This document shows positions 1 to 64,000 of a DNA stretch of 64,000 bases, piece by piece; position 1 is the first letter of the stretch; each line of letters begins with the position of its first letter. The position numbers and the translations under genes were made by a program. The stretch lies in the NCBI RefSeq assembly GCF_036241575.1, contig NZ_CP108455.1, positions 5,025,501 to 5,089,500 on the forward strand, in the 5' to 3' direction. Below the pieces are notes generated by a model. That model ran no database searches. It worked only from the letters and a program-made list of their open reading frames with translations, and had not been told where the DNA came from. This DNA is from Streptomyces sp. NBC_01267. GTDB taxonomy: Bacteria > Actinomycetota > Actinomycetes > Streptomycetales > Streptomycetaceae.

Positions 1-491
1 TCGCCCAGCAGGCTCAGGCCCGGGTGCAGCATCAACAGCAGGCTGTCGATGCCACCGGCCGTGAGCTGGCGTACCTGCTCCTGGTTCTCCGCCAGCGACT
101 CCCCGGAAACGGCCAGCACGACCCGTACGCCGAGCGCACGGGCCGCGTTCTGGACGCCGCGGATCACCTCCGCGTAGTAGTAGCCGCCCGGCGGGACCAC
201 CAGCCCGACGGCGTACCGCTCTGTCGCGGGCGGCGGGACGGGGACCGGAGCCTCGGCCGCGGGTGCGCCTGCGGACGCGGGGGCGGCGGCCCTGGTGTCG
301 ACCGGGGTCAGGGCCCTCGCACCGCCGTGCACCCGGGTCAGCAGCCCCCGGCCCGCCAGCTCCCGTACGTCCTGCCGCAAGGTGACGGCGGAGACGCCCA
401 TCTCCGCCGCCAGCTCCTTGACCGTGACCGTGCCCGAACCCTGGCGCTCCACCGCACGCAGGATCGCCTGCCGCCGCTCGTCAGCCAACAC
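1..491 (-). CDS. DeoR-HTH / LacI-type sugar-sensing regulator, partial
   Basis: This is the first ~163 codons of a transcriptional regulator; the rest lies beyond the left edge. The N-terminus reads MLADERRQAILRAVERQG and continues into ELAAEMGVSAVTLRQDVREL and LLTRVHGGAR, the classic DeoR winged helix-turn-helix. After an Ala/Pro-rich linker (about residues 60-90) comes YAVGLVVPPGGYYYAEVIRG and VLAVSGES, the start of a LacI/periplasmic-binding-protein effector domain. The GTG start at 491 was chosen because GAGAGGGG lies just upstream; an upstream in-frame GTG exists. Such hybrids normally bind a sugar or related ligand and repress nearby catabolic genes. It probably controls the lyase/propeller/symporter genes to its right through the inverted repeats near 3.8-4.0 kb, which is inference. 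Confidence 0.85.
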   Translation of the reverse strand, partial: MLADERRQAILRAVERQGSGTVTVKELAAEMGVSAVTLRQDVRELAGRGLLTRVHGGARALTPVDTRAAAPASAGAPAAEAPVPVPPPATERYAVGLVVPPGGYYYAEVIRGVQNAARALGVRVVLAVSGESLAENQEQVRQLTAGGIDSLLLMLHPGLSLLG

Positions 492-590
492 CTTCAGTCC
501 CCTCTCGGTAACGAGTGAGTCGCCCTCCTTCACTCGACAACCAAAAGATATCAATCAAAGGTAAACATCGGCTTCGAACGACAGTTTTCA

Positions 591-616
591 TGAACGGCGT
601 TCAGGGCCGCCGTTCA
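591..616. terminator. Inverted repeat between regulator and propeller gene
   Basis: TGAACGGCG at 591-599 is followed by an 8-nt loop and the perfect complement CGCCGTTCA at 608-616. It lies 35-60 nt beyond the stop of the leftward propeller gene, as a terminator would. There is no U-run after the stem, so it could instead be an operator for the regulator gene. Confidence 0.5.
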
Positions 617-620
617 CGGC

Positions 621-654
621 GACTGTTCAGGCGGCTGTTCAGGCGGCTGTTCAG
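621..654 (-). repeat. Three 12-nt tandem repeats with in-frame stops
   Basis: Read leftward, the end of the propeller gene is TGA-ACAGCCGCC repeated three times with period 12 (the last copy has ACAGTCGCC). The true stop codon is therefore followed by two more in-frame TGA codons. This gives a triple stop directly before the inverted repeat at 591-616. Confidence 0.6.
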
Positions 655-2672
655 TACGACGGCCTGTCGTCGACCTCGACGAGATTGTTGCCGCGGAGCG
701 TGTAGAGCATGCCCCGGTCCACGTTGACGTGCGGGCCGCTGTACCAGACGCCGTTGATGCCGGCGACGACCGTGCTGACGGCGAACGTCTTCGGGTGGAA
801 ACGGAAGAGCGTGGTGTCCGAGACGCCGTAGACCACACCGCGGTTGACGACCATGGCGCCGAATCCCTTGCAGACACTGCTCACATCAGCGGTGTGCACC
901 ACCTTGCGGGTCCGTACGTCGATGACGAACGACGCGCCCTTCGTGGTGAGTCCGTAGAGGTTCCGGCCCTGCACCGCCAGCGCCGCCACCCCCGCGGTCT
1001 GCTGCGTATCGACGCGCCACTTCTCCCGTCCGGTGACCGGATCGACAGCGACGACGGTGGCGCGCGGCCCCTCCTTGGCGTCGTTGTCGCCGCCCAGGTA
1101 GGCGACGCCCTGCCGGTTGACCACTGCCCGCACCATCTGGACGTCGTCGATGGGGTTGACGTAGGAGGCCGACTTCCCGGTCCTCGGGGAGTACGTCCAC
1201 AGGGCGCCGCCGCCCTCGGTGTCGGACTGCACGCCGACGAGGAACAGCTCGTTCTCCGGGTCCCACGAGGTGTCCAACGGCCGGTTCTGCTCACTGGGGA
1301 AGTGCGCGGCCTGCTGCGGCTGCTGCCGCTTGGCGGGGTCGTACCGATAGATGCCCAGCGCGTCGTACTGACCTGTGTACAGGCGTCCCTCGATCACCTC
1401 GGCGTCCTTGGCCTCGCCGGGTGCCTGCAGGTTGACCACCTCGCCGGTCCGCAGATTGCGCCGGGAGATGGAGCTGTTGCCGCCGACGTAGACGTACCCG
1501 CGGCCGGCGGCGATCCCCATGCCTGCCTGCGGACTGGCGGGCGCGCCCGCCTCCTTCAGGTCGGTGACCACCGACGTACGGGCCGCCAGGTCGATCTCGG
1601 CGACGAAACCGTAGCCCGAGACGACCGCCAGCTTCCCGTCGGTGTGGTCCACGCCCCAGATCTCACCGAGGTCCGGTCCGTCGAACTCGACGGGGGAAAC
1701 CGTCCTGTCTGCCTTCGAGTAGGCCTGCACCCCCGCCTCGGAGGCGAAGTAGATCCGGTCCTCGTCGGCGGTGAACGCCTTGATGGTCTGCGCCTGGGTG
1801 GGTACCACGGTGTACGAGGAGAGGTCGTTCAGGTCCATCAGCGCGAGCTTCGAGGGATCGACTCCACCTGAGGTGCCGACGACCAAGTGCTTGTCCATGA
1901 CGGCGAGTTCCCGCAGGCTGGGGTCCTTCTCCATCTCCTTGGGCACGATCGAGGTGAAGGTGCGCTTCTGCCGGTCGAAGGCGAACAGCGATGCCCTGCT
2001 GGCGCCGCCCCCGCCGGAGAGGATGCTGCCCGCCCCGAAGAAGACGGTGGTGTCCGTGGCGGCGACCGCCCTGGCCAGGGTGGCCTTCGGGTCGGGGGCA
2101 CCCAGGTCGGTGACGGTGCCGGTGGCCGGGTCGTACTCCCACAGGACGGGCGCCCTGTCAGGGACGCCGCCCACGGCGTAGACCGTGCCGTCGGGGGCGA
2201 CCGCCAGATCGCGGATGTCCCGGTCCCCGGTCCTGCCGATGGGCACGGCAGGCTTTTCCGGCGTCTTCAGGTCCCACCGGAAGAGATTCGGCTTGCCTTC
2301 GTCGGCCTTCAGCAGGACGCCGATATAGAGGTACTGGCCGGTGGGGTCCGCCGCGAGCGCCTGGATGGACGGCTTGGGCCCTGCCCCGACTTCGGTGTAC
2401 GACACCACCTTCCGGCTCGGCAGATGGAACCCGATCACCCTGGCGGGTTCCACGTTGCGGGCCCCTATATAGACGGTGTCACCGACCAGCAGTCCACTCA
2501 TCAGGGAGAACTGGACCAGACCGGGCCCGAGATCGGTCACCACGGTCGTGGGCGCCCGACCGGACGCGGCCTGCGCCCGGTCGGCGAAGAGGGATCCGGC
2601 GGCCGTCGCGAGCCCGAGCGCACCACCGGCCTGCAGCATTCGGCGCCTGCTCACGGTCGAATAGTCGGTCAT
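651..2672 (-). CDS. Tat-exported beta-propeller (PQQ/YVTN-like repeat) protein
   Basis: A 673-residue protein. The N-terminus has a twin-arginine signal (SRRRMLQAGG, then a hydrophobic stretch and a cleavage-like ADRAQAASG), so it should be exported folded. The body is a series of ~45-60-residue beta-blade-like repeats such as VYIGARNVEPARVIG, DLAVAPDGTVYAVGG and NRQGVAYLGGDND, typical of 7/8-bladed PQQ-like or YVTN propellers. It is leftward, 114 nt downstream of the polysaccharide-lyase-like gene and upstream of the regulator, so the three probably share one regulon. Some lyases (for example PL22 and ulvan lyases) use propeller folds, but no catalytic residues can be assigned here, so binding or lyase activity is only a possibility. 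Confidence 0.8.
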   Translation of the reverse strand: MTDYSTVSRRRMLQAGGALGLATAAGSLFADRAQAASGRAPTTVVTDLGPGLVQFSLMSGLLVGDTVYIGARNVEPARVIGFHLPSRKVVSYTEVGAGPKPSIQALAADPTGQYLYIGVLLKADEGKPNLFRWDLKTPEKPAVPIGRTGDRDIRDLAVAPDGTVYAVGGVPDRAPVLWEYDPATGTVTDLGAPDPKATLARAVAATDTTVFFGAGSILSGGGGASRASLFAFDRQKRTFTSIVPKEMEKDPSLRELAVMDKHLVVGTSGGVDPSKLALMDLNDLSSYTVVPTQAQTIKAFTADEDRIYFASEAGVQAYSKADRTVSPVEFDGPDLGEIWGVDHTDGKLAVVSGYGFVAEIDLAARTSVVTDLKEAGAPASPQAGMGIAAGRGYVYVGGNSSISRRNLRTGEVVNLQAPGEAKDAEVIEGRLYTGQYDALGIYRYDPAKRQQPQQAAHFPSEQNRPLDTSWDPENELFLVGVQSDTEGGGALWTYSPRTGKSASYVNPIDDVQMVRAVVNRQGVAYLGGDNDAKEGPRATVVAVDPVTGREKWRVDTQQTAGVAALAVQGRNLYGLTTKGASFVIDVRTRKVVHTADVSSVCKGFGAMVVNRGVVYGVSDTTLFRFHPKTFAVSTVVAGINGVWYSGPHVNVDRGMLYTLRGNNLVEVDDRPSY

Positions 2673-2697
2673 CTGTACTCCTAGTGGTAGGGACTCT

Positions 2698-2779
2698 GCG
2701 GATTCGGTCCGCGGACTCGGTCTGCGGTTTCGGCCCGCGGTTTCGGTCTGCGGTTTCGGTCCGCTTATTCGGTGTGCGG
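2698..2779. repeat. 13-bp tandem repeat, six copies
   Basis: The unit GCGGTTTCGGTCT (consensus GCGGNTTCGGTCN) repeats at 2698, 2711, 2724, 2737, 2750 and 2763 and ends in a partial GCGG. It fills the whole gap between the two leftward genes. Its period of 13 is not a multiple of three and it is non-coding. It could be a slippage-prone leader or an iterated protein-binding site. Confidence 0.85.
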
Positions 2780-2786
2780 ATGCGCG

Positions 2787-3629
2787 TCAGGACAGATCGA
2801 AAATGCGGATGTCGTCGTGCTGAACGATCCGCGTGGGTACGTCACCGTCCCCGAGCGTTTCCGAGGGACGGTAGAGACCCCACTTGATATAGCCGTGTTC
2901 GGCCGGATTCTCCGGCTGGTAGGTGCGCACGTTCTCGTACGAGGCGGCCGACGTGTAGTCGGACTGCCCCGGAAGCTGCACGGAGACCTTGAAGTACCCC
3001 GTCTCGTCAGTGGTCCAGCGCGCGTCCACGCGGAACTTCATCCACTTGTTGACGTAGGGGCGGAAGTCCGGCACCACCGTCGTCTGCCGGTTCAGGTGCG
3101 GGGACCGGAACGCCATCGCATTGCGCTTCGCCATCAGGTAGAACGCCGGGACGTTGCCGCCCGCGTACTTCCCCTGGAAGACGATGTCGCCCGTCTCGCT
3201 GTCGCCCGACTTGTACGGCTGCCAGTCCTTCAGCAGCACGCTGAACTCGTAGCGCTGCACGTCACCCACGACGAACTGCCCGTTGGTCAGCAGGTCCGTC
3301 GCGGTCTCGCTGCGCGGTGCGCCGTTGGACTCGTATCCCGGATCGCCGAGCGTCACCTTGTGCTGGACCGCGTACGCACTCCCGTTTCCCGGCCGCACGA
3401 CGCCGGAAGCGTCCGGTGCTGTGGCGTGCGTGGTGGTCAGGCCTTTCACTCCCGAGTCCAGGGTGCCGCTCTCGTAATCCACGTGCAGGACTTCCTTGGC
3501 GCTCTGTGCGGCCACCGACCTGACGGGCGAGGTCCTTTCCGCATCGGCTCCATGGGCTTGGGACAGCAGGAACGGAACCAGCAGGGCTCCTGCTCCGAGC
3601 GCGGTCGATACCTTGCGAAGCTTGGTCAT
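2787..3629 (-). CDS. Secreted polysaccharide-lyase-like (heparin lyase-type jelly-roll) protein
   Basis: A 280-residue protein starting MTKLRKVSTALGAGALL, with a Sec-type signal peptide ending near SQAHGADA. The ATG at 3629 was chosen over longer frames because GAGGGG lies just upstream and the signal peptide begins there. Features such as RYEFSVLLKDW, GDIVFQGKY, KWMKFRVDARW, GYIKWGLYR and the C-terminal VQHDDIRIF match the concanavalin-like jelly-roll of the heparin-lyase I-like Polysaccharide lyase family (PF14099). That family cleaves uronic-acid polysaccharides by beta-elimination outside the cell. It is the first leftward gene of the cluster and is read away from the symporter genes. The substrate is unknown. 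Confidence 0.78.
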   Translation of the reverse strand: MTKLRKVSTALGAGALLVPFLLSQAHGADAERTSPVRSVAAQSAKEVLHVDYESGTLDSGVKGLTTTHATAPDASGVVRPGNGSAYAVQHKVTLGDPGYESNGAPRSETATDLLTNGQFVVGDVQRYEFSVLLKDWQPYKSGDSETGDIVFQGKYAGGNVPAFYLMAKRNAMAFRSPHLNRQTTVVPDFRPYVNKWMKFRVDARWTTDETGYFKVSVQLPGQSDYTSAASYENVRTYQPENPAEHGYIKWGLYRPSETLGDGDVPTRIVQHDDIRIFDLS

Positions 3630-3798
3630 TTCGCCCCTCGACATCGTGGGATTTGCAGGTGAAGCCGGGCTGGGAGGCCCCGATGGCCCCCGCCTCGTGC
3701 GGTGCTCGGTCGGCGGACGCTCGGCGCGGCTGCATGACGGAGTTGTCACGCCCAACGGTGATGCGACATCACTCGAAGCCGTATCGCGGCGTTCGTGC

Positions 3799-3828
3799 TT
3801 CGTTCATGCTGACATGATTACGAACGAA
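3799..3828. promoter_or_regulatory. Operator-like inverted repeat 1 (TTCGTTC-N16-GAACGAA)
   Basis: Arms TTCGTTC (3799-3805) and GAACGAA (3822-3828) are separated by 16 nt. The site lies about 170 nt upstream of the lyase-like gene start and shares both arms and spacing with a second site near 3950. Confidence 0.7.
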
Positions 3829-3948
3829 AGCGAAAGGCTGGTGACAAGACTCGTTGAATCCAAGGGTGGATGGGCCTGTAGCCCCCTCGATGTCGAGCTC
3901 CGGGCGGCTTGTGGCCCTCGAAGTGACGTCGTCCTCGGTGCGCCGCAA

Positions 3949-3982
3949 CCTTCGTTCGATGGATTGCGATGCCGAACGAAGG
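3949..3982. promoter_or_regulatory. Operator-like inverted repeat 2 (TTCGTTC-N16-GAACGAA)
   Basis: A perfect 9-bp inverted repeat: CCTTCGTTC at 3949-3957 and GAACGAAGG at 3974-3982, again with 16 nt between the arms. It sits about 125 nt upstream of the DUF3311/symporter operon. The DeoR/LacI-type regulator at the left edge is the obvious candidate to bind it. Confidence 0.72.
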
Positions 3983-4104
3983 CCGTAGGGCGACGCTCCA
4001 GGGGCCCGAGCCTCGCCCTACGGACCCGTACGGGGCATTTCGCACCCGGTTCCTGGACATGACCGAAGGAGGGATCACCTCCAATTCCGTTCCAGGAGTT
4101 CGCA

Positions 4105-4335
4105 GTGAAACGTCTTGGTCTGCTCGGCGCAGTTCCCTTTGTCGGCATGTTGGGCGGTGTCTTCGTCGCCAACCGCACCACGCCGTACGTCCTGGGCATG
4201 CCGTTCCTGCTGTTCTGGGTGTCGCTGTGGGTGGTGCTGACCTCCGTGACGCTCGCCGTGATCTACCGGTTGGACCCGCGCAACAAGGAGGTTCAGCGTG
4301 ACGGAGGTTCAGCGGTGAAGGAGGTCGAGCAGTGA
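4105..4335 (+). CDS. DUF3311 small membrane protein (symporter partner)
   Basis: A 76-residue protein with two predicted membrane segments (about residues 5-22 and 29-55: GLLGAVPFVGMLGGVFVAN and MPFLLFWVSLWVVLTSVTLA). The pattern NRTTPYVLGMPFLLFW and the ending VIYRLDPRNK are typical of DUF3311, which is regularly encoded just before sodium:solute symporters. It starts at GTG 4105 behind CCAGGAG and overlaps the symporter gene by 4 nt (GTGA), so the two are translationally coupled. By analogy it is probably a small subunit or assembly factor of the transporter. Confidence 0.88.
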   Translation: MKRLGLLGAVPFVGMLGGVFVANRTTPYVLGMPFLLFWVSLWVVLTSVTLAVIYRLDPRNKEVQRDGGSAVKEVEQ

Positions 4336-5882
4336 TCGCGCTCGCCGTCATCCTCGCCTTCGTGCTGGTCGCACTCTGTGTGGGCATCCGTTCCCGGCGG
4401 GGCAGGAGCATGGATCTGGAGCAGTGGTCGGTCGGCGGCCGGGGCTTCGGATCGGTCTTCGTCTTCCTGCTCATGGCAGGGGAGATCTATACGACCTTCA
4501 CCTTTCTCGGCGCCTCCGGATGGGCCTACGGCAAGGGCGGGCCCGCCTTCTACATCCTGTGCTACGGGTCGCTGGCCTACGTCATCTCGTACTGGCTGCT
4601 CCCGGTGATCTGGTCCTATGCGAAGCAGCACCAACTGCTGTCGCAGCCGGACTTCTTCGCGGCCAAGTACCGCAGCCCGGCCCTCGGGGTGGTCGTCGCG
4701 CTGGTCGGTGTGATCGCGATGGTCCCGTACCTCGTACTCCAGCTCCAGGGGCTCGGCGTCATCGTGTCGGTCGCCTCCTACGGGCACATCGGCCAGCACG
4801 CGGCCGTGGTCATCGGCGCACTCGTGCTCGCCGTGTACGTGACCGTCTCCGGAATCCACGGTTCGGCGTGGACCAGCGTCCTCAAGGACGGGCTCATCCT
4901 CGCCGTCGTCGTGGTCCTCGGCATCTACCTGCCGGTGCACTACTTCGGCAGCGTCGGTGCGATGTTCCACGCGGTGGACGCCGCCGAGCCCGGGTTGCTC
5001 ACCCTGCACTCCACCGGGATGAGCCCCACGTGGTTCGTCTCCACGGTGGTGCTGTCGGCGCTCGGGTTCTACATGTGGCCGCACAGCTTCGCCGCCTCCT
5101 ACAGCGCGCGGAACGAGCAGGTCTTCCGCCGGAACGCGATCTTCCTGCCGCTGTACCAACTGGTCCTGTTGTTCGTCCTGTTCGTAGGATTCGCCGCCGT
5201 CCTGGTGGTGCCGGGCCTCAAGAACGGCGACCTGTCGCTGCTGACGATCAGCCTGAAGGCGTTCCCGCCCTGGTTCGTCGGTGTCATCGGCGGGGCCGGT
5301 GTGCTCACCGCGCTGGTGCCCGGATCCCTGCTGCTGATGACGTCGGCGACCTCCCTCGCCAAGAACGTCTACCGGGTCGCCCGGCCCGCCAGTTCGGACG
5401 CCCAGGTACGGCGGCTGGCCAAGGTACTGGTTCCGGTGCTGGCGCTGGTCGCGCTGTTCTTCGCGTTCAACGGCGGAAGCACCATCGTCTCCCTGCTGCT
5501 GATGGGCTACGGCCTGGTCACCCAGCTGTTCCCGGCCCTGATCCTCAGCCTCGGACACCGGCGTCGGGCCACCGTCCCCGGGGCGGTGGCCGGAATGGCC
5601 GTCGGCGTCGCCGTGGTCGTGGCGTTCACCCTCGCGGGGACGGGCCTCGGCGATGTCGCCCCCTGGTTGCCCCGGCCCGTACAGGACCTCAACACCGGCC
5701 TCGTGGCCCTGGTGGCCAACTGCGCGGTCCTCACCGTCGTTTCGCTGCTCACCGGCCGCGCGGCGGACGGCAGCTCTGCGACGGACCCTGCGGCCAACGC
5801 TTCGGCGGACCCGTCGGCGGACCCGTCGTCGGACCCCTCGGCGGACGCGGACCGACTGGCGGGCGACCCGGCAACCGGCTGA
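4332..5882 (+). CDS. Sodium:solute symporter family permease
   Basis: A 516-residue integral membrane protein with about 12-13 hydrophobic segments. It has the SSS-family layout: a first helix, then RGRSMDLEQWSVGGRGFGSV, GEIYTTFTFLGASGWAYGKG, HQLLSQPDFFAAKYRSPALG and MSPTWFVSTVVLSALGFYMW. With the DUF3311 partner this resembles monocarboxylate/solute permeases of the MctP type; the actual substrate is not readable from sequence. The C-terminal tail is a soluble Ala/Ser/Asp/Pro-rich stretch with short SADPS-type repeats. It uses a GTG start overlapping the stop of the DUF3311 gene, and probably imports the product released by the neighbouring secreted enzymes. Confidence 0.9.
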   Translation: MIALAVILAFVLVALCVGIRSRRGRSMDLEQWSVGGRGFGSVFVFLLMAGEIYTTFTFLGASGWAYGKGGPAFYILCYGSLAYVISYWLLPVIWSYAKQHQLLSQPDFFAAKYRSPALGVVVALVGVIAMVPYLVLQLQGLGVIVSVASYGHIGQHAAVVIGALVLAVYVTVSGIHGSAWTSVLKDGLILAVVVVLGIYLPVHYFGSVGAMFHAVDAAEPGLLTLHSTGMSPTWFVSTVVLSALGFYMWPHSFAASYSARNEQVFRRNAIFLPLYQLVLLFVLFVGFAAVLVVPGLKNGDLSLLTISLKAFPPWFVGVIGGAGVLTALVPGSLLLMTSATSLAKNVYRVARPASSDAQVRRLAKVLVPVLALVALFFAFNGGSTIVSLLLMGYGLVTQLFPALILSLGHRRRATVPGAVAGMAVGVAVVVAFTLAGTGLGDVAPWLPRPVQDLNTGLVALVANCAVLTVVSLLTGRAADGSSATDPAANASADPSADPSSDPSADADRLAGDPATG

Positions 5883-5999
5883 CGGCAGTGCTCACCTCGC
5901 GGTGCGCCGGCAGCCCGTACGTCAGGGCGGCGGCGCACCGCCGGGGAAGCGTGGAGTCCGTTGGCTGCGGGGGCCGTTGGCGGTCATAGGGTGTCGACC

Positions 6000-6728
6000 G
6001 TGAGCAGACACATAGACTTCGAACGCCTGCACAACTTCCGGGACATGGGCGGCTACCGCACCGCCGACGGTCGCACGGTGCGCTGGGGCCGCCTCTACCG
6101 CTCCGATTCGCTGGCCAAGCTCCAGGGGGCAGATCGGGACCGGTTCCTGGAGCTCGGTGTGCGTACGGTGATCGACCTGCGCTACCCGTGGGAGATCGAG
6201 GCGAAAGGCCGGGCGCCCGAGGACGCGGGGCTCGACTGGTTCAACTTCAGCATCGAACACCGGCCGTACGATCAGGCCGAGATCGATCCCGATGTGGACC
6301 CCTGGCGCTACCTCGCCGACCGTTTCGCAGAGGTCGCCCTCGACGGTGCGGTGGAGATCCGGCAGGCCCTGGAGATCATCGCGTCACAGGACGCCCCGCA
6401 GGTCTTCCACTGCGCCTCGGGCAAGGACCGTACCGGCCTGATCGCCGCGCTCGTTCTCTCGCTCGTCGGAGTGTCCGAGGACGACATCGCCGCAGACTTC
6501 GCCCTGACCGAACTCGCCACGGACCGGCTGATCGCCGACTGGCACGCGTCCAACCCGACCCGCACGCTGAGGTGGCCCGGCTACGGCAGGGCCCCCGAGA
6601 CGGTCATCCGGCTGTTCCTGGCGGACCTGACGGCCGAGTACGGGGGCGTGCACGCGTACGCGACGAAGCACCTGGGCGTCGACGAGGAGCTGATCGCGGG
6701 GCTGCGGGAGCGGTTGCTGACCGACTGA
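6000..6728 (+). CDS. Tyrosine phosphatase (DSP/PTP superfamily, Y_phosphatase3 type)
   Basis: A ~242-residue cytoplasmic phosphatase. The N-terminal signature HNFRDMGGYRTADGRTVRWG followed by LYRSDSLAKL is typical of PF13350 enzymes. The P-loop CX5R is intact in FHCASGKDRTGLIAA, giving a Cys nucleophile and Arg for phosphate binding. GTG at 6000 (VSRHIDFERL) fits the family start; GTG at 5991 is an alternative. It follows the symporter by about 117 nt on the same strand, so it may share the transcript. Relatives act on protein phosphotyrosine or phosphoinositides; the substrate here is unknown. Confidence 0.88.
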   Translation: MSRHIDFERLHNFRDMGGYRTADGRTVRWGRLYRSDSLAKLQGADRDRFLELGVRTVIDLRYPWEIEAKGRAPEDAGLDWFNFSIEHRPYDQAEIDPDVDPWRYLADRFAEVALDGAVEIRQALEIIASQDAPQVFHCASGKDRTGLIAALVLSLVGVSEDDIAADFALTELATDRLIADWHASNPTRTLRWPGYGRAPETVIRLFLADLTAEYGGVHAYATKHLGVDEELIAGLRERLLTD

Positions 6729-7170
6729 ACCTTCGCTGTGCTGCGTCGTCCCGTGCGTGCGCCAGCGCAGGTGATCCACCTTGTGTGCCTTCATCGCCCG
6801 GAGCAGTGCGAGGGCTACGGAACAGAGCGCGGGTGAGTTGGCGAACCGGGTCTTCCGGTACGGGGATGAGCCGGTTCGCAATAGTGGTTACAGAATTCCA
6901 GCCTTGGCTTCGCCGCCGCCTGTGATGCCTGGCGTCGCGACGTGTTGTGGTGTGCTGGCCTGTACGCGTCGTCAGGCGTGTGGGAGGAGTTGGGGGCGCA
7001 GTCCGCTGGATGAGCCCAGGGGCGAGGGCTTGTATCCGGGTCGAGACGATATCGGGAGTCGAAATGCGAGCTTCCTGTCTGCTCGGGTGGAAGTTGACGC
7101 TGGCGAACTCTGCACGCCACGGATAGCGTCAGTACGACTGAGATACCTGTCATCCCACCGGGAGTTGTTA
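6729..7170. other. Non-coding gap between phosphatase and lipoprotein genes
   Basis: No convincing gene is visible in these 442 nt. Open frames here lack homology-like features or good start sites. The only structure noted is the inverted repeat at 6841-6879. The sequence is less GC-rich than the preceding genes and probably marks the left boundary of an accessory segment. Confidence 0.6.
6841..6879. terminator. 9-bp inverted repeat downstream of the phosphatase gene
   Basis: GCGAACCGG at 6841-6849 and CCGGTTCGC at 6871-6879 form a perfect stem with a 21-nt loop. It may terminate the phosphatase transcript. No U-tract follows. Confidence 0.45.
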
Positions 7171-7827
7171 GTGAACCGCCGTTCTTTGCCCGTAGTTGCC
7201 ACGCTCGCCGCTGCGACAGCCTTGTTGTTGTCGGCCTGTGGCGGCAGTGATGACAATCCGAAGGACATGGGCAAGATCGCGGGTGCCGACAGCGGGAACG
7301 AGAAGCCGTCGAGTTCGCCGAGCGCGAGCCCCTCTGACACGGCAGGCCGTCCAAACATCACGCTTGCCAAGGATATGAAGAACGTCTTCGAGGGCGGAAC
7401 GACCGGGGACCCGGTGAAGGATGCTGTCCTCAGGGACAACGAGCAGCGGATCAGTTCGCTCGACGATGCGATCAATGCCCGCTCGTTGGACCGTCCGGCA
7501 TTCAACTTTTACAACGCAGGGGACGCAGCTCTTTCGGCGGCGAAGTGGGTGAAGGGGTTCTTCGATTCCGGTATCACGTGGACGGGTGAAGTTCGCTACT
7601 ACGACCGCAAGGTCACTTCGCTGAAGATGAACGTGGCAACGTTGACTTACTGCTCGGACGAGTCGAAGTCGTACAACAAGGACCTCAAGACCGGTAAGAA
7701 GTCAGGCGAAGTGAGTGACCCTACCGACTCCCTGGTCTTCTACAATACGCGCCTGAAGAAGAACAACGACGGTACCTGGCAGACCACTGAAGTCTTCTCT
7801 CAGCGGGGATCAAAGCAGTGCCAGTGA
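7171..7827 (+). CDS. Secreted lipoprotein of unknown function
   Basis: A 218-residue lipoprotein starting VNRRSLPVVATLAAATALLL followed by SACGG. This is a lipoprotein signal with the lipobox at LLLSAC. The GTG at 7171 follows GGGAG at a normal distance; the open frame extends further upstream but without a credible start. After a Ser/Pro-rich linker, the body reads like a small mixed alpha/beta domain (NVFEGGTTGDPVKDAV, YYDRKVTSLKMNVATLTYC, TTEVFSQRGSKQCQ). That resembles an NTF2-like fold of actinobacterial lipoproteins, but the match is weak. Its 3-prime end overlaps the next gene by 10 nt, so the two are co-translated. Confidence 0.8.
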   Translation: MNRRSLPVVATLAAATALLLSACGGSDDNPKDMGKIAGADSGNEKPSSSPSASPSDTAGRPNITLAKDMKNVFEGGTTGDPVKDAVLRDNEQRISSLDDAINARSLDRPAFNFYNAGDAALSAAKWVKGFFDSGITWTGEVRYYDRKVTSLKMNVATLTYCSDESKSYNKDLKTGKKSGEVSDPTDSLVFYNTRLKKNNDGTWQTTEVFSQRGSKQCQ

Positions 7828-8864
7828 CACGCAAGTGGGCAAGGCGCTGGATTGTTGGCGCGCTGAGCCTCGCGCTATCACTGACAGTCCAACCGGCCTT
7901 CGCCGGCGGTAGCCGAGGGGCAGGTGGTGCGACGGAGAGCGATCCCACGGAACCGAGCGGACCGAAAGACACCCTTTACGCCACCGCAATCCACTTCGAC
8001 GAGTCGAACAACGGCAGCAACAAGTCTGCTACACCAATGACTTCGGTCAGCAACTGGACGCCGCCCGCCTGCTGGTACGAACCCAAGTGGTCACCTGCAG
8101 AGTTCAAGGATGAGTTCCAGCGGCGTTGGGACATCCCTCATGCCAGTGGTGTGGGGGAAGCGCATTCCCTGGATCAGGACCACTACATCAAGGGCAAACC
8201 CTATAAGGACTTCAATAAGTCCGAGACCGGCAAGGGTATGTGGTGGGATGCGGTCCGGGACAAGAAGCGCGAAGAGGCGGGAGACCCGGCAGCGTTCGAA
8301 TGCGACACCGCTACTTTCTGGGTGAAGAACGGCGTGACCCCTAAGGTCAAGAATGCTGTGACTCCCGAGATCCTGTCCCAGCTTGCCTACAACAAGATCA
8401 AGGTTCCCGACACCAAGGTCACGCTTGCCCCGGCCGATGCGACCAAGGTGAACCTTCCCACCTGGGCTTGGTTGGACAAGGTGGAGTTTAAGTCGGTCTC
8501 TGTCACCGCTGCCCTGAATGCGGGCGGACTCAACATCCAGGCCACCACAACGGCCACGCCTGTGTCCCTCCGGTTGGAACCTGGAACTGATGAAGCGACC
8601 ACGTTTCCGGCTTCTGGTGAGTGTCCGATCAACCATGGACGTATCGGTGAGCCATACGCGAATGGAAAGGCCGATGTGACTCCGCCTTGCGGCGTGGAGT
8701 ATTTGCGGTCCTCCGGAGACGGAACTTACAAGCTCAGAGCCACCGTCACGTGGGAGATTCACTGGATTGGCACCGGGGTATCCAAAGAACAGTCTCTGCC
8801 TGATGGGGAGTTCGGTGCAACCCAGGACGTGACTGTCCAGGAGATCCAGGCCATCAACCGCTAG
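7818..8864 (+). CDS. Secreted protein of unknown function
   Basis: A 348-residue protein with a clear Sec signal peptide (RRWIVGALSLALSLTVQPAFAGG). It begins at GTG 7818 inside the end of the lipoprotein gene. The mature part is rich in Trp, Asp and Lys, has several Cys residues (PACWYEPKW, FECDTATFW, GECPINHG, PPCGVEYL) and shows alternating beta patterns in the second half. No family is recognised. Coupling to the lipoprotein suggests that both act at the cell surface as a pair. Codon and base composition is less GC-rich than the flanking Streptomyces genes. Confidence 0.75.
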   Translation: MPVTRKWARRWIVGALSLALSLTVQPAFAGGSRGAGGATESDPTEPSGPKDTLYATAIHFDESNNGSNKSATPMTSVSNWTPPACWYEPKWSPAEFKDEFQRRWDIPHASGVGEAHSLDQDHYIKGKPYKDFNKSETGKGMWWDAVRDKKREEAGDPAAFECDTATFWVKNGVTPKVKNAVTPEILSQLAYNKIKVPDTKVTLAPADATKVNLPTWAWLDKVEFKSVSVTAALNAGGLNIQATTTATPVSLRLEPGTDEATTFPASGECPINHGRIGEPYANGKADVTPPCGVEYLRSSGDGTYKLRATVTWEIHWIGTGVSKEQSLPDGEFGATQDVTVQEIQAINR

Positions 8865-8925
8865 GCCTGCAACGCGTTAAGAAGGCGATGCCTGGGACGA
8901 GCGTTGCCGTGTACAGCTGGTCGCG

Positions 8926-8978
8926 TGGACCGGTGCAGCAACCTCCCGGGAGAAGCCCGAAGTTGTTGCACGGGTCCA
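8926..8978. terminator. Bidirectional terminator-like 17-bp inverted repeat
   Basis: TGGACCGGTGCAGCAAC (8926-8942) pairs with GTTGTTGCACGGGTCCA (8962-8978), 15 of 17 positions matching, with a 19-nt loop. It lies in the 310-nt gap between convergent genes ending at 8864 and 9175. Nothing else is recognisable in that gap; short open frames on both strands there look spurious. Confidence 0.7.
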
Positions 8979-9174
8979 CTGCGCGGTCGACAAGGACGAC
9001 GGACGCTACTGAATCGTTTGGAACATTCGGGAAACTCTGCAAGAACTTCTGGCCCGGCGTTGACGAGCCATCACTGACCCGGCCAAGCAAAGGGCGTCCT
9101 TAAGAGGATCACGAAACTCTAGTAGAGATATGTTGAGAACCGAGGTACCAGACATGATCCCGTTCAACTTTATG

Positions 9175-9759
9175 TCAGTCTTGATTGACCGTCTTGCCGT
9201 GCGGGGTGCGGAAGCAGGCAGACACTAGCTCGACATTGATGAGGGAGACCTTGCTTGCGCTCGGGGCGTCGCCTGTATCGTTTCGCTGATCGAAGAGGGT
9301 GATATCCACTGAAAACTTCCCCTTCGTGGAGTTGGCGATGAGTTCCAGACTCTTGGACGGACTACTGTCCGGGCCAAATCTGACGATCTTCCAATTGTGG
9401 CGTGGAAGCTCTAGGCTAAGCCGTTCCATGGCCTTTTTCATATCCTCGACGGGTGCTCCGTAGAGGGACCAAGGGTGGCGAATTACGTACAGGTTATCCG
9501 GATCCTGATCGCCGCAGAGATCAACTCCGGGGCCAGGTTTCGTCACCTTCCCCTTCAGTCCCATGAGATTTCGAAGCTGCGTCGAAAGCTCCCGCGCCTC
9601 GTCTCTTACGCTGGAGACATCTCGGGTTTCTGGGGTGTATCCGAGGCCGTTGGATTTAGGCATATCCGAACATCCCGTCAGAATGGCGAAGATTGCGGCG
9701 ATCGGCAATGTCATTGCGCCACGGCAACCGCCAAATGTGGCCGCCCATCGTTTAGTCAC
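9175..9759 (-). CDS. Small lipoprotein coupled to the DUF1023 hydrolase
   Basis: A 194-residue protein with an N-terminal hydrophobic segment ending in a lipobox-like AILTGC (about residues 25-30). The mature part carries a helical piece (SVRDEARELSTQLRNLMGL) and then alpha/beta elements (EDMKKAMERLSLELPRHNWK, LELIANSTKGKFSVDITLFD). No family is recognised. Its GTG start overlaps the end of the upstream hydrolase gene by 8 nt, so the pair is translationally coupled. One possibility is an accessory or immunity-type lipoprotein for the hydrolase, based only on gene order. Base composition is clearly lower in G+C than the region average. Confidence 0.75.
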   Translation of the reverse strand: MTKRWAATFGGCRGAMTLPIAAIFAILTGCSDMPKSNGLGYTPETRDVSSVRDEARELSTQLRNLMGLKGKVTKPGPGVDLCGDQDPDNLYVIRHPWSLYGAPVEDMKKAMERLSLELPRHNWKIVRFGPDSSPSKSLELIANSTKGKFSVDITLFDQRNDTGDAPSASKVSLINVELVSACFRTPHGKTVNQD

Positions 9760-11251
9760 GCCTCACCTTGCCGTAGTGGCCAGTGACTACAGCGGCCTGA
9801 TTCCTGAGGCTGATGGAATTGTCATCCCAGTAGCCTCCATGACTATGCGAATCCGTTTGCATGATATTTGCCCCGAATCCCCTGTCCGATGGTACGACGT
9901 CCACGTTGACGGTTGCATCGTAAGGGATTCCATGCCACGTACGGACCTCCACACTGCTACCACCCAGGCCCGCAAGCTTGCCGCCCGCAGGTACTTGGTC
10001 GTATTGGGTGGAGGCGGCTTCCGACCAGGTGTGCTTGGCGCCGACGTCGAGCTGATTGGCGTTTCCGACTAGCATGCCAGGACTACCGGCAACCACGATG
10101 TCGTCGGCGGCGAAGCGTCCGTGTTGCTTGGCGGCGTCGCCGACCAGCGTGCTGCCGTAACTGTGGCCGATGACCGTGGCGTGGCTCGCGTCCGATCCGC
10201 CTTGTGCAGTCTGAAGACCGTCGAGAAAGTGATTGAGCACAGGAGCTCCCTTGTCGGCGTAAGACGTTGACATGGCTTGCGGAACGATGCTCTGTGGAGC
10301 GTCATAGCCGATCCACGTGATCGTAGAGACGTTCTGTCCAGGGGCCATTGCGCTGGACGTCTTCCAGAGATTCTCCATGCGGGTCATGTCGCCACCCGCT
10401 CCCGCGAGCTTCGATGTCGTGCCAGGTACGAACACCGCCGTGTGGTCAGCGGTGTCGGGATTCCCGTTGGCAATGATGACGTGGCCGAGCTGGTGTGTGT
10501 CGATACCCAGCAGGTATGCCCGTGGCAGGTCACCGGAGCCTGTTCGACCAAGGCGCGAGTGGATCGCATCCATACCCTTGACCTGCCCTTCGAGCTGCCC
10601 CCTCTCCTCCTTCCAGTGCTGCCACGCTGAGCTTTCGACCATCTCGCCAGGTAGCCGTGTGCCGGTGTAGGGGTTGTACCCCTGTTCGTACTTGACAGGC
10701 TCCTGCGCGTTCAGCTTCGCAAGCTTCTCTTGAGTCGTCTCGTGAAGCTTGTCGAAGACGACGCGGTTCACCTTGTCGCGGACTTCGGCGGGCAGGCCGT
10801 CCAGTGCTCCGATACGAGCGGGGTAGAGGAATTGCAGCTCCGCCTTCATCCCCGGGGTGAGGGCGCCCCACCAGTCCGCGTTCAGCTTGGGGTCTGTGCC
10901 GTCCGGGAGATCGCTGGCTTTGGGTGGCCCTTCGGTGACTTCGGCATCATCGAACATGATCATGTCTGGATGGTTTGGATAGTGCGTGAACGGATTGCCA
11001 CCCTGATCGATGAGCACCGCCAGGTGGTGGCGCCGGCGCAGCATGGGTAGTTGGTCATCGGCCCAACTGGCAATGTGGACGAGCTTCGTCAGGGACTGCG
11101 CGTCGATCCCGAGACGATCGAAACGATTCTTGAACCGTGAAGCGCTTCCGTGTAATCGATCCGCATCTGTCTTAAGAGAAGCGATCGTGCCTTGGAGTGC
11201 CTCAGGGTTGATTCCGCAGAAGGTGTCCCCGCCGCCACCTGGATCACTCAT
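9752..11251 (-). CDS. DUF1023 alpha/beta hydrolase with helical WXG-like N-terminus
   Basis: A 499-residue protein. The first ~80 residues are helical (EALQGTIASLKTDADRLHG, KNRFDRLGIDAQSLTKLV), like the N-terminal domains of type VII-exported proteins. The C-terminal half is the actinobacterial DUF1023 alpha/beta hydrolase: DTHQLGHVIIANGNPD, then NVSTITWIGYDAP, the nucleophile elbow VIGHSYGSTLVGDAA (Ser in GHSYG) and a late acidic/His region (SHSHGGYWDD). There is no signal peptide. It is divergent from a small WXG-like gene, and its end overlaps a lipoprotein gene. The likely role is a secreted or surface esterase/lipase-like effector; the substrate is unknown. Confidence 0.85.
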   Translation of the reverse strand: MSDPGGGGDTFCGINPEALQGTIASLKTDADRLHGSASRFKNRFDRLGIDAQSLTKLVHIASWADDQLPMLRRRHHLAVLIDQGGNPFTHYPNHPDMIMFDDAEVTEGPPKASDLPDGTDPKLNADWWGALTPGMKAELQFLYPARIGALDGLPAEVRDKVNRVVFDKLHETTQEKLAKLNAQEPVKYEQGYNPYTGTRLPGEMVESSAWQHWKEERGQLEGQVKGMDAIHSRLGRTGSGDLPRAYLLGIDTHQLGHVIIANGNPDTADHTAVFVPGTTSKLAGAGGDMTRMENLWKTSSAMAPGQNVSTITWIGYDAPQSIVPQAMSTSYADKGAPVLNHFLDGLQTAQGGSDASHATVIGHSYGSTLVGDAAKQHGRFAADDIVVAGSPGMLVGNANQLDVGAKHTWSEAASTQYDQVPAGGKLAGLGGSSVEVRTWHGIPYDATVNVDVVPSDRGFGANIMQTDSHSHGGYWDDNSISLRNQAAVVTGHYGKVRRD

Positions 11252-11353
11252 CGCCTTGCCCCCATCCTCGCGTGACCGTGCAGCTACAGGACGCTACCAG
11301 CCCTTGCTCGGCCGGTCACGGCGGCATGAACCAAGGCTGTGTCGTGCTCAGTT

Positions 11354-11363
11354 GGGGGGGGGG
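11354..11363. repeat. Homopolymeric G10 tract in a divergent promoter
   Basis: Ten consecutive G residues lie between the divergent hydrolase and WXG-like genes. Such tracts slip easily and could alter promoter spacing. None of the other intergenic regions read closely showed a run this long. Confidence 0.8.
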
Positions 11364-11436
11364 CACCCGGGCGCAATGTGCCGCAATCGGCGGATCCCTG
11401 TGGAAGACTCATCACCCTGACTGGAGGGGGAGTCTG

Positions 11437-11745
11437 ATGAGTGGTGATCCGGCCAAGGTCGAAAACCCGCGGCGGCAAGCCCTGGTGAGGTTGAAGAGTG
11501 ACATCGAGCATGAGATGCGTGATCTCACGGGCTTGTTGAAGAAGGCATCTGCTGACGTCGGAGAGAAGCGATCCTGGGCGGGACGGAACGCGAAGACCTG
11601 GCACTCGGATATCGAAGGGCGCCGGAAGGTCATGCTGGCCCAGCTGGGGAACCTGATCCCGGCAGTGCAAGCAGAGATCAACCAGGCTCCTGAAAGAGTA
11701 AGTCCCGCCGAGGCGAAGATGATGCGGTTGGACCTGCAGGGATAG
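11437..11745 (+). CDS. Small WXG100-like helical protein
   Basis: A 102-residue protein starting MSGDPAKVENPRRQALVRLK behind a strong GGAGGGGG site; a longer in-frame reading upstream has no credible start. It is nearly all helix, with a central break containing RSWAGRNAKTWHSDIEGRR. The WAG tripeptide sits where the WXG motif separates the two helices of Esx proteins. It has no signal peptide. Divergent placement next to a DUF1023 hydrolase with a helical N-terminus suggests a secretion partner or chaperone for that effector. Confidence 0.72.
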   Translation: MSGDPAKVENPRRQALVRLKSDIEHEMRDLTGLLKKASADVGEKRSWAGRNAKTWHSDIEGRRKVMLAQLGNLIPAVQAEINQAPERVSPAEAKMMRLDLQG

Positions 11746-11960
11746 TGCCCGCGCGGAGCTTTGGGCGTGAGCAGTGCTCATCGGTGGGCGGGATGGGCTA
11801 AGGCGGTGGTCTCCTGCTCGCCGCCGGCGACGGTTGTGTACCCCGCCCGTGATCCGGAGTGATTCGAGCCGCCGTCGCGAAATGCCCGCCTCGCGCAAAG
11901 TGAAGCGCTGCAGGTGCCAGTGGTAGTGCCTCAAGGGATGAAATAGCCATTCTCCTGCCC

Positions 11961-12152
11961 CTACAGCAGGTGATCCGCCTTGCCCGCCTTGATGTCTCGG
12001 ATCATGGTGCGAAGGGCTTCCGCGCTGTCGGTGATGTAGCGGGATTCGTCGCCGCGGACGGCTATGTAGCCGTTGCCGTCGGCGTCGGTGCCGAGTCGGA
12101 AGCAGTTTGCGCCCTCGCCGCAGAAGGGGCTTTCCCAGTTGATCTCGGGCAT
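11961..12152 (-). CDS. DUF397 protein
   Basis: A 63-residue protein. MPEINWESPFCGEGANCFRL, then YIAVRGDESRYITDSAEALR and a final basic helix match DUF397, a family nearly always paired with XRE regulators carrying DUF5753 in Streptomyces. It lies 14 nt downstream of such a regulator here. Members behave as small partners or antitoxin-like proteins of the regulator and influence development and antibiotic production in some species. Confidence 0.9.
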   Translation of the reverse strand: MPEINWESPFCGEGANCFRLGTDADGNGYIAVRGDESRYITDSAEALRTMIRDIKAGKADHLL

Positions 12153-12166
12153 GTTCTGTCCGGCTC

Positions 12167-13018
12167 CTAGAGTTGTCGGGCGAGATTGCTGATGAATGTG
12201 CGCGATTCCGCCGGTGCCAGTGCGCGTGTCTGCAACGCGTCGAGCTGGGCCCTGTACTTGGCGAGCTGTATGTCCGTGTCCAGGAATTCCGGCCCGTGGG
12301 TGGCGTCGAGTTCGACCACGTCGAGCGCGGGTACGGAGGCCGAGGCGTAGACGACGGACTGCCCGGCGCCGGGGAAGCCGCCTTCCTTGAACGGGATGAC
12401 ACGCACCACGATGTGCTGTCGCTCGGACAGCTCCAGGATGTGGGCCAGCTGTGCACGGATCGTGGCCGTGCCGCCGAACTCGATCCGCAGGGCCGCTTCA
12501 TGGATGATCACGTCGACGGTCGGTGGGTCCGGACGTTCCAGGACCTGCCTGCGGTCCATGCGGTGCATCAACCGTGCGTCGAGATCGGAATCCGTCAGCC
12601 GGGGAATGACATGCCCGAAGACCGCGCGGGCGTACGCCTCCGTCTGGAGCAGTCCGGGCAGGTGGATGGTCACGGCGATACGGAGGGCCACCGCGTGCCA
12701 CTCCAGCTCGGCGATGTCCAGTAACGCGCAGGGGAGTTGTCCCCGGTACGTGACCCACCAGCCCTTGCCGCGCTCGCTCGCCATGGCGGCCAGAGCGTCG
12801 ATGAACGCCTGGTCGGGGCAGCCGTAGTTGCCCGCCAGGGTGCGTACCCGTGCGGCGCTGATCCCGGATCGGCCGGATTCCATATTCGGAATGTTGGTGC
12901 GGGGCACGTCGAGCAGACCGGCAGCGTATTCGGTGCTCATGCCCGCCGCGAGGCGCATCTTGCGCAGCTCCGCACCGAGTCGCTTCTGGCGCGCGGTGGG
13001 GGTGCTCCTTGGCGGCAT
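12167..13018 (-). CDS. XRE-family regulator with DUF5753 domain
   Basis: A 283-residue DNA-binding protein. The N-terminal helix-turn-helix spans about residues 12-65 (LGAELRKMRLAAGMSTEYAA, RTNIPNMESGRSGISAARV). The remaining ~200 residues are the DUF5753 sensor domain, with the characteristic IHLPGLLQTEAYARAVFGH, RLMHRMDRRQVLER, FKEGGFPGAGQSVVYA and the C-terminal LDALQTRALAPAESRTFI. It is co-transcribed with the DUF397 gene and divergent from an anti-sigma-like ATPase, the usual Streptomyces trio. Confidence 0.93.
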   Translation of the reverse strand: MPPRSTPTARQKRLGAELRKMRLAAGMSTEYAAGLLDVPRTNIPNMESGRSGISAARVRTLAGNYGCPDQAFIDALAAMASERGKGWWVTYRGQLPCALLDIAELEWHAVALRIAVTIHLPGLLQTEAYARAVFGHVIPRLTDSDLDARLMHRMDRRQVLERPDPPTVDVIIHEAALRIEFGGTATIRAQLAHILELSERQHIVVRVIPFKEGGFPGAGQSVVYASASVPALDVVELDATHGPEFLDTDIQLAKYRAQLDALQTRALAPAESRTFISNLARQL

Positions 13019-13276
13019 GAGTCCTCGCTCTCGAACCGGGTACCGGGCTCAGTCTGCCCCGGGCGCGAGCGATCGGTCCACACTGGCGGTTTCGCAGAAC
13101 GTAGTACATGTACTCCCGAATGTTCTACAGTCGGTAACGCACCGCTCACACACGGCGAGTTGGAAGTGCATCGCGCGAGCCTGCCCGCAGTCTCCTCCCC
13201 TGGGAGGGGTGGCCCCGCGTCAGGGAGACAGGACACCGACCGCGCCGAACCCTGCGTTCGAAGGAGCCGACTGATC

Positions 13277-13741
13277 ATGTTCGCAACCACTGTTACGCCA
13301 TGTCCCGCGCCGCCCACGCCCGAAGGTGAGGTGCCGGCCCTTGCGTACAGCCTCACGCTGCCCGCCGCACCGCGCAGTGCCGCCGTTGCGCGGCTGGCGG
13401 CGCGGGCCGTGCTTGAGGCGCATCGGCTCGGGGTGGTGGCCGACTCCGTTGTTCTCGCGGTGAGTGAACTCACCGCGTGTGCAAGCCGGTTCGCGCCGGA
13501 GGGGCAGGTTCATCTGTCGCTCCGCTACCGGGACGGCGCCGTTCGTATCGTCAGTTACGACGCGCATCCGCGACACCCCCATCCCCGGCTCGCCGCCGTC
13601 TGCGACGCCCGGCGTCGGGGCGCGCTGCGGGTGGTGGCCCGTCTGGTCAGGGCCGAGGGCGGGAGCTGGGGGACGGGGGCGGCGGACGAGCCCGGGGGAG
13701 GTACCCGGATGTGGGTGGTGCTGCCCTGCGTGGCGGATTAG
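13277..13741 (+). CDS. ATP-binding (RsbW/SpoIIAB-like HATPase) protein
   Basis: A 154-residue cytoplasmic protein starting at ATG 13277 behind AAGGAG. SAAVARLAARAVLEAHRLGV and SVVLAVSELTACASRF correspond to the helix and N-box of the RsbW-type GHKL ATPase fold. GGTRMWVVLPC at the end is the last strand. The N-box usually reads ELVTNAVRHA; here it is ELTACASRF, so the key Asn is replaced and ATP binding may be weak. It is divergent from the XRE/DUF397 pair. Its stop is only 4 nt from the stop of the convergent golvesin-like gene. Confidence 0.83.
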   Translation: MFATTVTPCPAPPTPEGEVPALAYSLTLPAAPRSAAVARLAARAVLEAHRLGVVADSVVLAVSELTACASRFAPEGQVHLSLRYRDGAVRIVSYDAHPRHPHPRLAAVCDARRRGALRVVARLVRAEGGSWGTGAADEPGGGTRMWVVLPCVAD

Positions 13742-13745
13742 CGCC

Positions 13746-15413
13746 CTACTTGGTGCACTCCACCCGGATCGGCGCGGCGGCGTTGTGGGCGTTCTTCCGT
13801 GACGACGAGCTCCAGTCGTCGCCGCGGTCGTGCATCTTGACGCTCAGCACGCCGCTGTTGATCTTGTACGAGGGGGCTGCGATCCACTGGCCACGGTGAC
13901 TCACCTGGGTGATCGTGAAGTGGCCGAGCTGGGTGGAGCCTGCTGTGCTCGTGCCGTCGTGGACGGTGTAGTATGTGGGCTGGCCGCCGACGTGTCCGAC
14001 GTTGCTGTCGTTTGGAATGAAGACGCTGACCTTGCAGCTGCCGGACTTCACGTCACCGGTCCGGAAGTTCCAGACGGCCCAGTTGCTGCTGTCGTCGGAG
14101 TCACCCGACATGGGAATCGAGCGGTACCAGCCCTCGCAGCCACCTGAGGCGTACGAACCGTCGTGCGTCGTCCAGCCCTCCTGACCGTCCGTGTACTTCC
14201 CGTGCTCGGTGTAGGTGACCGCACTGCTGGAGCAGTGCATGCCGCCGACCGCCGAGAAGAGCACGGTCGGGGAGGACGACACCTTCTTCGGCGTCGCGGG
14301 GCTGCCGTTGCCCGTCGAGGAGTTCGTCTTCGTGTCGGTCTGCTTGCCGGAGTCCGAGCCGGAGTCGGAACCCGTCTTGGTCGACGTGGTCTTGCCGCCC
14401 GTCTTGCCCTTCGGGGTCTTGTCGCCCGCCTTGGTATCGGCGGGCAGGTCGCCGCCGCCGACGTTGTCCGCCGACGCGGCTTCGGTGATGGGCGGGGCGT
14501 TCACGCCGCCCGCCGTTCCCCCCGTGGTGCCGGATCCCTTCGAACTGCCCTTGCCCAGGGGGGCCTTGGAGGCATCCGCCTGCGGTACGTAGCCGTCCGC
14601 ACCCGGGGCGGGGTCCGTGTATCCGGCGGCGTTGTTCCTGTTGTTGTGCTGGGGGCCGTCCCCGCCGGTCGACGAGGCGACGACGAACGGGAGGGACAGC
14701 AGCACCACGCCCCCGATCGCGGCAGCGGCGACCATCGGCCGGGACACCTTGCCGGGTGCTGACTTCTCTTCCGCCGCGTCGGTGCCTTCGGGGCCGTTGC
14801 CCGCACCGTCGACGGTGGTGACGGCCTCGGAGGCGGTACGGGTACGCGTACGGGTCCGGGTGAGGGTGCCGAGGACGGCGGTGAGTCCCGCTATCCCACG
14901 GGGAGTTGCCGTTGCCGCCGTCGCGGTCGCGGTGGCTGCGACTGGCTCGGCGGCGAGGGCGGCAGTGGTCTCCGGCTCGGTGGCGGCCGGTTCCGAAACG
15001 GCTTCCGAAGCGGCTTCCGGAGCGGCTTCCGGAGCAGGTTCCGGAGTCGGCTCGGGCTTCTCGGCCTTCTGCTTCTCGGCCGCCATCGGCTCGGGTGCCG
15101 ATTCGAGTGTCGGTGCCTTGCTCTCCGTCGCGCGGGCGGCGTCAGGAACCTCCGCGCCGATCACGCCACCGGCGAGCGTCGCGGCGACGCCCTTCGGTGA
15201 ACTACTTCCGGATTCCGTCACCTTGGCGGCGCCTGCCCCGGATCCCGAGGTGGTCGCAGGAGCCGCGGGAGCCGCAGGAGCCGTAGTGGTGGACTTCGCT
15301 GCCTCGGCCCCAGCCTTCTTCTCGTTCTCCGTACTCGCTCCCGGCGCCGCCTCTTCCGACGTCTCCGCAGCAGCGGACACCTCGCTGTTCGACTCGGGTT
15401 CCGTGTGTGCCAT
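13746..15413 (-). CDS. Membrane-anchored protein with golvesin-like C-terminal domain
   Basis: A 555-residue protein starting MAHTEPESNSEVSAAAETSE behind GGCGAGGTGG. A longer frame upstream runs into the giant gene and is spurious. Residues 1-225 are low-complexity Ala/Glu/Pro/Thr with an RTRTRTRTRT stretch and should be cytoplasmic. One membrane helix follows at about 226-246 (VAAAAIGGVVLLSLPFVVA), then a Gly/Ser/Thr/Lys linker. The exported C-terminal ~140 residues form a beta-sandwich with four Cys (GGMHC, GGCEGW, GSCKVS, RVECTK). Segments such as WAVWNFRTGDVKSGSCKVSV, QPTYYTVHDG and GQWIAAPSYKINSG resemble the golvesin/Xly carbohydrate-binding-type domain. It lies 80 nt after the giant gene on the same strand, so it may anchor or receive the giant protein at the cell surface. 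Confidence 0.78.
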   Translation of the reverse strand: MAHTEPESNSEVSAAAETSEEAAPGASTENEKKAGAEAAKSTTTAPAAPAAPATTSGSGAGAAKVTESGSSSPKGVAATLAGGVIGAEVPDAARATESKAPTLESAPEPMAAEKQKAEKPEPTPEPAPEAAPEAASEAVSEPAATEPETTAALAAEPVAATATATAATATPRGIAGLTAVLGTLTRTRTRTRTASEAVTTVDGAGNGPEGTDAAEEKSAPGKVSRPMVAAAAIGGVVLLSLPFVVASSTGGDGPQHNNRNNAAGYTDPAPGADGYVPQADASKAPLGKGSSKGSGTTGGTAGGVNAPPITEAASADNVGGGDLPADTKAGDKTPKGKTGGKTTSTKTGSDSGSDSGKQTDTKTNSSTGNGSPATPKKVSSSPTVLFSAVGGMHCSSSAVTYTEHGKYTDGQEGWTTHDGSYASGGCEGWYRSIPMSGDSDDSSNWAVWNFRTGDVKSGSCKVSVFIPNDSNVGHVGGQPTYYTVHDGTSTAGSTQLGHFTITQVSHRGQWIAAPSYKINSGVLSVKMHDRGDDWSSSSRKNAHNAAAPIRVECTK

Positions 15414-15493
15414 GGCCACCTCGCCTCTCCTGCTTCTCGTACTGCTCGTGTGCGTCAGCCGGGTGCATCGCCCGTGTGCGCCGGTCGTGGGTG

Positions 15494-18400
15494 TCAGTCG
15501 TTGCCGGACAGTGCGGCGAAGATCTCCGTGGACAGTGTCACGGGTGGGCCGTCCTCCTGGGACACGCCCCCCTCGTAATCGTCGTCCAGTATCTCCAGTT
15601 GGCTCTTGATGTGCTTCTCGCGTCTGGTCAGTTCCTCCGCCAGCCTCGGGGGCAGCGGCCCCGACATCCTGGCGAGTTCCACCGCGAGGAGTAGATCGGC
15701 ATGTCCCACTCCGTCCGCGCGCAGATTGAAGCCCGCAGGCACCTGATCGGTGCCGCCGTTCGTCTTCCTGTGCCAGTGCCCCACCAACTCTCGCAGGCGC
15801 TGATCCGTGAAGATGTCCAGGGGCAGGTGCGACACACCGGACCAATTCATGAAGGAGTGGAACCTCTTCTCCGCGAGGGTGGGTTCGTTACCCAGCAGTT
15901 CGTCGGCGAGGGCGTTGAACCGATCCTGCTCGCGGGCGAGGCGGACATCCTCCCGCCTCTCGCGCTCGCTGACCAGGTAGTCGTGCCCCATGGCCTCAGG
16001 CGAAAGGGGCCGCTGCCAGAAGGACTTGTCCCTGCCCAGGTTGGCAACGTCTTCCGGGCGCACATGGAGGGCGTCCGCCACCCGTGTCAGATAGCGCGGG
16101 TGCACGCCCAGCGCGTTGGCCTGGACTTCCGTACTGGGCTGAATGTACGGCAGCGGCTGGGTGCGCGAGTCGCTGTACAGCCTCTTGGCCTCGGCCAGAT
16201 TCATGCCGACCACGTGGGACATGGTGAGCTGCCTGGTGCGCAGATGCGATGAGAAGTGCCACCAGTCGAAGAGCGGCGCATCGAGTTCCGTCATCCGGCG
16301 GACGAACGCGTTTGTGGGTCCGGCCTCCAGCCGGGCGGCCAGCTGATGGAGTGCGTCGAGGGCTGGGCGGAGAGGGGCGTGGCCCTGCAGGGCGACCTCG
16401 ATGCTGCCGAGGGCGGTGGGGTGCAACCCGAGGGCCTTGGCTGCCGCGGCTGCGCGCTCGGTGCCGATGCCGATGCCGGTGCCGATGCCGGTGCCCGCGT
16501 TCTCGTTCCCGCCTGTATGCGTGTTCGTGTTCGTGTTCGTGAGCGGGACGGGCGGCTGCTGGCTTCTGTGCTGGGCCAGCAATCCCTTTACGCCCGGCTC
16601 TTCGAGCACCCCGGCCAGGGTGTTGCGGTGGAGTGAGGTCGTTACGTCCGACTGCCAGACCGGGTGCTGCTCGTGGTGCGGCTGTCCTTGCGGGGTCTGC
16701 CACCCGGCCAGTGTCTGCGGTACCGGCGGCAGCCGGTCGGCGAGGTAGAGCAGGACGTTGCTCAGACCCGACGGTCGGGTGGTGTCGACCGCCAGCAGAT
16801 CCAACAGGGTGCTCATGTCCGATTCGCCCCTCATGATGGAGTACACCTCGGAGTGGGGCGGGAGCCCCGTCTCCGGGCCCGTCGGAGAGAGTTCTACGTC
16901 GAAGCTGACCCAGCTCAGTTCGCGGCGCCGGTACGGGTCGGGCTGGCTGAGTGAGGCGGCCAGTTGCTCACGCACTACCGGCAGCTGCTGGTGGACCAGC
17001 CGGCTGTGTTCCTCCGGGCTCAGCTGTGGGTGCCTCAGGAGCCGGGTGATACGCGTCCCCAGGGTGCCGTCCCCGTGGATCACCCGCTGGATATTGAAAT
17101 TCGCCCAGGTGAGATCTGGTTTGTGCACGGAGGCAGATACGGGGGCGGTGACCGCGAGCACTTCGGAGAGGCGCGGCCAGAGCGGGGGTTGGTCCGCCGA
17201 GGGCCGGATCCACAGGTGCTCGCCGTCGCGGACGTGTCCGTGCATGCGTACGTCGTTGTACACACCCTCCCAGAGGTAGCCGCCCTCCGGGACCTCCACC
17301 CACGAACCGTTGGCGAACGCGTTGCGGTGGGCCACGACGATCGCCTCCCAGAGCTGGTGCGTCGACCAGTGGGAGGGGAAGAGCAGTTGGCCGACGGCTG
17401 CCATCCCGTCGGAGCCGAGCACGGTCCCGTTCTCACGGTCGCCGGGCTGCCATGCGAAGGGCGGTGGGGCGTTGTTGGCGGCGGCCTGTGCCGTGTGACC
17501 CTGCAGGTTCGGGTCCTTGAACCAGATGGTGGCCCACTGGGTGCCGTTCGGGTGGGCGGTCCACAGCTGCTGGATGTTGACGCCCTGGTCCAACTGCGCT
17601 GCGGTCCCGCCCGTCCCGGGCAGTGCGTAGTGGACGCCGGTCCTGTGGTGGGTGGAGCCGTACGTCACGAAATGCAGCGCGCCCTCCCCGAGCGCCGGTT
17701 CGGCGGGGGACCCGGGCATGGGGGCGAGATATTGCCAATGGTCAGGCATTTCTGGACGCGCCGGAATTTCGAGGTGGCGGGGTGCGTCGAGGCCGGCCTG
17801 GTCGGGGTGGGGAGCGAAGTCGGTGACGGTGCCCGTGCCGTCGACGGTGCCCTTGATCCGTACGCCCTGGTACTCGCCGGTGAAGTGGTAGTTCCCCGGC
17901 TCGATGCCGGGGGTGTGCTTGGTGGGTACGAGACCGCCGGTGGCCTGTTCGTGCAGATACACCTGGCGTACGGCGTACAGCGTCTCTTCGAGGGTCCAGT
18001 GGTCCGGGAAGACGGTTCGCACGCTGCCGTCGGGGTGGGTGCCCGCCTGGTAGGTGCCGTTCGGGTTGCGCTCGCCGGTGGCTACCGGGCGGGGCCGGTC
18101 GGCGGCGCCGTGCGGGGCGAGCAGGCCGACGGTTCCGGTGCGGGGGTAGCCGCGCAGGACCCGTTCCCGCACGTCGAGCGGGATGCGGACGGTGGGCTGC
18201 GGGGTGTCCCGCAGCGCCGCTCCGATCGCGGTGCCCAGCACCAGGAGGTCGCGGGGCATGATCCGCAGATACGGCGACGACGTCACCGGGATCGGGAAGT
18301 TCTGGTCGACCACGGACCGGCCGAAGAGCGGGTCGGTGTAGGCGGCGCCCATCAGCGCGTGCTCGTCGTAGACCGGCCAGTGTGCTCGTCCCTGCATGGG

Positions 18401-18862
18401 ATCCCGGTAGTAGTCCTGCAGGCCCAGGAGGTGGCCGATCTCGTGGGGCGGCATGACCGGGTCGGATGTGAGCTTCTCCACGGAGAGGTACCAGTTCGCG
18501 TCGTTGCTCCGGCCCATGCCATCGGGGTCGGGGTGCAGCGCGATGGTGTGGTGCGCCAGCTCGGGGGTGTCGACGAACTCGGCCGCCACCCGCAGCAGAT
18601 CGCCGTTCGGCAGTCGGTGGTCCGGGTCGTTGTAGTACTTCTGGAGGCCGCTGTTCGCCGAGGCCTTGGTGGCCTGGAGGAGTTCGGGGGTGACACCGTC
18701 CTTGACGTCCAGGTGGATGCGTACGGTGATCTTCGTCTCGGCGACACCGCCCTGCACCTCGGTGCGCTCGGCGCTGAACCGGCGACGCCTGATGGGTCCC
18801 GTGTAGCCCGCGCTGTTCAGGAACTCCGGGGAGGGTCGGCGGATCTCGGCTCGGTGGGTGAC
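15494..18862 (-). repeat. Giant-protein module 6 (class B, divergent metzincin)
   Basis: About residues 9366-10487. The metzincin signature is PPHEIGHLLGLQDYYRD (HExxH codons 18431-18445), with Met-turn EHALMGAAY. This is more divergent than the other five modules, which share AHETGHLLGFQD and DDHSLMSG. It continues with GTYQAGTHPDGSVRTVFPDH, GVHYALPGTGG and VRMHGHVRDGEHLW, then the helical region ending at the C-terminus. It lacks the DYSVVEIPPH leader found in other modules. Confidence 0.85.
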
Positions 18863-21800
18863 GGGGGCATGCAGGGGGGCAAGGGGCGGCGGTGGTGCGG
18901 AGGCCGACCGGCCCCGGGTGACGGGGGGCTGCGGGGTGTCGGGGGCATGTGGGACGGCGGAGGCAGGCAGGGGGGCAAGGAGCGGCGGTGGTGCGGAGGC
19001 CGACCGGCCCCGGGTGACGGGGGGCTGCGGGGTGTCGGGGGCATGCGGGACAGCGGGTGCATGCACGGGGGCAGGGAGCGGCGGCGGTGCGGAGGCCGAC
19101 CGGCCCCGGGTGGTGGGTCGCTGCGGGGTGACGGGGGTCTGCGGGGGGTTTACCGGGCTCTGCGAGAGGACGGTGGGCGGGGACTGATGAGGCCGGTGCG
19201 GGGCGGCGGACTGCTGGGCCGGGTGCGGGGCCGTGGGCGGCGTCACGGGCAGGCCGGCGTTCTGGGACAGGCCTCCCACGTACTGCGCATCCAGCTGCGT
19301 CCGCCGGTCCCGGACGCGCTGCTCGTAGGTGTCCAGGGCCTCCTCCCGGGCCGGGTCCAGCACCGGCGCCGACTTGTCGGCCAGGTGCATCAGATCGGCA
19401 TACTGCTCCCGCTCCGCGCGCGGGTCGTAATCGTCGGGCACCTGGTTGGTCCCGTCGTTCGTTTCCACCCGCCAGTGCTCCACCAGCTCTTGCAGGCGCT
19501 GGTCGGTGAAGATGTGCAGACCCTCGCTCGCGACGTCGGACCAGTGCATGAAGGAGCGGAACCTGGCGTCCGCGAGGGCGGGGTTGCTGCCCAGCAGTTT
19601 GTCGGCGACCGCGTTGAGCCGTGTGTAGCTACGGGCGAAGCGGGCATCCTCCAGCGTCTGGTGGTTGTCGAGCCCGTAGTTCCGCGCCAGGGCCTCAGGG
19701 GTGTGGGGCTGCTGCCGGAAGGTCTCGTACTCGCCCAGATCGAGGACATCTGACGGGTGCAGGTGGAGGGCGTCGGCCAGCCGTTCCAGATAATTCGGGT
19801 GCATGTCCAGGGTGTAGGCGAAGAACCGCATGTCGTCCGAAACCCGCGGCATCGGTTGGGCGCGCGAGTCTGCGTACAGCTTCTTGGCCCTGGCCGGATC
19901 CATGGAGGCCACCTTGGACAGCGTGTGCCCCTTGGTGTGCAGATACGACGAGAAGTGCGACCACTCGGAGAGCGGCACACCCACTTCCGTCATCTGTTTC
20001 ACGAGCTGGCGCGTGGACTTCCCGACGCCCAGTCGGGCGGCCAGCTGGTTGAGTGAGTTGATGGCCGTGTGGAGGGGGGTGGACCCCTGCAGGGCGGCCG
20101 TGATGCTGGTGAGGTCGGAGGGCCGCAGTTTGAGGAACCCGGCCGCCGCCGCCAGGCGATGGGGGCTTACGACCGTGTCCGTGTCGGTGTGCGTGAGCGG
20201 GCTGGAGGGTTCCTGGCCTCGGTGCTGCGCCAACAGCGCCCGTACGCCGGGCTCGTCGAGCAGCCCGGCCGGGGTGTTGCGGTGCACGGAAGTCGTCACG
20301 TCCGACTCCCAGACCGATTTCAGGACCGGGCTCTGCTCGTGCTGCGGCTGCCCCTGCGGGCCCTGCCAGTCGGCCGGCCGCTCCGACAGCGGCGGCAGCA
20401 TGCCTCGCACGCTTTGCAGGAGGGCGTCCATGCCCGCTTCGTCGATGGAGTCGACCGGCATCAGGTCCGACAGGAGGGAGCTCAGGTCCCCGTTGTTCTG
20501 CGCGATCTTGACCAGCTCGGAGTCGTCCCCGAGTTCCATCGCCGGATCTTCGGTCGGTGACAGTTCTATGTCGAAGGTGACCAGGTTCAGCTCGCGGTGT
20601 CTGTACGGGGAGAGCCGATTGAAGTCGTCGGCCAGCTGCTCACGCAGGTCCGGCAGCATCTCGTCGCGCAGGTATTCGTGGAACTCGTCTGCCAGCGGGG
20701 GATGTTCCAGGACCCGGGTGATGCGGAGCCCCAGGGTGCCGTCCTCGTGGATCACCCGCTGGACGTGGAACGGCAGCGACCCGCCACCCGGTTTGGGCAG
20801 CTGAACAGGTACGGGATCGGTGACCGCGAGCACCTTGGCAGACACGGCCGAGATCAGCGGTTGGTCCGTCGAGGGCCGGGCCCACAGGTGTTCGCCGTCG
20901 CGGACGTGGCCGTGCATGCGTACGCCGTCGTGCACGCCCTCCCAGAGGTAGCCGCCCTCCGGGACCTCCACCCACGAACCGGCGTTGCGCGCGGTGCGGT
21001 GGGCTCCGGCTATCGCGTCCCGGAGAGTGGGCAGCGACCAGTGGTGGGGGAAGAGAAGCTGACCGGCGGCGGTCATGCCGTCGGGGTTGAACACGGTCCC
21101 GTTCTCCCGGTCGCCCTGATGCCATTCGAGAGGCGGTAGGGCATTGTTGGCGGCAGCCTTTGCCGTCAGCCCCCGCAGGTTCGGGTCCTTGAACAGGACC
21201 GTGGCCCACTGGGTGCCGTTCGGGTGCGCGGGCCACAGCGATTCGATGTGGACGCCGTGCTTGCGCTGCGCGAAGGTCCCGGTCTTGTCCGGCAGCGCGA
21301 AGTGGACGCCGGTCCTGTTGGCGGTGGAGCCGTAGGTCAGGTAGCGCAGTACGACGTCCCCGAAGGCGGGATCGGCGTCGGGGCGGCGGGGCGACGGCGG
21401 TTCGAGGTGGGTGGGGGGCAGCAGCCCGCTCTGGTCGGGGTGGGGGGCGAAGTCGAGGATGGTGCCGGTGGTGTCGGCGGTGCCCTTGATGCGGACGCCC
21501 TGGTAGACGCCGTCGAAGGTCTGGCGTGTGGAGCGGTCGGGGACGGTGGTCAGGCTGTTGGTCCTGACGTGGTCGAGGTAGACCTGGCGGGTCGCGTGCA
21601 GGACCTCTTCGAGGCTCCAGTGGTCGGGGAACATGGTCCGGTCGCTGCCGTCGGGCAGTTTGCCCGCCTGGTAGGTGCCGTTGGGGTTGCGCGGTCCGGT
21701 GGGTTCGGGGCGGAACCTCCCGGCCGGGCCGCGCGGGGCGAGCAGGCCGTGGGTGCCGGTGGTGGCGCTGCCGCGCAGGACGCGGTCCCGTACGTCGAGT

Positions 21801-24800
21801 GGGATGTGTGCTCTGGCACCGTCGTGCGGGCCCGCGCCCACGCCGTCGGCGTGCGACCAGGCGGTGTCGACGGCCGTGGACAGGAGCAGCAGGTCCCGCG
21901 GCACGATCCGCAGCGTCGGTGAGAGCTCCCCCTCGGTGGCCAGATGGTCCATGCTGAACTGCAGGAGCCCGGACTCGTCGATGTAGTTTCCGGACATCAG
22001 CGAGTGGTCGTCGTGCACCGGCCGGAGCGGTTCGCCCTCCGTGGCCTCGCGGTACTGGTCCTGGAAGCCGAGGAGGTGGCCGGTCTCGTGCGCGATGACG
22101 TGTGACTTGTCCTTCCCGCCCGCCCCGCTCTCCGAGACGTACCAGGCGCCGCTGTCGTCGCGGCCCGTGCCGTCCGGGTCCGGGTGCAGCTTCACCGTGC
22201 GGTGTGCCTGTGCGGAATCGTTGACGAACTCCAGCTTCACGTGCAGGAGATCACCGTTGGAGAGACGGTGCTTCGGGACGTTGAAGTACGTGTCGATGCC
22301 GAGCGTCGCCATCGCCTTGGCGTTCGCGACGTGGTTCTCGGTGGCACCGGGCTGGAGGTCCAGGTGGATGCGGACGGTGATACCGGAGCGCACACTGCCG
22401 TCGCTGAGTTCGGTGCGTTCGACGGCGAACGCGCGCTCCCAGACGGATGCGGCGGCACCGCCCTTCGTCCTGGTCAGGTCACTGGGCGGGAGAACCTCGG
22501 CCGTGCCCAGCGAACGCACGTCGGTGACCGGTGCGGGGTGGGGGACCGGGGCGGAGGGGTGCGGGGGAATCTCGACGACGGAGTAATGGGCGGTGGGGGT
22601 CGGGGCGATGGGGGCCGTGGGGACATCGGTGACGGGGTGATCGGCGGTGGGCGTGGGCGTGAGCGCGGGCGTGGGCGTGGATGCCGGGGCCTTGTGCGGG
22701 CTGGCGTGCGGCGTGTGGAGAGGGAGGTTCGGCGAGTTGTGCGGCTGGTTCGAGGTCGACTGAGTGGAGGCCGACTGAGTGGAAGCTGACTGAGTGGAAG
22801 CTGACTGAGTGGTGGTCGATTGGGTGGAAGCCGACTGAGTGGTGGTCGATTGGGTGGAGTGCGGGTCCGTGGCGGGTGTCACGGACGGGGTGGCGTTCTG
22901 GGTCACGCCTCCGCTGTACCGCGCGTCCAGATTCGTCAGCTGGAACTGGATGAACCACTCGAAGTCGGCCAGGTCCTTCACCAGTTTCGGGGGCAGCGGT
23001 TCCCCTGACCGCTTGGCGAGTTCTTCCGTAAGGAGCAGATCGGCCCGGACCTTGCCGTCCTTGCGCGGGTCGAAGTTCGCGGGCACCGGGTTGGTGCCGC
23101 TGTTCGTTTCCACCTGCCAGTGCTCGGCCAGTTCCCGCAGGCGCTGGTCGGTGAAGACGTTCAGGCCCAGGTGTCGCGCCGCCTCGGACCAGTGGGTGAA
23201 GGAGCGGAACCGCTCCTCCGCGCGGGTCGGGTCGGCGCCCAGCAGCTGGTCGGCGACGGTGTTGAACCGGGTGCGGTCGCGGGCGGTGCGGATGTCCTCC
23301 TGCTTTTCGCGCTCGCGGTCCCGGTAGTTCTGCCCCAGGGTCTCGGGCGAAAGGGGCTGCTGCCAGTAGGACTTGTCCTCGCCCAGCTTGGCGACGTCCT
23401 CCGGGCGCACCTTGACGGCGTCGGCCAGCCGCGTCAGATAATTCGGGTGCAGGCCCAGCGCGTAGGCCTGGATGTCCGTCTCGTACGACGTGGGCGCCGG
23501 CGGGTGGTTGCGCGAGTCGTTCAGCATCTTCCGGGCCCCGGTCAGGTCCATGCTGACCACGTCGGACAGCAGGCCCTTCTTGGTGTGCAGATACGACGAG
23601 AAGGACCACCACTCGGAGAGCGGCGAACCGATTTCCGTCATCCGCCGGACGAAGGGGCCCGTGGGCCCGGCCTCCAGGCGGGCAGCCAACTGGTCGAGCG
23701 CGTCGAGGGCCGGGCGCAGGGGACCGGAGCCCTTCAGGGCCATCTCGATGCTGGTGAGATCGGAAGGCGCCAGTCCGAGGCTCTCGGCTGCCGCGTTCCT
23801 GCGGTCGGTGGCGGTGGCGGTGCCTGCGGCTGTGTTCTCGGCCCCGCCCGTATGTGTGCTCGTGCTCGTGTTCGTGAGCGGGCCGGGTGCCGACTCCTGG
23901 CTCCGGTGTTGCTCCAACAGCCCCTTCACGCCCGGCTCGTCGAGGAGCCGGGCCCGGGTGCGGCGGACCGAAGTCGCCACGTCCGACGTCCAGACCCGGT
24001 CCTGCTCGTGGTGCGGTTGCCCCTGCGGGCCCTGCCAGTCGGTCGGCAGCTCCGATACCGGCGGCAGGTGGTCGGCCATGTCGCGCAGGAGGTCTGCCAG
24101 GCGCACAGGGTCGGTGGCGTCGACCGTCATCAGGTCCGTCAGGGTGTCCGTGTCCGCGTTGTCCATCATGATCTGGAACAGCTCGGACCGGCGCGGGATT
24201 TTTATCTTCGGGTCGTCCGTCGGCGACAGCTTCACATCGAAGGTGATCAGGCCCAGCTCGCGGCGTCCATTCGGGTCGGGCCGGTTGAATTCGGCGGCCA
24301 GCTGCTTACTGACCTTCGGCAGCTGCTCGTCGACGAGGCGGCTGTGCACACCCGGGTCCAGCGACGGATGCGGCAGGATCCGGGTGACGTGCATCCCGAG
24401 GGTGCCGTCCTGGTGGATCACCCGCCGGATGCTGAACAGCGCCGTCGTGCCGTCCGGTTTGGGCGCACTGAATTCCAGGGGGGCGGTGCTCGCCAGTATC
24501 TCGGGCGAGCTGTGCGGGAGCGGAGGCTGGTCCGACGAGGGCCGGACCCACAGGTGCTCGCCGTCGCGGACGTGTCCGTGCATCCGTACGCCGTCGTGCA
24601 TGCCCTCCCAGAGGTACCCGCCCTCCGGGACCTCCTCCCACGCACCGGAGCTGCGCGCGCCGCGGTGAGCCTCGACGATCGCGTTCCGGAGATCGGACAC
24701 CGACCAGCGGTCCGGGAAGAGCAGCTGGCCGCTGTTCGCCGTGCCGTCGGCGCCGAGCACGTGCCGGCTCTCCTGGTCGCCGAACCGCCATTCCGAAGGT

Positions 24801-27800
24801 GCCGGGGCGCCGGTGGTGACAGCCTGCGCCGTCCGCCCCCGCAGGTTGGGGTCCTTGAACCAGACCTGGGCCCACTGGGTGCCGTTCGGGTGCGCGGTCC
24901 ACAACTCGCTGATCAGGATGGACTGGCTCTCCCGCGCACGCGTTCCGACCTTGCCGGGCAGCATGTAGTGCACGCCGGTCCGGCTGTGGGCGGAGCCGTA
25001 CGCCACGAAGCGCAGTGCGACGTCCCCGAACGCGGGATCGTCGGTGGGCTTGCGGAGCGGGGGCGGTTCGAGGTGGGTGGGCGGCAGCAGACCGTTCTGG
25101 TCGGGGTGGGGCGCGAAGTCGATGATGGTGCCGGTGGTGTCGGCGGTGCCCTTGATGCGTACGCCCTGGTAGACACCGTCGAAGGTCTGGCGGCCCGAGA
25201 GTTTTCTGTCCGCAGTCAGACTGCCGGTCCTGACGTGGTCGAGGTAGACCTGGCGGGTGGCGTGCAGGACTTCTTCCGGGCTCCAGTGGTCCGGGAACAT
25301 CGTCTGGTCGGTGCCGTCGGGGCGTTTGCCCGCCTGGTACGTGCCGTTGGGGTTGCGCGGTCCGGTGGGTTCGGGGCGGAAGCGTCCGGAGGGGCCGCGC
25401 GGGGCGAGGAGGCCGGTGGCTCCGGTGCTGACGTTGCCGCGCAGCACCTGTTCCCGTACGTCGAGCGGGATGTGCGCCCTGGCCTTGTCGTGCGGGCCCG
25501 CGCCCACGCCGGGGGCGTGCGACCAGGCGGTGTCGACCGCCGTGGAGAGCAGCAGCAGATCCCGCGGCACGATCCGCAGCGTCGGCGAGAGCTGACCGGA
25601 GGAGGCCAGGTGGTCCATGTCGAACTGGATGAGTCCCGATGCGTCGATGCCGTATCCGGACATCAGCGAGTGGTCGTCGTGCACCGGCCGGGGCGGACGG
25701 CCCTCCTTGGCCTCGCGGTACTGGTCCTGGAAGCCGAGGAGGTGGCCGGTCTCGTGCGCGATGACGTACGACTTGTCCTTCGCGTTCTTTCCGCCCTCCG
25801 AGACGTACCAGGTGCCGCTGTTGTCGCGGCCCTTGCCGTCCAGGTCCGGGTGCAGCCGCACCTTGCGGTGCGCCTGTGCGGGATCGTCGACGAACTCCAT
25901 CTTCACCCGCAGCAGATCACCGTTCGACAGCCGGTGGTTCGGGGCGTTGTAGTACGTGTCGATGCCGCGCTCCGCCATCTCCTTGGCGTTCGCGACGTGG
26001 TTCGGGGTGGCGCCCGGCTGCACGTCCAGATAGACGCGGACCGTGATGTCGGAGCGCACACTGCCGTCGCTGAGCTCGGTGCGCTCGACGGCGAAGGCGC
26101 GCTCCCAGACGGACGCGGCGGCCCCGCCCCTTGCCCTGCTCCGGGCACTGGGCGGGAGAATCTCGGCCTTGCCCAGCGACTTGACGTCGATGACCGGCTT
26201 GGGAAGGGGAGCCGGGGGAAGTTCGACGACGGCGTACTTGGCGGCGGGCGTGAGCGTGGGCGTGAGGGTGGGAACCGGGGGCTCCTGCGGGCCGGTCTGC
26301 TGCGTGTGGAACGGGGTGCTCGGCGAGGAGTTCGGCTCGATGAGGGGCGGCTCCGTCGTCCCGTCGACGTGCGAGTTGCTCTGCGGGGGGACGTTGGGCG
26401 GGGACTGGTGGAGCAGACGCGGGCTCGGGGTCATCACGATGTCCCCGTCCGGGTCCACCGGGGCGTCCTCGCCCATCACGATGTCCTCGTCGGCGACCGG
26501 GTGCGTCGGTGCGGCCGGTTGCGCGGGAGGCGTCGGTGCGCCCGGAGTGGCGGGAGGCGTCTGTGCGCCCGGAGTGGCCGGGGTCATGGGGTTCTGCGAC
26601 CACAGCTGGGCGAGCCGCAGCCGCAGGTCGGCGCGGTGCCTCGTGACGTAGGGGCGCAGCTGGTTCAGGGTGGCGCGCGCCCTGTCGAGCGCCGTCCGGT
26701 CTCTGGCCCGGCCCGCTTCGACGGCCGCGAACTTGGCCAGGTTCCGCCGGTGCTCCAGCTCGTCCAGATGCCTCCGGTAGAGGGCGGGGTCGAAGCCGGG
26801 CGGCGGCTGCGGCCCGGTGTCCCGGTACGGCGCCCAGTTGCCGACCAGGAAGTCCAACTCGATTGCGCTGAAGGGCCGCAGACCCTCGTGGGCCACCCCG
26901 GTCCAGTACAGGAAGCGGTGGTAGTCGAGATCGCTCTCGCCCATGTCGTGGCGTTCCGGGCCGAGGACGTCGTCGGCGACCTCGTCGAACCGGTCCCGGT
27001 CGATCACGGCGCGGAGGTTCTCGATCTCCGTGCGGTGCCCGACCAGATACTCCAGCGCCAGCTCCTCGGGGGGAACGGGGCGCTGCCAGAAGTCGGCGTC
27101 CACAGTGAGCCGGGTGACGTCCGAAGGGCTGGGCAGCCGGACGGCCCTGGCGATCCGGGTGAGGGCGAGCGGATGCACGCCCAGCTCGTGTGCGGTGGTT
27201 CTGGTGGCCTCGTCGGTGTGGGTCACATCGCTGAGCCGCCACTCGTCGATCCGCCGCTGGACCTCCGGGGTGTACGGGCCGAGCACGTGCAGCATGCTCT
27301 CGCCCCGGCCGGTCAGGTAGCTCGACAGATCCCACCAGTCGGCTGCGGGAACCTGGAGTTCCGACATCCGCCGGACGAACCTGCCCACCTGCGGTCCCGA
27401 GCCGACCCGCTTCGCCAGCGTCTCCAGGGCGTGCAGTGCTTCGCTCGGAGTGGCGGCATGGTGCAGTACGGGCAGGGCGGTGTGCAGTTGCGCGGGGGTC
27501 AGGCCCAAGGCCCGTGAAACAGCGTCCAGATGGACCGGATTGACGTGGGTGACCGAGCCGATCGGACTGACGGGTGTGACGGGCGGGACGGGTGTGACCG
27601 GATCGTTCGGGTGCGTGCCCGGGGCCTGGGTGTGTCCGGCCGGGGCTGTCGGCTGCGGCAGCCTGACGATCTCGGCGCCGAGGACGAGCAGCGAGGTGCT
27701 GTCGATGCGGGTGGTGAGCTGCATGCCCGGTTCGGGCGTGGTGACGACGGTGAGGGTGCCCGGCTGGTGGAGGTCGGGGGTACGCGGTGCGCTGCTGCGG

Positions 27801-30800
27801 GCGGCCCGCAGTGCGGCGAGTCGCAGCCGGTCCGGGGTCCAGCCGTCCGGGAGCTGGTCGTCCGGCGTGCGGGTGTAGTCGGGCGCGAAATCGTCCTCGG
27901 TGAGGGCCGCCAGTGCCGCTTCGGTCGATTCCCTGGTGACGTGCGGGGCGTGGTCCTGGGACCGGCGGGCGGCCAGCAGTTCCAGTACACCGGGTTCGTC
28001 GAAGAGCCCGGCGTGCGTGTTGCGGCGCAGCGCGGCCTCGACGTCCGACGTGAGCAGCGGGTTCGGTGTCCCGCCCTGCTCGTGCGGGGCGTCCCAGGAG
28101 TCGGTGGACTGCGGTACCGGGCGCCGGTGTTCGAGCACCTGGCGTACGAGATCCTGGCGGCCCGCGTCCGGATCCACGTCGAGGCCCAGCAGCTGGGCCG
28201 CCGCGTCCTCGGTGCTCTGCGTGGACAGTGCTCCGATGTCCGCGCCGTCCTCCCGCTGGCCGGGCCGCTTCGTCGGGCGCAGCTCCACGGTGAACCGGGT
28301 CTTGGGCAGCCGGCCGTTCTCGTTGGCCTCTTCCGGGGAGTTGTAGGTGTCGTCGATGTGGTCCTGTACGTCGGACAGCTTCTCGCGCAGTTCGGCGAGG
28401 GCCAGCGGGTCCATGCCCCTCGGGTAATGGACGATCCGGGTGAGGTTCAGCCCGCGGTCGCCGTTGGCGAACACCACGTGCGAAACCCGGAAGTCGGCGA
28501 GCCCGCCGGACGCCCTGGCGTAGGTCATCGGGGTCTCGGAGGTGGTCGCCGCGATGTCGTGCGCGTCCCACTCCGGGTGCGGCTGGAAGCGCGTCGGACG
28601 GAACCAGCGGTGCTCGCCGTCCTTCACGACGCCCTGCATCCGGACACCGCCCGCCGAGCCCTCCCACAGGTAGCCGCCGTCCGGCAGCACCTCGAAGAGG
28701 CCGTTGGCCAGGGCGTTGTCGTGTGCGTCCCGTACGGCCTCGCGCAGGTCACCGGGGGTCCACACCTCCGGGAACAGCGTCCGCGGATGGCTGCCGAGAC
28801 CGTCATGAGTGATCACCTCGGGCGAGTCGCCCTGGCCGATCTTGAGGATCGCCCTTCCCGGTCCCGTCGGCGGGTTCCGGAACCACACTTCGGCCCGGCG
28901 CACGCCGTTGAAGTCGGGGTCCGACAGCTTGTCGAAGCGGATTCCGCGGTCCGTCTGGGCCAGCTCGCGCCGGTCCTCGCTGTGCGCGTACTGCACCCCG
29001 GTCAGCGTCGAGGGGTCACCGCGCAGCACGAACCGCATCGACGTCTCGCTGAACGCGGGTTCGTCGGACAGCTCGCGGGGCGGCGGCGGTTCGAGGTGGG
29101 TGGGCGGCTGCAGGCCTCTCTGGTCGGGGTGGGGGGCGAAGTCGATGATGGTGCCGGTGGCGCCGGCGGTGCCCTTGATGCGGACGCCTTGGTAGACGCC
29201 GTCGAAGGTCAGGCGGTTCGGGCGTATGCGGTCGGGGGTCAGGCTGTTGGTCCTGACGTGGTCGAGGTAGACCTGGCGGGTGGCGTGCAGGACTTCTTCG
29301 GGGCTCCAGTGGTCGGGGAACATCGTCTGGTCGCTGCCGTCGGGGCGCTTGCCCGCCCGGTAGGTGCCGTTGGGGTTGCGTGGTGTGGTGGGCTCAGGGC
29401 GTACGCGTCCCGAGGGACCGCGTGGGGCGAGCAGGCCGGTGGCGCCGGTGGTGGCGTTACCGCGCAGGACTCGGTCCCGTACTTCGAGCGGGATGTGCGC
29501 CCTGGCCTTGTCGTGCGGGCCTGCGCCCACGCCCGGAGTGTGCGACCAGGCGGCGTCGACGGCCGTGGAGAGCAGCAGGAGATCCCGCGGCGCGACGCGC
29601 AGCGTCGGCGAGATCTGCTGGGAGGGGCCCATGTAGTCCATGTCGAACTGCACGCGTCCCGCGTCGTCGATGCCGTATCCGGACATCAGCGAGTGGTCGT
29701 CGTACACCGGCCGGAACGGCTCACCCGGCTCGGCCTCGCGGTAGTGGTCCTGGAAGCCGAGGAGGTGGCCGGTCTCGTGCGCGATGACGTGCGACTTGTC
29801 CGCACCGTCCTCGCCGTCGTCCGAGACGTACCAGGTGGCGCTGTCGTCGCGGCCCGTGCCGTCCGGGTCCGGGTGCAACCGCACCCGTCGGTGCGCCTGT
29901 GCGGGATTGTCGACGAACTCCAGCCTGACCCGCAGCAGATCACCGTTCGGGAGACGGTGGTTCGGGACGTTGAAGTACGTGTCGACGCCGCGCTGCGCCA
30001 TCTCCCTGGCGTTCGCGACGTGGTTCTCGTTGGCGCCGGGCTGGGGGTTCAGATGGATGCGGACCGTGATGTCGGAGCGCACACTGCCGTCGCTGAGTTC
30101 GGTGCGTTCGACGGCGAACCCGCGCTCCCAGACGGACGCGGCGGCCCCGCCCAGCCTCTGCGTCAGGCGGCTGGGCCGCCGGATCTCGGCCGTGCCCAGC
30201 GAACGGACGTCGGTGACCGGCCTGGGGCGCGGGGCCGGGGGGAGCGGGGCGACGGAGTAGTCGACGGCGGGGGTGAGCGTGGGCGTGGGCGTGGGTGCCG
30301 GGGCCCTGTGCGGGCTGGCGTGCGGCGTGTGGAGCGGGACGTTCGGCGAGGCGTGCTGCTGAGTGGAGGACGACTGGGCGGGGTTCGGAGCCGTGGGCAG
30401 TGTCACGGGCGGGCCGTCGTCCTGATGCACGTCCCCCTCGTGCCACAAGTCCAGCAGCGTCAACTGGGCCTTGATGTCCGCGTCGCGCCTGGCCAGGGCC
30501 TTCTCCAGTTTTTGGGGCAGCGGTCCCGACCGATGGGCGAGTGCCACCATATGGAGCAGTTCGGCCTGGGGCTTCCCCGCCTTGCGCGGGTCGAAGTCCG
30601 CGGGCACCGGGGCGGTGCCGTCATTCGTTTCCAGACGCCAGTGCCCCACCAACTCTCGCAGTCGCTGATCCGGGAGGACGTCCAGGCCCAGGTGCGCGAC
30701 CGTGGACCAGTGCATGAAGGAGCGGAACTCCTCCTCGGTGCGGGTGGATCGGCTGCCCAGCAGCTCGTCGGCGGCGTCGTCGAAGCGTCTGTGGTCACGG

Positions 30801-33800
30801 GCGAGGCGGGCGTCTTCCCGCTTTTCGCGCTCGCTGTCGAGTTCGGCTCGGACCTTCTGTCCCAGGGCCTCGGGTGACAGGGGTTGCTGCCAGAAAGGCT
30901 TGCGCTTGCCCAGGAGGGCGACGTCTTCCGGGCCTACTTTGAGGGCGTCGGCCAACCGCGTGAGATAGCGCGGATGCACGCCCAGCGCGTGCGCCTGGGC
31001 CGACGTCTCGGCCGAGACGTTCGGCACTGGATGAGCGCGTGAGTCGTCGAGCACCGGCTGGACCCATGTCTGGTCCAGGGCGACCATGTCGGACATCGAG
31101 GCCCTCTTGGTGTGCAGATACGAGGAGAAGTCCCACCACTCGGAGAGCGGCACATCGAGTTCTGTCATCCGCTTCACGAAGGGGCCTGCGGGCCCGGCAT
31201 CCAGTCGGGCCGCCAACTGGTCGAGTGCGTCGAGGGCCGGGCGGATGAGGGCGGAGCCCTTCAGGGCGCTCTCGATGCTGGTGAGGTCGGAGGGCTGCAG
31301 TCCGAGGGCGTCGGCCACCGCGGCCATGCGGTCGGTGTGTGTGCCTGCACCCGAGCCCGCGCCGACGGTGTGTGTGCCTGCGCTCGTGTCGGTGGTGTTG
31401 GTGTGTGTGTCTGCGCTCGTGTCGGTGGTGTGGGTGTCTGTGTTCGTGAGCGGGCCGGGCGGTTCCTGGCCTCGGTGCTGCGCCAACAACGCCTTGACTC
31501 CGGGCTCGTCGAGCAGTCCGGCCAGGGTGTTGCGGCGGACCGAAGTCGTCACGTCCGACTTCCATGCCGGGGCCTGCTCGTGGTGCGGCTGCCCCTGCGG
31601 GCCCTGCCAGCCGGCCGGTAGCTCCGACACCGGCGGCAGCCGGTCGGCGGCAGTGCGCAGGAAGGTGTTCACGGCCTCCTGGTCGTTGAGGTCGAGCACC
31701 ATCAGGTCCTGCACGATGTTCGGATTGAAGAAGTCCGTCGCGATGTTCGACAGCTCCGGGCTGTACTCGGTCATCGCCGGGTCGTCCGTCGGCGCAAGCT
31801 CCACGTCAAAGGTGATAAGGCTCAGTTCGCGGTGTGCGCGTGGGTCGGGCCGGTTGAGTTCGGCGCCCACTTGCAGCTGTACCTCGCGCAGCGGCCCGGC
31901 CAGTTCGTTGCTCTGCTCCGGGGACAACGCCGGATGCGACAGCACCCGGGTGATGCGCATCCCCAAGGAGCCGTCCAGGTGGATTACGCGCTGGACACGG
32001 AACGGTGCCGGTGTGGTGCCCGGTCTGGGCATCTCGAAATCTACCGGGGCGGTGACCGCGAACACCTTGGACGAGTGGTCCGGGGACGGCGGTTGGTCCG
32101 TCGAGGGCCGGGCCCACAGGTGTTCACCGTCGCGGACGTGGCCGTGCATCCTTACGCCGTCGTGCACGCCCTCCCAGAGGTAGCCGCCCTCCGGGACCTC
32201 CACCCATGAGCCGTTGCCGCGCGCGTTGCGGTGGGCCTCGACGATCGAGTCCAGGAGCCGGTGCGTCGACCAGTCGGAGGGGAAGAGCAGATGGGGGGTG
32301 GCCACCTCGCCGTCGAGGCCGACCATGGCGTCGTTCTCCCGGTCACCGCGATGCAATGCGGGCGGCGGCGGGGCGCCGTTGGCGAGGGCCCGTACCGTCT
32401 GCTCCCGCAGGTTCGGGTCCTTGAACCAGACGGTGGCCCACTGGGTGCCGTTCGGGTGCGCGGGCCACAGCGGTTCGATGAAGACGCCGTGCTGGTTCTG
32501 CGCGAGGGCCCCGTTCGGGCCGGGCAGCGTGTAGTGGACGCCGGTTCTGTCGGCGGTGGAGCCGTAGGTCAGGAAGCGCGTGGCGACGTCCCCGAACGCG
32601 GGTTCGTCGGACAGCTTGCGGGGTGCCGGCGGTTCGAGGTGGGTGGGGGGCAGCAGCCCGCTCTGGTCGGGGTGGGGGGCGAAGTCGATGATGGTGCCGG
32701 TGGTGCCGGCGGTGCCCTTGATCCGGACGCCTTGGTAGACGCCGTCGAAGGTCAGGCGGTTCGGGCGTATGCGGTCGGGGGTCAGGCTGTTGGTCCTGAC
32801 GTGTTCGAGGTAGACCTGGCGGGTGGCGTGCAGGACTTCTTCGGGGCTCCAGTGGTCGGGGAACATCGTCTGGTCGCTGCCGTCGGGGCGTTTGCCCGCC
32901 TGGTAGGTGCCGTTGGGGTTGCGTGGTGTGGTGGGCTCGGGGCGTACGCGTCCCGAGGGGCCGCGCGGGGCGAGGAGGCCGGTGGCGCCGGTGGTGGCGT
33001 TACCGCGCAGGACTCGGTCCCGTACTTCGAGCGGGATGTGTGCCCTGGCCTTGTCGAGCGGTCCCGCGCCCACGCCGTCGGCGTGCGACCAGGCGGTGTC
33101 GACCGCGGTGGAGAGCAGCAGCAGGTCCCGCGGCACGATCCGCAGCGTCGGCGAGAGGGCGTGGGCGGTGTAGATCCCGTGGTCCATGCTGAACTGGATG
33201 AGTCCCGCGTCGTCGGTGCCGTATCCGGACATCAGCGAGTGGTCGTCGTGCACCGGCCGGAGCGGACGGCCTGTCCTGGCCTCGCGGTACTGGTCCTGGA
33301 AGCCGAGGAGATGGCCGGTCTCGTGCGCGATGACGTGTGACTTGTCGGCCGAGCCTGCCCCGCCCTCCGAGACGTACCAGGTGGCGCTGTCGTCGCGCCC
33401 CGTGCCGTCCGGGTCCGGATGCAGTGCCACCTTGCGGTGTGCCTGCGCGGCGTTGCCGACGAACTCCAGCTCCACGTGCAGGAGATCACCGTTGGGGAGA
33501 CGGTGCTTCGGGTCGTTGTAGTACTTGTCGATGCCGCGCTTCGCCATGGCCTTGGCGTTCGCGACGTGCTTCTCGTTGGCACCGGGCTGGAGGTCCAGGT
33601 GGATACGGACCGTGATGTCGGAGCGCACACTGCCGTCGCTGAGTTCGGTGCGTTCGACGGCGAACCCGCGCTCCCAGACGGACGAGGCGGCCCCGCCCTT
33701 CACCACGGTCCGCATACTGGGCCGCTCGATCTCGGCCGTGCCCAGCGACTTTTCTTCGGGGCGGGGGACCGAGGCGGAGCGGTGCGGGGGGATCTCGACG

Positions 33801-36800
33801 ACGGAGTAGTCGACGCCGGGTGTCGGGGCGTGGACGGGTGCAGTGGTCCCGTGCGGGGTGGGGAGATGCGGGGACGAGTGGGGCCGGTGCGGGCTCGGGG
33901 TCATCACGATGTCCCCGTCCGGGTCCACCGGGGCGTCCTCGCCCATCACGATGTCCTCGTCGAAGACCGTGTGCGTCGGCGTGGCCGGGTGGGAGAGAGG
34001 GGTCTGCGCCCCCGGAGTGGCGGGGGTCATGGGGTTCTCGGACCACAGCTGGGCGAGCCGCTGCTGCATTGCGGCGCGGTGGTCCGTGACGTAGGGGTCC
34101 AGCTGGGCCAGGCGTTCCTGCGCGCTGTTGAGCGCCACCGGGTCCTGGGCCCGGTTCGCCCTGACGACCGCGAACTCGGCCAGGTTGCGCAGGTGTTCCA
34201 CCTCGTACAGCTCGCTCCGGTGGTCAGCGAGATCGAAGTTGGGCGGTGGCGGCACGATGTCCCTGACCGCCGACCAGTTGCCGATCAGGAAGTCCAGCTC
34301 GGCTGCGGTGAAGTGCCGCAGACCTTCGAGGGACATCCTGCTCCAGTGCAGGAAGCCGTGGTAGTCGAGATCGGCCTCGTCCCGGTTCTCGCCGAGGAGG
34401 TCGTCGGCGATCTCGTCGAACCGCTCCCGGTCGATCTCGGCGCGGAGCTCCTCGATCTCCGTGCGGTGCCCGGCCAGGTACTCCAGCGCCAGTTCCTCGG
34501 GGGTGGCGGGACGCTGCCAGAAGTCGGCGTCCATGTTCAGCCGGGTGATGTCCGAAGGGGAGTACAGCCGAAGGGCGTCGGCGATCCGGGTGAGGGCGAG
34601 CGGATGCACGCCCAGCTCGTGTGCGGTGGCGTCGGTGACTGCGTCGGTGTCCACCACCTCGGTGCGCTGCCACTCGTCGATGCGCTGCCGGCTCTGCTGC
34701 AGGTCCGGGCCCAGCAGGCTGCGCATGCTGTCGCCCTGGCTGTGCTGGAAGGTCGACAGGTCCCACCAGTCGTCGGCGGAGACCCCGAGTTCCGACATCC
34801 GCCGGACGAACTCGCCCAGCTGCGGTCCCGCGTCGAGCCGCGTCGCCAGCGTCTGCAGGGTGTGCAGAGCCTCGCTCGGCGTGGCGGACTGGTGGAGTAC
34901 GGGCAGGACGCTGCGCAGATATGTGGGGTGCAGGCCCAACGCCCCTGATATGGCGGCCAGATGGACCGGGTTGACCGGGGTGACGTTGCTGTTCAGGTCG
35001 ACCGGGGCGTGGTTGCCCGGCTGGGGGGCCGGGGTTTGGGTGTGTCCGGCCGGGGCTGTCGGCTGCGGCAGCCTGACGATCTCGGCGCCGAGGACGAGCA
35101 GCGAGGTGCTGTCGATGCGGGTCGTGAGCTGCATGCCCGGTTCGGGCGTGGTGACGAGGGTGAGGGTGCCCGGCTGGTGGAGGTCGGGGGTGCGTGGTGC
35201 GCTGCTGCGGGCGGCCCGCAGTGCGGCGAGTCGCAGCCGGTCCGGGGTCCAGCCGTCCGGGAGCTGGTCGTCCGGGGTCCGGGTGTAGTCGGGCGCGAAT
35301 TCGTCCTCGGTGAGGGCGGCGAGCGCTGCTTCGGTCGATTCCTTGGTGACGTGCGGGGCGTGGTCCTGGGAGCGGCGGGCGGCCAGGAGTTCCAGTACAC
35401 CGGGTTCGTCGAAGAGCCCGGCGTGCGTGTTGCGGCGCAGCGCGGCTTCGACGTCCGACGTGAGCAGCGGGTTCGGTGTCCCGCCCTGCTGCTGGTTCGG
35501 GGGATTCCAGGCGTGGGTGGACTGGGGCGTCGGTCGGCGGTGTTCGAGGACCTGGCGTACGAGGTCCTGGCGGCCCGCGTCCGGATCCACGTCGAAGCCC
35601 AGCAACCGGGCCGCGGCGTCTTCGGAGCTGTGCAGGGACAGCGTTCCGATGTCGGCGCCGTCCTCCGACGGGTTGTTCCTGCTCGTCGGCCGGAGCTCCA
35701 CGGTGAACCGGGTCTTGGGGAGCCGGCCGTTCTCCTTGCTCTCTTCCCCGGTGTTGTAGGTGTCGTCGATGTGGTCCTGTACGTCGGACAGCTTCTCGCG
35801 CAGCTCGGCGAGGGCTCCCGGGTCCATTTCCCTCGAATACCGGACGACCCGGGTGAGGTTCAGCCCGCGGTCGCCGTTGGTGAACACGACGTGCGAGGAA
35901 CGGAATTCGGCGAGTCCGCCGGAGGCCCTGGTGTAGGTCATCGGGGTCTCGGAGGTGGTCGCCGCGATGTCGTGCGCGTCCCACTCCGGGTGCGGCTGGA
36001 AGCGGGTCGGACGGAACCAGCGGTGAGTGCCTTCCTTCACGACGCCCTGCATCCGGACGCCGCCCGCCGAGCCCTCCCACAGGTAGCCGCCGTCGGGCAG
36101 CACCTCGAAGAGGCCGTTGGCCAGGGCGTTGTTGTGTGCGTCCCGTACGGCCTCGCGCAGATCACCGGGGGCCCACTCCTCGGGGAACAGCATCCGCGGA
36201 TTGGTGCCCCAGCCGTCCTGGCCGACCCCGTCGGGCGAGTCGCCGTCGCCGACCTTCAGAGTCTTCGGCCCGGGTCCCGTCGGCGGGTTCCGGAACCACA
36301 CCTCGGCCCGGCGCACGCCGTTGAAATCGGGGTCCGTCAGCTTCTCGAAGATGATGCCGCGGTCCGTCTGGGCCAGCTCGCGCCGGTCCTCGCTTTGCGC
36401 GTACTGCACCCCGGTCAGCGTCGGGACGTCGCCGCGCAGCATGAAGCGCATGGAGGCGTCGCTGAACGCGGGTTCGTCGGTGAGCTCGCGGGGCGGTGGC
36501 GGTTCGAGGTGGGTGGGCGGCAGCAGACCGTTCTGGTCGGGGTGGGGGGCGAAGTCGATGATGGTGCCGGTGGTGTCGGCGGTGCCCTTGATGCGTACGC
36601 CCTGGTAGACACCGTCGAAGTTCTGGCGTCCGGAGCGTTCGCTGTCGGGGATCAGGGTGTTCTTGCGGACGTGGTCGAGGTAGACCTGGCGGGTGGCGTG
36701 GAGGACCTCGTCGGGGCTCCAGTGGTCCGGGAACATCGTCTGGTCCGTGCCGTCGGGGCGCTTGCCCGCCCGGTAGGTGCCGTTCGGGTTCAGCGGTCCG

Positions 36801-39800
36801 GTGGCTTCGGGGCGGAAGCGCCCGGAGGGGCCGCGCGGGGCGAGCAGACCGTCGGCGCCGGTGCTGACGTTGCCGCGCAGCACCCGTTCCCGTACGTCGA
36901 GCGGGATGTGCGCCCTGGCCTTGTCGTGCGGGCCCGCGCCCACGCCCGGAGTGTGCGACCAGGCGGCGTCGACGGCCGTGGAGAGCAGCAGCAGATCCCG
37001 CGGCATGATCCGCAGTGACGGCGAGAGGGTGTGGTCGGACGTCATGTGGTCCATGTCGAACTGCACGAGTCCCGCGTCGTCGATGCCGTATCCGGACATC
37101 AGCGAGTGGTCGTCGTACACCGGCCGGAACGGATTGTCCTGCTTGGCCTCGCGGTACTGGTCCTGGAAGCCGAGGAGGTGGCCGGTCTCGTGCGCGATGA
37201 CGTACGACTTGTCGATCGAGCCCGCCCCGCCCTCCGAGACGTACCAGGTGGCGCTGTTGTCGCGGCCCGTGCCGTCCGGGTCCGGGTGCAGCTTCACCTT
37301 GCGGTGCGCGTCTGCGGGATCGAAGACGAACTCCAGCTTCACCTGGAGCAGATCACCGTTGGGGAGACGGTGCTTCGGGTCGTTGTAGTACTTGTCGATG
37401 CCGCGCTTCGCCATTGCTTTGGCGTTCGCTACGTGGTTCGCGTTGGCACCCGGCTGCACGTCCAGATGGATGCGCACCGTGACGTCGGAGCGCACACTGC
37501 CGTCGCTGAGCAGGGTGCGCTCCACGGCGAACCCGCGCTCCCAGACGGACGCGGCGGCCCCGCCCTCGTCCATGGTCCGGTCACTGGGCGACAGGATCTC
37601 GGCCGTGCCCAGCGAACTGACGTCGGCGACCGGTTGGGGGGCCGTGGCCGAGTGGTGCGGAGGGATTTCGACGACGGAGTAGTCGGTGGTGAGCGTGGGC
37701 GTGGCGGCAGGCTTGTGCACGGGAACGAGTGCCGGGGCCTCCAGCGGGCCGGTGTGCCGCCTGTGGAGCGGGGCGTTCGGCGAGGCGCTCGGGACACGGA
37801 ACGATTCGGTCCGCGGTCGTGCGGTCGGCTCCGTCGTCCCGTCGAAGTGCGAGCCGTTCTGCTGAAGGTGTACGGAGAGCGGTGCACCACCCCCGGGCGG
37901 GGGCCGGAACCGGTCCGACCCGCCGGGGTTACCGCCGGACGGCGGGGTGTGCACGGTGAGGTCCACCCCGAAGGTATCGGCCAGCAGCGGCAGGAAGCTC
38001 TGGGACCAGGGGGAGTCCCCGCTGTGTTCCCACGCGGCGACGGCCGTCCTCACCTCCTTGAACATGAGGTTCACGGCCCGGTACATGGCGCGTCGGTTGC
38101 CCTGGGCGAACTGCGGGACGAGGTGGGGCATCCGCATGGCGAGCCCGCGGGCGCCCAGCTCCACCACATGGGCGTGCACGGCCTCCTTCATGCCGAGCAC
38201 CAGCGTGTGCAGGTCCTGGTGGTGCTCGACGTCGGACGCGGCCGAGGCGATGACGCGCAGCTCGTCCGGGGAGTCGACCAGGGAACGCAGCCTCTGGCCG
38301 AGGTGGGGGAGCTTCGGCCCGACCGCCGAGGGGGCGCTGACCAGCAGCGAAGTGAGGTGTGAGTAGGCGTCGTCCGGCACCTTGAGTACCGGGCGGGGCG
38401 TGCCCGGCACGGGTTCGACGTCGGACCCGTCGTCCGAGAGCGAGTCGTGGTCGGACAGCGAGTCGTGGTCCGAGACCGAGTCGTGCTCGGATTCCTTGTC
38501 GGACGGCGTTTCCTGCGGAGGCTTCAGGTTCCCGGTCTGATCGACGTGCCGGTAGTGGCCGTCCTTCAGCAGCAGCTCGACGCCATCGGCACCCTCGTGG
38601 CCCGTCGCCTCGCTCCCGTCGGGCATGAACGTATGGCGCCTGCCGTCCACCAGCACCGTCACCGGCACCCCGAACAGCTGGGCGGCGAGCGGCGGGTACA
38701 GGTCACCTGCGCTGTCCTTGGCCGCGGACTTCTCGTTGGGCGGCCGTTGAGTCTGGGACGCGGCGAGCGCGGTCCGCTGCTCCGGGGTCAGTACCGCACG
38801 GTGGTTCACGGTGGGGGCGCCCGCCGAGTGCGGAATCCACTTGCCCTCGGTGTACTCCTTGCCCTGTGGCGTCGTCGTGTCCAGCAGGTTCTCCAGCCCG
38901 GCCGCACGGATCTCGTCGCGCTCGAACGTGTCGGTGAGGTCCGGGTGGATGTAGTCCGCCAGGGGGTTGTCCCCGCCGTCGCGGAGGGTCTGCCCGAACA
39001 GCGCACGCAGGTCGTTCGCCACACCGGTGAGGTCACGGTTCTCCGGGAGGACGATGCCCTGCTGCGCCAGCAGGTCCGGATCGATCCGGACCAGGTGCTC
39101 GGCCAGGGAGTGGAAGAAGCCGTTGCCGTCGTGGAAGACCGGGCCGACCGGGTGGACCTTGCCGGAGGAAACGTCCTCCACGCCGAGGAGTTCACCCTCG
39201 TCGTCGGTGAACTCCGTGTACGAAGCAGCGGGGGGTTCGGGCTTCTCCACGCCGTGGGCGTGCTCCACGGTGGGGTCGTACGCCAGCGCCTCGGGCGCCT
39301 CGGTGCCCGTGCGTTCGTTCTCCGGCAGCCGGTGCCAGTCGTTGAGGGCATCGGCGGCCGACCGCAGGGCGTGGTAGTGCTCGCCCGCGAGCTTCAGCTT
39401 CTGCTCCAGCGCCTCCAGCTTCGGCTCGGCCGTCTGCCGTGCCTCGTCCAGTGCGGACTGCGCCGCGTCCAGTGCCTGCTGCGCCGCCTGTCGGGCCTCA
39501 GGGGTGGTCGCCACCTCCAGCCGGTGCTTCGCGTCCGTCACCACGAACGCCAGGTCGGTCAGGGGGCGGTACGCGCTCCAGTACGCGTCGTGGTTCGCCT
39601 TCCACGTCTTCCACCCCTTGGTCACGTCGTCCCACTGCCCGGACAGCTTCTCGGGGAAGTTCGTGTCGGTGATGAGTCCCAGGTCGCGGGCCACGTCCTC
39701 GCGGATCCAGGCGAGCACCTCGGTGTCCGCCGTACCGGCCTGGACACCCGGCGGGTCGAAGCCCTCCCAGTTCAGCCCGCGGATCATCGCCTGGCCGACC

Positions 39801-42800
39801 GAGCTGTCCTTGAAGTGGCGGTGCACCCCGGCGACGGCCAGCCACTTCGTGGGTACGGAGAAGAGGAAGGCCCGCCCGGTGTCCGGCTTCATATTGATCT
39901 TGGCGGCGGTCGCCTCGTTGAACTTGTACTCCTCCGACGCGTTGACGCCCGGCGCGATGACCGGGGTGATCTGATACGTCGTCTTGTGCGAGTCGGCCCC
40001 GATGGCGTCACCGCCCAGCCCGCGGTTCTTGCTGCCGGAGTCGCCCTCACCGACGTCGTGACTCTCGCTCGTGCCGGTGGCGTACTCCATCCGTACGTCG
40101 GCCGTCGCCAGCAGCTTGGCCCCCGACAGGTCGAAGGACGGGTGGAGTTGGAGGGATCCGGTGGAGCCGCCGATGAGGGCGTCGTCGACCAGGCCGAGCG
40201 GCTGGTAGCCGTTCTCGCCGAGCGCCGAACCGTCGATGAGCGAACCGGTCAGGGACAGCTCGTTGGTGCCGGACGTCAGGGTGTCGCCGCCGCCCTTGCC
40301 GGGCGCCAGCAGCTTGACGTTCGCGGCCTTGGCACGGGCCTGGACCAGCTGGTCACCGGTGAGCACCCCCTGGGTCTCCGGACCCTTGCCCGCGTGACCG
40401 CCGTTGAGGTGCGGGGTCTGGGCCTTCGCCAGGGTGATGTGGGCCAGCGCCTCGACATTCTCCGAGCCGAGCACCCGCGTGAAGTGCACCCCGTTGCCGG
40501 GGACCAGTGCTTCGGGGCGTTTGGCGCCGGCCACGTGGTCGGTGACGAGGCGACCGACATTCCCCGGAGTCACGTTCCTCGACGGCAGCACGTCCACGGA
40601 GACGGGCGGCACCGTGTACACATCGCCCGCGCGCTCCCCGCCCGGCCTGAGCAGGGCCAGCGGCTCCTGGCTGTCCGCACTGCCCGCCTCCCAGGTGTGG
40701 GTCAGTACGGTGTTGCCCTTGTTGTCCACGATCGTGACCACGACGTCGTACGAGGTGGAGACGGTGGCGACCGGGCCGGGGAGCACCGTGGTCTGCGACA
40801 CCGTGTCCGACTGCGAGGTGCTCTCGGAGGCGCTCTGACCCTGCGAGTCACCGGCGTTCAGCAGTGGACCGCCCGTCGAACCGTTCGGCCCGGTGATGCG
40901 TTCGGTGATGTTCGCGGAGACACCCTTGGAGCGGTTGACGCCCCGGGACGCGCTGTTGCTGGTGGCGACGGAGTGGCCGTTCTCCACATCGCCGAAGCCG
41001 AAGTCCTTGACCGTCCGGGTGCCGGGGACCTGCTGCACCGTGACCCGGTAGTTCTTGCCCCCGAAGGGGAGGCTGTCGCTGAAACCGCGCCAGGGAGCGC
41101 GGCCCCGGTACTGCTGCGGAATGCCGGCCTCGACCAGGGCCTGCCCGTGCCGTTCGGACAGCAGGGTCCTGATGGACTCCAGGCTGTTGCGGGTGAACCG
41201 CAGATTGCGCAGCGTCTGGTTGAACTGCGCCCGCCCCGCATCGGTCCCGTTCGGCGCCGACACCGGGAAGACCCCGAGCGGGCTCTGCTTGAACCATGAG
41301 GGGTGCGACCAGGTGCCCGCTCCGGTGGCGAGGCTGGGCACCGTGTCGACACCGGTCCTGAACAGACCCAGCGCGTGCGCCGCCTGCTCGGTGACCAGCC
41401 CGCGCCAGGCGTTCGCCTTGTTCACCAGCTGCCCGGTCCATGCGGGCAGCGCCGAGCGGAACGGGGTGAAGACACCGAGCTTGTCGCTGCTCATCTCGAA
41501 GCGGTATTCCGCGTCCGTGGTGACCGGGACCCAATAGCCGTTCTCCGGCACCACATTGACGGACCGTCCGGTGGTCCGGCCGGCGCCCTTCGAGGTCATG
41601 GTGGAGCGCTGGAACGGGGTGTAGCCCACGCCGTACCGCGTCGTGGTGGGCGGATTCGTCTGCTGCGCCGGGAAGTGCCCCGCGTTCAGGTCGATCGACA
41701 GCACCCAGCCCTTGCCGTCTCCCCCCGAGATCGCCAGGTCCAGACTCCGGTTCTGCTCCGGCTTGAGATCGACGGGGCCGCCCACGGCGGTCGGCTCCCC
41801 ACGCCGTCCGACGAGCCGGATGTCGCCCGTCGCGCCGTACAGGAAACCGGGGGCGCGTACGTCGTTGAGCTGCTTGCCCGTCGGGGAGAACACCTGGTCG
41901 GCGTCGGAGGTCAGCGACATCGAGCTGAAGGCGTTCTTCATCCGCTCGTGCTGGCTGGTCCCCGGAGTGGTCAGCGTCCACTCGCCGCGGGTGGCCCGGT
42001 TCGCGACCAGCGGGCCCGCCGACTGGATGTGCGTGTCCGTCGGCACGAAGAGGGTCATCACCGGGATGTTCTTGAGCGAGTCACCGCGCTGCCACTCCGA
42101 CGGCGCCCACAGATCCTCGGTCTCGTCCGGCCGCAGCTGCCGGGAGGTGGTCTCCCGGTCGGTCGCGTACGGGTTGAACGCGCCCTCCGCGTGCGGGTCG
42201 ACCTTGGGCGCGTGCTGCTCCGACAGGTGGAGCATCACACTGAAGTCCCCGAGTGTGGCGCCGTGGCCGCCCACGGTGGCCGGCCCGTGGAGCGTGCGGT
42301 TGGCCCGGCCGAGCGTCACGGCCCGGTACGGCGAGTGCCACTGGTCCACGCCCACCAGCGTGGCCTTCAACGTGCCGGTCGCCCGGTAGGAGTGCACCCC
42401 CGCCGGAGTGGCCGTCACGTCCTCGCGGCCGGCCGTCCCCATGCTGCCGGTGCTCCGGGTGTGCTGGCGGTTCGCGCCGCCCTTGACCCCCAGCACGCCG
42501 ATGTGCTCCGGCGTACCGTTCGGGAGCGTCGCCCCGGAGCGCAACTCCAGGGTGGCGGCCACCTGGGCCCCGTAGCTGTGCGTGGTGCTGTGTGAATTAC
42601 CCATGCGTTCACCGGCGTTGATGGCCTGACGGGTCATCTCGTTACGGTCGGTGCCGCGGTAGACCGGCGGGGCGAGATCGACCTTCAGGTTCAGGTCGAA
42701 GAAGCGCTGCTTGGTGAGCGAGCGGCCGAACAGCTTGACCGACAGCCCGTCGTGGGCCAGTTCGTTGAGCGTGGCCGCGAGGTTCCGCTCGTCGAACTTG

Positions 42801-45800
42801 GCCATGATGATGCGGGTGTTCTGCTCGGCCCGACTCCGCTCACCGCTGATGTACTGGGTGAACTTGTTCCACTGCCCGCGCAGGTTGGCCCGGTCCGTAC
42901 CCGGGCGGGGGGCGACCAGCACCGAGTCGCCGTGCGTCCGGCCGATCCAGTCCAGCACCTGGTCGACGAGTACGTGCGGGGACGCCGGATCGTCGGAGTG
43001 GCGGTTGCCGATGACGAGGTCGGTGGCCCTGGTGTGTGTCAGGTCGTAGTCGCCGTTGCGCCAGCTCGCGGGCAGCGGCGGCTCGCTGCCCTCGGGGCGG
43101 GTACGGATGTCGGGGTCCCAGCCCGCCCGCTCGCGCGCCTCGCGGACCGGCAGCCGTACGAGGCTCCAGGTGTCGAGGGTCGTCTCATGGCCGTCGATGG
43201 TGACGGGGACCTTCATCTCCTGGAGGTAGAGGGCCGTCGGGCTGCCCTTCACCCGTCCGGTGATCTTGCGTCCCACGTTCCCGCCCTGGAGCGAGACCTC
43301 GCTGGAATCGTGGCTGTATTGCAGGGTGAGCCCGAGCTGCATGAAGAGGTTCGGCGCATGATCGGTCGGGATGGCGAACCGCGAGCCGCCGAAGAAGGTC
43401 ACCACGTAACGCCGGTTGTCCTGGACCAGGACCTCGTTCTTCACGGTGATCTGATCCGTGATGCGCAGCTCGGCGTCGTCCACGACCTCGATCAGATGGT
43501 GCTGGCCGGACACCGCCTTGCCCACCTCGAAGCGGCCCGCGGACGTGCCGTTGCTCTTGCGCACGTCGAGCGGCGGCAGCGGACCGCGGGCCAGCTCGTC
43601 GGCCATGCCGTGGAAGTGCTCCGTGGAGAAGTAGTCGCTGAGCTGCTGGTGTTCGCGCGTGCCCGGCTTGGCGTCGATCCTCTGGACGGCCCAATCGAAG
43701 AGCGACTTGACCGGCCCGAAGCCCTCGGTGCTCGGTGAGCCGAGGTGCGCATCGGGCTGCGGGGTGAAGTGCTTCGGGACGCGCAGCTCCGTCGCCTTCG
43801 GCACGGCGGAACCCTTGGAGACCCGGGTCGTCATCCCGTTCTTGACGCCGGTGCCGAAGGATCCCACGCCCTCCCTGTGGAACTCGACCCGGTAGTAGAC
43901 GTCCTGCCGGAAGAACTCACTGCCACCCGTCGTACGCGTCTCCCGCTGGTACGAACGCTGGTCATGGGTGCCCACGACATGCTTCTGGTTGTGGGCGGCG
44001 TTCGCGCCGACCTCCACCACCACACGGGTCGTCGACGGCAGTGCCCCCGTGTTGAGCTTGACCTGAAGGTTGGTGCCCCGGGAGGTGCCGGTGTTCGTGC
44101 CGGTCTGCTGCTGGAACTGCTGGGACGTGTCCAGCTTGTGCGGGTCGCGGGCCTCGGAGTCCGGATGGTGGGTCCACACGTCGGCGTACGGAACGGCCGT
44201 GACGGTCACCACGGTCCGCTTCGCCTTGGTGAGGCTCGCCTTGAGGGAGTTGGGGACGCTGTGCTTGGCCACGAAGCGGCGGCCCTCGCCGAGGAACGAG
44301 CTCGGGTTCCGGGCCAGCGCGTCATCGATCTGCTTGGCCAGGGCGGCGTCGGCGCGCTCGCGGCCGAGCCTGGTGTTGAGCATCGTGTGGAGCTTGCTGC
44401 CGATGCTCGCGCCCTGGCGCGGCTGAAGCAGCTTGGTGCTGCTGTGGCCTGCGGCGGAGCCGGTGGGGAGCGGAGTCGTCGGGGGACGGGGAGTTTCGGG
44501 GTTCCTGACGTACTGGATGACGTCGTGCTGCCAGAGGGGAGGACGGGGGGAGCCCTCGGCGGTGTCTCTGGGGTTGTTCTCGGGGGGCGTCAGGGTGTCG
44601 TCGTACTCGGGGTCGCCGCCCGGGTTCTCTTCGTTGGTCTGCTGGTTGGTCTGCTCGGTGATCTGGTCGTTGGCCTGGCTGTTGTTCTGTTGGTTGTTGT
44701 TCTGCTGGTCGGTGTTCTGGTTGGGCTGCTGGTTGTTCTGCTGATCGGTGTGCTGGCCGGACTGCTGCTGTTGCTGTTGCTGTTGTGCGGAGTTCTGGTC
44801 GGACTGGTCGTTCCGCAGCTGATCCGTGTCGAGTCCCGAGTTGTCCCGGTGCTCGGTGGAGACGACGTTGTCGTGGGGCAACTGCTTCGGCGGGGGCGGC
44901 GTCTCCGGAACCGTCGCGTTGGCATCAACCGTCTCCGTGACGTTGTTCGCCGTCGGCTTCGGGGCCGTGACCGACTCGTTGTTCGGCGTGAGCGACGCGT
45001 CGAAGTCGGTGGAAGTGGAAGTGGTTTCTGTCGTAGTCGGGCGACGCAGGGGCTTCAGCTCGATGTTGTTGCTGCTGCCCTCGCCATTGTTCGGCAGAAG
45101 GGGGGACTGGTTCGGACGGCGGGGCGAGGAAGCCGCATGGGGGGTGTTGGGCGACGACGCGTGGGTGGACGACAGGTTCGGCGAGGTGGTCGGTGCCGTG
45201 TTGGCCGGGGGCACGGAGGTGTTCGGTGCGCCCTGCGGGACGGGAGCGACCGGTGCCACCGGGTTCTCGGAGTGGTTCTGAGAGTTCGAAGAGTCCGAAG
45301 TGTTCGTGTGCTGAACGTCGTTCGTGTGGTTGACCGTAGGGACCGTCGAGTCCGAGGAGGTCGTCGCCACCGGCTTCACCGGCGTCACCTGGTCGTGGGA
45401 CGTGTGGACGGTGCTGGTGTCGCTGTACAGCGAATCCGTGTCGCTGTCGCTCATGTTGAAGTAATCGGGATCATCTTCCACATCGAGATGATCGAGGTGT
45501 TCGTCGAGGTCCCCGGCTACGTTCTTGTCCAGGCCCGTGGGCAGGTCCAGGTCGAAGTTCTTGTCCAGGCCCTTGTCGAACCCGCCGCCGAGCCCCGAGG
45601 TGTCGAAGTGGTGGGACATGGCATGCACGACGGGGTGGACGAGATAGACGTGGCCGCCGTGACTCAGTCCGCCGGTCAGCATGCCCGCGACGAAGGTGTC
45701 CCACGACGTGGAGAAGCCGTCCTGGTAGATCAGGTTGTAGAAACCCTCACCGAGGTTCTGGCCTATGGACTCCACGAGCAGCCCACTGCCGACCATGCCC

Positions 45801-46957
45801 AGCCGGAAGCGCTTGTTGCCCTGGAAACCCATGTGCATCAGGGTCTGGGGCATGTCATGGGCGAGCACCTTCAGGGCGTTCTTGTCGAGCGTGCTGCCCA
45901 GTTCCCTGGTGAGTTCCTTGCTGAGTGCTTCCGCCGCGCCCTTGGTCGGGCCCGACCAGTGCTCGGTGACGGTCTTGGCCCAGGTCTTGCCGATCTGACG
46001 GGACTCCTCCTTCGTGAACCCGTTGATGGGGGACTTGGCGAACTCCTTGCCCATGTTCTTGATGAAGTTCTCGGTCGTGGCCTTGGCGCCCTCCTTCCCA
46101 CCGAGCTTGGTGAAGCCCTTGGTGAGGCTGAGGTCGTGATTGCTCAGCAGCTTGGCCACGTTCTTGGCCAGGTCATTGGCTCCGCCCTTGCCCCCGACCT
46201 TCTCCAGGGTCTTGAAGAGCGTCTTCAGCTCCGTGGTGAGGAGCTTCGACAGACCCTTGCCGAGCTTGTTGCCCAGCCACTTGCCGATCCCCGGGGCGAG
46301 CAGGCTGAGCGGCCCGGTGACCAGGCCCTGGATCGCGCCGAACTTGATCGCGTCCAGCAGCAGCTTGTTGTCGAACTTGTCCCGGTTGCCCTGGCCGATC
46401 TGGACCATCTGGATGATGCGGTCCATCGCGATGCCCATGCCGACCCCGAGGGCGACGTGCTGGGCGATCCTCTTGAGCAGCTCCTTGATCAGCATCTTGA
46501 GGAACACCCGGGTGAAGAGCGTGCGCCAGCTCAGCCCCTCCAGCAGTGCCTCACCGAAGCCGGGCACCCACGAGAACGCCATGGCGTACATGAACTCGGC
46601 CAGCAGCTCGATGAGCTGGGCGAGCATCATCCATTTCGTGTACTCGGCCTGGGTCGCGGTGTCCCGGGCGGTCTTCGCCATTTGCTGGGACTGCTCCGCC
46701 GCCGCATCGAGGAACGAGTCCTTGCCGCCCGCGATGACCTGGCCCAGATTGAGGAACGCGGTGGCCGCGTCGCCCTCGAAGTTCTGCCGGATGCTCTGGA
46801 GCAGCTGTACGAGCTGGTCGTCGAGCTGCTTGTAGTCGTTGCCCACGGAGTCGTAGAGATCCGCTGCGTTGCGGAGCTCGTCCTCGTTGGCCTGTGGCCA
46901 CTTCATGCCCGTGAGGGCATGCATGATCCACTCGATCGCGGGGGAGGGCGTCAGCAT
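15494..46957 (-). CDS. Giant (10,487-aa) T7SS-type multi-metzincin repeat protein
   Basis: One uninterrupted frame encodes about 1.1 MDa. Domain order: WXG100-like helical N-terminus (1-130); amphipathic/hydrophobic helical region (130-450); acidic and Ser/Thr/Pro/Gln linker with polyQ (490-820); beta-rich region (820-2450); coiled coil (~2470-2545); OTU-like domain with DGNG at 2610-2613 and His2801; Ser/Asp repeats (~2826-2850); helical plus second OTU-like half (2860-3040); then six modules from about residue 3090 to the end. Each module has HExxHxxGxxD, with HExxH starting at residues 3256, 4545, 5727, 7068, 8290 and 9505. There is no signal peptide. The N-terminus and the upstream eccD-eccB-esx genes point to type VII export. 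The ATG at 46957 is preceded by only a weak ribosome-binding site and follows the previous stop by 13 nt. The function (surface protease, effector or matrix protein) is inferred. No frameshift or gap is visible. Confidence 0.9.
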   Translation of the reverse strand: MLTPSPAIEWIMHALTGMKWPQANEDELRNAADLYDSVGNDYKQLDDQLVQLLQSIRQNFEGDAATAFLNLGQVIAGGKDSFLDAAAEQSQQMAKTARDTATQAEYTKWMMLAQLIELLAEFMYAMAFSWVPGFGEALLEGLSWRTLFTRVFLKMLIKELLKRIAQHVALGVGMGIAMDRIIQMVQIGQGNRDKFDNKLLLDAIKFGAIQGLVTGPLSLLAPGIGKWLGNKLGKGLSKLLTTELKTLFKTLEKVGGKGGANDLAKNVAKLLSNHDLSLTKGFTKLGGKEGAKATTENFIKNMGKEFAKSPINGFTKEESRQIGKTWAKTVTEHWSGPTKGAAEALSKELTRELGSTLDKNALKVLAHDMPQTLMHMGFQGNKRFRLGMVGSGLLVESIGQNLGEGFYNLIYQDGFSTSWDTFVAGMLTGGLSHGGHVYLVHPVVHAMSHHFDTSGLGGGFDKGLDKNFDLDLPTGLDKNVAGDLDEHLDHLDVEDDPDYFNMSDSDTDSLYSDTSTVHTSHDQVTPVKPVATTSSDSTVPTVNHTNDVQHTNTSDSSNSQNHSENPVAPVAPVPQGAPNTSVPPANTAPTTSPNLSSTHASSPNTPHAASSPRRPNQSPLLPNNGEGSSNNIELKPLRRPTTTETTSTSTDFDASLTPNNESVTAPKPTANNVTETVDANATVPETPPPPKQLPHDNVVSTEHRDNSGLDTDQLRNDQSDQNSAQQQQQQQQSGQHTDQQNNQQPNQNTDQQNNNQQNNSQANDQITEQTNQQTNEENPGGDPEYDDTLTPPENNPRDTAEGSPRPPLWQHDVIQYVRNPETPRPPTTPLPTGSAAGHSSTKLLQPRQGASIGSKLHTMLNTRLGRERADAALAKQIDDALARNPSSFLGEGRRFVAKHSVPNSLKASLTKAKRTVVTVTAVPYADVWTHHPDSEARDPHKLDTSQQFQQQTGTNTGTSRGTNLQVKLNTGALPSTTRVVVEVGANAAHNQKHVVGTHDQRSYQRETRTTGGSEFFRQDVYYRVEFHREGVGSFGTGVKNGMTTRVSKGSAVPKATELRVPKHFTPQPDAHLGSPSTEGFGPVKSLFDWAVQRIDAKPGTREHQQLSDYFSTEHFHGMADELARGPLPPLDVRKSNGTSAGRFEVGKAVSGQHHLIEVVDDAELRITDQITVKNEVLVQDNRRYVVTFFGGSRFAIPTDHAPNLFMQLGLTLQYSHDSSEVSLQGGNVGRKITGRVKGSPTALYLQEMKVPVTIDGHETTLDTWSLVRLPVREARERAGWDPDIRTRPEGSEPPLPASWRNGDYDLTHTRATDLVIGNRHSDDPASPHVLVDQVLDWIGRTHGDSVLVAPRPGTDRANLRGQWNKFTQYISGERSRAEQNTRIIMAKFDERNLAATLNELAHDGLSVKLFGRSLTKQRFFDLNLKVDLAPPVYRGTDRNEMTRQAINAGERMGNSHSTTHSYGAQVAATLELRSGATLPNGTPEHIGVLGVKGGANRQHTRSTGSMGTAGREDVTATPAGVHSYRATGTLKATLVGVDQWHSPYRAVTLGRANRTLHGPATVGGHGATLGDFSVMLHLSEQHAPKVDPHAEGAFNPYATDRETTSRQLRPDETEDLWAPSEWQRGDSLKNIPVMTLFVPTDTHIQSAGPLVANRATRGEWTLTTPGTSQHERMKNAFSSMSLTSDADQVFSPTGKQLNDVRAPGFLYGATGDIRLVGRRGEPTAVGGPVDLKPEQNRSLDLAISGGDGKGWVLSIDLNAGHFPAQQTNPPTTTRYGVGYTPFQRSTMTSKGAGRTTGRSVNVVPENGYWVPVTTDAEYRFEMSSDKLGVFTPFRSALPAWTGQLVNKANAWRGLVTEQAAHALGLFRTGVDTVPSLATGAGTWSHPSWFKQSPLGVFPVSAPNGTDAGRAQFNQTLRNLRFTRNSLESIRTLLSERHGQALVEAGIPQQYRGRAPWRGFSDSLPFGGKNYRVTVQQVPGTRTVKDFGFGDVENGHSVATSNSASRGVNRSKGVSANITERITGPNGSTGGPLLNAGDSQGQSASESTSQSDTVSQTTVLPGPVATVSTSYDVVVTIVDNKGNTVLTHTWEAGSADSQEPLALLRPGGERAGDVYTVPPVSVDVLPSRNVTPGNVGRLVTDHVAGAKRPEALVPGNGVHFTRVLGSENVEALAHITLAKAQTPHLNGGHAGKGPETQGVLTGDQLVQARAKAANVKLLAPGKGGGDTLTSGTNELSLTGSLIDGSALGENGYQPLGLVDDALIGGSTGSLQLHPSFDLSGAKLLATADVRMEYATGTSESHDVGEGDSGSKNRGLGGDAIGADSHKTTYQITPVIAPGVNASEEYKFNEATAAKINMKPDTGRAFLFSVPTKWLAVAGVHRHFKDSSVGQAMIRGLNWEGFDPPGVQAGTADTEVLAWIREDVARDLGLITDTNFPEKLSGQWDDVTKGWKTWKANHDAYWSAYRPLTDLAFVVTDAKHRLEVATTPEARQAAQQALDAAQSALDEARQTAEPKLEALEQKLKLAGEHYHALRSAADALNDWHRLPENERTGTEAPEALAYDPTVEHAHGVEKPEPPAASYTEFTDDEGELLGVEDVSSGKVHPVGPVFHDGNGFFHSLAEHLVRIDPDLLAQQGIVLPENRDLTGVANDLRALFGQTLRDGGDNPLADYIHPDLTDTFERDEIRAAGLENLLDTTTPQGKEYTEGKWIPHSAGAPTVNHRAVLTPEQRTALAASQTQRPPNEKSAAKDSAGDLYPPLAAQLFGVPVTVLVDGRRHTFMPDGSEATGHEGADGVELLLKDGHYRHVDQTGNLKPPQETPSDKESEHDSVSDHDSLSDHDSLSDDGSDVEPVPGTPRPVLKVPDDAYSHLTSLLVSAPSAVGPKLPHLGQRLRSLVDSPDELRVIASAASDVEHHQDLHTLVLGMKEAVHAHVVELGARGLAMRMPHLVPQFAQGNRRAMYRAVNLMFKEVRTAVAAWEHSGDSPWSQSFLPLLADTFGVDLTVHTPPSGGNPGGSDRFRPPPGGGAPLSVHLQQNGSHFDGTTEPTARPRTESFRVPSASPNAPLHRRHTGPLEAPALVPVHKPAATPTLTTDYSVVEIPPHHSATAPQPVADVSSLGTAEILSPSDRTMDEGGAAASVWERGFAVERTLLSDGSVRSDVTVRIHLDVQPGANANHVANAKAMAKRGIDKYYNDPKHRLPNGDLLQVKLEFVFDPADAHRKVKLHPDPDGTGRDNSATWYVSEGGAGSIDKSYVIAHETGHLLGFQDQYREAKQDNPFRPVYDDHSLMSGYGIDDAGLVQFDMDHMTSDHTLSPSLRIMPRDLLLLSTAVDAAWSHTPGVGAGPHDKARAHIPLDVRERVLRGNVSTGADGLLAPRGPSGRFRPEATGPLNPNGTYRAGKRPDGTDQTMFPDHWSPDEVLHATRQVYLDHVRKNTLIPDSERSGRQNFDGVYQGVRIKGTADTTGTIIDFAPHPDQNGLLPPTHLEPPPPRELTDEPAFSDASMRFMLRGDVPTLTGVQYAQSEDRRELAQTDRGIIFEKLTDPDFNGVRRAEVWFRNPPTGPGPKTLKVGDGDSPDGVGQDGWGTNPRMLFPEEWAPGDLREAVRDAHNNALANGLFEVLPDGGYLWEGSAGGVRMQGVVKEGTHRWFRPTRFQPHPEWDAHDIAATTSETPMTYTRASGGLAEFRSSHVVFTNGDRGLNLTRVVRYSREMDPGALAELREKLSDVQDHIDDTYNTGEESKENGRLPKTRFTVELRPTSRNNPSEDGADIGTLSLHSSEDAAARLLGFDVDPDAGRQDLVRQVLEHRRPTPQSTHAWNPPNQQQGGTPNPLLTSDVEAALRRNTHAGLFDEPGVLELLAARRSQDHAPHVTKESTEAALAALTEDEFAPDYTRTPDDQLPDGWTPDRLRLAALRAARSSAPRTPDLHQPGTLTLVTTPEPGMQLTTRIDSTSLLVLGAEIVRLPQPTAPAGHTQTPAPQPGNHAPVDLNSNVTPVNPVHLAAISGALGLHPTYLRSVLPVLHQSATPSEALHTLQTLATRLDAGPQLGEFVRRMSELGVSADDWWDLSTFQHSQGDSMRSLLGPDLQQSRQRIDEWQRTEVVDTDAVTDATAHELGVHPLALTRIADALRLYSPSDITRLNMDADFWQRPATPEELALEYLAGHRTEIEELRAEIDRERFDEIADDLLGENRDEADLDYHGFLHWSRMSLEGLRHFTAAELDFLIGNWSAVRDIVPPPPNFDLADHRSELYEVEHLRNLAEFAVVRANRAQDPVALNSAQERLAQLDPYVTDHRAAMQQRLAQLWSENPMTPATPGAQTPLSHPATPTHTVFDEDIVMGEDAPVDPDGDIVMTPSPHRPHSSPHLPTPHGTTAPVHAPTPGVDYSVVEIPPHRSASVPRPEEKSLGTAEIERPSMRTVVKGGAASSVWERGFAVERTELSDGSVRSDITVRIHLDLQPGANEKHVANAKAMAKRGIDKYYNDPKHRLPNGDLLHVELEFVGNAAQAHRKVALHPDPDGTGRDDSATWYVSEGGAGSADKSHVIAHETGHLLGFQDQYREARTGRPLRPVHDDHSLMSGYGTDDAGLIQFSMDHGIYTAHALSPTLRIVPRDLLLLSTAVDTAWSHADGVGAGPLDKARAHIPLEVRDRVLRGNATTGATGLLAPRGPSGRVRPEPTTPRNPNGTYQAGKRPDGSDQTMFPDHWSPEEVLHATRQVYLEHVRTNSLTPDRIRPNRLTFDGVYQGVRIKGTAGTTGTIIDFAPHPDQSGLLPPTHLEPPAPRKLSDEPAFGDVATRFLTYGSTADRTGVHYTLPGPNGALAQNQHGVFIEPLWPAHPNGTQWATVWFKDPNLREQTVRALANGAPPPPALHRGDRENDAMVGLDGEVATPHLLFPSDWSTHRLLDSIVEAHRNARGNGSWVEVPEGGYLWEGVHDGVRMHGHVRDGEHLWARPSTDQPPSPDHSSKVFAVTAPVDFEMPRPGTTPAPFRVQRVIHLDGSLGMRITRVLSHPALSPEQSNELAGPLREVQLQVGAELNRPDPRAHRELSLITFDVELAPTDDPAMTEYSPELSNIATDFFNPNIVQDLMVLDLNDQEAVNTFLRTAADRLPPVSELPAGWQGPQGQPHHEQAPAWKSDVTTSVRRNTLAGLLDEPGVKALLAQHRGQEPPGPLTNTDTHTTDTSADTHTNTTDTSAGTHTVGAGSGAGTHTDRMAAVADALGLQPSDLTSIESALKGSALIRPALDALDQLAARLDAGPAGPFVKRMTELDVPLSEWWDFSSYLHTKRASMSDMVALDQTWVQPVLDDSRAHPVPNVSAETSAQAHALGVHPRYLTRLADALKVGPEDVALLGKRKPFWQQPLSPEALGQKVRAELDSEREKREDARLARDHRRFDDAADELLGSRSTRTEEEFRSFMHWSTVAHLGLDVLPDQRLRELVGHWRLETNDGTAPVPADFDPRKAGKPQAELLHMVALAHRSGPLPQKLEKALARRDADIKAQLTLLDLWHEGDVHQDDGPPVTLPTAPNPAQSSSTQQHASPNVPLHTPHASPHRAPAPTPTPTLTPAVDYSVAPLPPAPRPRPVTDVRSLGTAEIRRPSRLTQRLGGAAASVWERGFAVERTELSDGSVRSDITVRIHLNPQPGANENHVANAREMAQRGVDTYFNVPNHRLPNGDLLRVRLEFVDNPAQAHRRVRLHPDPDGTGRDDSATWYVSDDGEDGADKSHVIAHETGHLLGFQDHYREAEPGEPFRPVYDDHSLMSGYGIDDAGRVQFDMDYMGPSQQISPTLRVAPRDLLLLSTAVDAAWSHTPGVGAGPHDKARAHIPLEVRDRVLRGNATTGATGLLAPRGPSGRVRPEPTTPRNPNGTYRAGKRPDGSDQTMFPDHWSPEEVLHATRQVYLDHVRTNSLTPDRIRPNRLTFDGVYQGVRIKGTAGATGTIIDFAPHPDQRGLQPPTHLEPPPPRELSDEPAFSETSMRFVLRGDPSTLTGVQYAHSEDRRELAQTDRGIRFDKLSDPDFNGVRRAEVWFRNPPTGPGRAILKIGQGDSPEVITHDGLGSHPRTLFPEVWTPGDLREAVRDAHDNALANGLFEVLPDGGYLWEGSAGGVRMQGVVKDGEHRWFRPTRFQPHPEWDAHDIAATTSETPMTYARASGGLADFRVSHVVFANGDRGLNLTRIVHYPRGMDPLALAELREKLSDVQDHIDDTYNSPEEANENGRLPKTRFTVELRPTKRPGQREDGADIGALSTQSTEDAAAQLLGLDVDPDAGRQDLVRQVLEHRRPVPQSTDSWDAPHEQGGTPNPLLTSDVEAALRRNTHAGLFDEPGVLELLAARRSQDHAPHVTRESTEAALAALTEDDFAPDYTRTPDDQLPDGWTPDRLRLAALRAARSSAPRTPDLHQPGTLTVVTTPEPGMQLTTRIDSTSLLVLGAEIVRLPQPTAPAGHTQAPGTHPNDPVTPVPPVTPVSPIGSVTHVNPVHLDAVSRALGLTPAQLHTALPVLHHAATPSEALHALETLAKRVGSGPQVGRFVRRMSELQVPAADWWDLSSYLTGRGESMLHVLGPYTPEVQRRIDEWRLSDVTHTDEATRTTAHELGVHPLALTRIARAVRLPSPSDVTRLTVDADFWQRPVPPEELALEYLVGHRTEIENLRAVIDRDRFDEVADDVLGPERHDMGESDLDYHRFLYWTGVAHEGLRPFSAIELDFLVGNWAPYRDTGPQPPPGFDPALYRRHLDELEHRRNLAKFAAVEAGRARDRTALDRARATLNQLRPYVTRHRADLRLRLAQLWSQNPMTPATPGAQTPPATPGAPTPPAQPAAPTHPVADEDIVMGEDAPVDPDGDIVMTPSPRLLHQSPPNVPPQSNSHVDGTTEPPLIEPNSSPSTPFHTQQTGPQEPPVPTLTPTLTPAAKYAVVELPPAPLPKPVIDVKSLGKAEILPPSARSRARGGAAASVWERAFAVERTELSDGSVRSDITVRVYLDVQPGATPNHVANAKEMAERGIDTYYNAPNHRLSNGDLLRVKMEFVDDPAQAHRKVRLHPDLDGKGRDNSGTWYVSEGGKNAKDKSYVIAHETGHLLGFQDQYREAKEGRPPRPVHDDHSLMSGYGIDASGLIQFDMDHLASSGQLSPTLRIVPRDLLLLSTAVDTAWSHAPGVGAGPHDKARAHIPLDVREQVLRGNVSTGATGLLAPRGPSGRFRPEPTGPRNPNGTYQAGKRPDGTDQTMFPDHWSPEEVLHATRQVYLDHVRTGSLTADRKLSGRQTFDGVYQGVRIKGTADTTGTIIDFAPHPDQNGLLPPTHLEPPPLRKPTDDPAFGDVALRFVAYGSAHSRTGVHYMLPGKVGTRARESQSILISELWTAHPNGTQWAQVWFKDPNLRGRTAQAVTTGAPAPSEWRFGDQESRHVLGADGTANSGQLLFPDRWSVSDLRNAIVEAHRGARSSGAWEEVPEGGYLWEGMHDGVRMHGHVRDGEHLWVRPSSDQPPLPHSSPEILASTAPLEFSAPKPDGTTALFSIRRVIHQDGTLGMHVTRILPHPSLDPGVHSRLVDEQLPKVSKQLAAEFNRPDPNGRRELGLITFDVKLSPTDDPKIKIPRRSELFQIMMDNADTDTLTDLMTVDATDPVRLADLLRDMADHLPPVSELPTDWQGPQGQPHHEQDRVWTSDVATSVRRTRARLLDEPGVKGLLEQHRSQESAPGPLTNTSTSTHTGGAENTAAGTATATDRRNAAAESLGLAPSDLTSIEMALKGSGPLRPALDALDQLAARLEAGPTGPFVRRMTEIGSPLSEWWSFSSYLHTKKGLLSDVVSMDLTGARKMLNDSRNHPPAPTSYETDIQAYALGLHPNYLTRLADAVKVRPEDVAKLGEDKSYWQQPLSPETLGQNYRDREREKQEDIRTARDRTRFNTVADQLLGADPTRAEERFRSFTHWSEAARHLGLNVFTDQRLRELAEHWQVETNSGTNPVPANFDPRKDGKVRADLLLTEELAKRSGEPLPPKLVKDLADFEWFIQFQLTNLDARYSGGVTQNATPSVTPATDPHSTQSTTTQSASTQSTTTQSASTQSASTQSASTQSTSNQPHNSPNLPLHTPHASPHKAPASTPTPALTPTPTADHPVTDVPTAPIAPTPTAHYSVVEIPPHPSAPVPHPAPVTDVRSLGTAEVLPPSDLTRTKGGAAASVWERAFAVERTELSDGSVRSGITVRIHLDLQPGATENHVANAKAMATLGIDTYFNVPKHRLSNGDLLHVKLEFVNDSAQAHRTVKLHPDPDGTGRDDSGAWYVSESGAGGKDKSHVIAHETGHLLGFQDQYREATEGEPLRPVHDDHSLMSGNYIDESGLLQFSMDHLATEGELSPTLRIVPRDLLLLSTAVDTAWSHADGVGAGPHDGARAHIPLDVRDRVLRGSATTGTHGLLAPRGPAGRFRPEPTGPRNPNGTYQAGKLPDGSDRTMFPDHWSLEEVLHATRQVYLDHVRTNSLTTVPDRSTRQTFDGVYQGVRIKGTADTTGTILDFAPHPDQSGLLPPTHLEPPSPRRPDADPAFGDVVLRYLTYGSTANRTGVHFALPDKTGTFAQRKHGVHIESLWPAHPNGTQWATVLFKDPNLRGLTAKAAANNALPPLEWHQGDRENGTVFNPDGMTAAGQLLFPHHWSLPTLRDAIAGAHRTARNAGSWVEVPEGGYLWEGVHDGVRMHGHVRDGEHLWARPSTDQPLISAVSAKVLAVTDPVPVQLPKPGGGSLPFHVQRVIHEDGTLGLRITRVLEHPPLADEFHEYLRDEMLPDLREQLADDFNRLSPYRHRELNLVTFDIELSPTEDPAMELGDDSELVKIAQNNGDLSSLLSDLMPVDSIDEAGMDALLQSVRGMLPPLSERPADWQGPQGQPQHEQSPVLKSVWESDVTTSVHRNTPAGLLDEPGVRALLAQHRGQEPSSPLTHTDTDTVVSPHRLAAAAGFLKLRPSDLTSITAALQGSTPLHTAINSLNQLAARLGVGKSTRQLVKQMTEVGVPLSEWSHFSSYLHTKGHTLSKVASMDPARAKKLYADSRAQPMPRVSDDMRFFAYTLDMHPNYLERLADALHLHPSDVLDLGEYETFRQQPHTPEALARNYGLDNHQTLEDARFARSYTRLNAVADKLLGSNPALADARFRSFMHWSDVASEGLHIFTDQRLQELVEHWRVETNDGTNQVPDDYDPRAEREQYADLMHLADKSAPVLDPAREEALDTYEQRVRDRRTQLDAQYVGGLSQNAGLPVTPPTAPHPAQQSAAPHRPHQSPPTVLSQSPVNPPQTPVTPQRPTTRGRSASAPPPLPAPVHAPAVPHAPDTPQPPVTRGRSASAPPPLLAPLPASAVPHAPDTPQPPVTRGRSASAPPPPLAPLHAPVTHRAEIRRPSPEFLNSAGYTGPIRRRRFSAERTEVQGGVAETKITVRIHLDVKDGVTPELLQATKASANSGLQKYYNDPDHRLPNGDLLRVAAEFVDTPELAHHTIALHPDPDGMGRSNDANWYLSVEKLTSDPVMPPHEIGHLLGLQDYYRDPMQGRAHWPVYDEHALMGAAYTDPLFGRSVVDQNFPIPVTSSPYLRIMPRDLLVLGTAIGAALRDTPQPTVRIPLDVRERVLRGYPRTGTVGLLAPHGAADRPRPVATGERNPNGTYQAGTHPDGSVRTVFPDHWTLEETLYAVRQVYLHEQATGGLVPTKHTPGIEPGNYHFTGEYQGVRIKGTVDGTGTVTDFAPHPDQAGLDAPRHLEIPARPEMPDHWQYLAPMPGSPAEPALGEGALHFVTYGSTHHRTGVHYALPGTGGTAAQLDQGVNIQQLWTAHPNGTQWATIWFKDPNLQGHTAQAAANNAPPPFAWQPGDRENGTVLGSDGMAAVGQLLFPSHWSTHQLWEAIVVAHRNAFANGSWVEVPEGGYLWEGVYNDVRMHGHVRDGEHLWIRPSADQPPLWPRLSEVLAVTAPVSASVHKPDLTWANFNIQRVIHGDGTLGTRITRLLRHPQLSPEEHSRLVHQQLPVVREQLAASLSQPDPYRRRELSWVSFDVELSPTGPETGLPPHSEVYSIMRGESDMSTLLDLLAVDTTRPSGLSNVLLYLADRLPPVPQTLAGWQTPQGQPHHEQHPVWQSDVTTSLHRNTLAGVLEEPGVKGLLAQHRSQQPPVPLTNTNTNTHTGGNENAGTGIGTGIGIGTERAAAAAKALGLHPTALGSIEVALQGHAPLRPALDALHQLAARLEAGPTNAFVRRMTELDAPLFDWWHFSSHLRTRQLTMSHVVGMNLAEAKRLYSDSRTQPLPYIQPSTEVQANALGVHPRYLTRVADALHVRPEDVANLGRDKSFWQRPLSPEAMGHDYLVSERERREDVRLAREQDRFNALADELLGNEPTLAEKRFHSFMNWSGVSHLPLDIFTDQRLRELVGHWHRKTNGGTDQVPAGFNLRADGVGHADLLLAVELARMSGPLPPRLAEELTRREKHIKSQLEILDDDYEGGVSQEDGPPVTLSTEIFAALSGND
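18850..19160 (-). repeat. ~93-96-bp tandem repeats in the Pro-rich linker before module 6
   Basis: The coding unit PHAPDTPQPPVTRGRSASAP followed by PPLLAPLPASAV occurs about three times in tandem. This Pro/Ala/Ser/Arg linker separates modules 5 and 6. The copies are very similar in DNA, so slippage or unequal crossing-over is likely. Confidence 0.8.
18863..22592 (-). repeat. Giant-protein module 5 (class B)
   Basis: About residues 8123-9365. Leader HYSVVEIPPHPSAP, LGTAEVLPPSD, then VIAHETGHLLGFQDQYREAT (HExxH codons 22076-22090) and Met-turn DDHSLMSGN. Class B marks: GVHFALPDKTG and NGTQWATVLFKDPNLRG. It ends in a long Pro-rich linker with 31-32-residue tandem repeats. Confidence 0.85.
22593..26245 (-). 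repeat. Giant-protein module 4 (class B)
   Basis: About residues 6905-8122. Leader KYAVVELPPAP, LGKAEILPPSA, then VIAHETGHLLGFQDQYREAK (HExxH codons 25742-25756) and DDHSLMSGYGID. Class B marks: GVHYMLPGKVG and NGTQWAQVWFKDPNLRG. The linker at its end contains TQSTTTQSAS-type repeats. Confidence 0.85.
22738..22862 (-). repeat. 15-30-bp TQSAST/TQSTTT repeats
   Basis: Encodes repeated STQSTTTQSASTQSTTTQSA units in the linker before module 5. The DNA repeat TGACTGAGTGGAAGC recurs in tandem. Confidence 0.8.
26246..30262 (-). repeat. Giant-protein module 3 (class A)
   Basis: About residues 5566-6904. Leader DYSVAPLPPAPRPRP, LGTAEIRRPSR, then VIAHETGHLLGFQDHYREAE (HExxH codons 29765-29779) and DDHSLMSGYGID. 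Class A marks: GVQYAHSEDRRELAQTDRGI, MQGVVKDGEHRWFRPTRFQP, TTPEPGMQLTTRID and the linker EDIVMGEDAPVDPDGDIVM. Confidence 0.85.
30263..33815 (-). repeat. Giant-protein module 2 (class B)
   Basis: About residues 4382-5565. Leader DYSVVEIPPHRSAS, LGTAEIERPSM, then VIAHETGHLLGFQDQYREAR (HExxH codons 33311-33325) and DDHSLMSGYGTD. Class B marks: GVHYTLPGPNG and NGTQWATVWFKDPNLRE. Its linker contains a Thr/Asp/His-rich THTNTTDTSAGTHT stretch. A patch is almost identical in DNA to module 3. Confidence 0.85.
33816..37690 (-). repeat. Giant-protein module 1 (class A)
   Basis: About residues 3090-4381. Leader DYSVVEIPPHHSAT, LGTAEILSPSD, then VIAHETGHLLGFQDQYREAK (HExxH codons 37178-37192) and DDHSLMSGYGID. 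Class A marks: GVQYAQSEDRRELAQTDRGI, TTPEPGMQLTTRID and the linker EDIVMGEDAPVDPDGDIVM. Confidence 0.85.
38550..39150 (-). other. OTU-like domain lacking the nucleophile (within the giant gene)
   Basis: About residues 2600-2810 of the giant protein. HDGNGFFHSLAEHL resembles the OTU peptidase motif DGNCLFxAL, but Gly2613 (codon 39119-39121) replaces the nucleophilic Cys. The C-terminal VELLLKDGHYRHV resembles the OTU catalytic-His end (His2801). A second OTU-like C-terminal half (LADTFGVDLTVHTP, LSVHLQQNGSHFDG) follows about 200 residues later. The fold assignment is inference; the missing Cys is seen directly. Confidence 0.55.
44580..44850 (-). repeat. Poly-Gln and Asn/Gln-rich tract in the giant gene
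   Basis: About residues 703-793 encode SAQQQQQQQQSG followed by repeated DQQNNQQPNQNTDQQ units. It links the helical N-terminal part to the beta-rich region and is expected to be disordered. Confidence 0.9.
45590..46957 (-). other. WXG100-like / channel-type N-terminal domain of the giant protein
   Basis: Residues 1-130 (WPQANEDELRNAADLYDSVG, QNFEGDAATAFLN) resemble the WXG100-like N-terminus of CpnT-type type VII substrates, with FEG in place of WXG. Residues 130-450 are long amphipathic helices with hydrophobic stretches (LIELLAEFMYAMAFSW, HVALGVGMGIAMDR). This is the best evidence for T7SS targeting. Confidence 0.7.
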
Positions 46958-46970
46958 CCGTGGGTTCTCA

Positions 46971-47297
46971 TCACTTGGAGTCGTTCGACCAACTGGTCGC
47001 GAGTGACTTGGCTTCGTCCTCGACCCGGTCGAACAGGGCCATCACGTCGGATCCCGAGTACCCGACCTGTTCGACCAGGGTCTTGAGCAGGGTCAGCAGG
47101 TCGTGCAGGTGCTTCATACCGGGGTCGATGGTCTCGTGGTACTGCTTGGCGATCTCGTCGTCCTGGCCGCCGCCATCGATATTGATCTTGTCGATCTGGG
47201 CCAGGTAGTCGCCGATCTGCTTGATCAGCTCCCCGATCTGCGGGTACTGGGCGAACTGCTGCTTGAGCTGGTCGATGGTGGTGATCTTCTCAGCCAT
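46971..47297 (-). CDS. Small helical T7SS-associated protein with YxxxD motif
   Basis: A 108-residue, almost entirely helical protein (TTIDQLKQQFAQYPQIGELI, MKHLHDLLTLLKTLVEQVGY). After the second long helix comes GYSGSDVMALFD. YSGSD fits the YxxxD/E general secretion signal of T7SS substrates. It lies 13 nt before the giant gene and overlaps the YbaB-family gene by 8 nt. Position and size suggest an Esx/EspC-like partner or chaperone for the giant protein. Confidence 0.75.
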   Translation of the reverse strand: MAEKITTIDQLKQQFAQYPQIGELIKQIGDYLAQIDKINIDGGGQDDEIAKQYHETIDPGMKHLHDLLTLLKTLVEQVGYSGSDVMALFDRVEDEAKSLATSWSNDSK

Positions 47298-47796
47298 CCG
47301 AGGTACCGCCCTTCCCCTTGCCCGTGCCGTTCCGCCCGGTGCCCGGTGTGCCGCCGGACGCCTTGCCTGTGCCCTTCCGTCCGGCGCCCGGTGTGCCGCC
47401 CGGCCCCTCGGGGCCCGGCCACATCTCCCGCAACGGGCCCATCAGGTCGTCGAATTCGCTGCCGCCCGTCATCGACTTGCGCATGGCGGCGCCCGCTCCC
47501 TGGAACGGCATCATGGTCTCGCGGACCTTCTGCCCGGCCTGCTCCCTGGCCTGCCCGATGACCTCGACCAGCGCCGCGCCCAGTTCGGCGGGCGCCATGT
47601 CGCGGTACGCGTTCGTATGGAACTTGATCTCCCGCACGTCGCCCTGGGCGCCCGCGACGACCGTCAGCATCCGGTCCTTCGACTGCACGGTGACCGTGTA
47701 CTTGGCCAGCTCCCGCTGGGTCGCGAGGAGGGAATCGCGGTGTTCCGCGAGCTTTCCCATCATCTCGTCGAGCTGTTCCTGGAATCCGTTACCCAT
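47290..47796 (-). CDS. YbaB/EbfC-family protein (EspL-like)
   Basis: A 168-residue protein. The core (residues 1-105) is a YbaB-type fold: long helix EQLDEMMGKLAEHRDSLLAT, strands TVTVQSKDRMLTVVAGAQGD, REIKFHTNAYRDM, and helix LGAALVEVIGQAREQAGQKV. The C-terminal ~50 residues are Gly/Pro/Lys repeats (GTPGTGRNGTGKGKGG). YbaB homologues recur in ESX loci, where EspL stabilises other secreted proteins. Its ATG overlaps the stop of the upstream gene (TGATG), indicating tight coupling. Confidence 0.83.
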   Translation of the reverse strand: MGNGFQEQLDEMMGKLAEHRDSLLATQRELAKYTVTVQSKDRMLTVVAGAQGDVREIKFHTNAYRDMAPAELGAALVEVIGQAREQAGQKVRETMMPFQGAGAAMRKSMTGGSEFDDLMGPLREMWPGPEGPGGTPGAGRKGTGKASGGTPGTGRNGTGKGKGGTSDG

Positions 47797-49880
47797 CAGC
47801 CGATCACTCCCGGTGCTGCTGCCTGGGAGGTGCCCCAGGTCTCTTCGTCCTCTGCCAGCCAGGTGCGGCGCTCACGGTCCCGCTCGCCGCCGCCCCCGCC
47901 GCCGCCTCCGCCACCCATGGGAGGCATCATCGGCTGGCCGTTGGACGACGTGCGGTTCATCGCGGAGGACTGCCTGACCGCGGACTCCTCCGCGGCCAGA
48001 TTGGGCTCGTTGGCCGAGGTGCGGGTCCGGACGCGCTCCGAGACCGAGGTCTTGGGGTCGCCGATGCTCCGGCCGTTGGGGAGCCGCTCGTTGCCCCGGG
48101 GCGGCAGCTCCTCCAGGTTCAGTTTGTTCCTGCCGCCGCCTCCGGTCTTGTTCCCGTACCCGTTGCCGCTGCTCTCGGTACGGGCGTCACCGCGAATCCC
48201 GGAGAGGGCCTTCTGGTAGGCCTTCTCCTGCTCGACCTCCTGGGCCTCCTGCGCCTTCCGCTGCTTCAACTGCTGCTGCTGGTTGAGCTGCTGCTGCTTG
48301 AGCTGCTTCTCCTGCAGTTCCTGCTGGTCCTTCAGCTGCTGCTGCTGGTTGGCCTTCTGCTGCTTGATCTGCTTCTCAGCCAGCTCCTGCTGTTCCTTCA
48401 GCTGCTGCTGGCTGGTCTTGCTGTTGCTGCTGCTGTTCCCGATCGACGGGCCGGGGCCGATGTGGGAGTTCGCCGGAGCCATGAGGGGCTTCTTGTCGGC
48501 GCCCAGCACCGGCTTGCCGTCCGGCCCGATGATCTGGTTTGTTTTGGGGTCTATGTGCGACCCGGGCGGGATGTCGGGGGTGTTGCCCTTCGAGTCCTTG
48601 ATCGGCTGGTTGTTCTTGTCGAGCAGCGTGTTGCCGCCGCCACCACCCTCGTTGGTCTGCGGGGGACCGGTCGTCTTCGACTGCGGCGGCGGGGGCGGGA
48701 CGTTGGATTCGGTCTTCGGCGGCCCGGTGATGCCCGACCCCGGCGGCTTGTCACCGGTGTTGGTGTCGTCGCCGGGGGGCTTCTTGTCGCCGGTGTCGTC
48801 GCCGGGGGGCTTCTTGTCGCCGGTGCCGTCGCCGGGGGGTTTTTTGTCGCCGGTGCCGTCGCCGGGGGGTTTTTTGTCGCCGGGTGGCTTCGGTGCGTTG
48901 GGATCGCGGTACGGCGGCTTGGTGAGGGCGCTCGGCGGGATCACGTCGATTGCGGCCTGATAGGCGGTTTGCACGTAGCCCAACTGCGGCTTGGCGACAG
49001 TGTCCAGCACGTCCGCCACCTGCTTCAACCAGGCGTCCTTCGACTTCTGCTCCAGCGTGGACCAGAATTCCGGCGTGGTCGGATTTCCGAGTCCTGGTAC
49101 GTCGAGAGTGACGGAACCCCTGTCCGAGCTGAACGTGAGAGTCGCGCCGGCCATGGCGTTGAAGAACGTGTCGTGGACATGGGTGCCGGGCCAGCCGCCC
49201 GGGGCGTTGCGGAAGGTGTCGGCCGCGGTGACCAGTGCGAACATCGCATCGTGGAGCTTGACACGCGCACTGTCGATGAGAGTCGGGATGTCCCCGCGGT
49301 TCACCACCTCCTGATGGAGGTACGCCACCTGCTGCTGCACGGCCACGAGGACCCGCTTGAAGGCCCCGGCCGCCGTGCCCTGCATCTCGGAGTCCGGCAC
49401 GTTGATGTCTTTCACCCACGCCTTGATGTCGTTCTCCACGAAATCCATGTGGTTGAGAACGTTGCGCAGCATCATCGCACCGTCGTCGAAACTGCCCACA
49501 CTGGTCGTGGAGTTGCCGATCAGGGTGTTCAACGGCGGCCCGATGATGGCCCAGGGTTCGTGGATGAACTTGGACAGAGGGGTGTCCGAGCCGTTGTCTC
49601 CGACTTCGGGCGTCAGGCTGAACCCGATCTGGTACGTGTAGCTCTTTCCGCCACTTGCTGTCCAGCCCTGCGACCAGCCGTAGTCATAGCCTGAGGGGGT
49701 GCCGACGTCGCCATCGGCAGCCGAGACGGCCCGGTGATCGCTCTTGAACCACGGATCCTTGGTCACATCCGCGCGGTTGGTCACCTTGGCCAGATCGCCG
49801 TCTTTGGGGGCGACGAACGCGAGTCCGTCCTCCCACTTCCGGTCGGGGAACGAGTCCTCCGGATTCGTGGGGGTGGCCAT
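47796..49880 (-). CDS. Large T7SS-associated protein with EDExxWG tail
   Basis: A 694-residue protein with no signal peptide. Residues 1-330 form a globular, partly helical domain (FDDGAMMLRNVLNHMDFVEN, VQQQVAYLHQEVVNRGDIPT, KSKDAWLKQVADVLDTVAKP). Next come tandem GDKKPPGDGT repeats (~335-395), a Pro/Gly linker, a Gln/Lys-rich coiled coil (~480-555: KEQQELAEKQIKQQKANQQQ) and a Gly run. The end RTWLAEDEETWG is a recurrent C-terminal motif of Streptomyces T7SS-linked proteins. It is followed directly by the YbaB-like gene. It may act as a PPE/Esp-like partner of the giant substrate; its exact role is unknown. Confidence 0.75.
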   Translation of the reverse strand: MATPTNPEDSFPDRKWEDGLAFVAPKDGDLAKVTNRADVTKDPWFKSDHRAVSAADGDVGTPSGYDYGWSQGWTASGGKSYTYQIGFSLTPEVGDNGSDTPLSKFIHEPWAIIGPPLNTLIGNSTTSVGSFDDGAMMLRNVLNHMDFVENDIKAWVKDINVPDSEMQGTAAGAFKRVLVAVQQQVAYLHQEVVNRGDIPTLIDSARVKLHDAMFALVTAADTFRNAPGGWPGTHVHDTFFNAMAGATLTFSSDRGSVTLDVPGLGNPTTPEFWSTLEQKSKDAWLKQVADVLDTVAKPQLGYVQTAYQAAIDVIPPSALTKPPYRDPNAPKPPGDKKPPGDGTGDKKPPGDGTGDKKPPGDDTGDKKPPGDDTNTGDKPPGSGITGPPKTESNVPPPPPQSKTTGPPQTNEGGGGGNTLLDKNNQPIKDSKGNTPDIPPGSHIDPKTNQIIGPDGKPVLGADKKPLMAPANSHIGPGPSIGNSSSNSKTSQQQLKEQQELAEKQIKQQKANQQQQLKDQQELQEKQLKQQQLNQQQQLKQRKAQEAQEVEQEKAYQKALSGIRGDARTESSGNGYGNKTGGGGRNKLNLEELPPRGNERLPNGRSIGDPKTSVSERVRTRTSANEPNLAAEESAVRQSSAMNRTSSNGQPMMPPMGGGGGGGGGGERDRERRTWLAEDEETWGTSQAAAPGVIG
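48760..48890 (-). repeat. 30-bp tandem repeats encoding GDKKPPGDGT
   Basis: About four near-perfect 30-bp copies (GTCGCCGGGGGGCTTCTTGT on the plus strand) encode repeats of GDKKPPGDxT. Two copies differ from the others by the same CTTC-to-TTTT change, which suggests recent duplication. Confidence 0.88.
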
Positions 49881-49952
49881 GGCGGGTTCCTTACGGGTGT
49901 GATGCAGACGGTTGCGCAGTGCGGAGGTTGAGCGGTGGAGGCGCCGGGCGGT

Positions 49953-49988
49953 CCGGCACCGCCCGATGCCGATGTCGGACGGTGCCGG
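49953..49988. terminator. Stem-loop between two T7SS genes
   Basis: CCGGCACCG (49953-49961) and CGGTGCCGG (49980-49988) form a perfect 9-bp stem with an 18-nt loop. It begins 16 nt after the stop of the leftward gene ending at 50004 and lies 73 nt or more before the next start. It could partly terminate or process the transcript so that the small Esx-like genes are expressed more strongly than the downstream giant. Confidence 0.55.
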
Positions 49989-50003
49989 TGCCGCGTACCG
50001 GAG

Positions 50004-50432
50004 TTACGGGCTGGGAGGAGCGGTGGGAGTGCCGCCGAACTCCTTGAGGGCGTTCGCCAGCTCCAGGTTCATCTGATCCGCCGTCAGGGCGGCGTCGTCC
50101 TCGCTGTTCTGGAGAATGGTGTCGACGGTCGCCATGTCGATCGACATGGTGGTGAAACCGTCCCCGAGAACGTCCAGCTGCGTCTTGAGACTTGAACAGA
50201 GCTGAGTGAACACCTTGTGCAGAGTCGCGTCGGGGCCCAGGGTGCCCGAGCCCGCGAGGAGTCCCTTGTGGACGCCCGACTCGGTTGCGTATTCGCCCAG
50301 CGTCGCGTAGTCGGGGCCCGACTGGAGCCAGCCCTGGAGTCCGAGGACCCTGGTGCGGGCCTCACCCTTGAGCCAGCCCTCGGTCACCTTGAAGGTGCCG
50401 GTGTCCCCGTCGTCGTTCTCGTCCTTGGCCAT
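50004..50432 (-). CDS. T7SS-associated protein of unknown family
   Basis: A 142-residue soluble protein. The first half has beta/short-helix character (TFKVTEGWLKGEARTRVLGL, GPDYATLGEYATESGVHKGL). The second half is helical (LHKVFTQLCSSLKTQLDVLG, DMATVDTILQNSEDDAALTA, QMNLELANALKEF). It begins 2 nt after the small Esx-like gene, so the two are coupled. The helical half suggests it forms a complex with the neighbouring Esx-like proteins. Confidence 0.75.
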   Translation of the reverse strand: MAKDENDDGDTGTFKVTEGWLKGEARTRVLGLQGWLQSGPDYATLGEYATESGVHKGLLAGSGTLGPDATLHKVFTQLCSSLKTQLDVLGDGFTTMSIDMATVDTILQNSEDDAALTADQMNLELANALKEFGGTPTAPPSP

Positions 50433-50434
50433 GG

Positions 50435-50719
50435 TCAGAACATCCCTGAGCCGCGCTTGTCACCCGCGACCTGGCCGTCGACCATTTCCTTCAGGGCCTG
50501 CTGACCTGTGCCGAACTGGGCGTTCATCGTCTCGATGGCGGTGTTGGCCTGGTTCTGGAAGTCCGTGTACACGGTCGCGGTCTGACCGGAGAAGGACGCC
50601 TTCAGGGGGCCGAGCTGGCTGAGCAGTTCGGTGAGCGCGTTCACCATGTCCGTGTTGGCCTTGACCATGTCGTCGATGGCCGCGTTGGCGCGCTGGACTT
50701 CGAGTGTGACGTCCGCCAT
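50435..50719 (-). CDS. Esx (WXG100-superfamily) protein lacking WXG
   Basis: A 94-residue helix-turn-helix protein: helix 1 VQRANAAIDDMVKANTDMVN, helix 2 TVYTDFQNQANTAIETMNAQ. At the turn, where WXG is expected, the sequence is ASFSGQTATV (FSG). Size and layout match EsxA/EsxB. It is preceded by another Esx-like gene and followed by a coupled helical partner, so a heterodimer is likely. These are candidate primary substrates of the EccBCD machine. Confidence 0.85.
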   Translation of the reverse strand: MADVTLEVQRANAAIDDMVKANTDMVNALTELLSQLGPLKASFSGQTATVYTDFQNQANTAIETMNAQFGTGQQALKEMVDGQVAGDKRGSGMF

Positions 50720-50789
50720 GTCCGGTCGTCCTTTCAGGAGGTGTGGGAGGGGGTGAAGAGGCAGAGCTGGCAGGCGGGTCGGCCGAGGA

Positions 50790-51137
50790 TCAGCCGGACA
50801 GGGCCTGGTAGTAGCCGCTGCCGCCGCCGTCCCACGCGCTCGCGTACTGGGAGGCGTCCATCTCGCTGGAGTTGTGGATGGTGTCGGCCGCCATCAGCGA
50901 GGAGTGCAGGGCGTCGACCTTGCCCTTGATGTCGTTGTACGACTGCATCCACTGCTGGAGCTTGCTGCTGAAGATGCTGGACGAGTCGGCGACGTACGAC
51001 ATCCGCACGTCGTCGTGGATCGCCGACACGGTCGCGCCCGCGCGGGCCATGGTGGCCACGTGGTTCTCCAGGGCCGTGCGGGCCTTGTCGATGTCTGTTT
51101 GCTGCCGATTGAACAGTCCAGGCGCGCTGTCAACCAT
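50790..51137 (-). CDS. Esx (WXG100-superfamily)-like protein
   Basis: A 115-residue protein starting MVDSAPGLFNRQQTDIDKAR; this ATG follows GAGG, and an upstream in-frame start adds 22 unlikely residues. Helix 1 (IDKARTALENHVATMARAG, then VSAIHDDVRMSYVADS) and helix 2 (SSKLQQWMQSYNDIKGKVD) flank SSSIF instead of WXG. A third helix and a Gly-rich tail with DASQYASAWDGGGSGYY follow. It is the first small gene after eccB, with a 111-nt gap that may hold its own promoter. Confidence 0.82.
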   Translation of the reverse strand: MVDSAPGLFNRQQTDIDKARTALENHVATMARAGATVSAIHDDVRMSYVADSSSIFSSKLQQWMQSYNDIKGKVDALHSSLMAADTIHNSSEMDASQYASAWDGGGSGYYQALSG

Positions 51138-51248
51138 GGTGGTTGCCTCATTCCGGTCAGGATTCGGACATGTGTCGCCACGATACTCATCAGAAGTGCT
51201 CAACTGACCCTGCTGGATCAGAATTTGATCTTCGCTTGAGCTTTGGCG

Positions 51249-52754
51249 TCAATTATTGATGCATCGTTCATTCGATTGTTTCGGAGCGCCCGCAACGCTT
51301 TTGCTCCCGGCGCCCTCCGTGGCGGATAGGTCGGCCCGCACGATGCCGCCCTGCGCCAGTGCCTGCGGGTCGAGATTCGGCCCGGTCGGCAGCAGATCGA
51401 GCAGCGGTGCGGGCAGCCGTACGGCATCGCTCGCCGAGTAGCCGAGCTGCTTGAGAGCGTCGTCGTCGGGCACCGGGTAGGCGGCGCCCGCGTCGGTGAC
51501 CAGGTAGCGGGTGGAGCCCGTCCCGGCCGTGGAGTGGGCCGTCACCAGGGCGCCCGAGCCCGGTCGGACCCAGACCCGGTCGGCGGCCAGGCACCCGGCC
51601 CGTACCCCCGGTTCGGCGTCCGGCGCCCCGCCCGGCACCTGCGTGGCGGCGACCAGCGCCACCGTCGTGGTGTGCCCGGAGCCGCTGGAGGCGACCCGCG
51701 CGCACACGTCCTGACCTGCGGTGGCCGACACCGGATGCGGTGCCTTGGCGGGCAGGTCCGCGGCGAGCGCCGCGGCGGCCGACGCCGGGACCTGATGGGC
51801 GGCCAGGTCGGCCGCCCCCACCGTGCGTTCGTTCACCGCGCCGCCGCCGTACGCCTGCGCCTGGGTGCGCGGGTCGCCGAGCAGCAGCCGGTGCAGGGTG
51901 TCGGTCAGCGGTACGAGCCCGTCCTTGCGTAGCAGGTAGCGCTGGCCGCCGTCGGCGGTGAAGAGCTGGCCGATCCGGCTCGCCGCCCCCGACAGCTGGG
52001 GACCGGCCCCGCCCCGGCCCGGCACGTCGGGAGCCGCCAGGTCGGGCCCGGCCACCAGCGAGGTGAGGAAGGCATCGCCGACCGGGTACGGGGCGGTGGT
52101 CCCTGCCCAGCCGAGCGCCGCAGCCCCACCGTGTTTGGTGTCGACCGCGAACCGCCGTCCCTGCCAGAGCAGTTGGACGCCTCCGCTGGGTGACGACACC
52201 AGTACGCCGTCCTTCGCACCCAGCCCTTCGCCGCCCGGTTCGGCGCCGATCACCACCGAGGTGACCGTGCTGGTACCGCCGGTTCCGGTGTCCTTGCGGC
52301 CCGCGCACACCGACCAGGTGCCCCGGTCGAGCGCGCCCTTCGGCAGCCCGTCCGGTGCGCCCACGATGCCGAGCGGTGTGCCGCGCGGGGTGTCCCCGAG
52401 GGAGGCCGAGGCGACCTGCTGGACGGACAGCTTGTCCCCGGCCAGCAGCCGCGCCGACGCCTCGTTCAGCACGGGGTGCAGGGTGCCGCCGATGTAGACG
52501 TACCGGGCCCCGGACTCCTTGACCACCACGAGCGCACCGTCGGTGCGCCAGGAGGTGGCCCCGCCGGGCGAGATCAGCCCGTACAAGGTCGTGACCAGCG
52601 CGGCGAGGCAGGCGATCAGCAGGCCCCAGATGATGCCGCGCCAGGTACGGGCGGTCGGGGTGTCGGGTGCGTCCGGCTCGGCGCGCTGCATGCCGGAGGA
52701 GAGCCGGCCCATGACGAACATATGGGCCTGGACCTGGTCACGCCTGGACTGCAT
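51249..52754 (-). CDS. eccB: EccB, type VII secretion core membrane protein
   Basis: A 501-residue protein. The start MQSRRDQVQAHMFVMGRLSS is the invariant EccB cytoplasmic N-terminus. One membrane helix follows at about residues 40-61 (IIWGLLIACLAALVTTLYGL), then a ~430-residue extracytoplasmic part with the repeat elements of the family (RYVYIGGTLHPVLNEASARL, YLLRKDGLVPLTDTLHRLLL, RYLVTDAGAAYPVPDDDALK, GYSASDAVRLPAPLLDLLPT). Two Cys residues (SVCAGRK, QDVCARV) likely form the conserved disulfide. EccB helps assemble the membrane pore. It lies 56 nt downstream of eccD. Confidence 0.96.
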   Translation of the reverse strand: MQSRRDQVQAHMFVMGRLSSGMQRAEPDAPDTPTARTWRGIIWGLLIACLAALVTTLYGLISPGGATSWRTDGALVVVKESGARYVYIGGTLHPVLNEASARLLAGDKLSVQQVASASLGDTPRGTPLGIVGAPDGLPKGALDRGTWSVCAGRKDTGTGGTSTVTSVVIGAEPGGEGLGAKDGVLVSSPSGGVQLLWQGRRFAVDTKHGGAAALGWAGTTAPYPVGDAFLTSLVAGPDLAAPDVPGRGGAGPQLSGAASRIGQLFTADGGQRYLLRKDGLVPLTDTLHRLLLGDPRTQAQAYGGGAVNERTVGAADLAAHQVPASAAAALAADLPAKAPHPVSATAGQDVCARVASSGSGHTTTVALVAATQVPGGAPDAEPGVRAGCLAADRVWVRPGSGALVTAHSTAGTGSTRYLVTDAGAAYPVPDDDALKQLGYSASDAVRLPAPLLDLLPTGPNLDPQALAQGGIVRADLSATEGAGSKSVAGAPKQSNERCINN

Positions 52755-52810
52755 GCACGTTCCTCACTGGGCTCACTACGGGATTCACGGATCTCAACGC
52801 CGGTGGGGTG

Positions 52811-54199
52811 TCAGCCCCAGATGCCGCGCAGCGTGCCGAACACCCCGGCCAGCAGCAGCGCGAGCGGCAGCAGCACCAGTGCCGTCAGGCTGTGCAGCAT
52901 GTCGGCCGCGCGCCCCCAGTACGGCACCAGCCTGCGGCCGGGCACGGTCCAGGCGGCGATCACCGTGACCGCGGCTGCGGCCGTCAGCATGCCGGTGACC
53001 TCCAGCCGTCCCGGCATGCCGGTTCCGACCGCGTCCGTGCAGGCCGCGAGTGTCAGGGCGTACGCCCCGGGCACCGCCATGACCAGGCGCTGCCAGGCAC
53101 CGCCGACGGTCCGGGTGTGCAGGAGCAGCAGCAGTCCGAGCGCCATGGCGAGCACCGGCGCGGGCCAGCCGTCGGAGTCGGGCCCGGTGAGCAGGGCCGT
53201 GATGCAGCCGGCCAGGACCAGTCCGAGCGCGGCGGTGCAGCCGGTGGCGTACGCGTCGGCCAGCCGGGCGCGCACCCGGACCCGCTCGGCCTCGAAGGGC
53301 TCGATGCCCTCCTGGAGTTCCTCGGCGCTGGACGGCAGCGGTGGCAGTCGCAGCCCCGCCAGCCGGAAGGCCAGCCCCGGTACGAAACTCCCGGCGGCGA
53401 CCGCGCCCACCGCGAGATATCCGGCCGTGTGCGACAGCGGCACACCGCCCGCGCAGACGATGCCGCCGACCGATGCGAACAGGGCGACGGTGAAGACCCC
53501 GAGGAACAGCGGGGCGAACGCGCCGACCGCGGCCAGCGCGAGGACCGCGGCGCCGGCCGCTGCCGCGCCGCCCGCCAGCAGCCGGGGCCCGAACACGGAC
53601 TCGCCGTGCCCGGCGGTGGGCAACAACGCCCCGGCCAGGGCCAGATGCGGCACGGCCATCAGCCCGAGGGCGGCGCCCGCCCCCGCGTCCCCGACGGCGC
53701 GTGACGCGGCCGTGGCCCCGGCGAGCAGCAGTACGGCGAGCACGGCGGCGGCAGCGATCCGCCAGTGGGCAGGACCGGGCAGCGCGACGGTGAACAGGGC
53801 CGCGGTCAGCCCGGCCACGGCGAACCCGATCAGCAGCCGTCTGGTCAGCTCGGGGCGCCAGGTGTCGGGCCGGGCCCGCAGCGTATCGCCGATGCCGTCG
53901 ACCAGATCGTCGAAGTCGACCTCGGGCAGCGTCTCATGACGCGCGCGCAGGTACAGCGTCTCGCCGTCGCGCAACTCCAGCGACTGCGGGGTCCCCTCCT
54001 CGTCGAGGGGTGCGGCGCCGAGCCGCTGGAGGGTCCAGCCGCCATGGGCGGCGCCCTGCTCGTGCAGCTCCCCGCCGGCGTACTCGACGAGAACGGGGAT
54101 GAGATCGGCCAGCGGTACGTCGACCGGGATGCCCAACTCATAGGAATTTTCAGGCGCTCTTACAGCTATTCGGCACAATCCGACGGTGGTGTCGCTCAC
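52811..54199 (-). CDS. eccD: EccD, type VII secretion pore membrane protein
   Basis: A 462-residue protein. The first ~90 residues form the ubiquitin-like (YukD) cytoplasmic domain: CRIAVRAPENSYELGIPVDV, LADLIPVLVEY, WTLQRLGAAPLDEEGTPQSL, DGETLYLR. After a linker (VDFDDLVDGIGDTLRARPDT) come about 11 membrane helices, beginning LTRRLLIGFAVAGLTAALFT. A cytoplasmic loop (LRLPPLPSSAEELQEGIEPF) lies mid-way, as in other EccD proteins. EccD dimers line the T7SS translocation pore. It starts at GTG 54199 and is divergent from eccC. Confidence 0.95.
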   Translation of the reverse strand: MSDTTVGLCRIAVRAPENSYELGIPVDVPLADLIPVLVEYAGGELHEQGAAHGGWTLQRLGAAPLDEEGTPQSLELRDGETLYLRARHETLPEVDFDDLVDGIGDTLRARPDTWRPELTRRLLIGFAVAGLTAALFTVALPGPAHWRIAAAAVLAVLLLAGATAASRAVGDAGAGAALGLMAVPHLALAGALLPTAGHGESVFGPRLLAGGAAAAGAAVLALAAVGAFAPLFLGVFTVALFASVGGIVCAGGVPLSHTAGYLAVGAVAAGSFVPGLAFRLAGLRLPPLPSSAEELQEGIEPFEAERVRVRARLADAYATGCTAALGLVLAGCITALLTGPDSDGWPAPVLAMALGLLLLLHTRTVGGAWQRLVMAVPGAYALTLAACTDAVGTGMPGRLEVTGMLTAAAAVTVIAAWTVPGRRLVPYWGRAADMLHSLTALVLLPLALLLAGVFGTLRGIWG

Positions 54200-54417
54200 G
54201 GCGTTTCGATTCTCTCCCGTCCGGGGGTGCGGGTCGACCCGGGAACGGGGCGAACACTATCGTGAGTTCGAACCGATCTTCGGATCAACCACTTGGCCGA
54301 CAATGCCGGGTGGTTGATGGAATTGCCGCGCGGCACAACGGGCAACCGTTTCGTATCCGTCTGTTAACCCACGGGCAATTCAACCCAGTCTCCTTGGACC
54401 AGGAAGGCCCAGCCCTC
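54200..54417. promoter_or_regulatory. Divergent promoter region of eccD and eccC
   Basis: About 218 nt separate the leftward eccD start from the proposed eccC start. It probably holds both promoters. An in-frame GTG at 54262 would extend EccC into it by 52 residues that do not look like family sequence. No operator could be identified with confidence. Confidence 0.6.
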
Positions 54418-57400
54418 TTGAGCACCGTCACGTTCCGGCGCCCGCCGCGCCGGCCGGGCCCTCAGCTGCCGCAGGGCGAGCTGACCCTCCAGGAACCACC
54501 CGCACTGCCCGAGTCCCAGAGCGCCATGAGCGGCGTCATCACCTATCTGCCCATGGCGTTGAGCTCGCTCGGCATGGTACTGATCTTCATCAGGCCCGGC
54601 GAGAGCAGCGGCATCCTGATGTGGGTCGCGATCGGGATGATGCTGCTGTCCGCAGTGGGCATGCTGATCAGCCAGTTCATCCGCGCGGCCGGTGACCGCA
54701 AGCGACGGCTGCGCGGTGAGCGGCGCGACTACCTGCGCTACCTCGCCACCAGCCGCCGCCGTATCCGCAAGGCCATCGACGAGCAGCGGCGCGCCGATGC
54801 CTGGCACCACCCCGAGCCGGGCTCGCTCGTCTCACTGGCGCGCGGCGGACGGCTCTGGGAACGCCGCACCACCCATGAGGACTTCGCCGAGATCCGGGTC
54901 GCCACCGGCACCCGTCAGCTCGCGCTCACCCTCAACCCGCTGTCCACCAAGCCCGTCGAGGACCTCGAACCGCTCTGCGCCCACGCGCTGCGCCGCTTCA
55001 TCCGGGCGTACTCGACGGTACCGGGCCAGCCGATCGCGGTCCGGATGCGCTCCTTCGCCCGGGTGATCCTGCTGTCCGGCAGCAAGGACGGGGAGGAGAC
55101 CGGGCCCCCCGGCACCGACCACGCCGCGGCTGCCGAGCGGAACCTGGAGACCGCCCGCGGCGCCGTCCGCGCCATGGTCTGCCAGCTCGCCGTCCTGCAC
55201 GCCCCGGAGGATCTCGCCGTCGTGGTCGTCGCCGACGGCGGTGCGCTCCCCGGCTGGGAGTGGGTGAAGTGGCTGCCGCACGCCCAGCACACGTCCGACA
55301 CCGACGGCGTGGGCAGCGCCCGCCTCGTCGCCGAAGCCGTCTCCGAACTGGAACCGCTGCTGGGTGAGGAGTTCGGCGGGCGCCCGCCCTTCGAGCCGGG
55401 CGCCGAGCCGAGCCGCGACGAGCCGTACACGGTCATCGTCCTGGACACCGCCGCGGTCCCCGCGGGGGCGCGCATAGCCGGGGCCGGCTACCGCAATGCC
55501 CTGGTCCTCGACGTACGCGGGGTCCTCGACGACGCCCCCGAACGCGGCTCGCTCCGCTTCCGTGTCACCCCCGGCGACCTCTCGATGGTCACCACCGACG
55601 CGGACGGCAAGACCGTCGAGACCTCCGTGGGCCGGCCCGAGACCCTCGGCCCGCGCGCCGCCCGCGCCCTGGCCTCGGCGGTGGCCCCCTTCCGGCTGGG
55701 CGCCACCGCCCGCTCCGAGCAGCCGCTCCAGGAGGACATGGAGCTGACCGGTCTGCTCGGCATCCACGACCTGCACTCCGCGGACCTCACCCGGCTGCAC
55801 GAACGGCGCGCCCCCGGCGACCGGCTGCGCGTCCCCATCGGACTCGCCGCCGACGGCAGCCAGGTCGCCCTGGACATCAAGGAGTCGGCGCAGGGCGGGA
55901 TGGGCCCGCACGGCATGCTCATCGGCGCCACCGGCTCGGGCAAGTCGGAACTGCTGCGCACCCTGGTGCTCGGCCTCGCACTCACCCACTCGTCCGAGAC
56001 GCTCAACTTCGTACTCGTCGACTTCAAGGGCGGTGCGACCTTCCTCGGCCTCGACAGGCTGCCGCACACCTCCGCGGTCATCACCAACCTCGCCGACGAA
56101 ACGGCGCTCGTGGACCGTATGCGCGACGCCCTGCACGGCGAACTCATGCGCCGCCAGGAGCTCCTGCGCAAGGCGGGCAACTACGCCTCGCTCCTGGAGT
56201 ACGAGAAGGCCCGCGAAGGCGGCGCCGACCTCGCGCCGCTGCCCACGCTCTTCGTCGTCGTCGACGAGTTCAGTGAACTCCTCGCCGCCCACCGGGACTT
56301 CCTCGACCTGTTCGTCATGATCGGACGGCTCGGCCGGTCCCTCGGCGTGCATCTGCTGCTCGCCTCGCAGCGGCTCGACGAGGGCCGCATCCACCAGCTG
56401 GAGTCCCATCTCTCCTACCGGGTGGGGCTGCGGACGTTCTCCGCGATGGAGAGCCGCGGTGTGCTCGGTGTCCCGGACGCGTACGAGCTGCCGCCCCAGC
56501 CGGGCAGCGGCCTGCTGAAGAACGACGTCGGCACGCTCACCCGGTTCAAGGCCGCATTCGTCTCCGGGCCGTACCGGGTCATCCGTCCCGCGGTACGCCA
56601 GGCGGTCGTCGCCGGACAGGTGGTGCCGTTCCAGGCGGGCTGGGTGCCGCCCCGCCAACTCCCGCAGAGCGCAAGTGAGCTGGCGGGAGCGGAAGCCGAG
56701 ACGGCCGCGGCCGAGGAAGCGTCCGCCAGCCTGCTCACCATCGCCGTCGAGCGGCTGGAGGAGTCGGGCCCGCACGCCCACCAGGTGTGGCTGCCCCCGC
56801 TCACCGAACCGCCCACGCTCGACCTGCTGCTGCCCCCGCCCGGCTCACCCGCCGCGCGCCGGCTCACCGTGCCGGTCGGCATCGTGGACCGGCCGTTCGA
56901 CCAGCGCCGCGACGAGCTGATCGCCGATCTCTCCGGTGCGGGCGGGCACGTCGGCATCGGCGGCGGCCCGCAGAGCGGCAAGACCACTCTCGTCCGTACG
57001 CTCATCACCGCCATCGCCCGCACCCACACCCCGCGCGAGGTGCAGTTCTACTGCCTGGACCTGGGTGGCGGCGGGCTCTCCGCGCTCTCCGGACTCCCGC
57101 ACGTCGGTGGCGTCACCGGCCGCCTCGACCCGGAGCGGCTGCTGCGCACCGTCGCCGAGATCACCGGGCTGATCGCCCGCCGCGAGCGGCAGTTCGCCGA
57201 TCACGGTTTCGGCTCCATGGCCGACTACCGGCGCAAGCGCGCGGCCGGTGAGTTCGCCGACGACCCGTACGGCGACGTGTTCCTCGTCGTCGACGGCTGG
57301 AACACGATCCGCCAGGACTTCATGGACCTGGTGCCGACCTTCACCCTCATCGCGTCCCGCGGGCTCAACTTCGGAGTCCACCTCATCATCGCCGCGACCC

Positions 57401-58449
57401 GCTGGGGCGAGATCGGGAGCGCCCTGCGCGACCAGCTCGGCACGCGCTTCGAGCTGCGGCTCGGTGACCCCGTCGACTCCGCGATCAACATGCGGGCCGC
57501 GGCGACCGTGCCGAAGGTCCCCGGCCGGGGGCTCACCGACGAGCAACTGCACTTCCTGACCGCGCTGCCCCGTATCGACGGGGACTCCTCCGTCGACACC
57601 CTCTCGGACGGCGTCGACGCGCTGGTCCGCGAGACGGCCGCCGGGTGGGACGGGCCCAAGGCGCCCCCCGTCCGGATGCTGCCGCTCACGTTGCCCGCGT
57701 CCGAACTGCCCGAGCCGGACGGCGACCTGCGCGTCCCCATCGGTATCCGGGACGTCCAACTGGACATCTTCCACCACGACTTCGAGGAGAACCCGCACCT
57801 GGTCGTGGTCGGCGACGCGGAGTCGGGCAAGACCAACCTGCTCGCGCTGGTCTGCGAAGCCGTCACCAAGCGGTACGGGCCCGCCGAGGCCCGGGTCATG
57901 GTCACCGACTACCGGCGCCGCCTGGCCGGGGCCGTACCCGAGCCCTACCGCCTCGGGTACGCCGTCGGCCCGGCCCAGCTCCAGGAGATGGTCTCCGGTT
58001 CGGCCCGCGCCATGGCGGACCGGGTGCCGGGACCGGACATCGCACCGGAGCGGCTGAAGCTGCGCGACTGGTGGAAGGGGCCGAGGCTGTTCGTGGTCGT
58101 GGACGACTACGAACTGATCGGGAGCGGCGGTCCCGACCCGTTCGCGCCGCTGCTGCCGTATCTCGCCCAGGGCGCCGAGGTGGGACTGCACCTGATCGTG
58201 GCCCGCAGCGCCAACGGCGCGTCCCGCTCGATGATGTCGGATCAGCTGCTGCGCCGGCTCGTCGAGGCCAACACCCCGGTCGTACAGCTGTCCTGCCCGC
58301 CCGCCGAGGGGCAGATCGTCACCGGTACGAAGCCCCGTCTGCTCCCGCCCGGACGCGGTCTGTACATCACGCGCCGCAACACGGTGCAGGTGCAGACGGC
58401 GCTGCGCGGCGAGGAGGCGGAGGAAGCGACGGGGCCCGCCGAGCAGTAG
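54418..58449 (+). CDS. eccC: EccC, fused FtsK/SpoIIIE-type three-ATPase motor of T7SS
   Basis: About 1,343 residues, starting at TTG 54418 (LSTVTFRRPPRRPGPQLPQG), which fits the actinobacterial EccC N-terminus and follows AGGAAGG; GTG 54262 is the alternative. Two membrane helices follow (TYLPMALSSLGMVLIFI, LMWVAIGMMLLSAVGMLIS). There are three ATPase domains with Walker A motifs GATGSGKSEL (~503), GGPQSGKTTL (~848) and GDAESGKTNL (~1132), and Walker B-like FVVVDEFSELL, FLVVDGWNTI and FVVVDDYELIGS. EccCa and EccCb are fused in one chain. It recognises Esx C-terminal signals and powers export. It stands alone on the plus strand, divergent from eccD. Confidence 0.95.
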   Translation: MSTVTFRRPPRRPGPQLPQGELTLQEPPALPESQSAMSGVITYLPMALSSLGMVLIFIRPGESSGILMWVAIGMMLLSAVGMLISQFIRAAGDRKRRLRGERRDYLRYLATSRRRIRKAIDEQRRADAWHHPEPGSLVSLARGGRLWERRTTHEDFAEIRVATGTRQLALTLNPLSTKPVEDLEPLCAHALRRFIRAYSTVPGQPIAVRMRSFARVILLSGSKDGEETGPPGTDHAAAAERNLETARGAVRAMVCQLAVLHAPEDLAVVVVADGGALPGWEWVKWLPHAQHTSDTDGVGSARLVAEAVSELEPLLGEEFGGRPPFEPGAEPSRDEPYTVIVLDTAAVPAGARIAGAGYRNALVLDVRGVLDDAPERGSLRFRVTPGDLSMVTTDADGKTVETSVGRPETLGPRAARALASAVAPFRLGATARSEQPLQEDMELTGLLGIHDLHSADLTRLHERRAPGDRLRVPIGLAADGSQVALDIKESAQGGMGPHGMLIGATGSGKSELLRTLVLGLALTHSSETLNFVLVDFKGGATFLGLDRLPHTSAVITNLADETALVDRMRDALHGELMRRQELLRKAGNYASLLEYEKAREGGADLAPLPTLFVVVDEFSELLAAHRDFLDLFVMIGRLGRSLGVHLLLASQRLDEGRIHQLESHLSYRVGLRTFSAMESRGVLGVPDAYELPPQPGSGLLKNDVGTLTRFKAAFVSGPYRVIRPAVRQAVVAGQVVPFQAGWVPPRQLPQSASELAGAEAETAAAEEASASLLTIAVERLEESGPHAHQVWLPPLTEPPTLDLLLPPPGSPAARRLTVPVGIVDRPFDQRRDELIADLSGAGGHVGIGGGPQSGKTTLVRTLITAIARTHTPREVQFYCLDLGGGGLSALSGLPHVGGVTGRLDPERLLRTVAEITGLIARRERQFADHGFGSMADYRRKRAAGEFADDPYGDVFLVVDGWNTIRQDFMDLVPTFTLIASRGLNFGVHLIIAATRWGEIGSALRDQLGTRFELRLGDPVDSAINMRAAATVPKVPGRGLTDEQLHFLTALPRIDGDSSVDTLSDGVDALVRETAAGWDGPKAPPVRMLPLTLPASELPEPDGDLRVPIGIRDVQLDIFHHDFEENPHLVVVGDAESGKTNLLALVCEAVTKRYGPAEARVMVTDYRRRLAGAVPEPYRLGYAVGPAQLQEMVSGSARAMADRVPGPDIAPERLKLRDWWKGPRLFVVVDDYELIGSGGPDPFAPLLPYLAQGAEVGLHLIVARSANGASRSMMSDQLLRRLVEANTPVVQLSCPPAEGQIVTGTKPRLLPPGRGLYITRRNTVQVQTALRGEEAEEATGPAEQ

Positions 58450-58708
58450 GCAGGGACGTGGGCGGAGCAACAGGCGCAGCAGGAAGCCGACTTGGGATCC
58501 GGACTCCGCTGCGTACGGATCCGGCGCCCGGAGAGGTGCGCGATCCCGTGTGATGTCAGCGTCGTGTCAGCGGGGCGTGATCTCCTGTTGCCAGGTGCGC
58601 CCGCCGCCGGTTCGTACGGCGGCGGGCGCCCTGGCACGTCCCCGGCGCACGACCGGCCGGGAAACCGAAGAACGAACACGCGGACACCGCGAAGAGAGGA
58701 TGCGCCGG
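58450..58708. other. Intergenic region between eccC and the TetR gene
   Basis: No gene is visible. Two palindromic GGATCCG/CGGATCC copies (58495-58501 and 58516-58522) form a short inverted repeat about 45 nt after the eccC stop, possibly a terminator. GAAGAGAGG at about 58691-58699 is the ribosome-binding site of the next gene. Confidence 0.5.
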
Positions 58709-59440
58709 ATGGGCGTCACCGAAGGACCGGACACGGCAGCCGGATCGGCCGGATCCCCGATCGGAGAGGACGCGAGGGGCGCGCTGCGCCGGGCCGCGCT
58801 GGGCCGGCTGCCCGAGCGGCGCCGGGTCGCTCTCGGTCTCGACGGGCTGGCCCAGGAAGCGGGCGTCGAACAGGGCCTCGCGCACGAGGAGTTCCCCGGC
58901 GAGTGGGACCTGCTGAGCGATCTGGTCCTGGGCGCCTACAACGCGATGAGTGATGCCGCCGAGGCCGGGGCCGAGCGGGCGAGGGCCGAGGGCGTCGGGC
59001 TGCTCGGGCGCTGGACGGCCATCTGCCTGGGGGTACGGCGGTGGGCGCTGGACCACCCCGACGAGTACACCCTCATCTGGGGGTCACCGGTGCCGGGATA
59101 CGTCGCGCCCCCGGAGACCATGGTGGCCGGAGCCCGCACCGTCCTCGCGCTCCTGGGCACGCTGCGGGAGGCCCAGGAGGCAGGGGTGCTCGACACCTAC
59201 GCGGGCGACCCGGAACCGTCGGAGGGCATGCGGCGCAACATCGCACCCCTCGCCGAGGGTCTGCTCAGCGGCCTCCCGGACCAGACCATCGCCCGCTTGC
59301 TGACCGCCTGGACCCAACTGCACGGCATGGTCGGCTTCGAGGTCAACGGGCACATCGCCGGTGTCGCCGCCGACCCGGAGGCGTTCTTCGCCCACACCGC
59401 GGAGTCCATGGGGGTGTTCATGGGGCTGCCGCGGGGGTGA
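58709..59440 (+). CDS. TetR-family regulator (WHG/TetR_C_13-type)
   Basis: A 243-residue protein from ATG 58709, which is correctly spaced from GAAGAGAGG; the ATG at 58700 is too close to it. Residues ~20-70 correspond to the TetR helix-turn-helix (LGLDGLAQEAGVEQGLAHEE, FPGEWDLLSDLVLGAYNAMS), with an unusual recognition segment. The C-terminal part (RRWALDHPDEYTLIWGSPVP, GMVGFEVNGHIAGVAADPEA) is typical of the WHG-domain subgroup. It lies just downstream of eccC and is convergent with the mycosin gene. It may control the T7SS locus, which is inferred only from position. Confidence 0.85.
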   Translation: MGVTEGPDTAAGSAGSPIGEDARGALRRAALGRLPERRRVALGLDGLAQEAGVEQGLAHEEFPGEWDLLSDLVLGAYNAMSDAAEAGAERARAEGVGLLGRWTAICLGVRRWALDHPDEYTLIWGSPVPGYVAPPETMVAGARTVLALLGTLREAQEAGVLDTYAGDPEPSEGMRRNIAPLAEGLLSGLPDQTIARLLTAWTQLHGMVGFEVNGHIAGVAADPEAFFAHTAESMGVFMGLPRG

Positions 59441-59450
59441 GCCCGACAGC

Positions 59451-59493
59451 GGTGGCGGTACGGAGCGCCGGTATGGCTCCCCGCCCCGCCACC
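59451..59493. terminator. Inverted repeat between convergent TetR and mycosin genes
   Basis: GGTGGCGG (59451-59458) pairs with CCGCCACC (59486-59493) around a 27-nt loop, in the 79-nt gap between the two stops. It is a plausible but weak bidirectional terminator. Confidence 0.4.
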
Positions 59494-59519
59494 GGCGTGG
59501 CTCCCCGTCCCGGAGCCCG

Positions 59520-60713
59520 TCAGACCCCGGCGCGCCAGCCCCGGCGGCGGGCGCGCGGCAGCACCACCGCGAAGAAGGCCGTCAGCGCGACGATGCCCGC
59601 CGCGCCCCCGGCCACCGCGACGGCGCCCGCATGGGCGCTGTCGCCGGTACTGGCCGCGAGCTGCGGGGCGGGCGCGGGCTTCGCGGGGCGGGGCGCCGAC
59701 GAGGGCAGTACGGCCGTCACCGCGCCCGCCGGGTCGACCGTCCCGGCGCCCGTCAGCGCGCGGAGCCCGGGGCTCGGGTACGCCGTCGACGTCAGCCGGT
59801 CCGTGAGCTGCTGGACGGTCAGGCCGGGACGGTAGCCGTCCACCAGCGCGGCCGTACCGGCCACGAACCCGGTCGCCAGGTCCGCCCCGCTGCCGCTGAA
59901 GTGCCCGGTACCGCCGGGCCCGATGCTCATGAGACTGGTGCCCGGGGCCGCGATGTCGGGGGCCGTCGCGGGCGCGGCCTTCTGGTCGGGGCCACCCCCG
60001 GGAGCGAGCCCGGCGACAGCCAGTACGCCGGGCAGCGCCGCCGGGTAGGCGGCCGGGGCCGGGGACCCGGACGAGTCGGTGATCCCGTACGCGGGGGCCA
60101 CCACGAGCACGTTCTTCCGGACCGCTTCCTGTACGGCCGAGGTGAGCGAGGCACTGCCGCGGTTCAGCGCGATCGGTACGTCCACCACCCGCGCCCCGCC
60201 GGACACCGCGGCCCGGATCCCGGCGGCCACCTTGTCGGCGGTCGCCGAACCGTCCTTGCCGGTCACCCCGATCGCCAGGATCCGCGCGTCGGGCGCGACC
60301 CCGGCGAACCCGACACCGGACTTCTGCCCGGCCGCGACGACGCCCGCCACGAAGGTGCCGTGTCCGATGCAGTCCTTCCCGGCGGTTCCGCCCGACACGA
60401 CATCGGGCCCGGCCTTCACCCGCCCGGCGAGTGCCGGTGCCTCGTCGACCCCGGTGTCGACCACGGCGACGGTGACACCGGCGCCCCGGGACGACGGCCA
60501 GGCCCGGGAGGGCGCGATGAGCCGCTGGGGCCACGGGGTGAGGTCGGAGTGCTTCTTGGACGGCTTGACGCAGCCGCCCTCGGAAGGCGGACCGGCGCTG
60601 ACGGAGGGGAGGCTCGGGCTGTCCGCGGCCTCGGCCGGGGAGGCTGCCGAGACGCTCACGAGGAGGGCGAGGGCGGCGGCCGGGAGCAGTGCGGTGCGGG
60701 GCGGCATGGTCAT
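59520..60713 (-). CDS. mycP: Mycosin-like subtilase (MycP) with substituted catalytic Ser
   Basis: A 397-residue membrane-anchored S8 protease homologue. Signal peptide at 1-30 (ALLPAAALALLVSVSAASPA). The mycosin N-terminal segment (KKHSDLTPWPQRLIAPSRAW) precedes Asp86 in VAVVDTGVD and His118 in IGHGTFVAGV. The nucleophile site, normally GTSFAAP, reads GADLATGFVAGTAALV, so Asp278 replaces the Ser. The oxyanion-hole AAGN reads APAYG, so the Asn is also lost. The C-terminus has a membrane helix (~355-385) and an RARRR stop-transfer. Mycosins stabilise the T7SS complex even when proteolytically dead, so a structural role is likely. It lies 40 nt downstream of the EccA-like gene on the same strand. 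Confidence 0.88.
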   Translation of the reverse strand: MTMPPRTALLPAAALALLVSVSAASPAEAADSPSLPSVSAGPPSEGGCVKPSKKHSDLTPWPQRLIAPSRAWPSSRGAGVTVAVVDTGVDEAPALAGRVKAGPDVVSGGTAGKDCIGHGTFVAGVVAAGQKSGVGFAGVAPDARILAIGVTGKDGSATADKVAAGIRAAVSGGARVVDVPIALNRGSASLTSAVQEAVRKNVLVVAPAYGITDSSGSPAPAAYPAALPGVLAVAGLAPGGGPDQKAAPATAPDIAAPGTSLMSIGPGGTGHFSGSGADLATGFVAGTAALVDGYRPGLTVQQLTDRLTSTAYPSPGLRALTGAGTVDPAGAVTAVLPSSAPRPAKPAPAPQLAASTGDSAHAGAVAVAGGAAGIVALTAFFAVVLPRARRRGWRAGV

Positions 60714-60753
60714 GATCCTATGACCTGTCGAAGCGCCGCCCCAGCCCCGTACT

Positions 60754-63700
60754 TCACCGGACCGACGAGACCACCAGATCCTCCGGCAACAGCAGCCGCA
60801 GCTCCCGCGGCCCCGCGTCCGGCATCGTGCTCAGGCGCCCCGCCTGCCGGGTCATCATCGACTCCAGCACCCGCCGCGCGAACCTCGCGTTGCCGAAGTT
60901 CTCGTCCCGCGGCACCTCTTCGAAGTACCGGGAGAGCAACTCCACCGTCTCCGGGGCACAGTCGTACCCGTCGCGTTCGCACTGCCGCCGGACGATCTCC
61001 ACCAGATGTTCCGCCGAGTACGACTCGAACGTGACCCGGCGCGAGAAGCGCGAGCCAAGACCGGGGTTCGACGCGAGGAAACGGTCCATCTCCCGTTCGT
61101 AGCCCGCCACCACCACCGCCGTGTCGTCGCGGTGGTCCTCCATCAGCTTCACCAGGGTGTCGACCGCCTCCTGCCCGAAGTCCGAACCCGAACCTCCCGC
61201 CGGGGTCAGCGCGTACGCCTCGTCGACGAACAGCACCCCGCCCCGCGCCCGCGCGAAGACCTCCTGGGTGAGCTGCGCCGTGTGCCCGACGTAGCGGCCC
61301 ACCAGGTCGGCCCGTGCCACCTCCACCAGCTGCCCCCGGGGCAACACCCCCATGGCGCCGAGCAGTTCGCCGTACAGCCGGGCCACCGACGTCTTGCCGG
61401 TGCCCGGCGGGCCCGCGAAGACCAGGTGGTGGCCGACCGACGGCGCGGGCAGCCCGGCCGCCCGGCGCCTGCGGGCCGTCGCCAGCAGGTTGACCAGGTC
61501 CTGCACCTGCGACTTGGCGTCCTCCAGGCCGACCAGTGCGCCCAGTTCGGCCATGATCGCGTCGAGCCGGGTGGTGTCCGCGGGCTCGCTCTCGGCCGCG
61601 CCGATGGCTGCCGCCGCCTGCTCGCCGACGTCCGAGGGGAGCAGCGTCGTCAGGTCCTCCTCGGAGACCTCCGGCATCTCGGCGAGCCGCAGCGCCTGCC
61701 GGTCGATCAGCTCCTCGAAGACCTTGCGGGCGGCGCGCGCGTTGCCGAACGACGCGTCCTTGTGCATCCGCCCGAAGTGCACGGCCAGCGCCCGCTCGGT
61801 GTCCTCACCCAGCGTGTAGCGGTTCTGCTCGCACTGCTTGCGCACGATGGTGATCAGCTCGGGGACCGTGTAGTTCTCGAACTCGACGGTACGGTTGAAG
61901 CGCGAGGCCAGCCCGGGGTTGGACGCCAGGAAGGTGTGCATCTCGGACGAGTAGCCCGCCGCGATCACGACGACGTCGTCGCGGTGGTCCTCCATCAGCT
62001 TCACCAGCGTGTCGACCGCCTCCCGCCCGAAGTCGGCGCCGGAGGACCCGCCGCCCTGGGTGAGCGCGTACGCCTCGTCGATGAACAGCACGCCGCCCAT
62101 GGCCTGTTCGAAGACCTCGGTGGTCTTCATGGCGGTGCCGCCGACCACCTTCGCGACCAGATCGGCGCGGGCCACCTCCACCAGATGCCCGGAGCGCAGT
62201 ACGCCCAGGGCGGCGAGGATGCTCCCGTACAGCCGCGCGACGCTGGTCTTGCCGGTGCCGGGCGGGCCCGCGAACACCAGGTGGCGTGCGGTGGCCGGGA
62301 CCGGCAGGCCCGCCTCGCGGCGGCGCCGGGCCAGCCGGTTGAGATTGACCAGGGTGGCGACCTGCTCCTTGACGGCCCGCAGCCCCACCAGTTCGTCCAG
62401 CCGGGCGAGCGGCCCGCGCGGATCGCCGGGAGCGCCGTCCGGGGCGTCGGCGTCGCCCGTGATATCGGGCTCGCCGTTCTCCTCGCTGGTCAGCCGGTCG
62501 AGCACCAGCTCGCCCTCGGTGGGTGTACGGCGCACCCCCGCACCCTTGTTGCCGGTGATCGTGCACCCCGCGGCGCGCACCCGCAGCCGGCTCACGGTCC
62601 GCAGCCCGTCCCCGCCGCCCGCGGTCAGGATGCACTCGGTCAGCTCGGCCGTCGCCTCCGCCCCGATACTCGCCCCGTGCCGTCCGGCGCCCCGCACCCG
62701 GACCCGTATCGCCGTCAACCCGGCCTCGGCGCCGTCCACTTCCAGCCCGTCGCCGCCCGTTCCGTCGACCTCGCAGTCGACCAGGGTGAGGACGCCGCCC
62801 GCCACGACCGACACCCCGGCCCGCGCGGAGGACCGTACGGCCGTGCCCTGCAGAGCCGGGCGGGCGCCGTCGACGTGGACCCCGCAGCCGCCCGCCGAGG
62901 TCACCGTGGACGCCTCGATCTTCCCGTGTGCCTTGCCGCGCAGCTCGATGCCGTGGCCACCGGTGTCCGTCACCTCGACCCGTCGCAGCACCGGGTCGGC
63001 GCCCTCCGCGACGACGATGCCGTGCCCCACGACGCCGGTCACGGTGACCCGGTCGAGGCGGGCGGTGCAGCCCCCGGTGAGGATGATGCCGTCGGCCGCG
63101 CCCCCGGTGACCTCCGTACGGAGCACGGTCGTCGACGACCCGTCCTGCACGAGCAGCCCGGCCGAACGGGCCCCGCTGATCCGGGCGTCGGCGACCGTGC
63201 CCCGGGAGCGCCCGGTGACCGCGATGCCGTGGCCGCCCGGACGGTCGATCCGGATCCGGTTCAGCTCGGGGTCGGTCCCGCCGGAGAGGGTGACGCCGTG
63301 GGTCGTGCAGCCGGTGGCCGAGCAGTCGGCCAGTACGGTCTGCGCGGCCGTCGATATGTGGAAGCCGATCACACAGTCCTCGACCCGTACGTCGGTGAAC
63401 CGCGTCGTGGCGTTCTCCTCCACGGCGATCCCGGGCTTCACGGTCCGCTCCACCGTGACATCCGTGAAGCTGCCGCGCGCCCGCCCGTTGGCGAGCACAC
63501 CGTTGCCCCCGGCGTCCCGCACCGTGCAGCCGCGCACCTCGGTGGACGCGTCCTCGCCGACCACGATCCCCGAACTGCCCAGCCGCTCCAGCACGCAGTG
63601 CTCGACGACACTCGTCCGCGACGACAGGTCCACGATCCCGGCGCCCGCCGGATTGCTGACGGTGGTGTCCCGGATGGCGAGCGACCCCTCGTCGCGCGAG

Positions 63701-64000
63701 AGCAGCGCGGTCCAGGAGTTGCCGTACACCTCGCAGTCCTCCAGGGCGGCCTGACCGCGCGGCACGTCCACCACCGGCTCGTCCTCGTCCCCGCCGCCGC
63801 CCGCCACCAGCCGCAGCCCGGAGAGCTTGACGGCCTCCGCGAGCACCTGCACCGCGCTGCCGCTGCGCGGGGCGATCTCGACCGCCGAACCCGGCTCGTG
63901 GGCGACGACCGTGACCAGCTTCGTCACCACGAGGTTCTCGTCGTACCGCCCGGCCCTGACACTGATCACCGAGCCGCCGCGCGCCGCGTTCAGCGCCTCG
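60754..64000 (-). CDS. Beta-helix / double CbxX-type AAA+ protein (EccA-like), partial
   Basis: The frame continues off the right edge (EALNAARGGSVISVRAGRYD just inside the window), so the 5-prime end is missing. The N-terminal ~520 visible residues are a right-handed parallel beta-helix with ~23-residue coils (GIVVGEDASTEVRGCTVRDA, GHGIVVAEGADPVLRRVEVT). Two AAA+ domains of the CbxX/CfqX type follow, each with FAGPPGTGKTSVARLYGS-type Walker A, VLFIDEAYALT or VLFVDEAYALT Walker B and the FGNARxARxxxExxxxRQAxRL lid. EccA of ESX systems has the same AAA type but a TPR N-terminus. Position next to the mycosin gene supports a T7SS cytosolic ATPase role. Confidence 0.88.
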   Translation of the reverse strand, partial: EALNAARGGSVISVRAGRYDENLVVTKLVTVVAHEPGSAVEIAPRSGSAVQVLAEAVKLSGLRLVAGGGGDEDEPVVDVPRGQAALEDCEVYGNSWTALLSRDEGSLAIRDTTVSNPAGAGIVDLSSRTSVVEHCVLERLGSSGIVVGEDASTEVRGCTVRDAGGNGVLANGRARGSFTDVTVERTVKPGIAVEENATTRFTDVRVEDCVIGFHISTAAQTVLADCSATGCTTHGVTLSGGTDPELNRIRIDRPGGHGIAVTGRSRGTVADARISGARSAGLLVQDGSSTTVLRTEVTGGAADGIILTGGCTARLDRVTVTGVVGHGIVVAEGADPVLRRVEVTDTGGHGIELRGKAHGKIEASTVTSAGGCGVHVDGARPALQGTAVRSSARAGVSVVAGGVLTLVDCEVDGTGGDGLEVDGAEAGLTAIRVRVRGAGRHGASIGAEATAELTECILTAGGGDGLRTVSRLRVRAAGCTITGNKGAGVRRTPTEGELVLDRLTSEENGEPDITGDADAPDGAPGDPRGPLARLDELVGLRAVKEQVATLVNLNRLARRRREAGLPVPATARHLVFAGPPGTGKTSVARLYGSILAALGVLRSGHLVEVARADLVAKVVGGTAMKTTEVFEQAMGGVLFIDEAYALTQGGGSSGADFGREAVDTLVKLMEDHRDDVVVIAAGYSSEMHTFLASNPGLASRFNRTVEFENYTVPELITIVRKQCEQNRYTLGEDTERALAVHFGRMHKDASFGNARAARKVFEELIDRQALRLAEMPEVSEEDLTTLLPSDVGEQAAAAIGAAESEPADTTRLDAIMAELGALVGLEDAKSQVQDLVNLLATARRRRAAGLPAPSVGHHLVFAGPPGTGKTSVARLYGELLGAMGVLPRGQLVEVARADLVGRYVGHTAQLTQEVFARARGGVLFVDEAYALTPAGGSGSDFGQEAVDTLVKLMEDHRDDTAVVVAGYEREMDRFLASNPGLGSRFSRRVTFESYSAEHLVEIVRRQCERDGYDCAPETVELLSRYFEEVPRDENFGNARFARRVLESMMTRQAGRLSTMPDAGPRELRLLLPEDLVVSSVR

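Follow-up and report, generated by a model that had tools for sequence, protein, structure and literature searches.

A T7SS-linked Streptomyces giant protein built from six cassettes, each with a putative metzincin protease

The window, a 64,000-nucleotide stretch of the Streptomyces sp. NBC_01267 genome (8.07 Mb, three contigs), carries a T7SS locus in which one gene encodes a giant protein (Table 1). A first-pass annotation had placed this gene within such a locus, and Pfam matches to EccB, EccC, EccD and a subtilase in the window confirmed the placement. EccB has one match in the source genome. The middle one of the three small proteins resembles WXG100/ESAT-6 proteins (TIGR03930, 28.8 bits, below the cut-off of 44.85), and we take the 694-aa protein to be PPE/EspB-like from its place in the locus. 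Near the T7SS genes, positions 60754-63969 (minus strand) encode a right-handed beta-helix joined to AAA domains (Pfam Beta_helix, AAA, AAA_lid_6), which resembles a fusion between a beta-helix and an AAA protein of EccA type. Two adjacent 348-aa frames at 6781-8864 (plus strand), with GC below most of their surroundings and no Pfam match, are maybe a recent arrival. Elsewhere in the source genome (G000:C1:4087868-4088098) there is an SSI-family inhibitor (50.3 bits), from a family that we take to include sermetstatin, the snapalysin inhibitor (complex 4hx3).

Table 1. The T7SS locus and the parts of the giant protein (window positions; residue numbers are those of the giant)
Feature	Position	Strand	Details
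Downstream neighbour, 555 aa	13746..15413	-	Ala/Glu/Pro-rich N-part, one hydrophobic segment (by eye), C-terminal domain
Giant T7SS-linked protein, 10,487 aa	15494..46957	-	ATG start, single frame without internal stop
Module 6 (type B body, type II metzincin), residues 9366-10487	15497..18862	-	metzincin 18167-18862
Module 5 (type B), residues 8150-9365	18863..22510	-	metzincin 21806-22510
Module 4 (type B), residues 6926-8149	22511..26182	-	metzincin 25472-26173
Module 3 (type A), residues 5587-6925	26183..30199	-	metzincin 29495-30199
Module 2 (type B), residues 4405-5586	30200..33745	-	metzincin 33038-33745
All-helical domain of module 2 (example)	30440..31354	-	AlphaFold2 model, secondary structure
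Truncated metzincin of module 2 (example), N-terminal subdomain only, without HExxH	31790..32065	-	profile-profile match
EndoU-like domain 2 of module 2 (example)	32102..32599	-	
EndoU-like domain 1 of module 2 (example)	32669..33058	-	
Module 1 (type A), residues 3115-4404	33746..37615	-	metzincin 36908-37612
OTU-like region, residues 2561-2860	38378..39277	-	sequence, homologues
Carrier region, residues 831-2450	39608..44467	-	BLAST to other Streptomyces giants
WXG100-like export domain, residues 8-148	46514..46936	-	Pfam PF25547 50.6 bits, cut-off 27
Small protein directly upstream of giant, 108 aa	46971..47297	-	in 3/3 strains compared
YbaB/EbfC-family protein	47290..47796	-	Pfam 45.4 bits
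694-aa protein, Gly/Pro/Gln-rich C-part	47796..49880	-	
Three small proteins	50004..51203	-	middle one 50435-50719
EccB	51249..52754	-	Pfam PF05108 327.6 bits
EccD	52811..54199	-	Pfam PF19053 284.3 bits, and YukD
EccC (FtsK/SpoIIIE ATPase)	54262..58449	+	Pfam PF01580 279.3 bits
Subtilase, MycP-like by family and place	59520..60713	-	Pfam PF00082 90.6 bits

The first-pass annotation had read the giant's gene as one intact 10,487-codon frame with six HExxHxxGxxD motifs, and we recovered all six with their HExxH codons in exactly the same places (residues 3256, 4545, 5727, 7068, 8290 and 9505, one in each module). The frame has no internal stop, its codon-position GC is coding-like and six modules also occur in another strain. 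Codon-position GC near 0.7/0.5/0.9 is the pattern of translated Streptomyces genes, and all 20 slices of 500 codons in the giant gave about these values (residues 1-500 reading 0.61/0.37/0.92), the slices covering residues 1-10,000 and the last 487 residues lying outside any slice. The nearest named relative, Streptomyces sp. A 4/2 (99% in module 2), has all six modules, spread over three contigs that break inside the repeats. Most 100-residue pieces are 99-100% identical between A 4/2 and the window, the lowest being 82%, and about 70 and 50 residues are absent between the A 4/2 contigs.

The chain begins with the WXG100-like N-terminus that had been proposed for it, scored by PF25547 above the cut-off. 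A Gln/Asn/Ser/Thr-rich stretch at about residues 480-830 (by eye) stands before the array, as does the carrier region, which is common to other Streptomyces giants, some of them without a metzincin match. With residues 1801-2860 as query we found six proteins (two partial), none with a metzincin above zero bits, so the carrier also exists without proteases. The region at residues 2561-2860, putatively OTU-like, had no match in the Pfam scan of the giant; it reads DGNGFF, with Gly at the position of Cys in OTU peptidases, and is presumed from this sequence to be inactive.

In self-comparison, the part of the giant from residue 3115 to its end (3115-10487) fell into six modules, each 1,122-1,339 residues long, whose boundaries we set by hand. 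Each module is a cassette that begins with a metzincin and continues with two EndoU-fold domains, a truncated metzincin and a helical domain. The array of six proteases described at first pass therefore held as far as the six metzincins are concerned, but its unit is a larger cassette that includes two EndoU-fold domains and a truncated metzincin. The second halves of modules 1 and 3 are 59-93% alike (type A), and those of modules 2, 4, 5 and 6 form type B; between the two types, the matching stretches of second halves are mostly 21-48% alike. Metzincin and first EndoU part are about 74-87% alike among modules 1-5. Such alike first halves joined to unlike second halves suggest that first halves were homogenised across modules or that second halves were swapped. 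The module 6 metzincin is of a second type, standing at 44-51% to the other five over the domain.

The Pfam EndoU_bacteria model scored 49.6 bits on module 2 (cut-off 25.3). The EndoU toxin CdiA-CT STECO31 (5HKQ) has two catalytic His residues, H187 and H204, beside K261 (PMC9086364); in the giant's EndoU-like domains, unlike in this toxin, the catalytic His-His pair is not kept, as read from alignment without atom superposition and with only the His positions compared. At the site where several relatives carry GGHL, DGHL or GAHL, and others Arg, domain 1 reads GLLA. Domain 2 retains the second His at best (TGVHY or TGVHF in type B; type A has TGVQY) and has no His about 17 residues before that position, the spacing being taken from H187/H204 in PMC9086364. 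The truncated metzincin matched metzincins in profile-profile comparison with 94.8% probability (E 4.9e-8), and only weakly by single-profile scores (best 4.9 bits). From these alignments, two EndoU-like domains and one truncated metzincin in each cassette are predicted to be dead.

The intact metzincins, by contrast, carry the clan's zinc motif HExxHxxGxx(H/D) in six out of six copies. Counting by eye in modules 1 and 6, we place the Met of the Met-turn 31 residues past the first His; the turn reads LMSG in the modules, with LMG in module 6. All six score 224-273 bits against a family profile that was itself built with them. In an alignment of 18 copies of the domain, drawn from four strains, the motif's H, E, H, G and D were invariant in every copy, and so was the Met, which upholds the Met-turn noted earlier behind the zinc motif; 53 of the 206 ungapped columns are invariant. 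A metzincin fold, as had been expected around the motifs, was predicted for the protease domain by a structure model and Foldseek, with 2xs3_A as best match (E 5.5e-5), although the model has low confidence in its C-terminal half, which holds the Met-turn, and TM-scores were 0.23-0.38 by query length. On this model, the giant's protease domains belong to the metzincin fold and are putative proteases.

Identity with snapalysin (M7), which the motif had brought to mind, was not supported by profile comparison. Module 2 scored 15.5 bits with the NCBIfam snapalysin model against a cut-off of 300. Pfam M7 (PF02031, cut-off 25) passed only on a stretch with several modules (33.3 bits on residues 4701-9500); it gave 19.0 bits on residues 1-4700 and was not listed for module 2 alone. 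Along the giant, weaker M10 and M7 Pfam matches accompany repeated EndoU_bacteria matches.

Collinear orthologues of the giant differ in the number of their modules. There is one in G133:C8 (4,539-codon frame), there are two in SID10853 (5,351-codon frame), five each in NBC_01306 (9,011 aa) and G023 (9,014 aa), and six each in the window and A 4/2, a strain series of 1, 2, 5, 5, 6 and 6. Compared with the window in 100-residue pieces, NBC_01306 is at 96-98% over residues 1-400, at 46-89% up to about residue 2830 and at 83-100% over about 2930-5540, and beyond this its modules correspond to different ones in the window. The metzincin types follow each other as I, II, II, I, II in G023 and as I, I, I, I, I, II in the window. 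This shifted mapping and differing type order imply that cassettes were duplicated and exchanged between strains. The array seems to grow and reshuffle between relatives like a set of exchangeable weapons or tools.

Homologues in other Streptomyces T7SS loci, for which the first-pass annotation had proposed a search, were found. The metzincin profile matched in at least 41 of 246 Streptomyces genomes (E <= 1e-10, up to 12 candidates scored per genome) and in at least 15 of 394 genomes of the class (E <= 1e-8, up to 7 scored per genome), these belonging to at least 8 of 137 genera. In 33 of the 41 genomes, a related metzincin had EccB no more than 60 kb away (50 of 74 places used, every genome covered), against a chance expectation that we estimate at about 1-3% if one or two loci fell at random in a genome of 8-10 Mb; in several of the other eight, the metzincin match was on a contig without EccB. 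Frames longer than 3,000 codons held 44 of the 50 places, the longest having 19,630 codons. Comparing listings by hand, we found a WXG100_2 match in the metzincin-bearing frame in 31 of the 41 genomes. Two or more such metzincins per frame occurred in at least 11 of 41, and the window's six are the highest count among the matches listed.

Several relatives stand out individually. The 19,630-codon frame (L046-L048; G133:C17:1913-60802), far larger than the window's giant, combines WXG100_2 with three HExxH metzincin-like domains of different subfamilies. The genome of the five-module relative G023 contains another giant frame, 18,430 codons long and with WXG100_2 (G023:C1:2222612-2222971). In G109 (L054-L055), an 8,590-codon frame holds five metzincins that are very much alike (HELTHQLGLRDEYRD), which probably reflects a separate tandem expansion. 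P0002, P0003 and P0004 include copies whose motif is broken, and the G245 copy has Phe for Gly. The degenerate copies in the three Kitasatospora giants (P0002 909-1052, P0002 2478-2621, P0003 887-1032 and P0004 1715-1852) sit among intact ones and have HEIGR for HExxH or have lost HE.

To compare rates of change, we calculated dN/dS by the Nei-Gojobori method with bootstrap ranges. EccB gave 0.19-0.21 (window against three strains), whereas the median was 0.53 for type I metzincins (55 pairs, 11 copies) and 0.92 for type II (21 pairs, 7 copies). The highest metzincin value, 1.68 in type II, had a bootstrap range of 1.16-2.76; the lower bound exceeded 1 in one of 21 type II pairs and in none of the 55 type I pairs. 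Because codon bias lowers dS in all these genes, the comparison with EccB weighs more than the absolute values. Metzincins thus evolve several times faster than EccB while their active sites stay fixed. The closest orthologous metzincins (W1/NBC1 and W2/NBC2) gave 0.26-0.27, the giant's N-terminus and carrier 0.27-0.73, and other genes of the locus also lay above the Ecc genes (47796-49880, 0.43-0.55; 50004-50432, 0.33-0.56; 46971-47297, 0.18-0.85). Given the fast neighbours and the low values of the closest orthologues, a fast locus or relaxed constraint would account for the rates no less well than positive selection does. An active site that stays invariant while its surroundings change fast would fit an arms race or changing substrates.

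We consider it somewhat likelier to be right than wrong that the giant is a T7SS-exported multi-protease effector whose modules diversify while their active sites are kept. As family and place suggest, the WXG100-like N-terminus, together with Esx-like partners and EccB, EccC and EccD, would direct the chain out of the cell. There, each of the six cassettes would offer a zinc metzincin, for which the fold is predicted and the residues are seen. The EndoU-like domains and truncated metzincins may be binding or structural parts, since they are without catalytic residues. Metzincins or the subtilase might cut the Pro/Ser/Thr-rich linkers between cassettes, which would free single protease units of about 120-145 kDa, and the cassettes could act either released or kept as a string. 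Cassette turnover and fast-changing metzincins would then be what one expects of weapons, or of tools for digestion, that are under an arms race against rivals, prey or inhibitors.

The main rival in our ranking makes the metzincins the releasing peptidases of a self-processing polyprotein, so that they would free EndoU-like or helical domains and would not themselves be payload. The metzincin is indeed the first domain of each cassette, and polymorphic toxins are described in PMC3482391 as placing releasing peptidases, among them caspase-like arrays with dead copies, upstream of payloads, with the proposal that several products are freed. We nonetheless judge this unlikely: the would-be payloads are without the EndoU catalytic His pair (residues as given in PMC9086364), and one protease would do for release, yet six are kept, with the active site preserved in 18 of 18 copies.

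The giant might instead be a classic polymorphic toxin against rival bacteria, with the 555-aa neighbour as an immunity protein that guards the producer's outer face. Giant actinobacterial proteins of such sort are grouped with polymorphic toxins in PMC3482391. The neighbour, which had no Pfam match, has a counterpart to its C-terminal 320 residues in 17 of the 41 genomes searched; in five of the 41, namely G000 (the window's own genome), G023, G133:C8, G143 and G166, this is no more than about 4 kb downstream of the giant by our manual reckoning, and the neighbour is also near the giant in A 4/2 and NBC_01306. However, in 12 of the 17 genomes the match, at 32-37% identity, is not near the giant or is on a different contig, and the remaining 24 of the 41 have none; moreover, the Pfam matches of the neighbours scanned included no known immunity family. 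This toxin reading seems improbable to us. Because it is mostly away from the giant or absent, the 555-aa protein may be a general surface protein; it is also a possible partner of the giant, as immunity, anchor or accessory protein.

Quite improbable, in our estimate, is a surface or matrix scaffold in which enzyme-like domains serve as binding folds and proteolysis is incidental. The two EndoU-like domains and the truncated metzincin predicted dead in every cassette would suit such a protein, as would the degenerate metzincins of P0002, P0003 and P0004; against it, none of the 18 copies compared across the four strains departs from the zinc-motif residues or the Met, although only 53 of 206 columns are invariant. 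That the giant is an artefact of assembly or annotation, one module stuttered or an untranslated frame, is hardly credible: similar tandem repeats are hard to assemble and the A 4/2 contigs break there, but the modules differ too much from each other, the longest exact DNA repeat within the frame being only 86 bases, which makes assembly stutter unlikely, an independent strain has all six modules, and the window's frame shows coding-like codon GC over residues 1-10,000.

Returning to the exported effector, a more specific version is conceivable, though we think it less likely than not. The metzincins would form a combinatorial repertoire of strain-specific paralogues, with residues diversified about an active site that stays fixed, duplicated as cassettes from one to six and recombined, so that one secretion event could deliver several specificities or resistances to inhibitors (SSI/sermetstatin), with the dead EndoU and truncated folds as docking parts.

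To our knowledge, the cargo of the Streptomyces T7SS is poorly known. Giants that are otherwise collinear but hold one to six cassettes form a natural series in which the purpose of the array could be studied. The series bears on the passage of 10,000-residue chains through a T7SS, and on whether proteases are T7SS weapons beside nucleases and pore formers. Our results also suggest that 'EndoU domain-containing protein', the database name of relatives, misnames their active part.

Snapalysin (M7) is a stand-alone, secreted enzyme. It resembles the giant's metzincins in the HExxHxxGxxD motif and the Met-turn, with 21-23% identity over 114-115 columns (4hx3, 1kuh), but its solved chains have 132-134 residues, whereas the window's metzincins sit in a chain of 10,487. 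Karilysin and matrixin MMPs (M10), which include the best Foldseek match 2xs3_A, are 11-17% identical, and their third zinc ligand is His where the giant has Asp. The Kitasatospora 'EndoU domain-containing' giants P0002-P0007 are closer in build: like the window's giant they have EndoU (PF14436; six of six) and PF25547 (listed in five of six), and they carry two to four intact copies each of the same metzincin family. They differ in length (5,534-7,165 residues, some records being partial), are 30-33% identical over the searched region, usually end the motif in DEYR and, in three cases, include degenerate copies. Metzincins of this family, one to five per chain, are also present in other giants.

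Gigantic actinobacterial toxin proteins with multiple peptidases have been in print since 2012 (Zhang et al., PMC3482391). The examples described there include SACTE_5178 of Streptomyces sp. SirexAA-E, with 13,652 aa, and a related Streptomyces protein with repeated caspase-like domains, some without catalytic residues. Those giants and the window's are alike in exceeding 10,000 aa, in coming from Streptomyces and in joining several peptidase or toxin domains in one chain, a likeness to SACTE_5178 by description and not by sequence comparison. They differ in content: the 2012 giants combine an anthrax-lethal-factor-like (ALF-like) metallopeptidase, caspase, ART, MCF1-SHE and OTU, whereas the window's giant is a near-uniform array of metzincin cassettes, and its whole-chain Pfam matches include no ALF-like metallopeptidase, caspase, ART or MCF1-SHE (some of these domains may lack Pfam models). 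The first-pass view that no described system loads six metzincins on one T7SS substrate thus stands in part: we found no description of metzincin arrays in giant proteins in the open-access literature searched, but giant multi-peptidase toxins as such had been described in PMC3482391. Since such toxins were already known, and the metzincin array is undescribed in the literature searched, we regard the array as new within a known class of giants.
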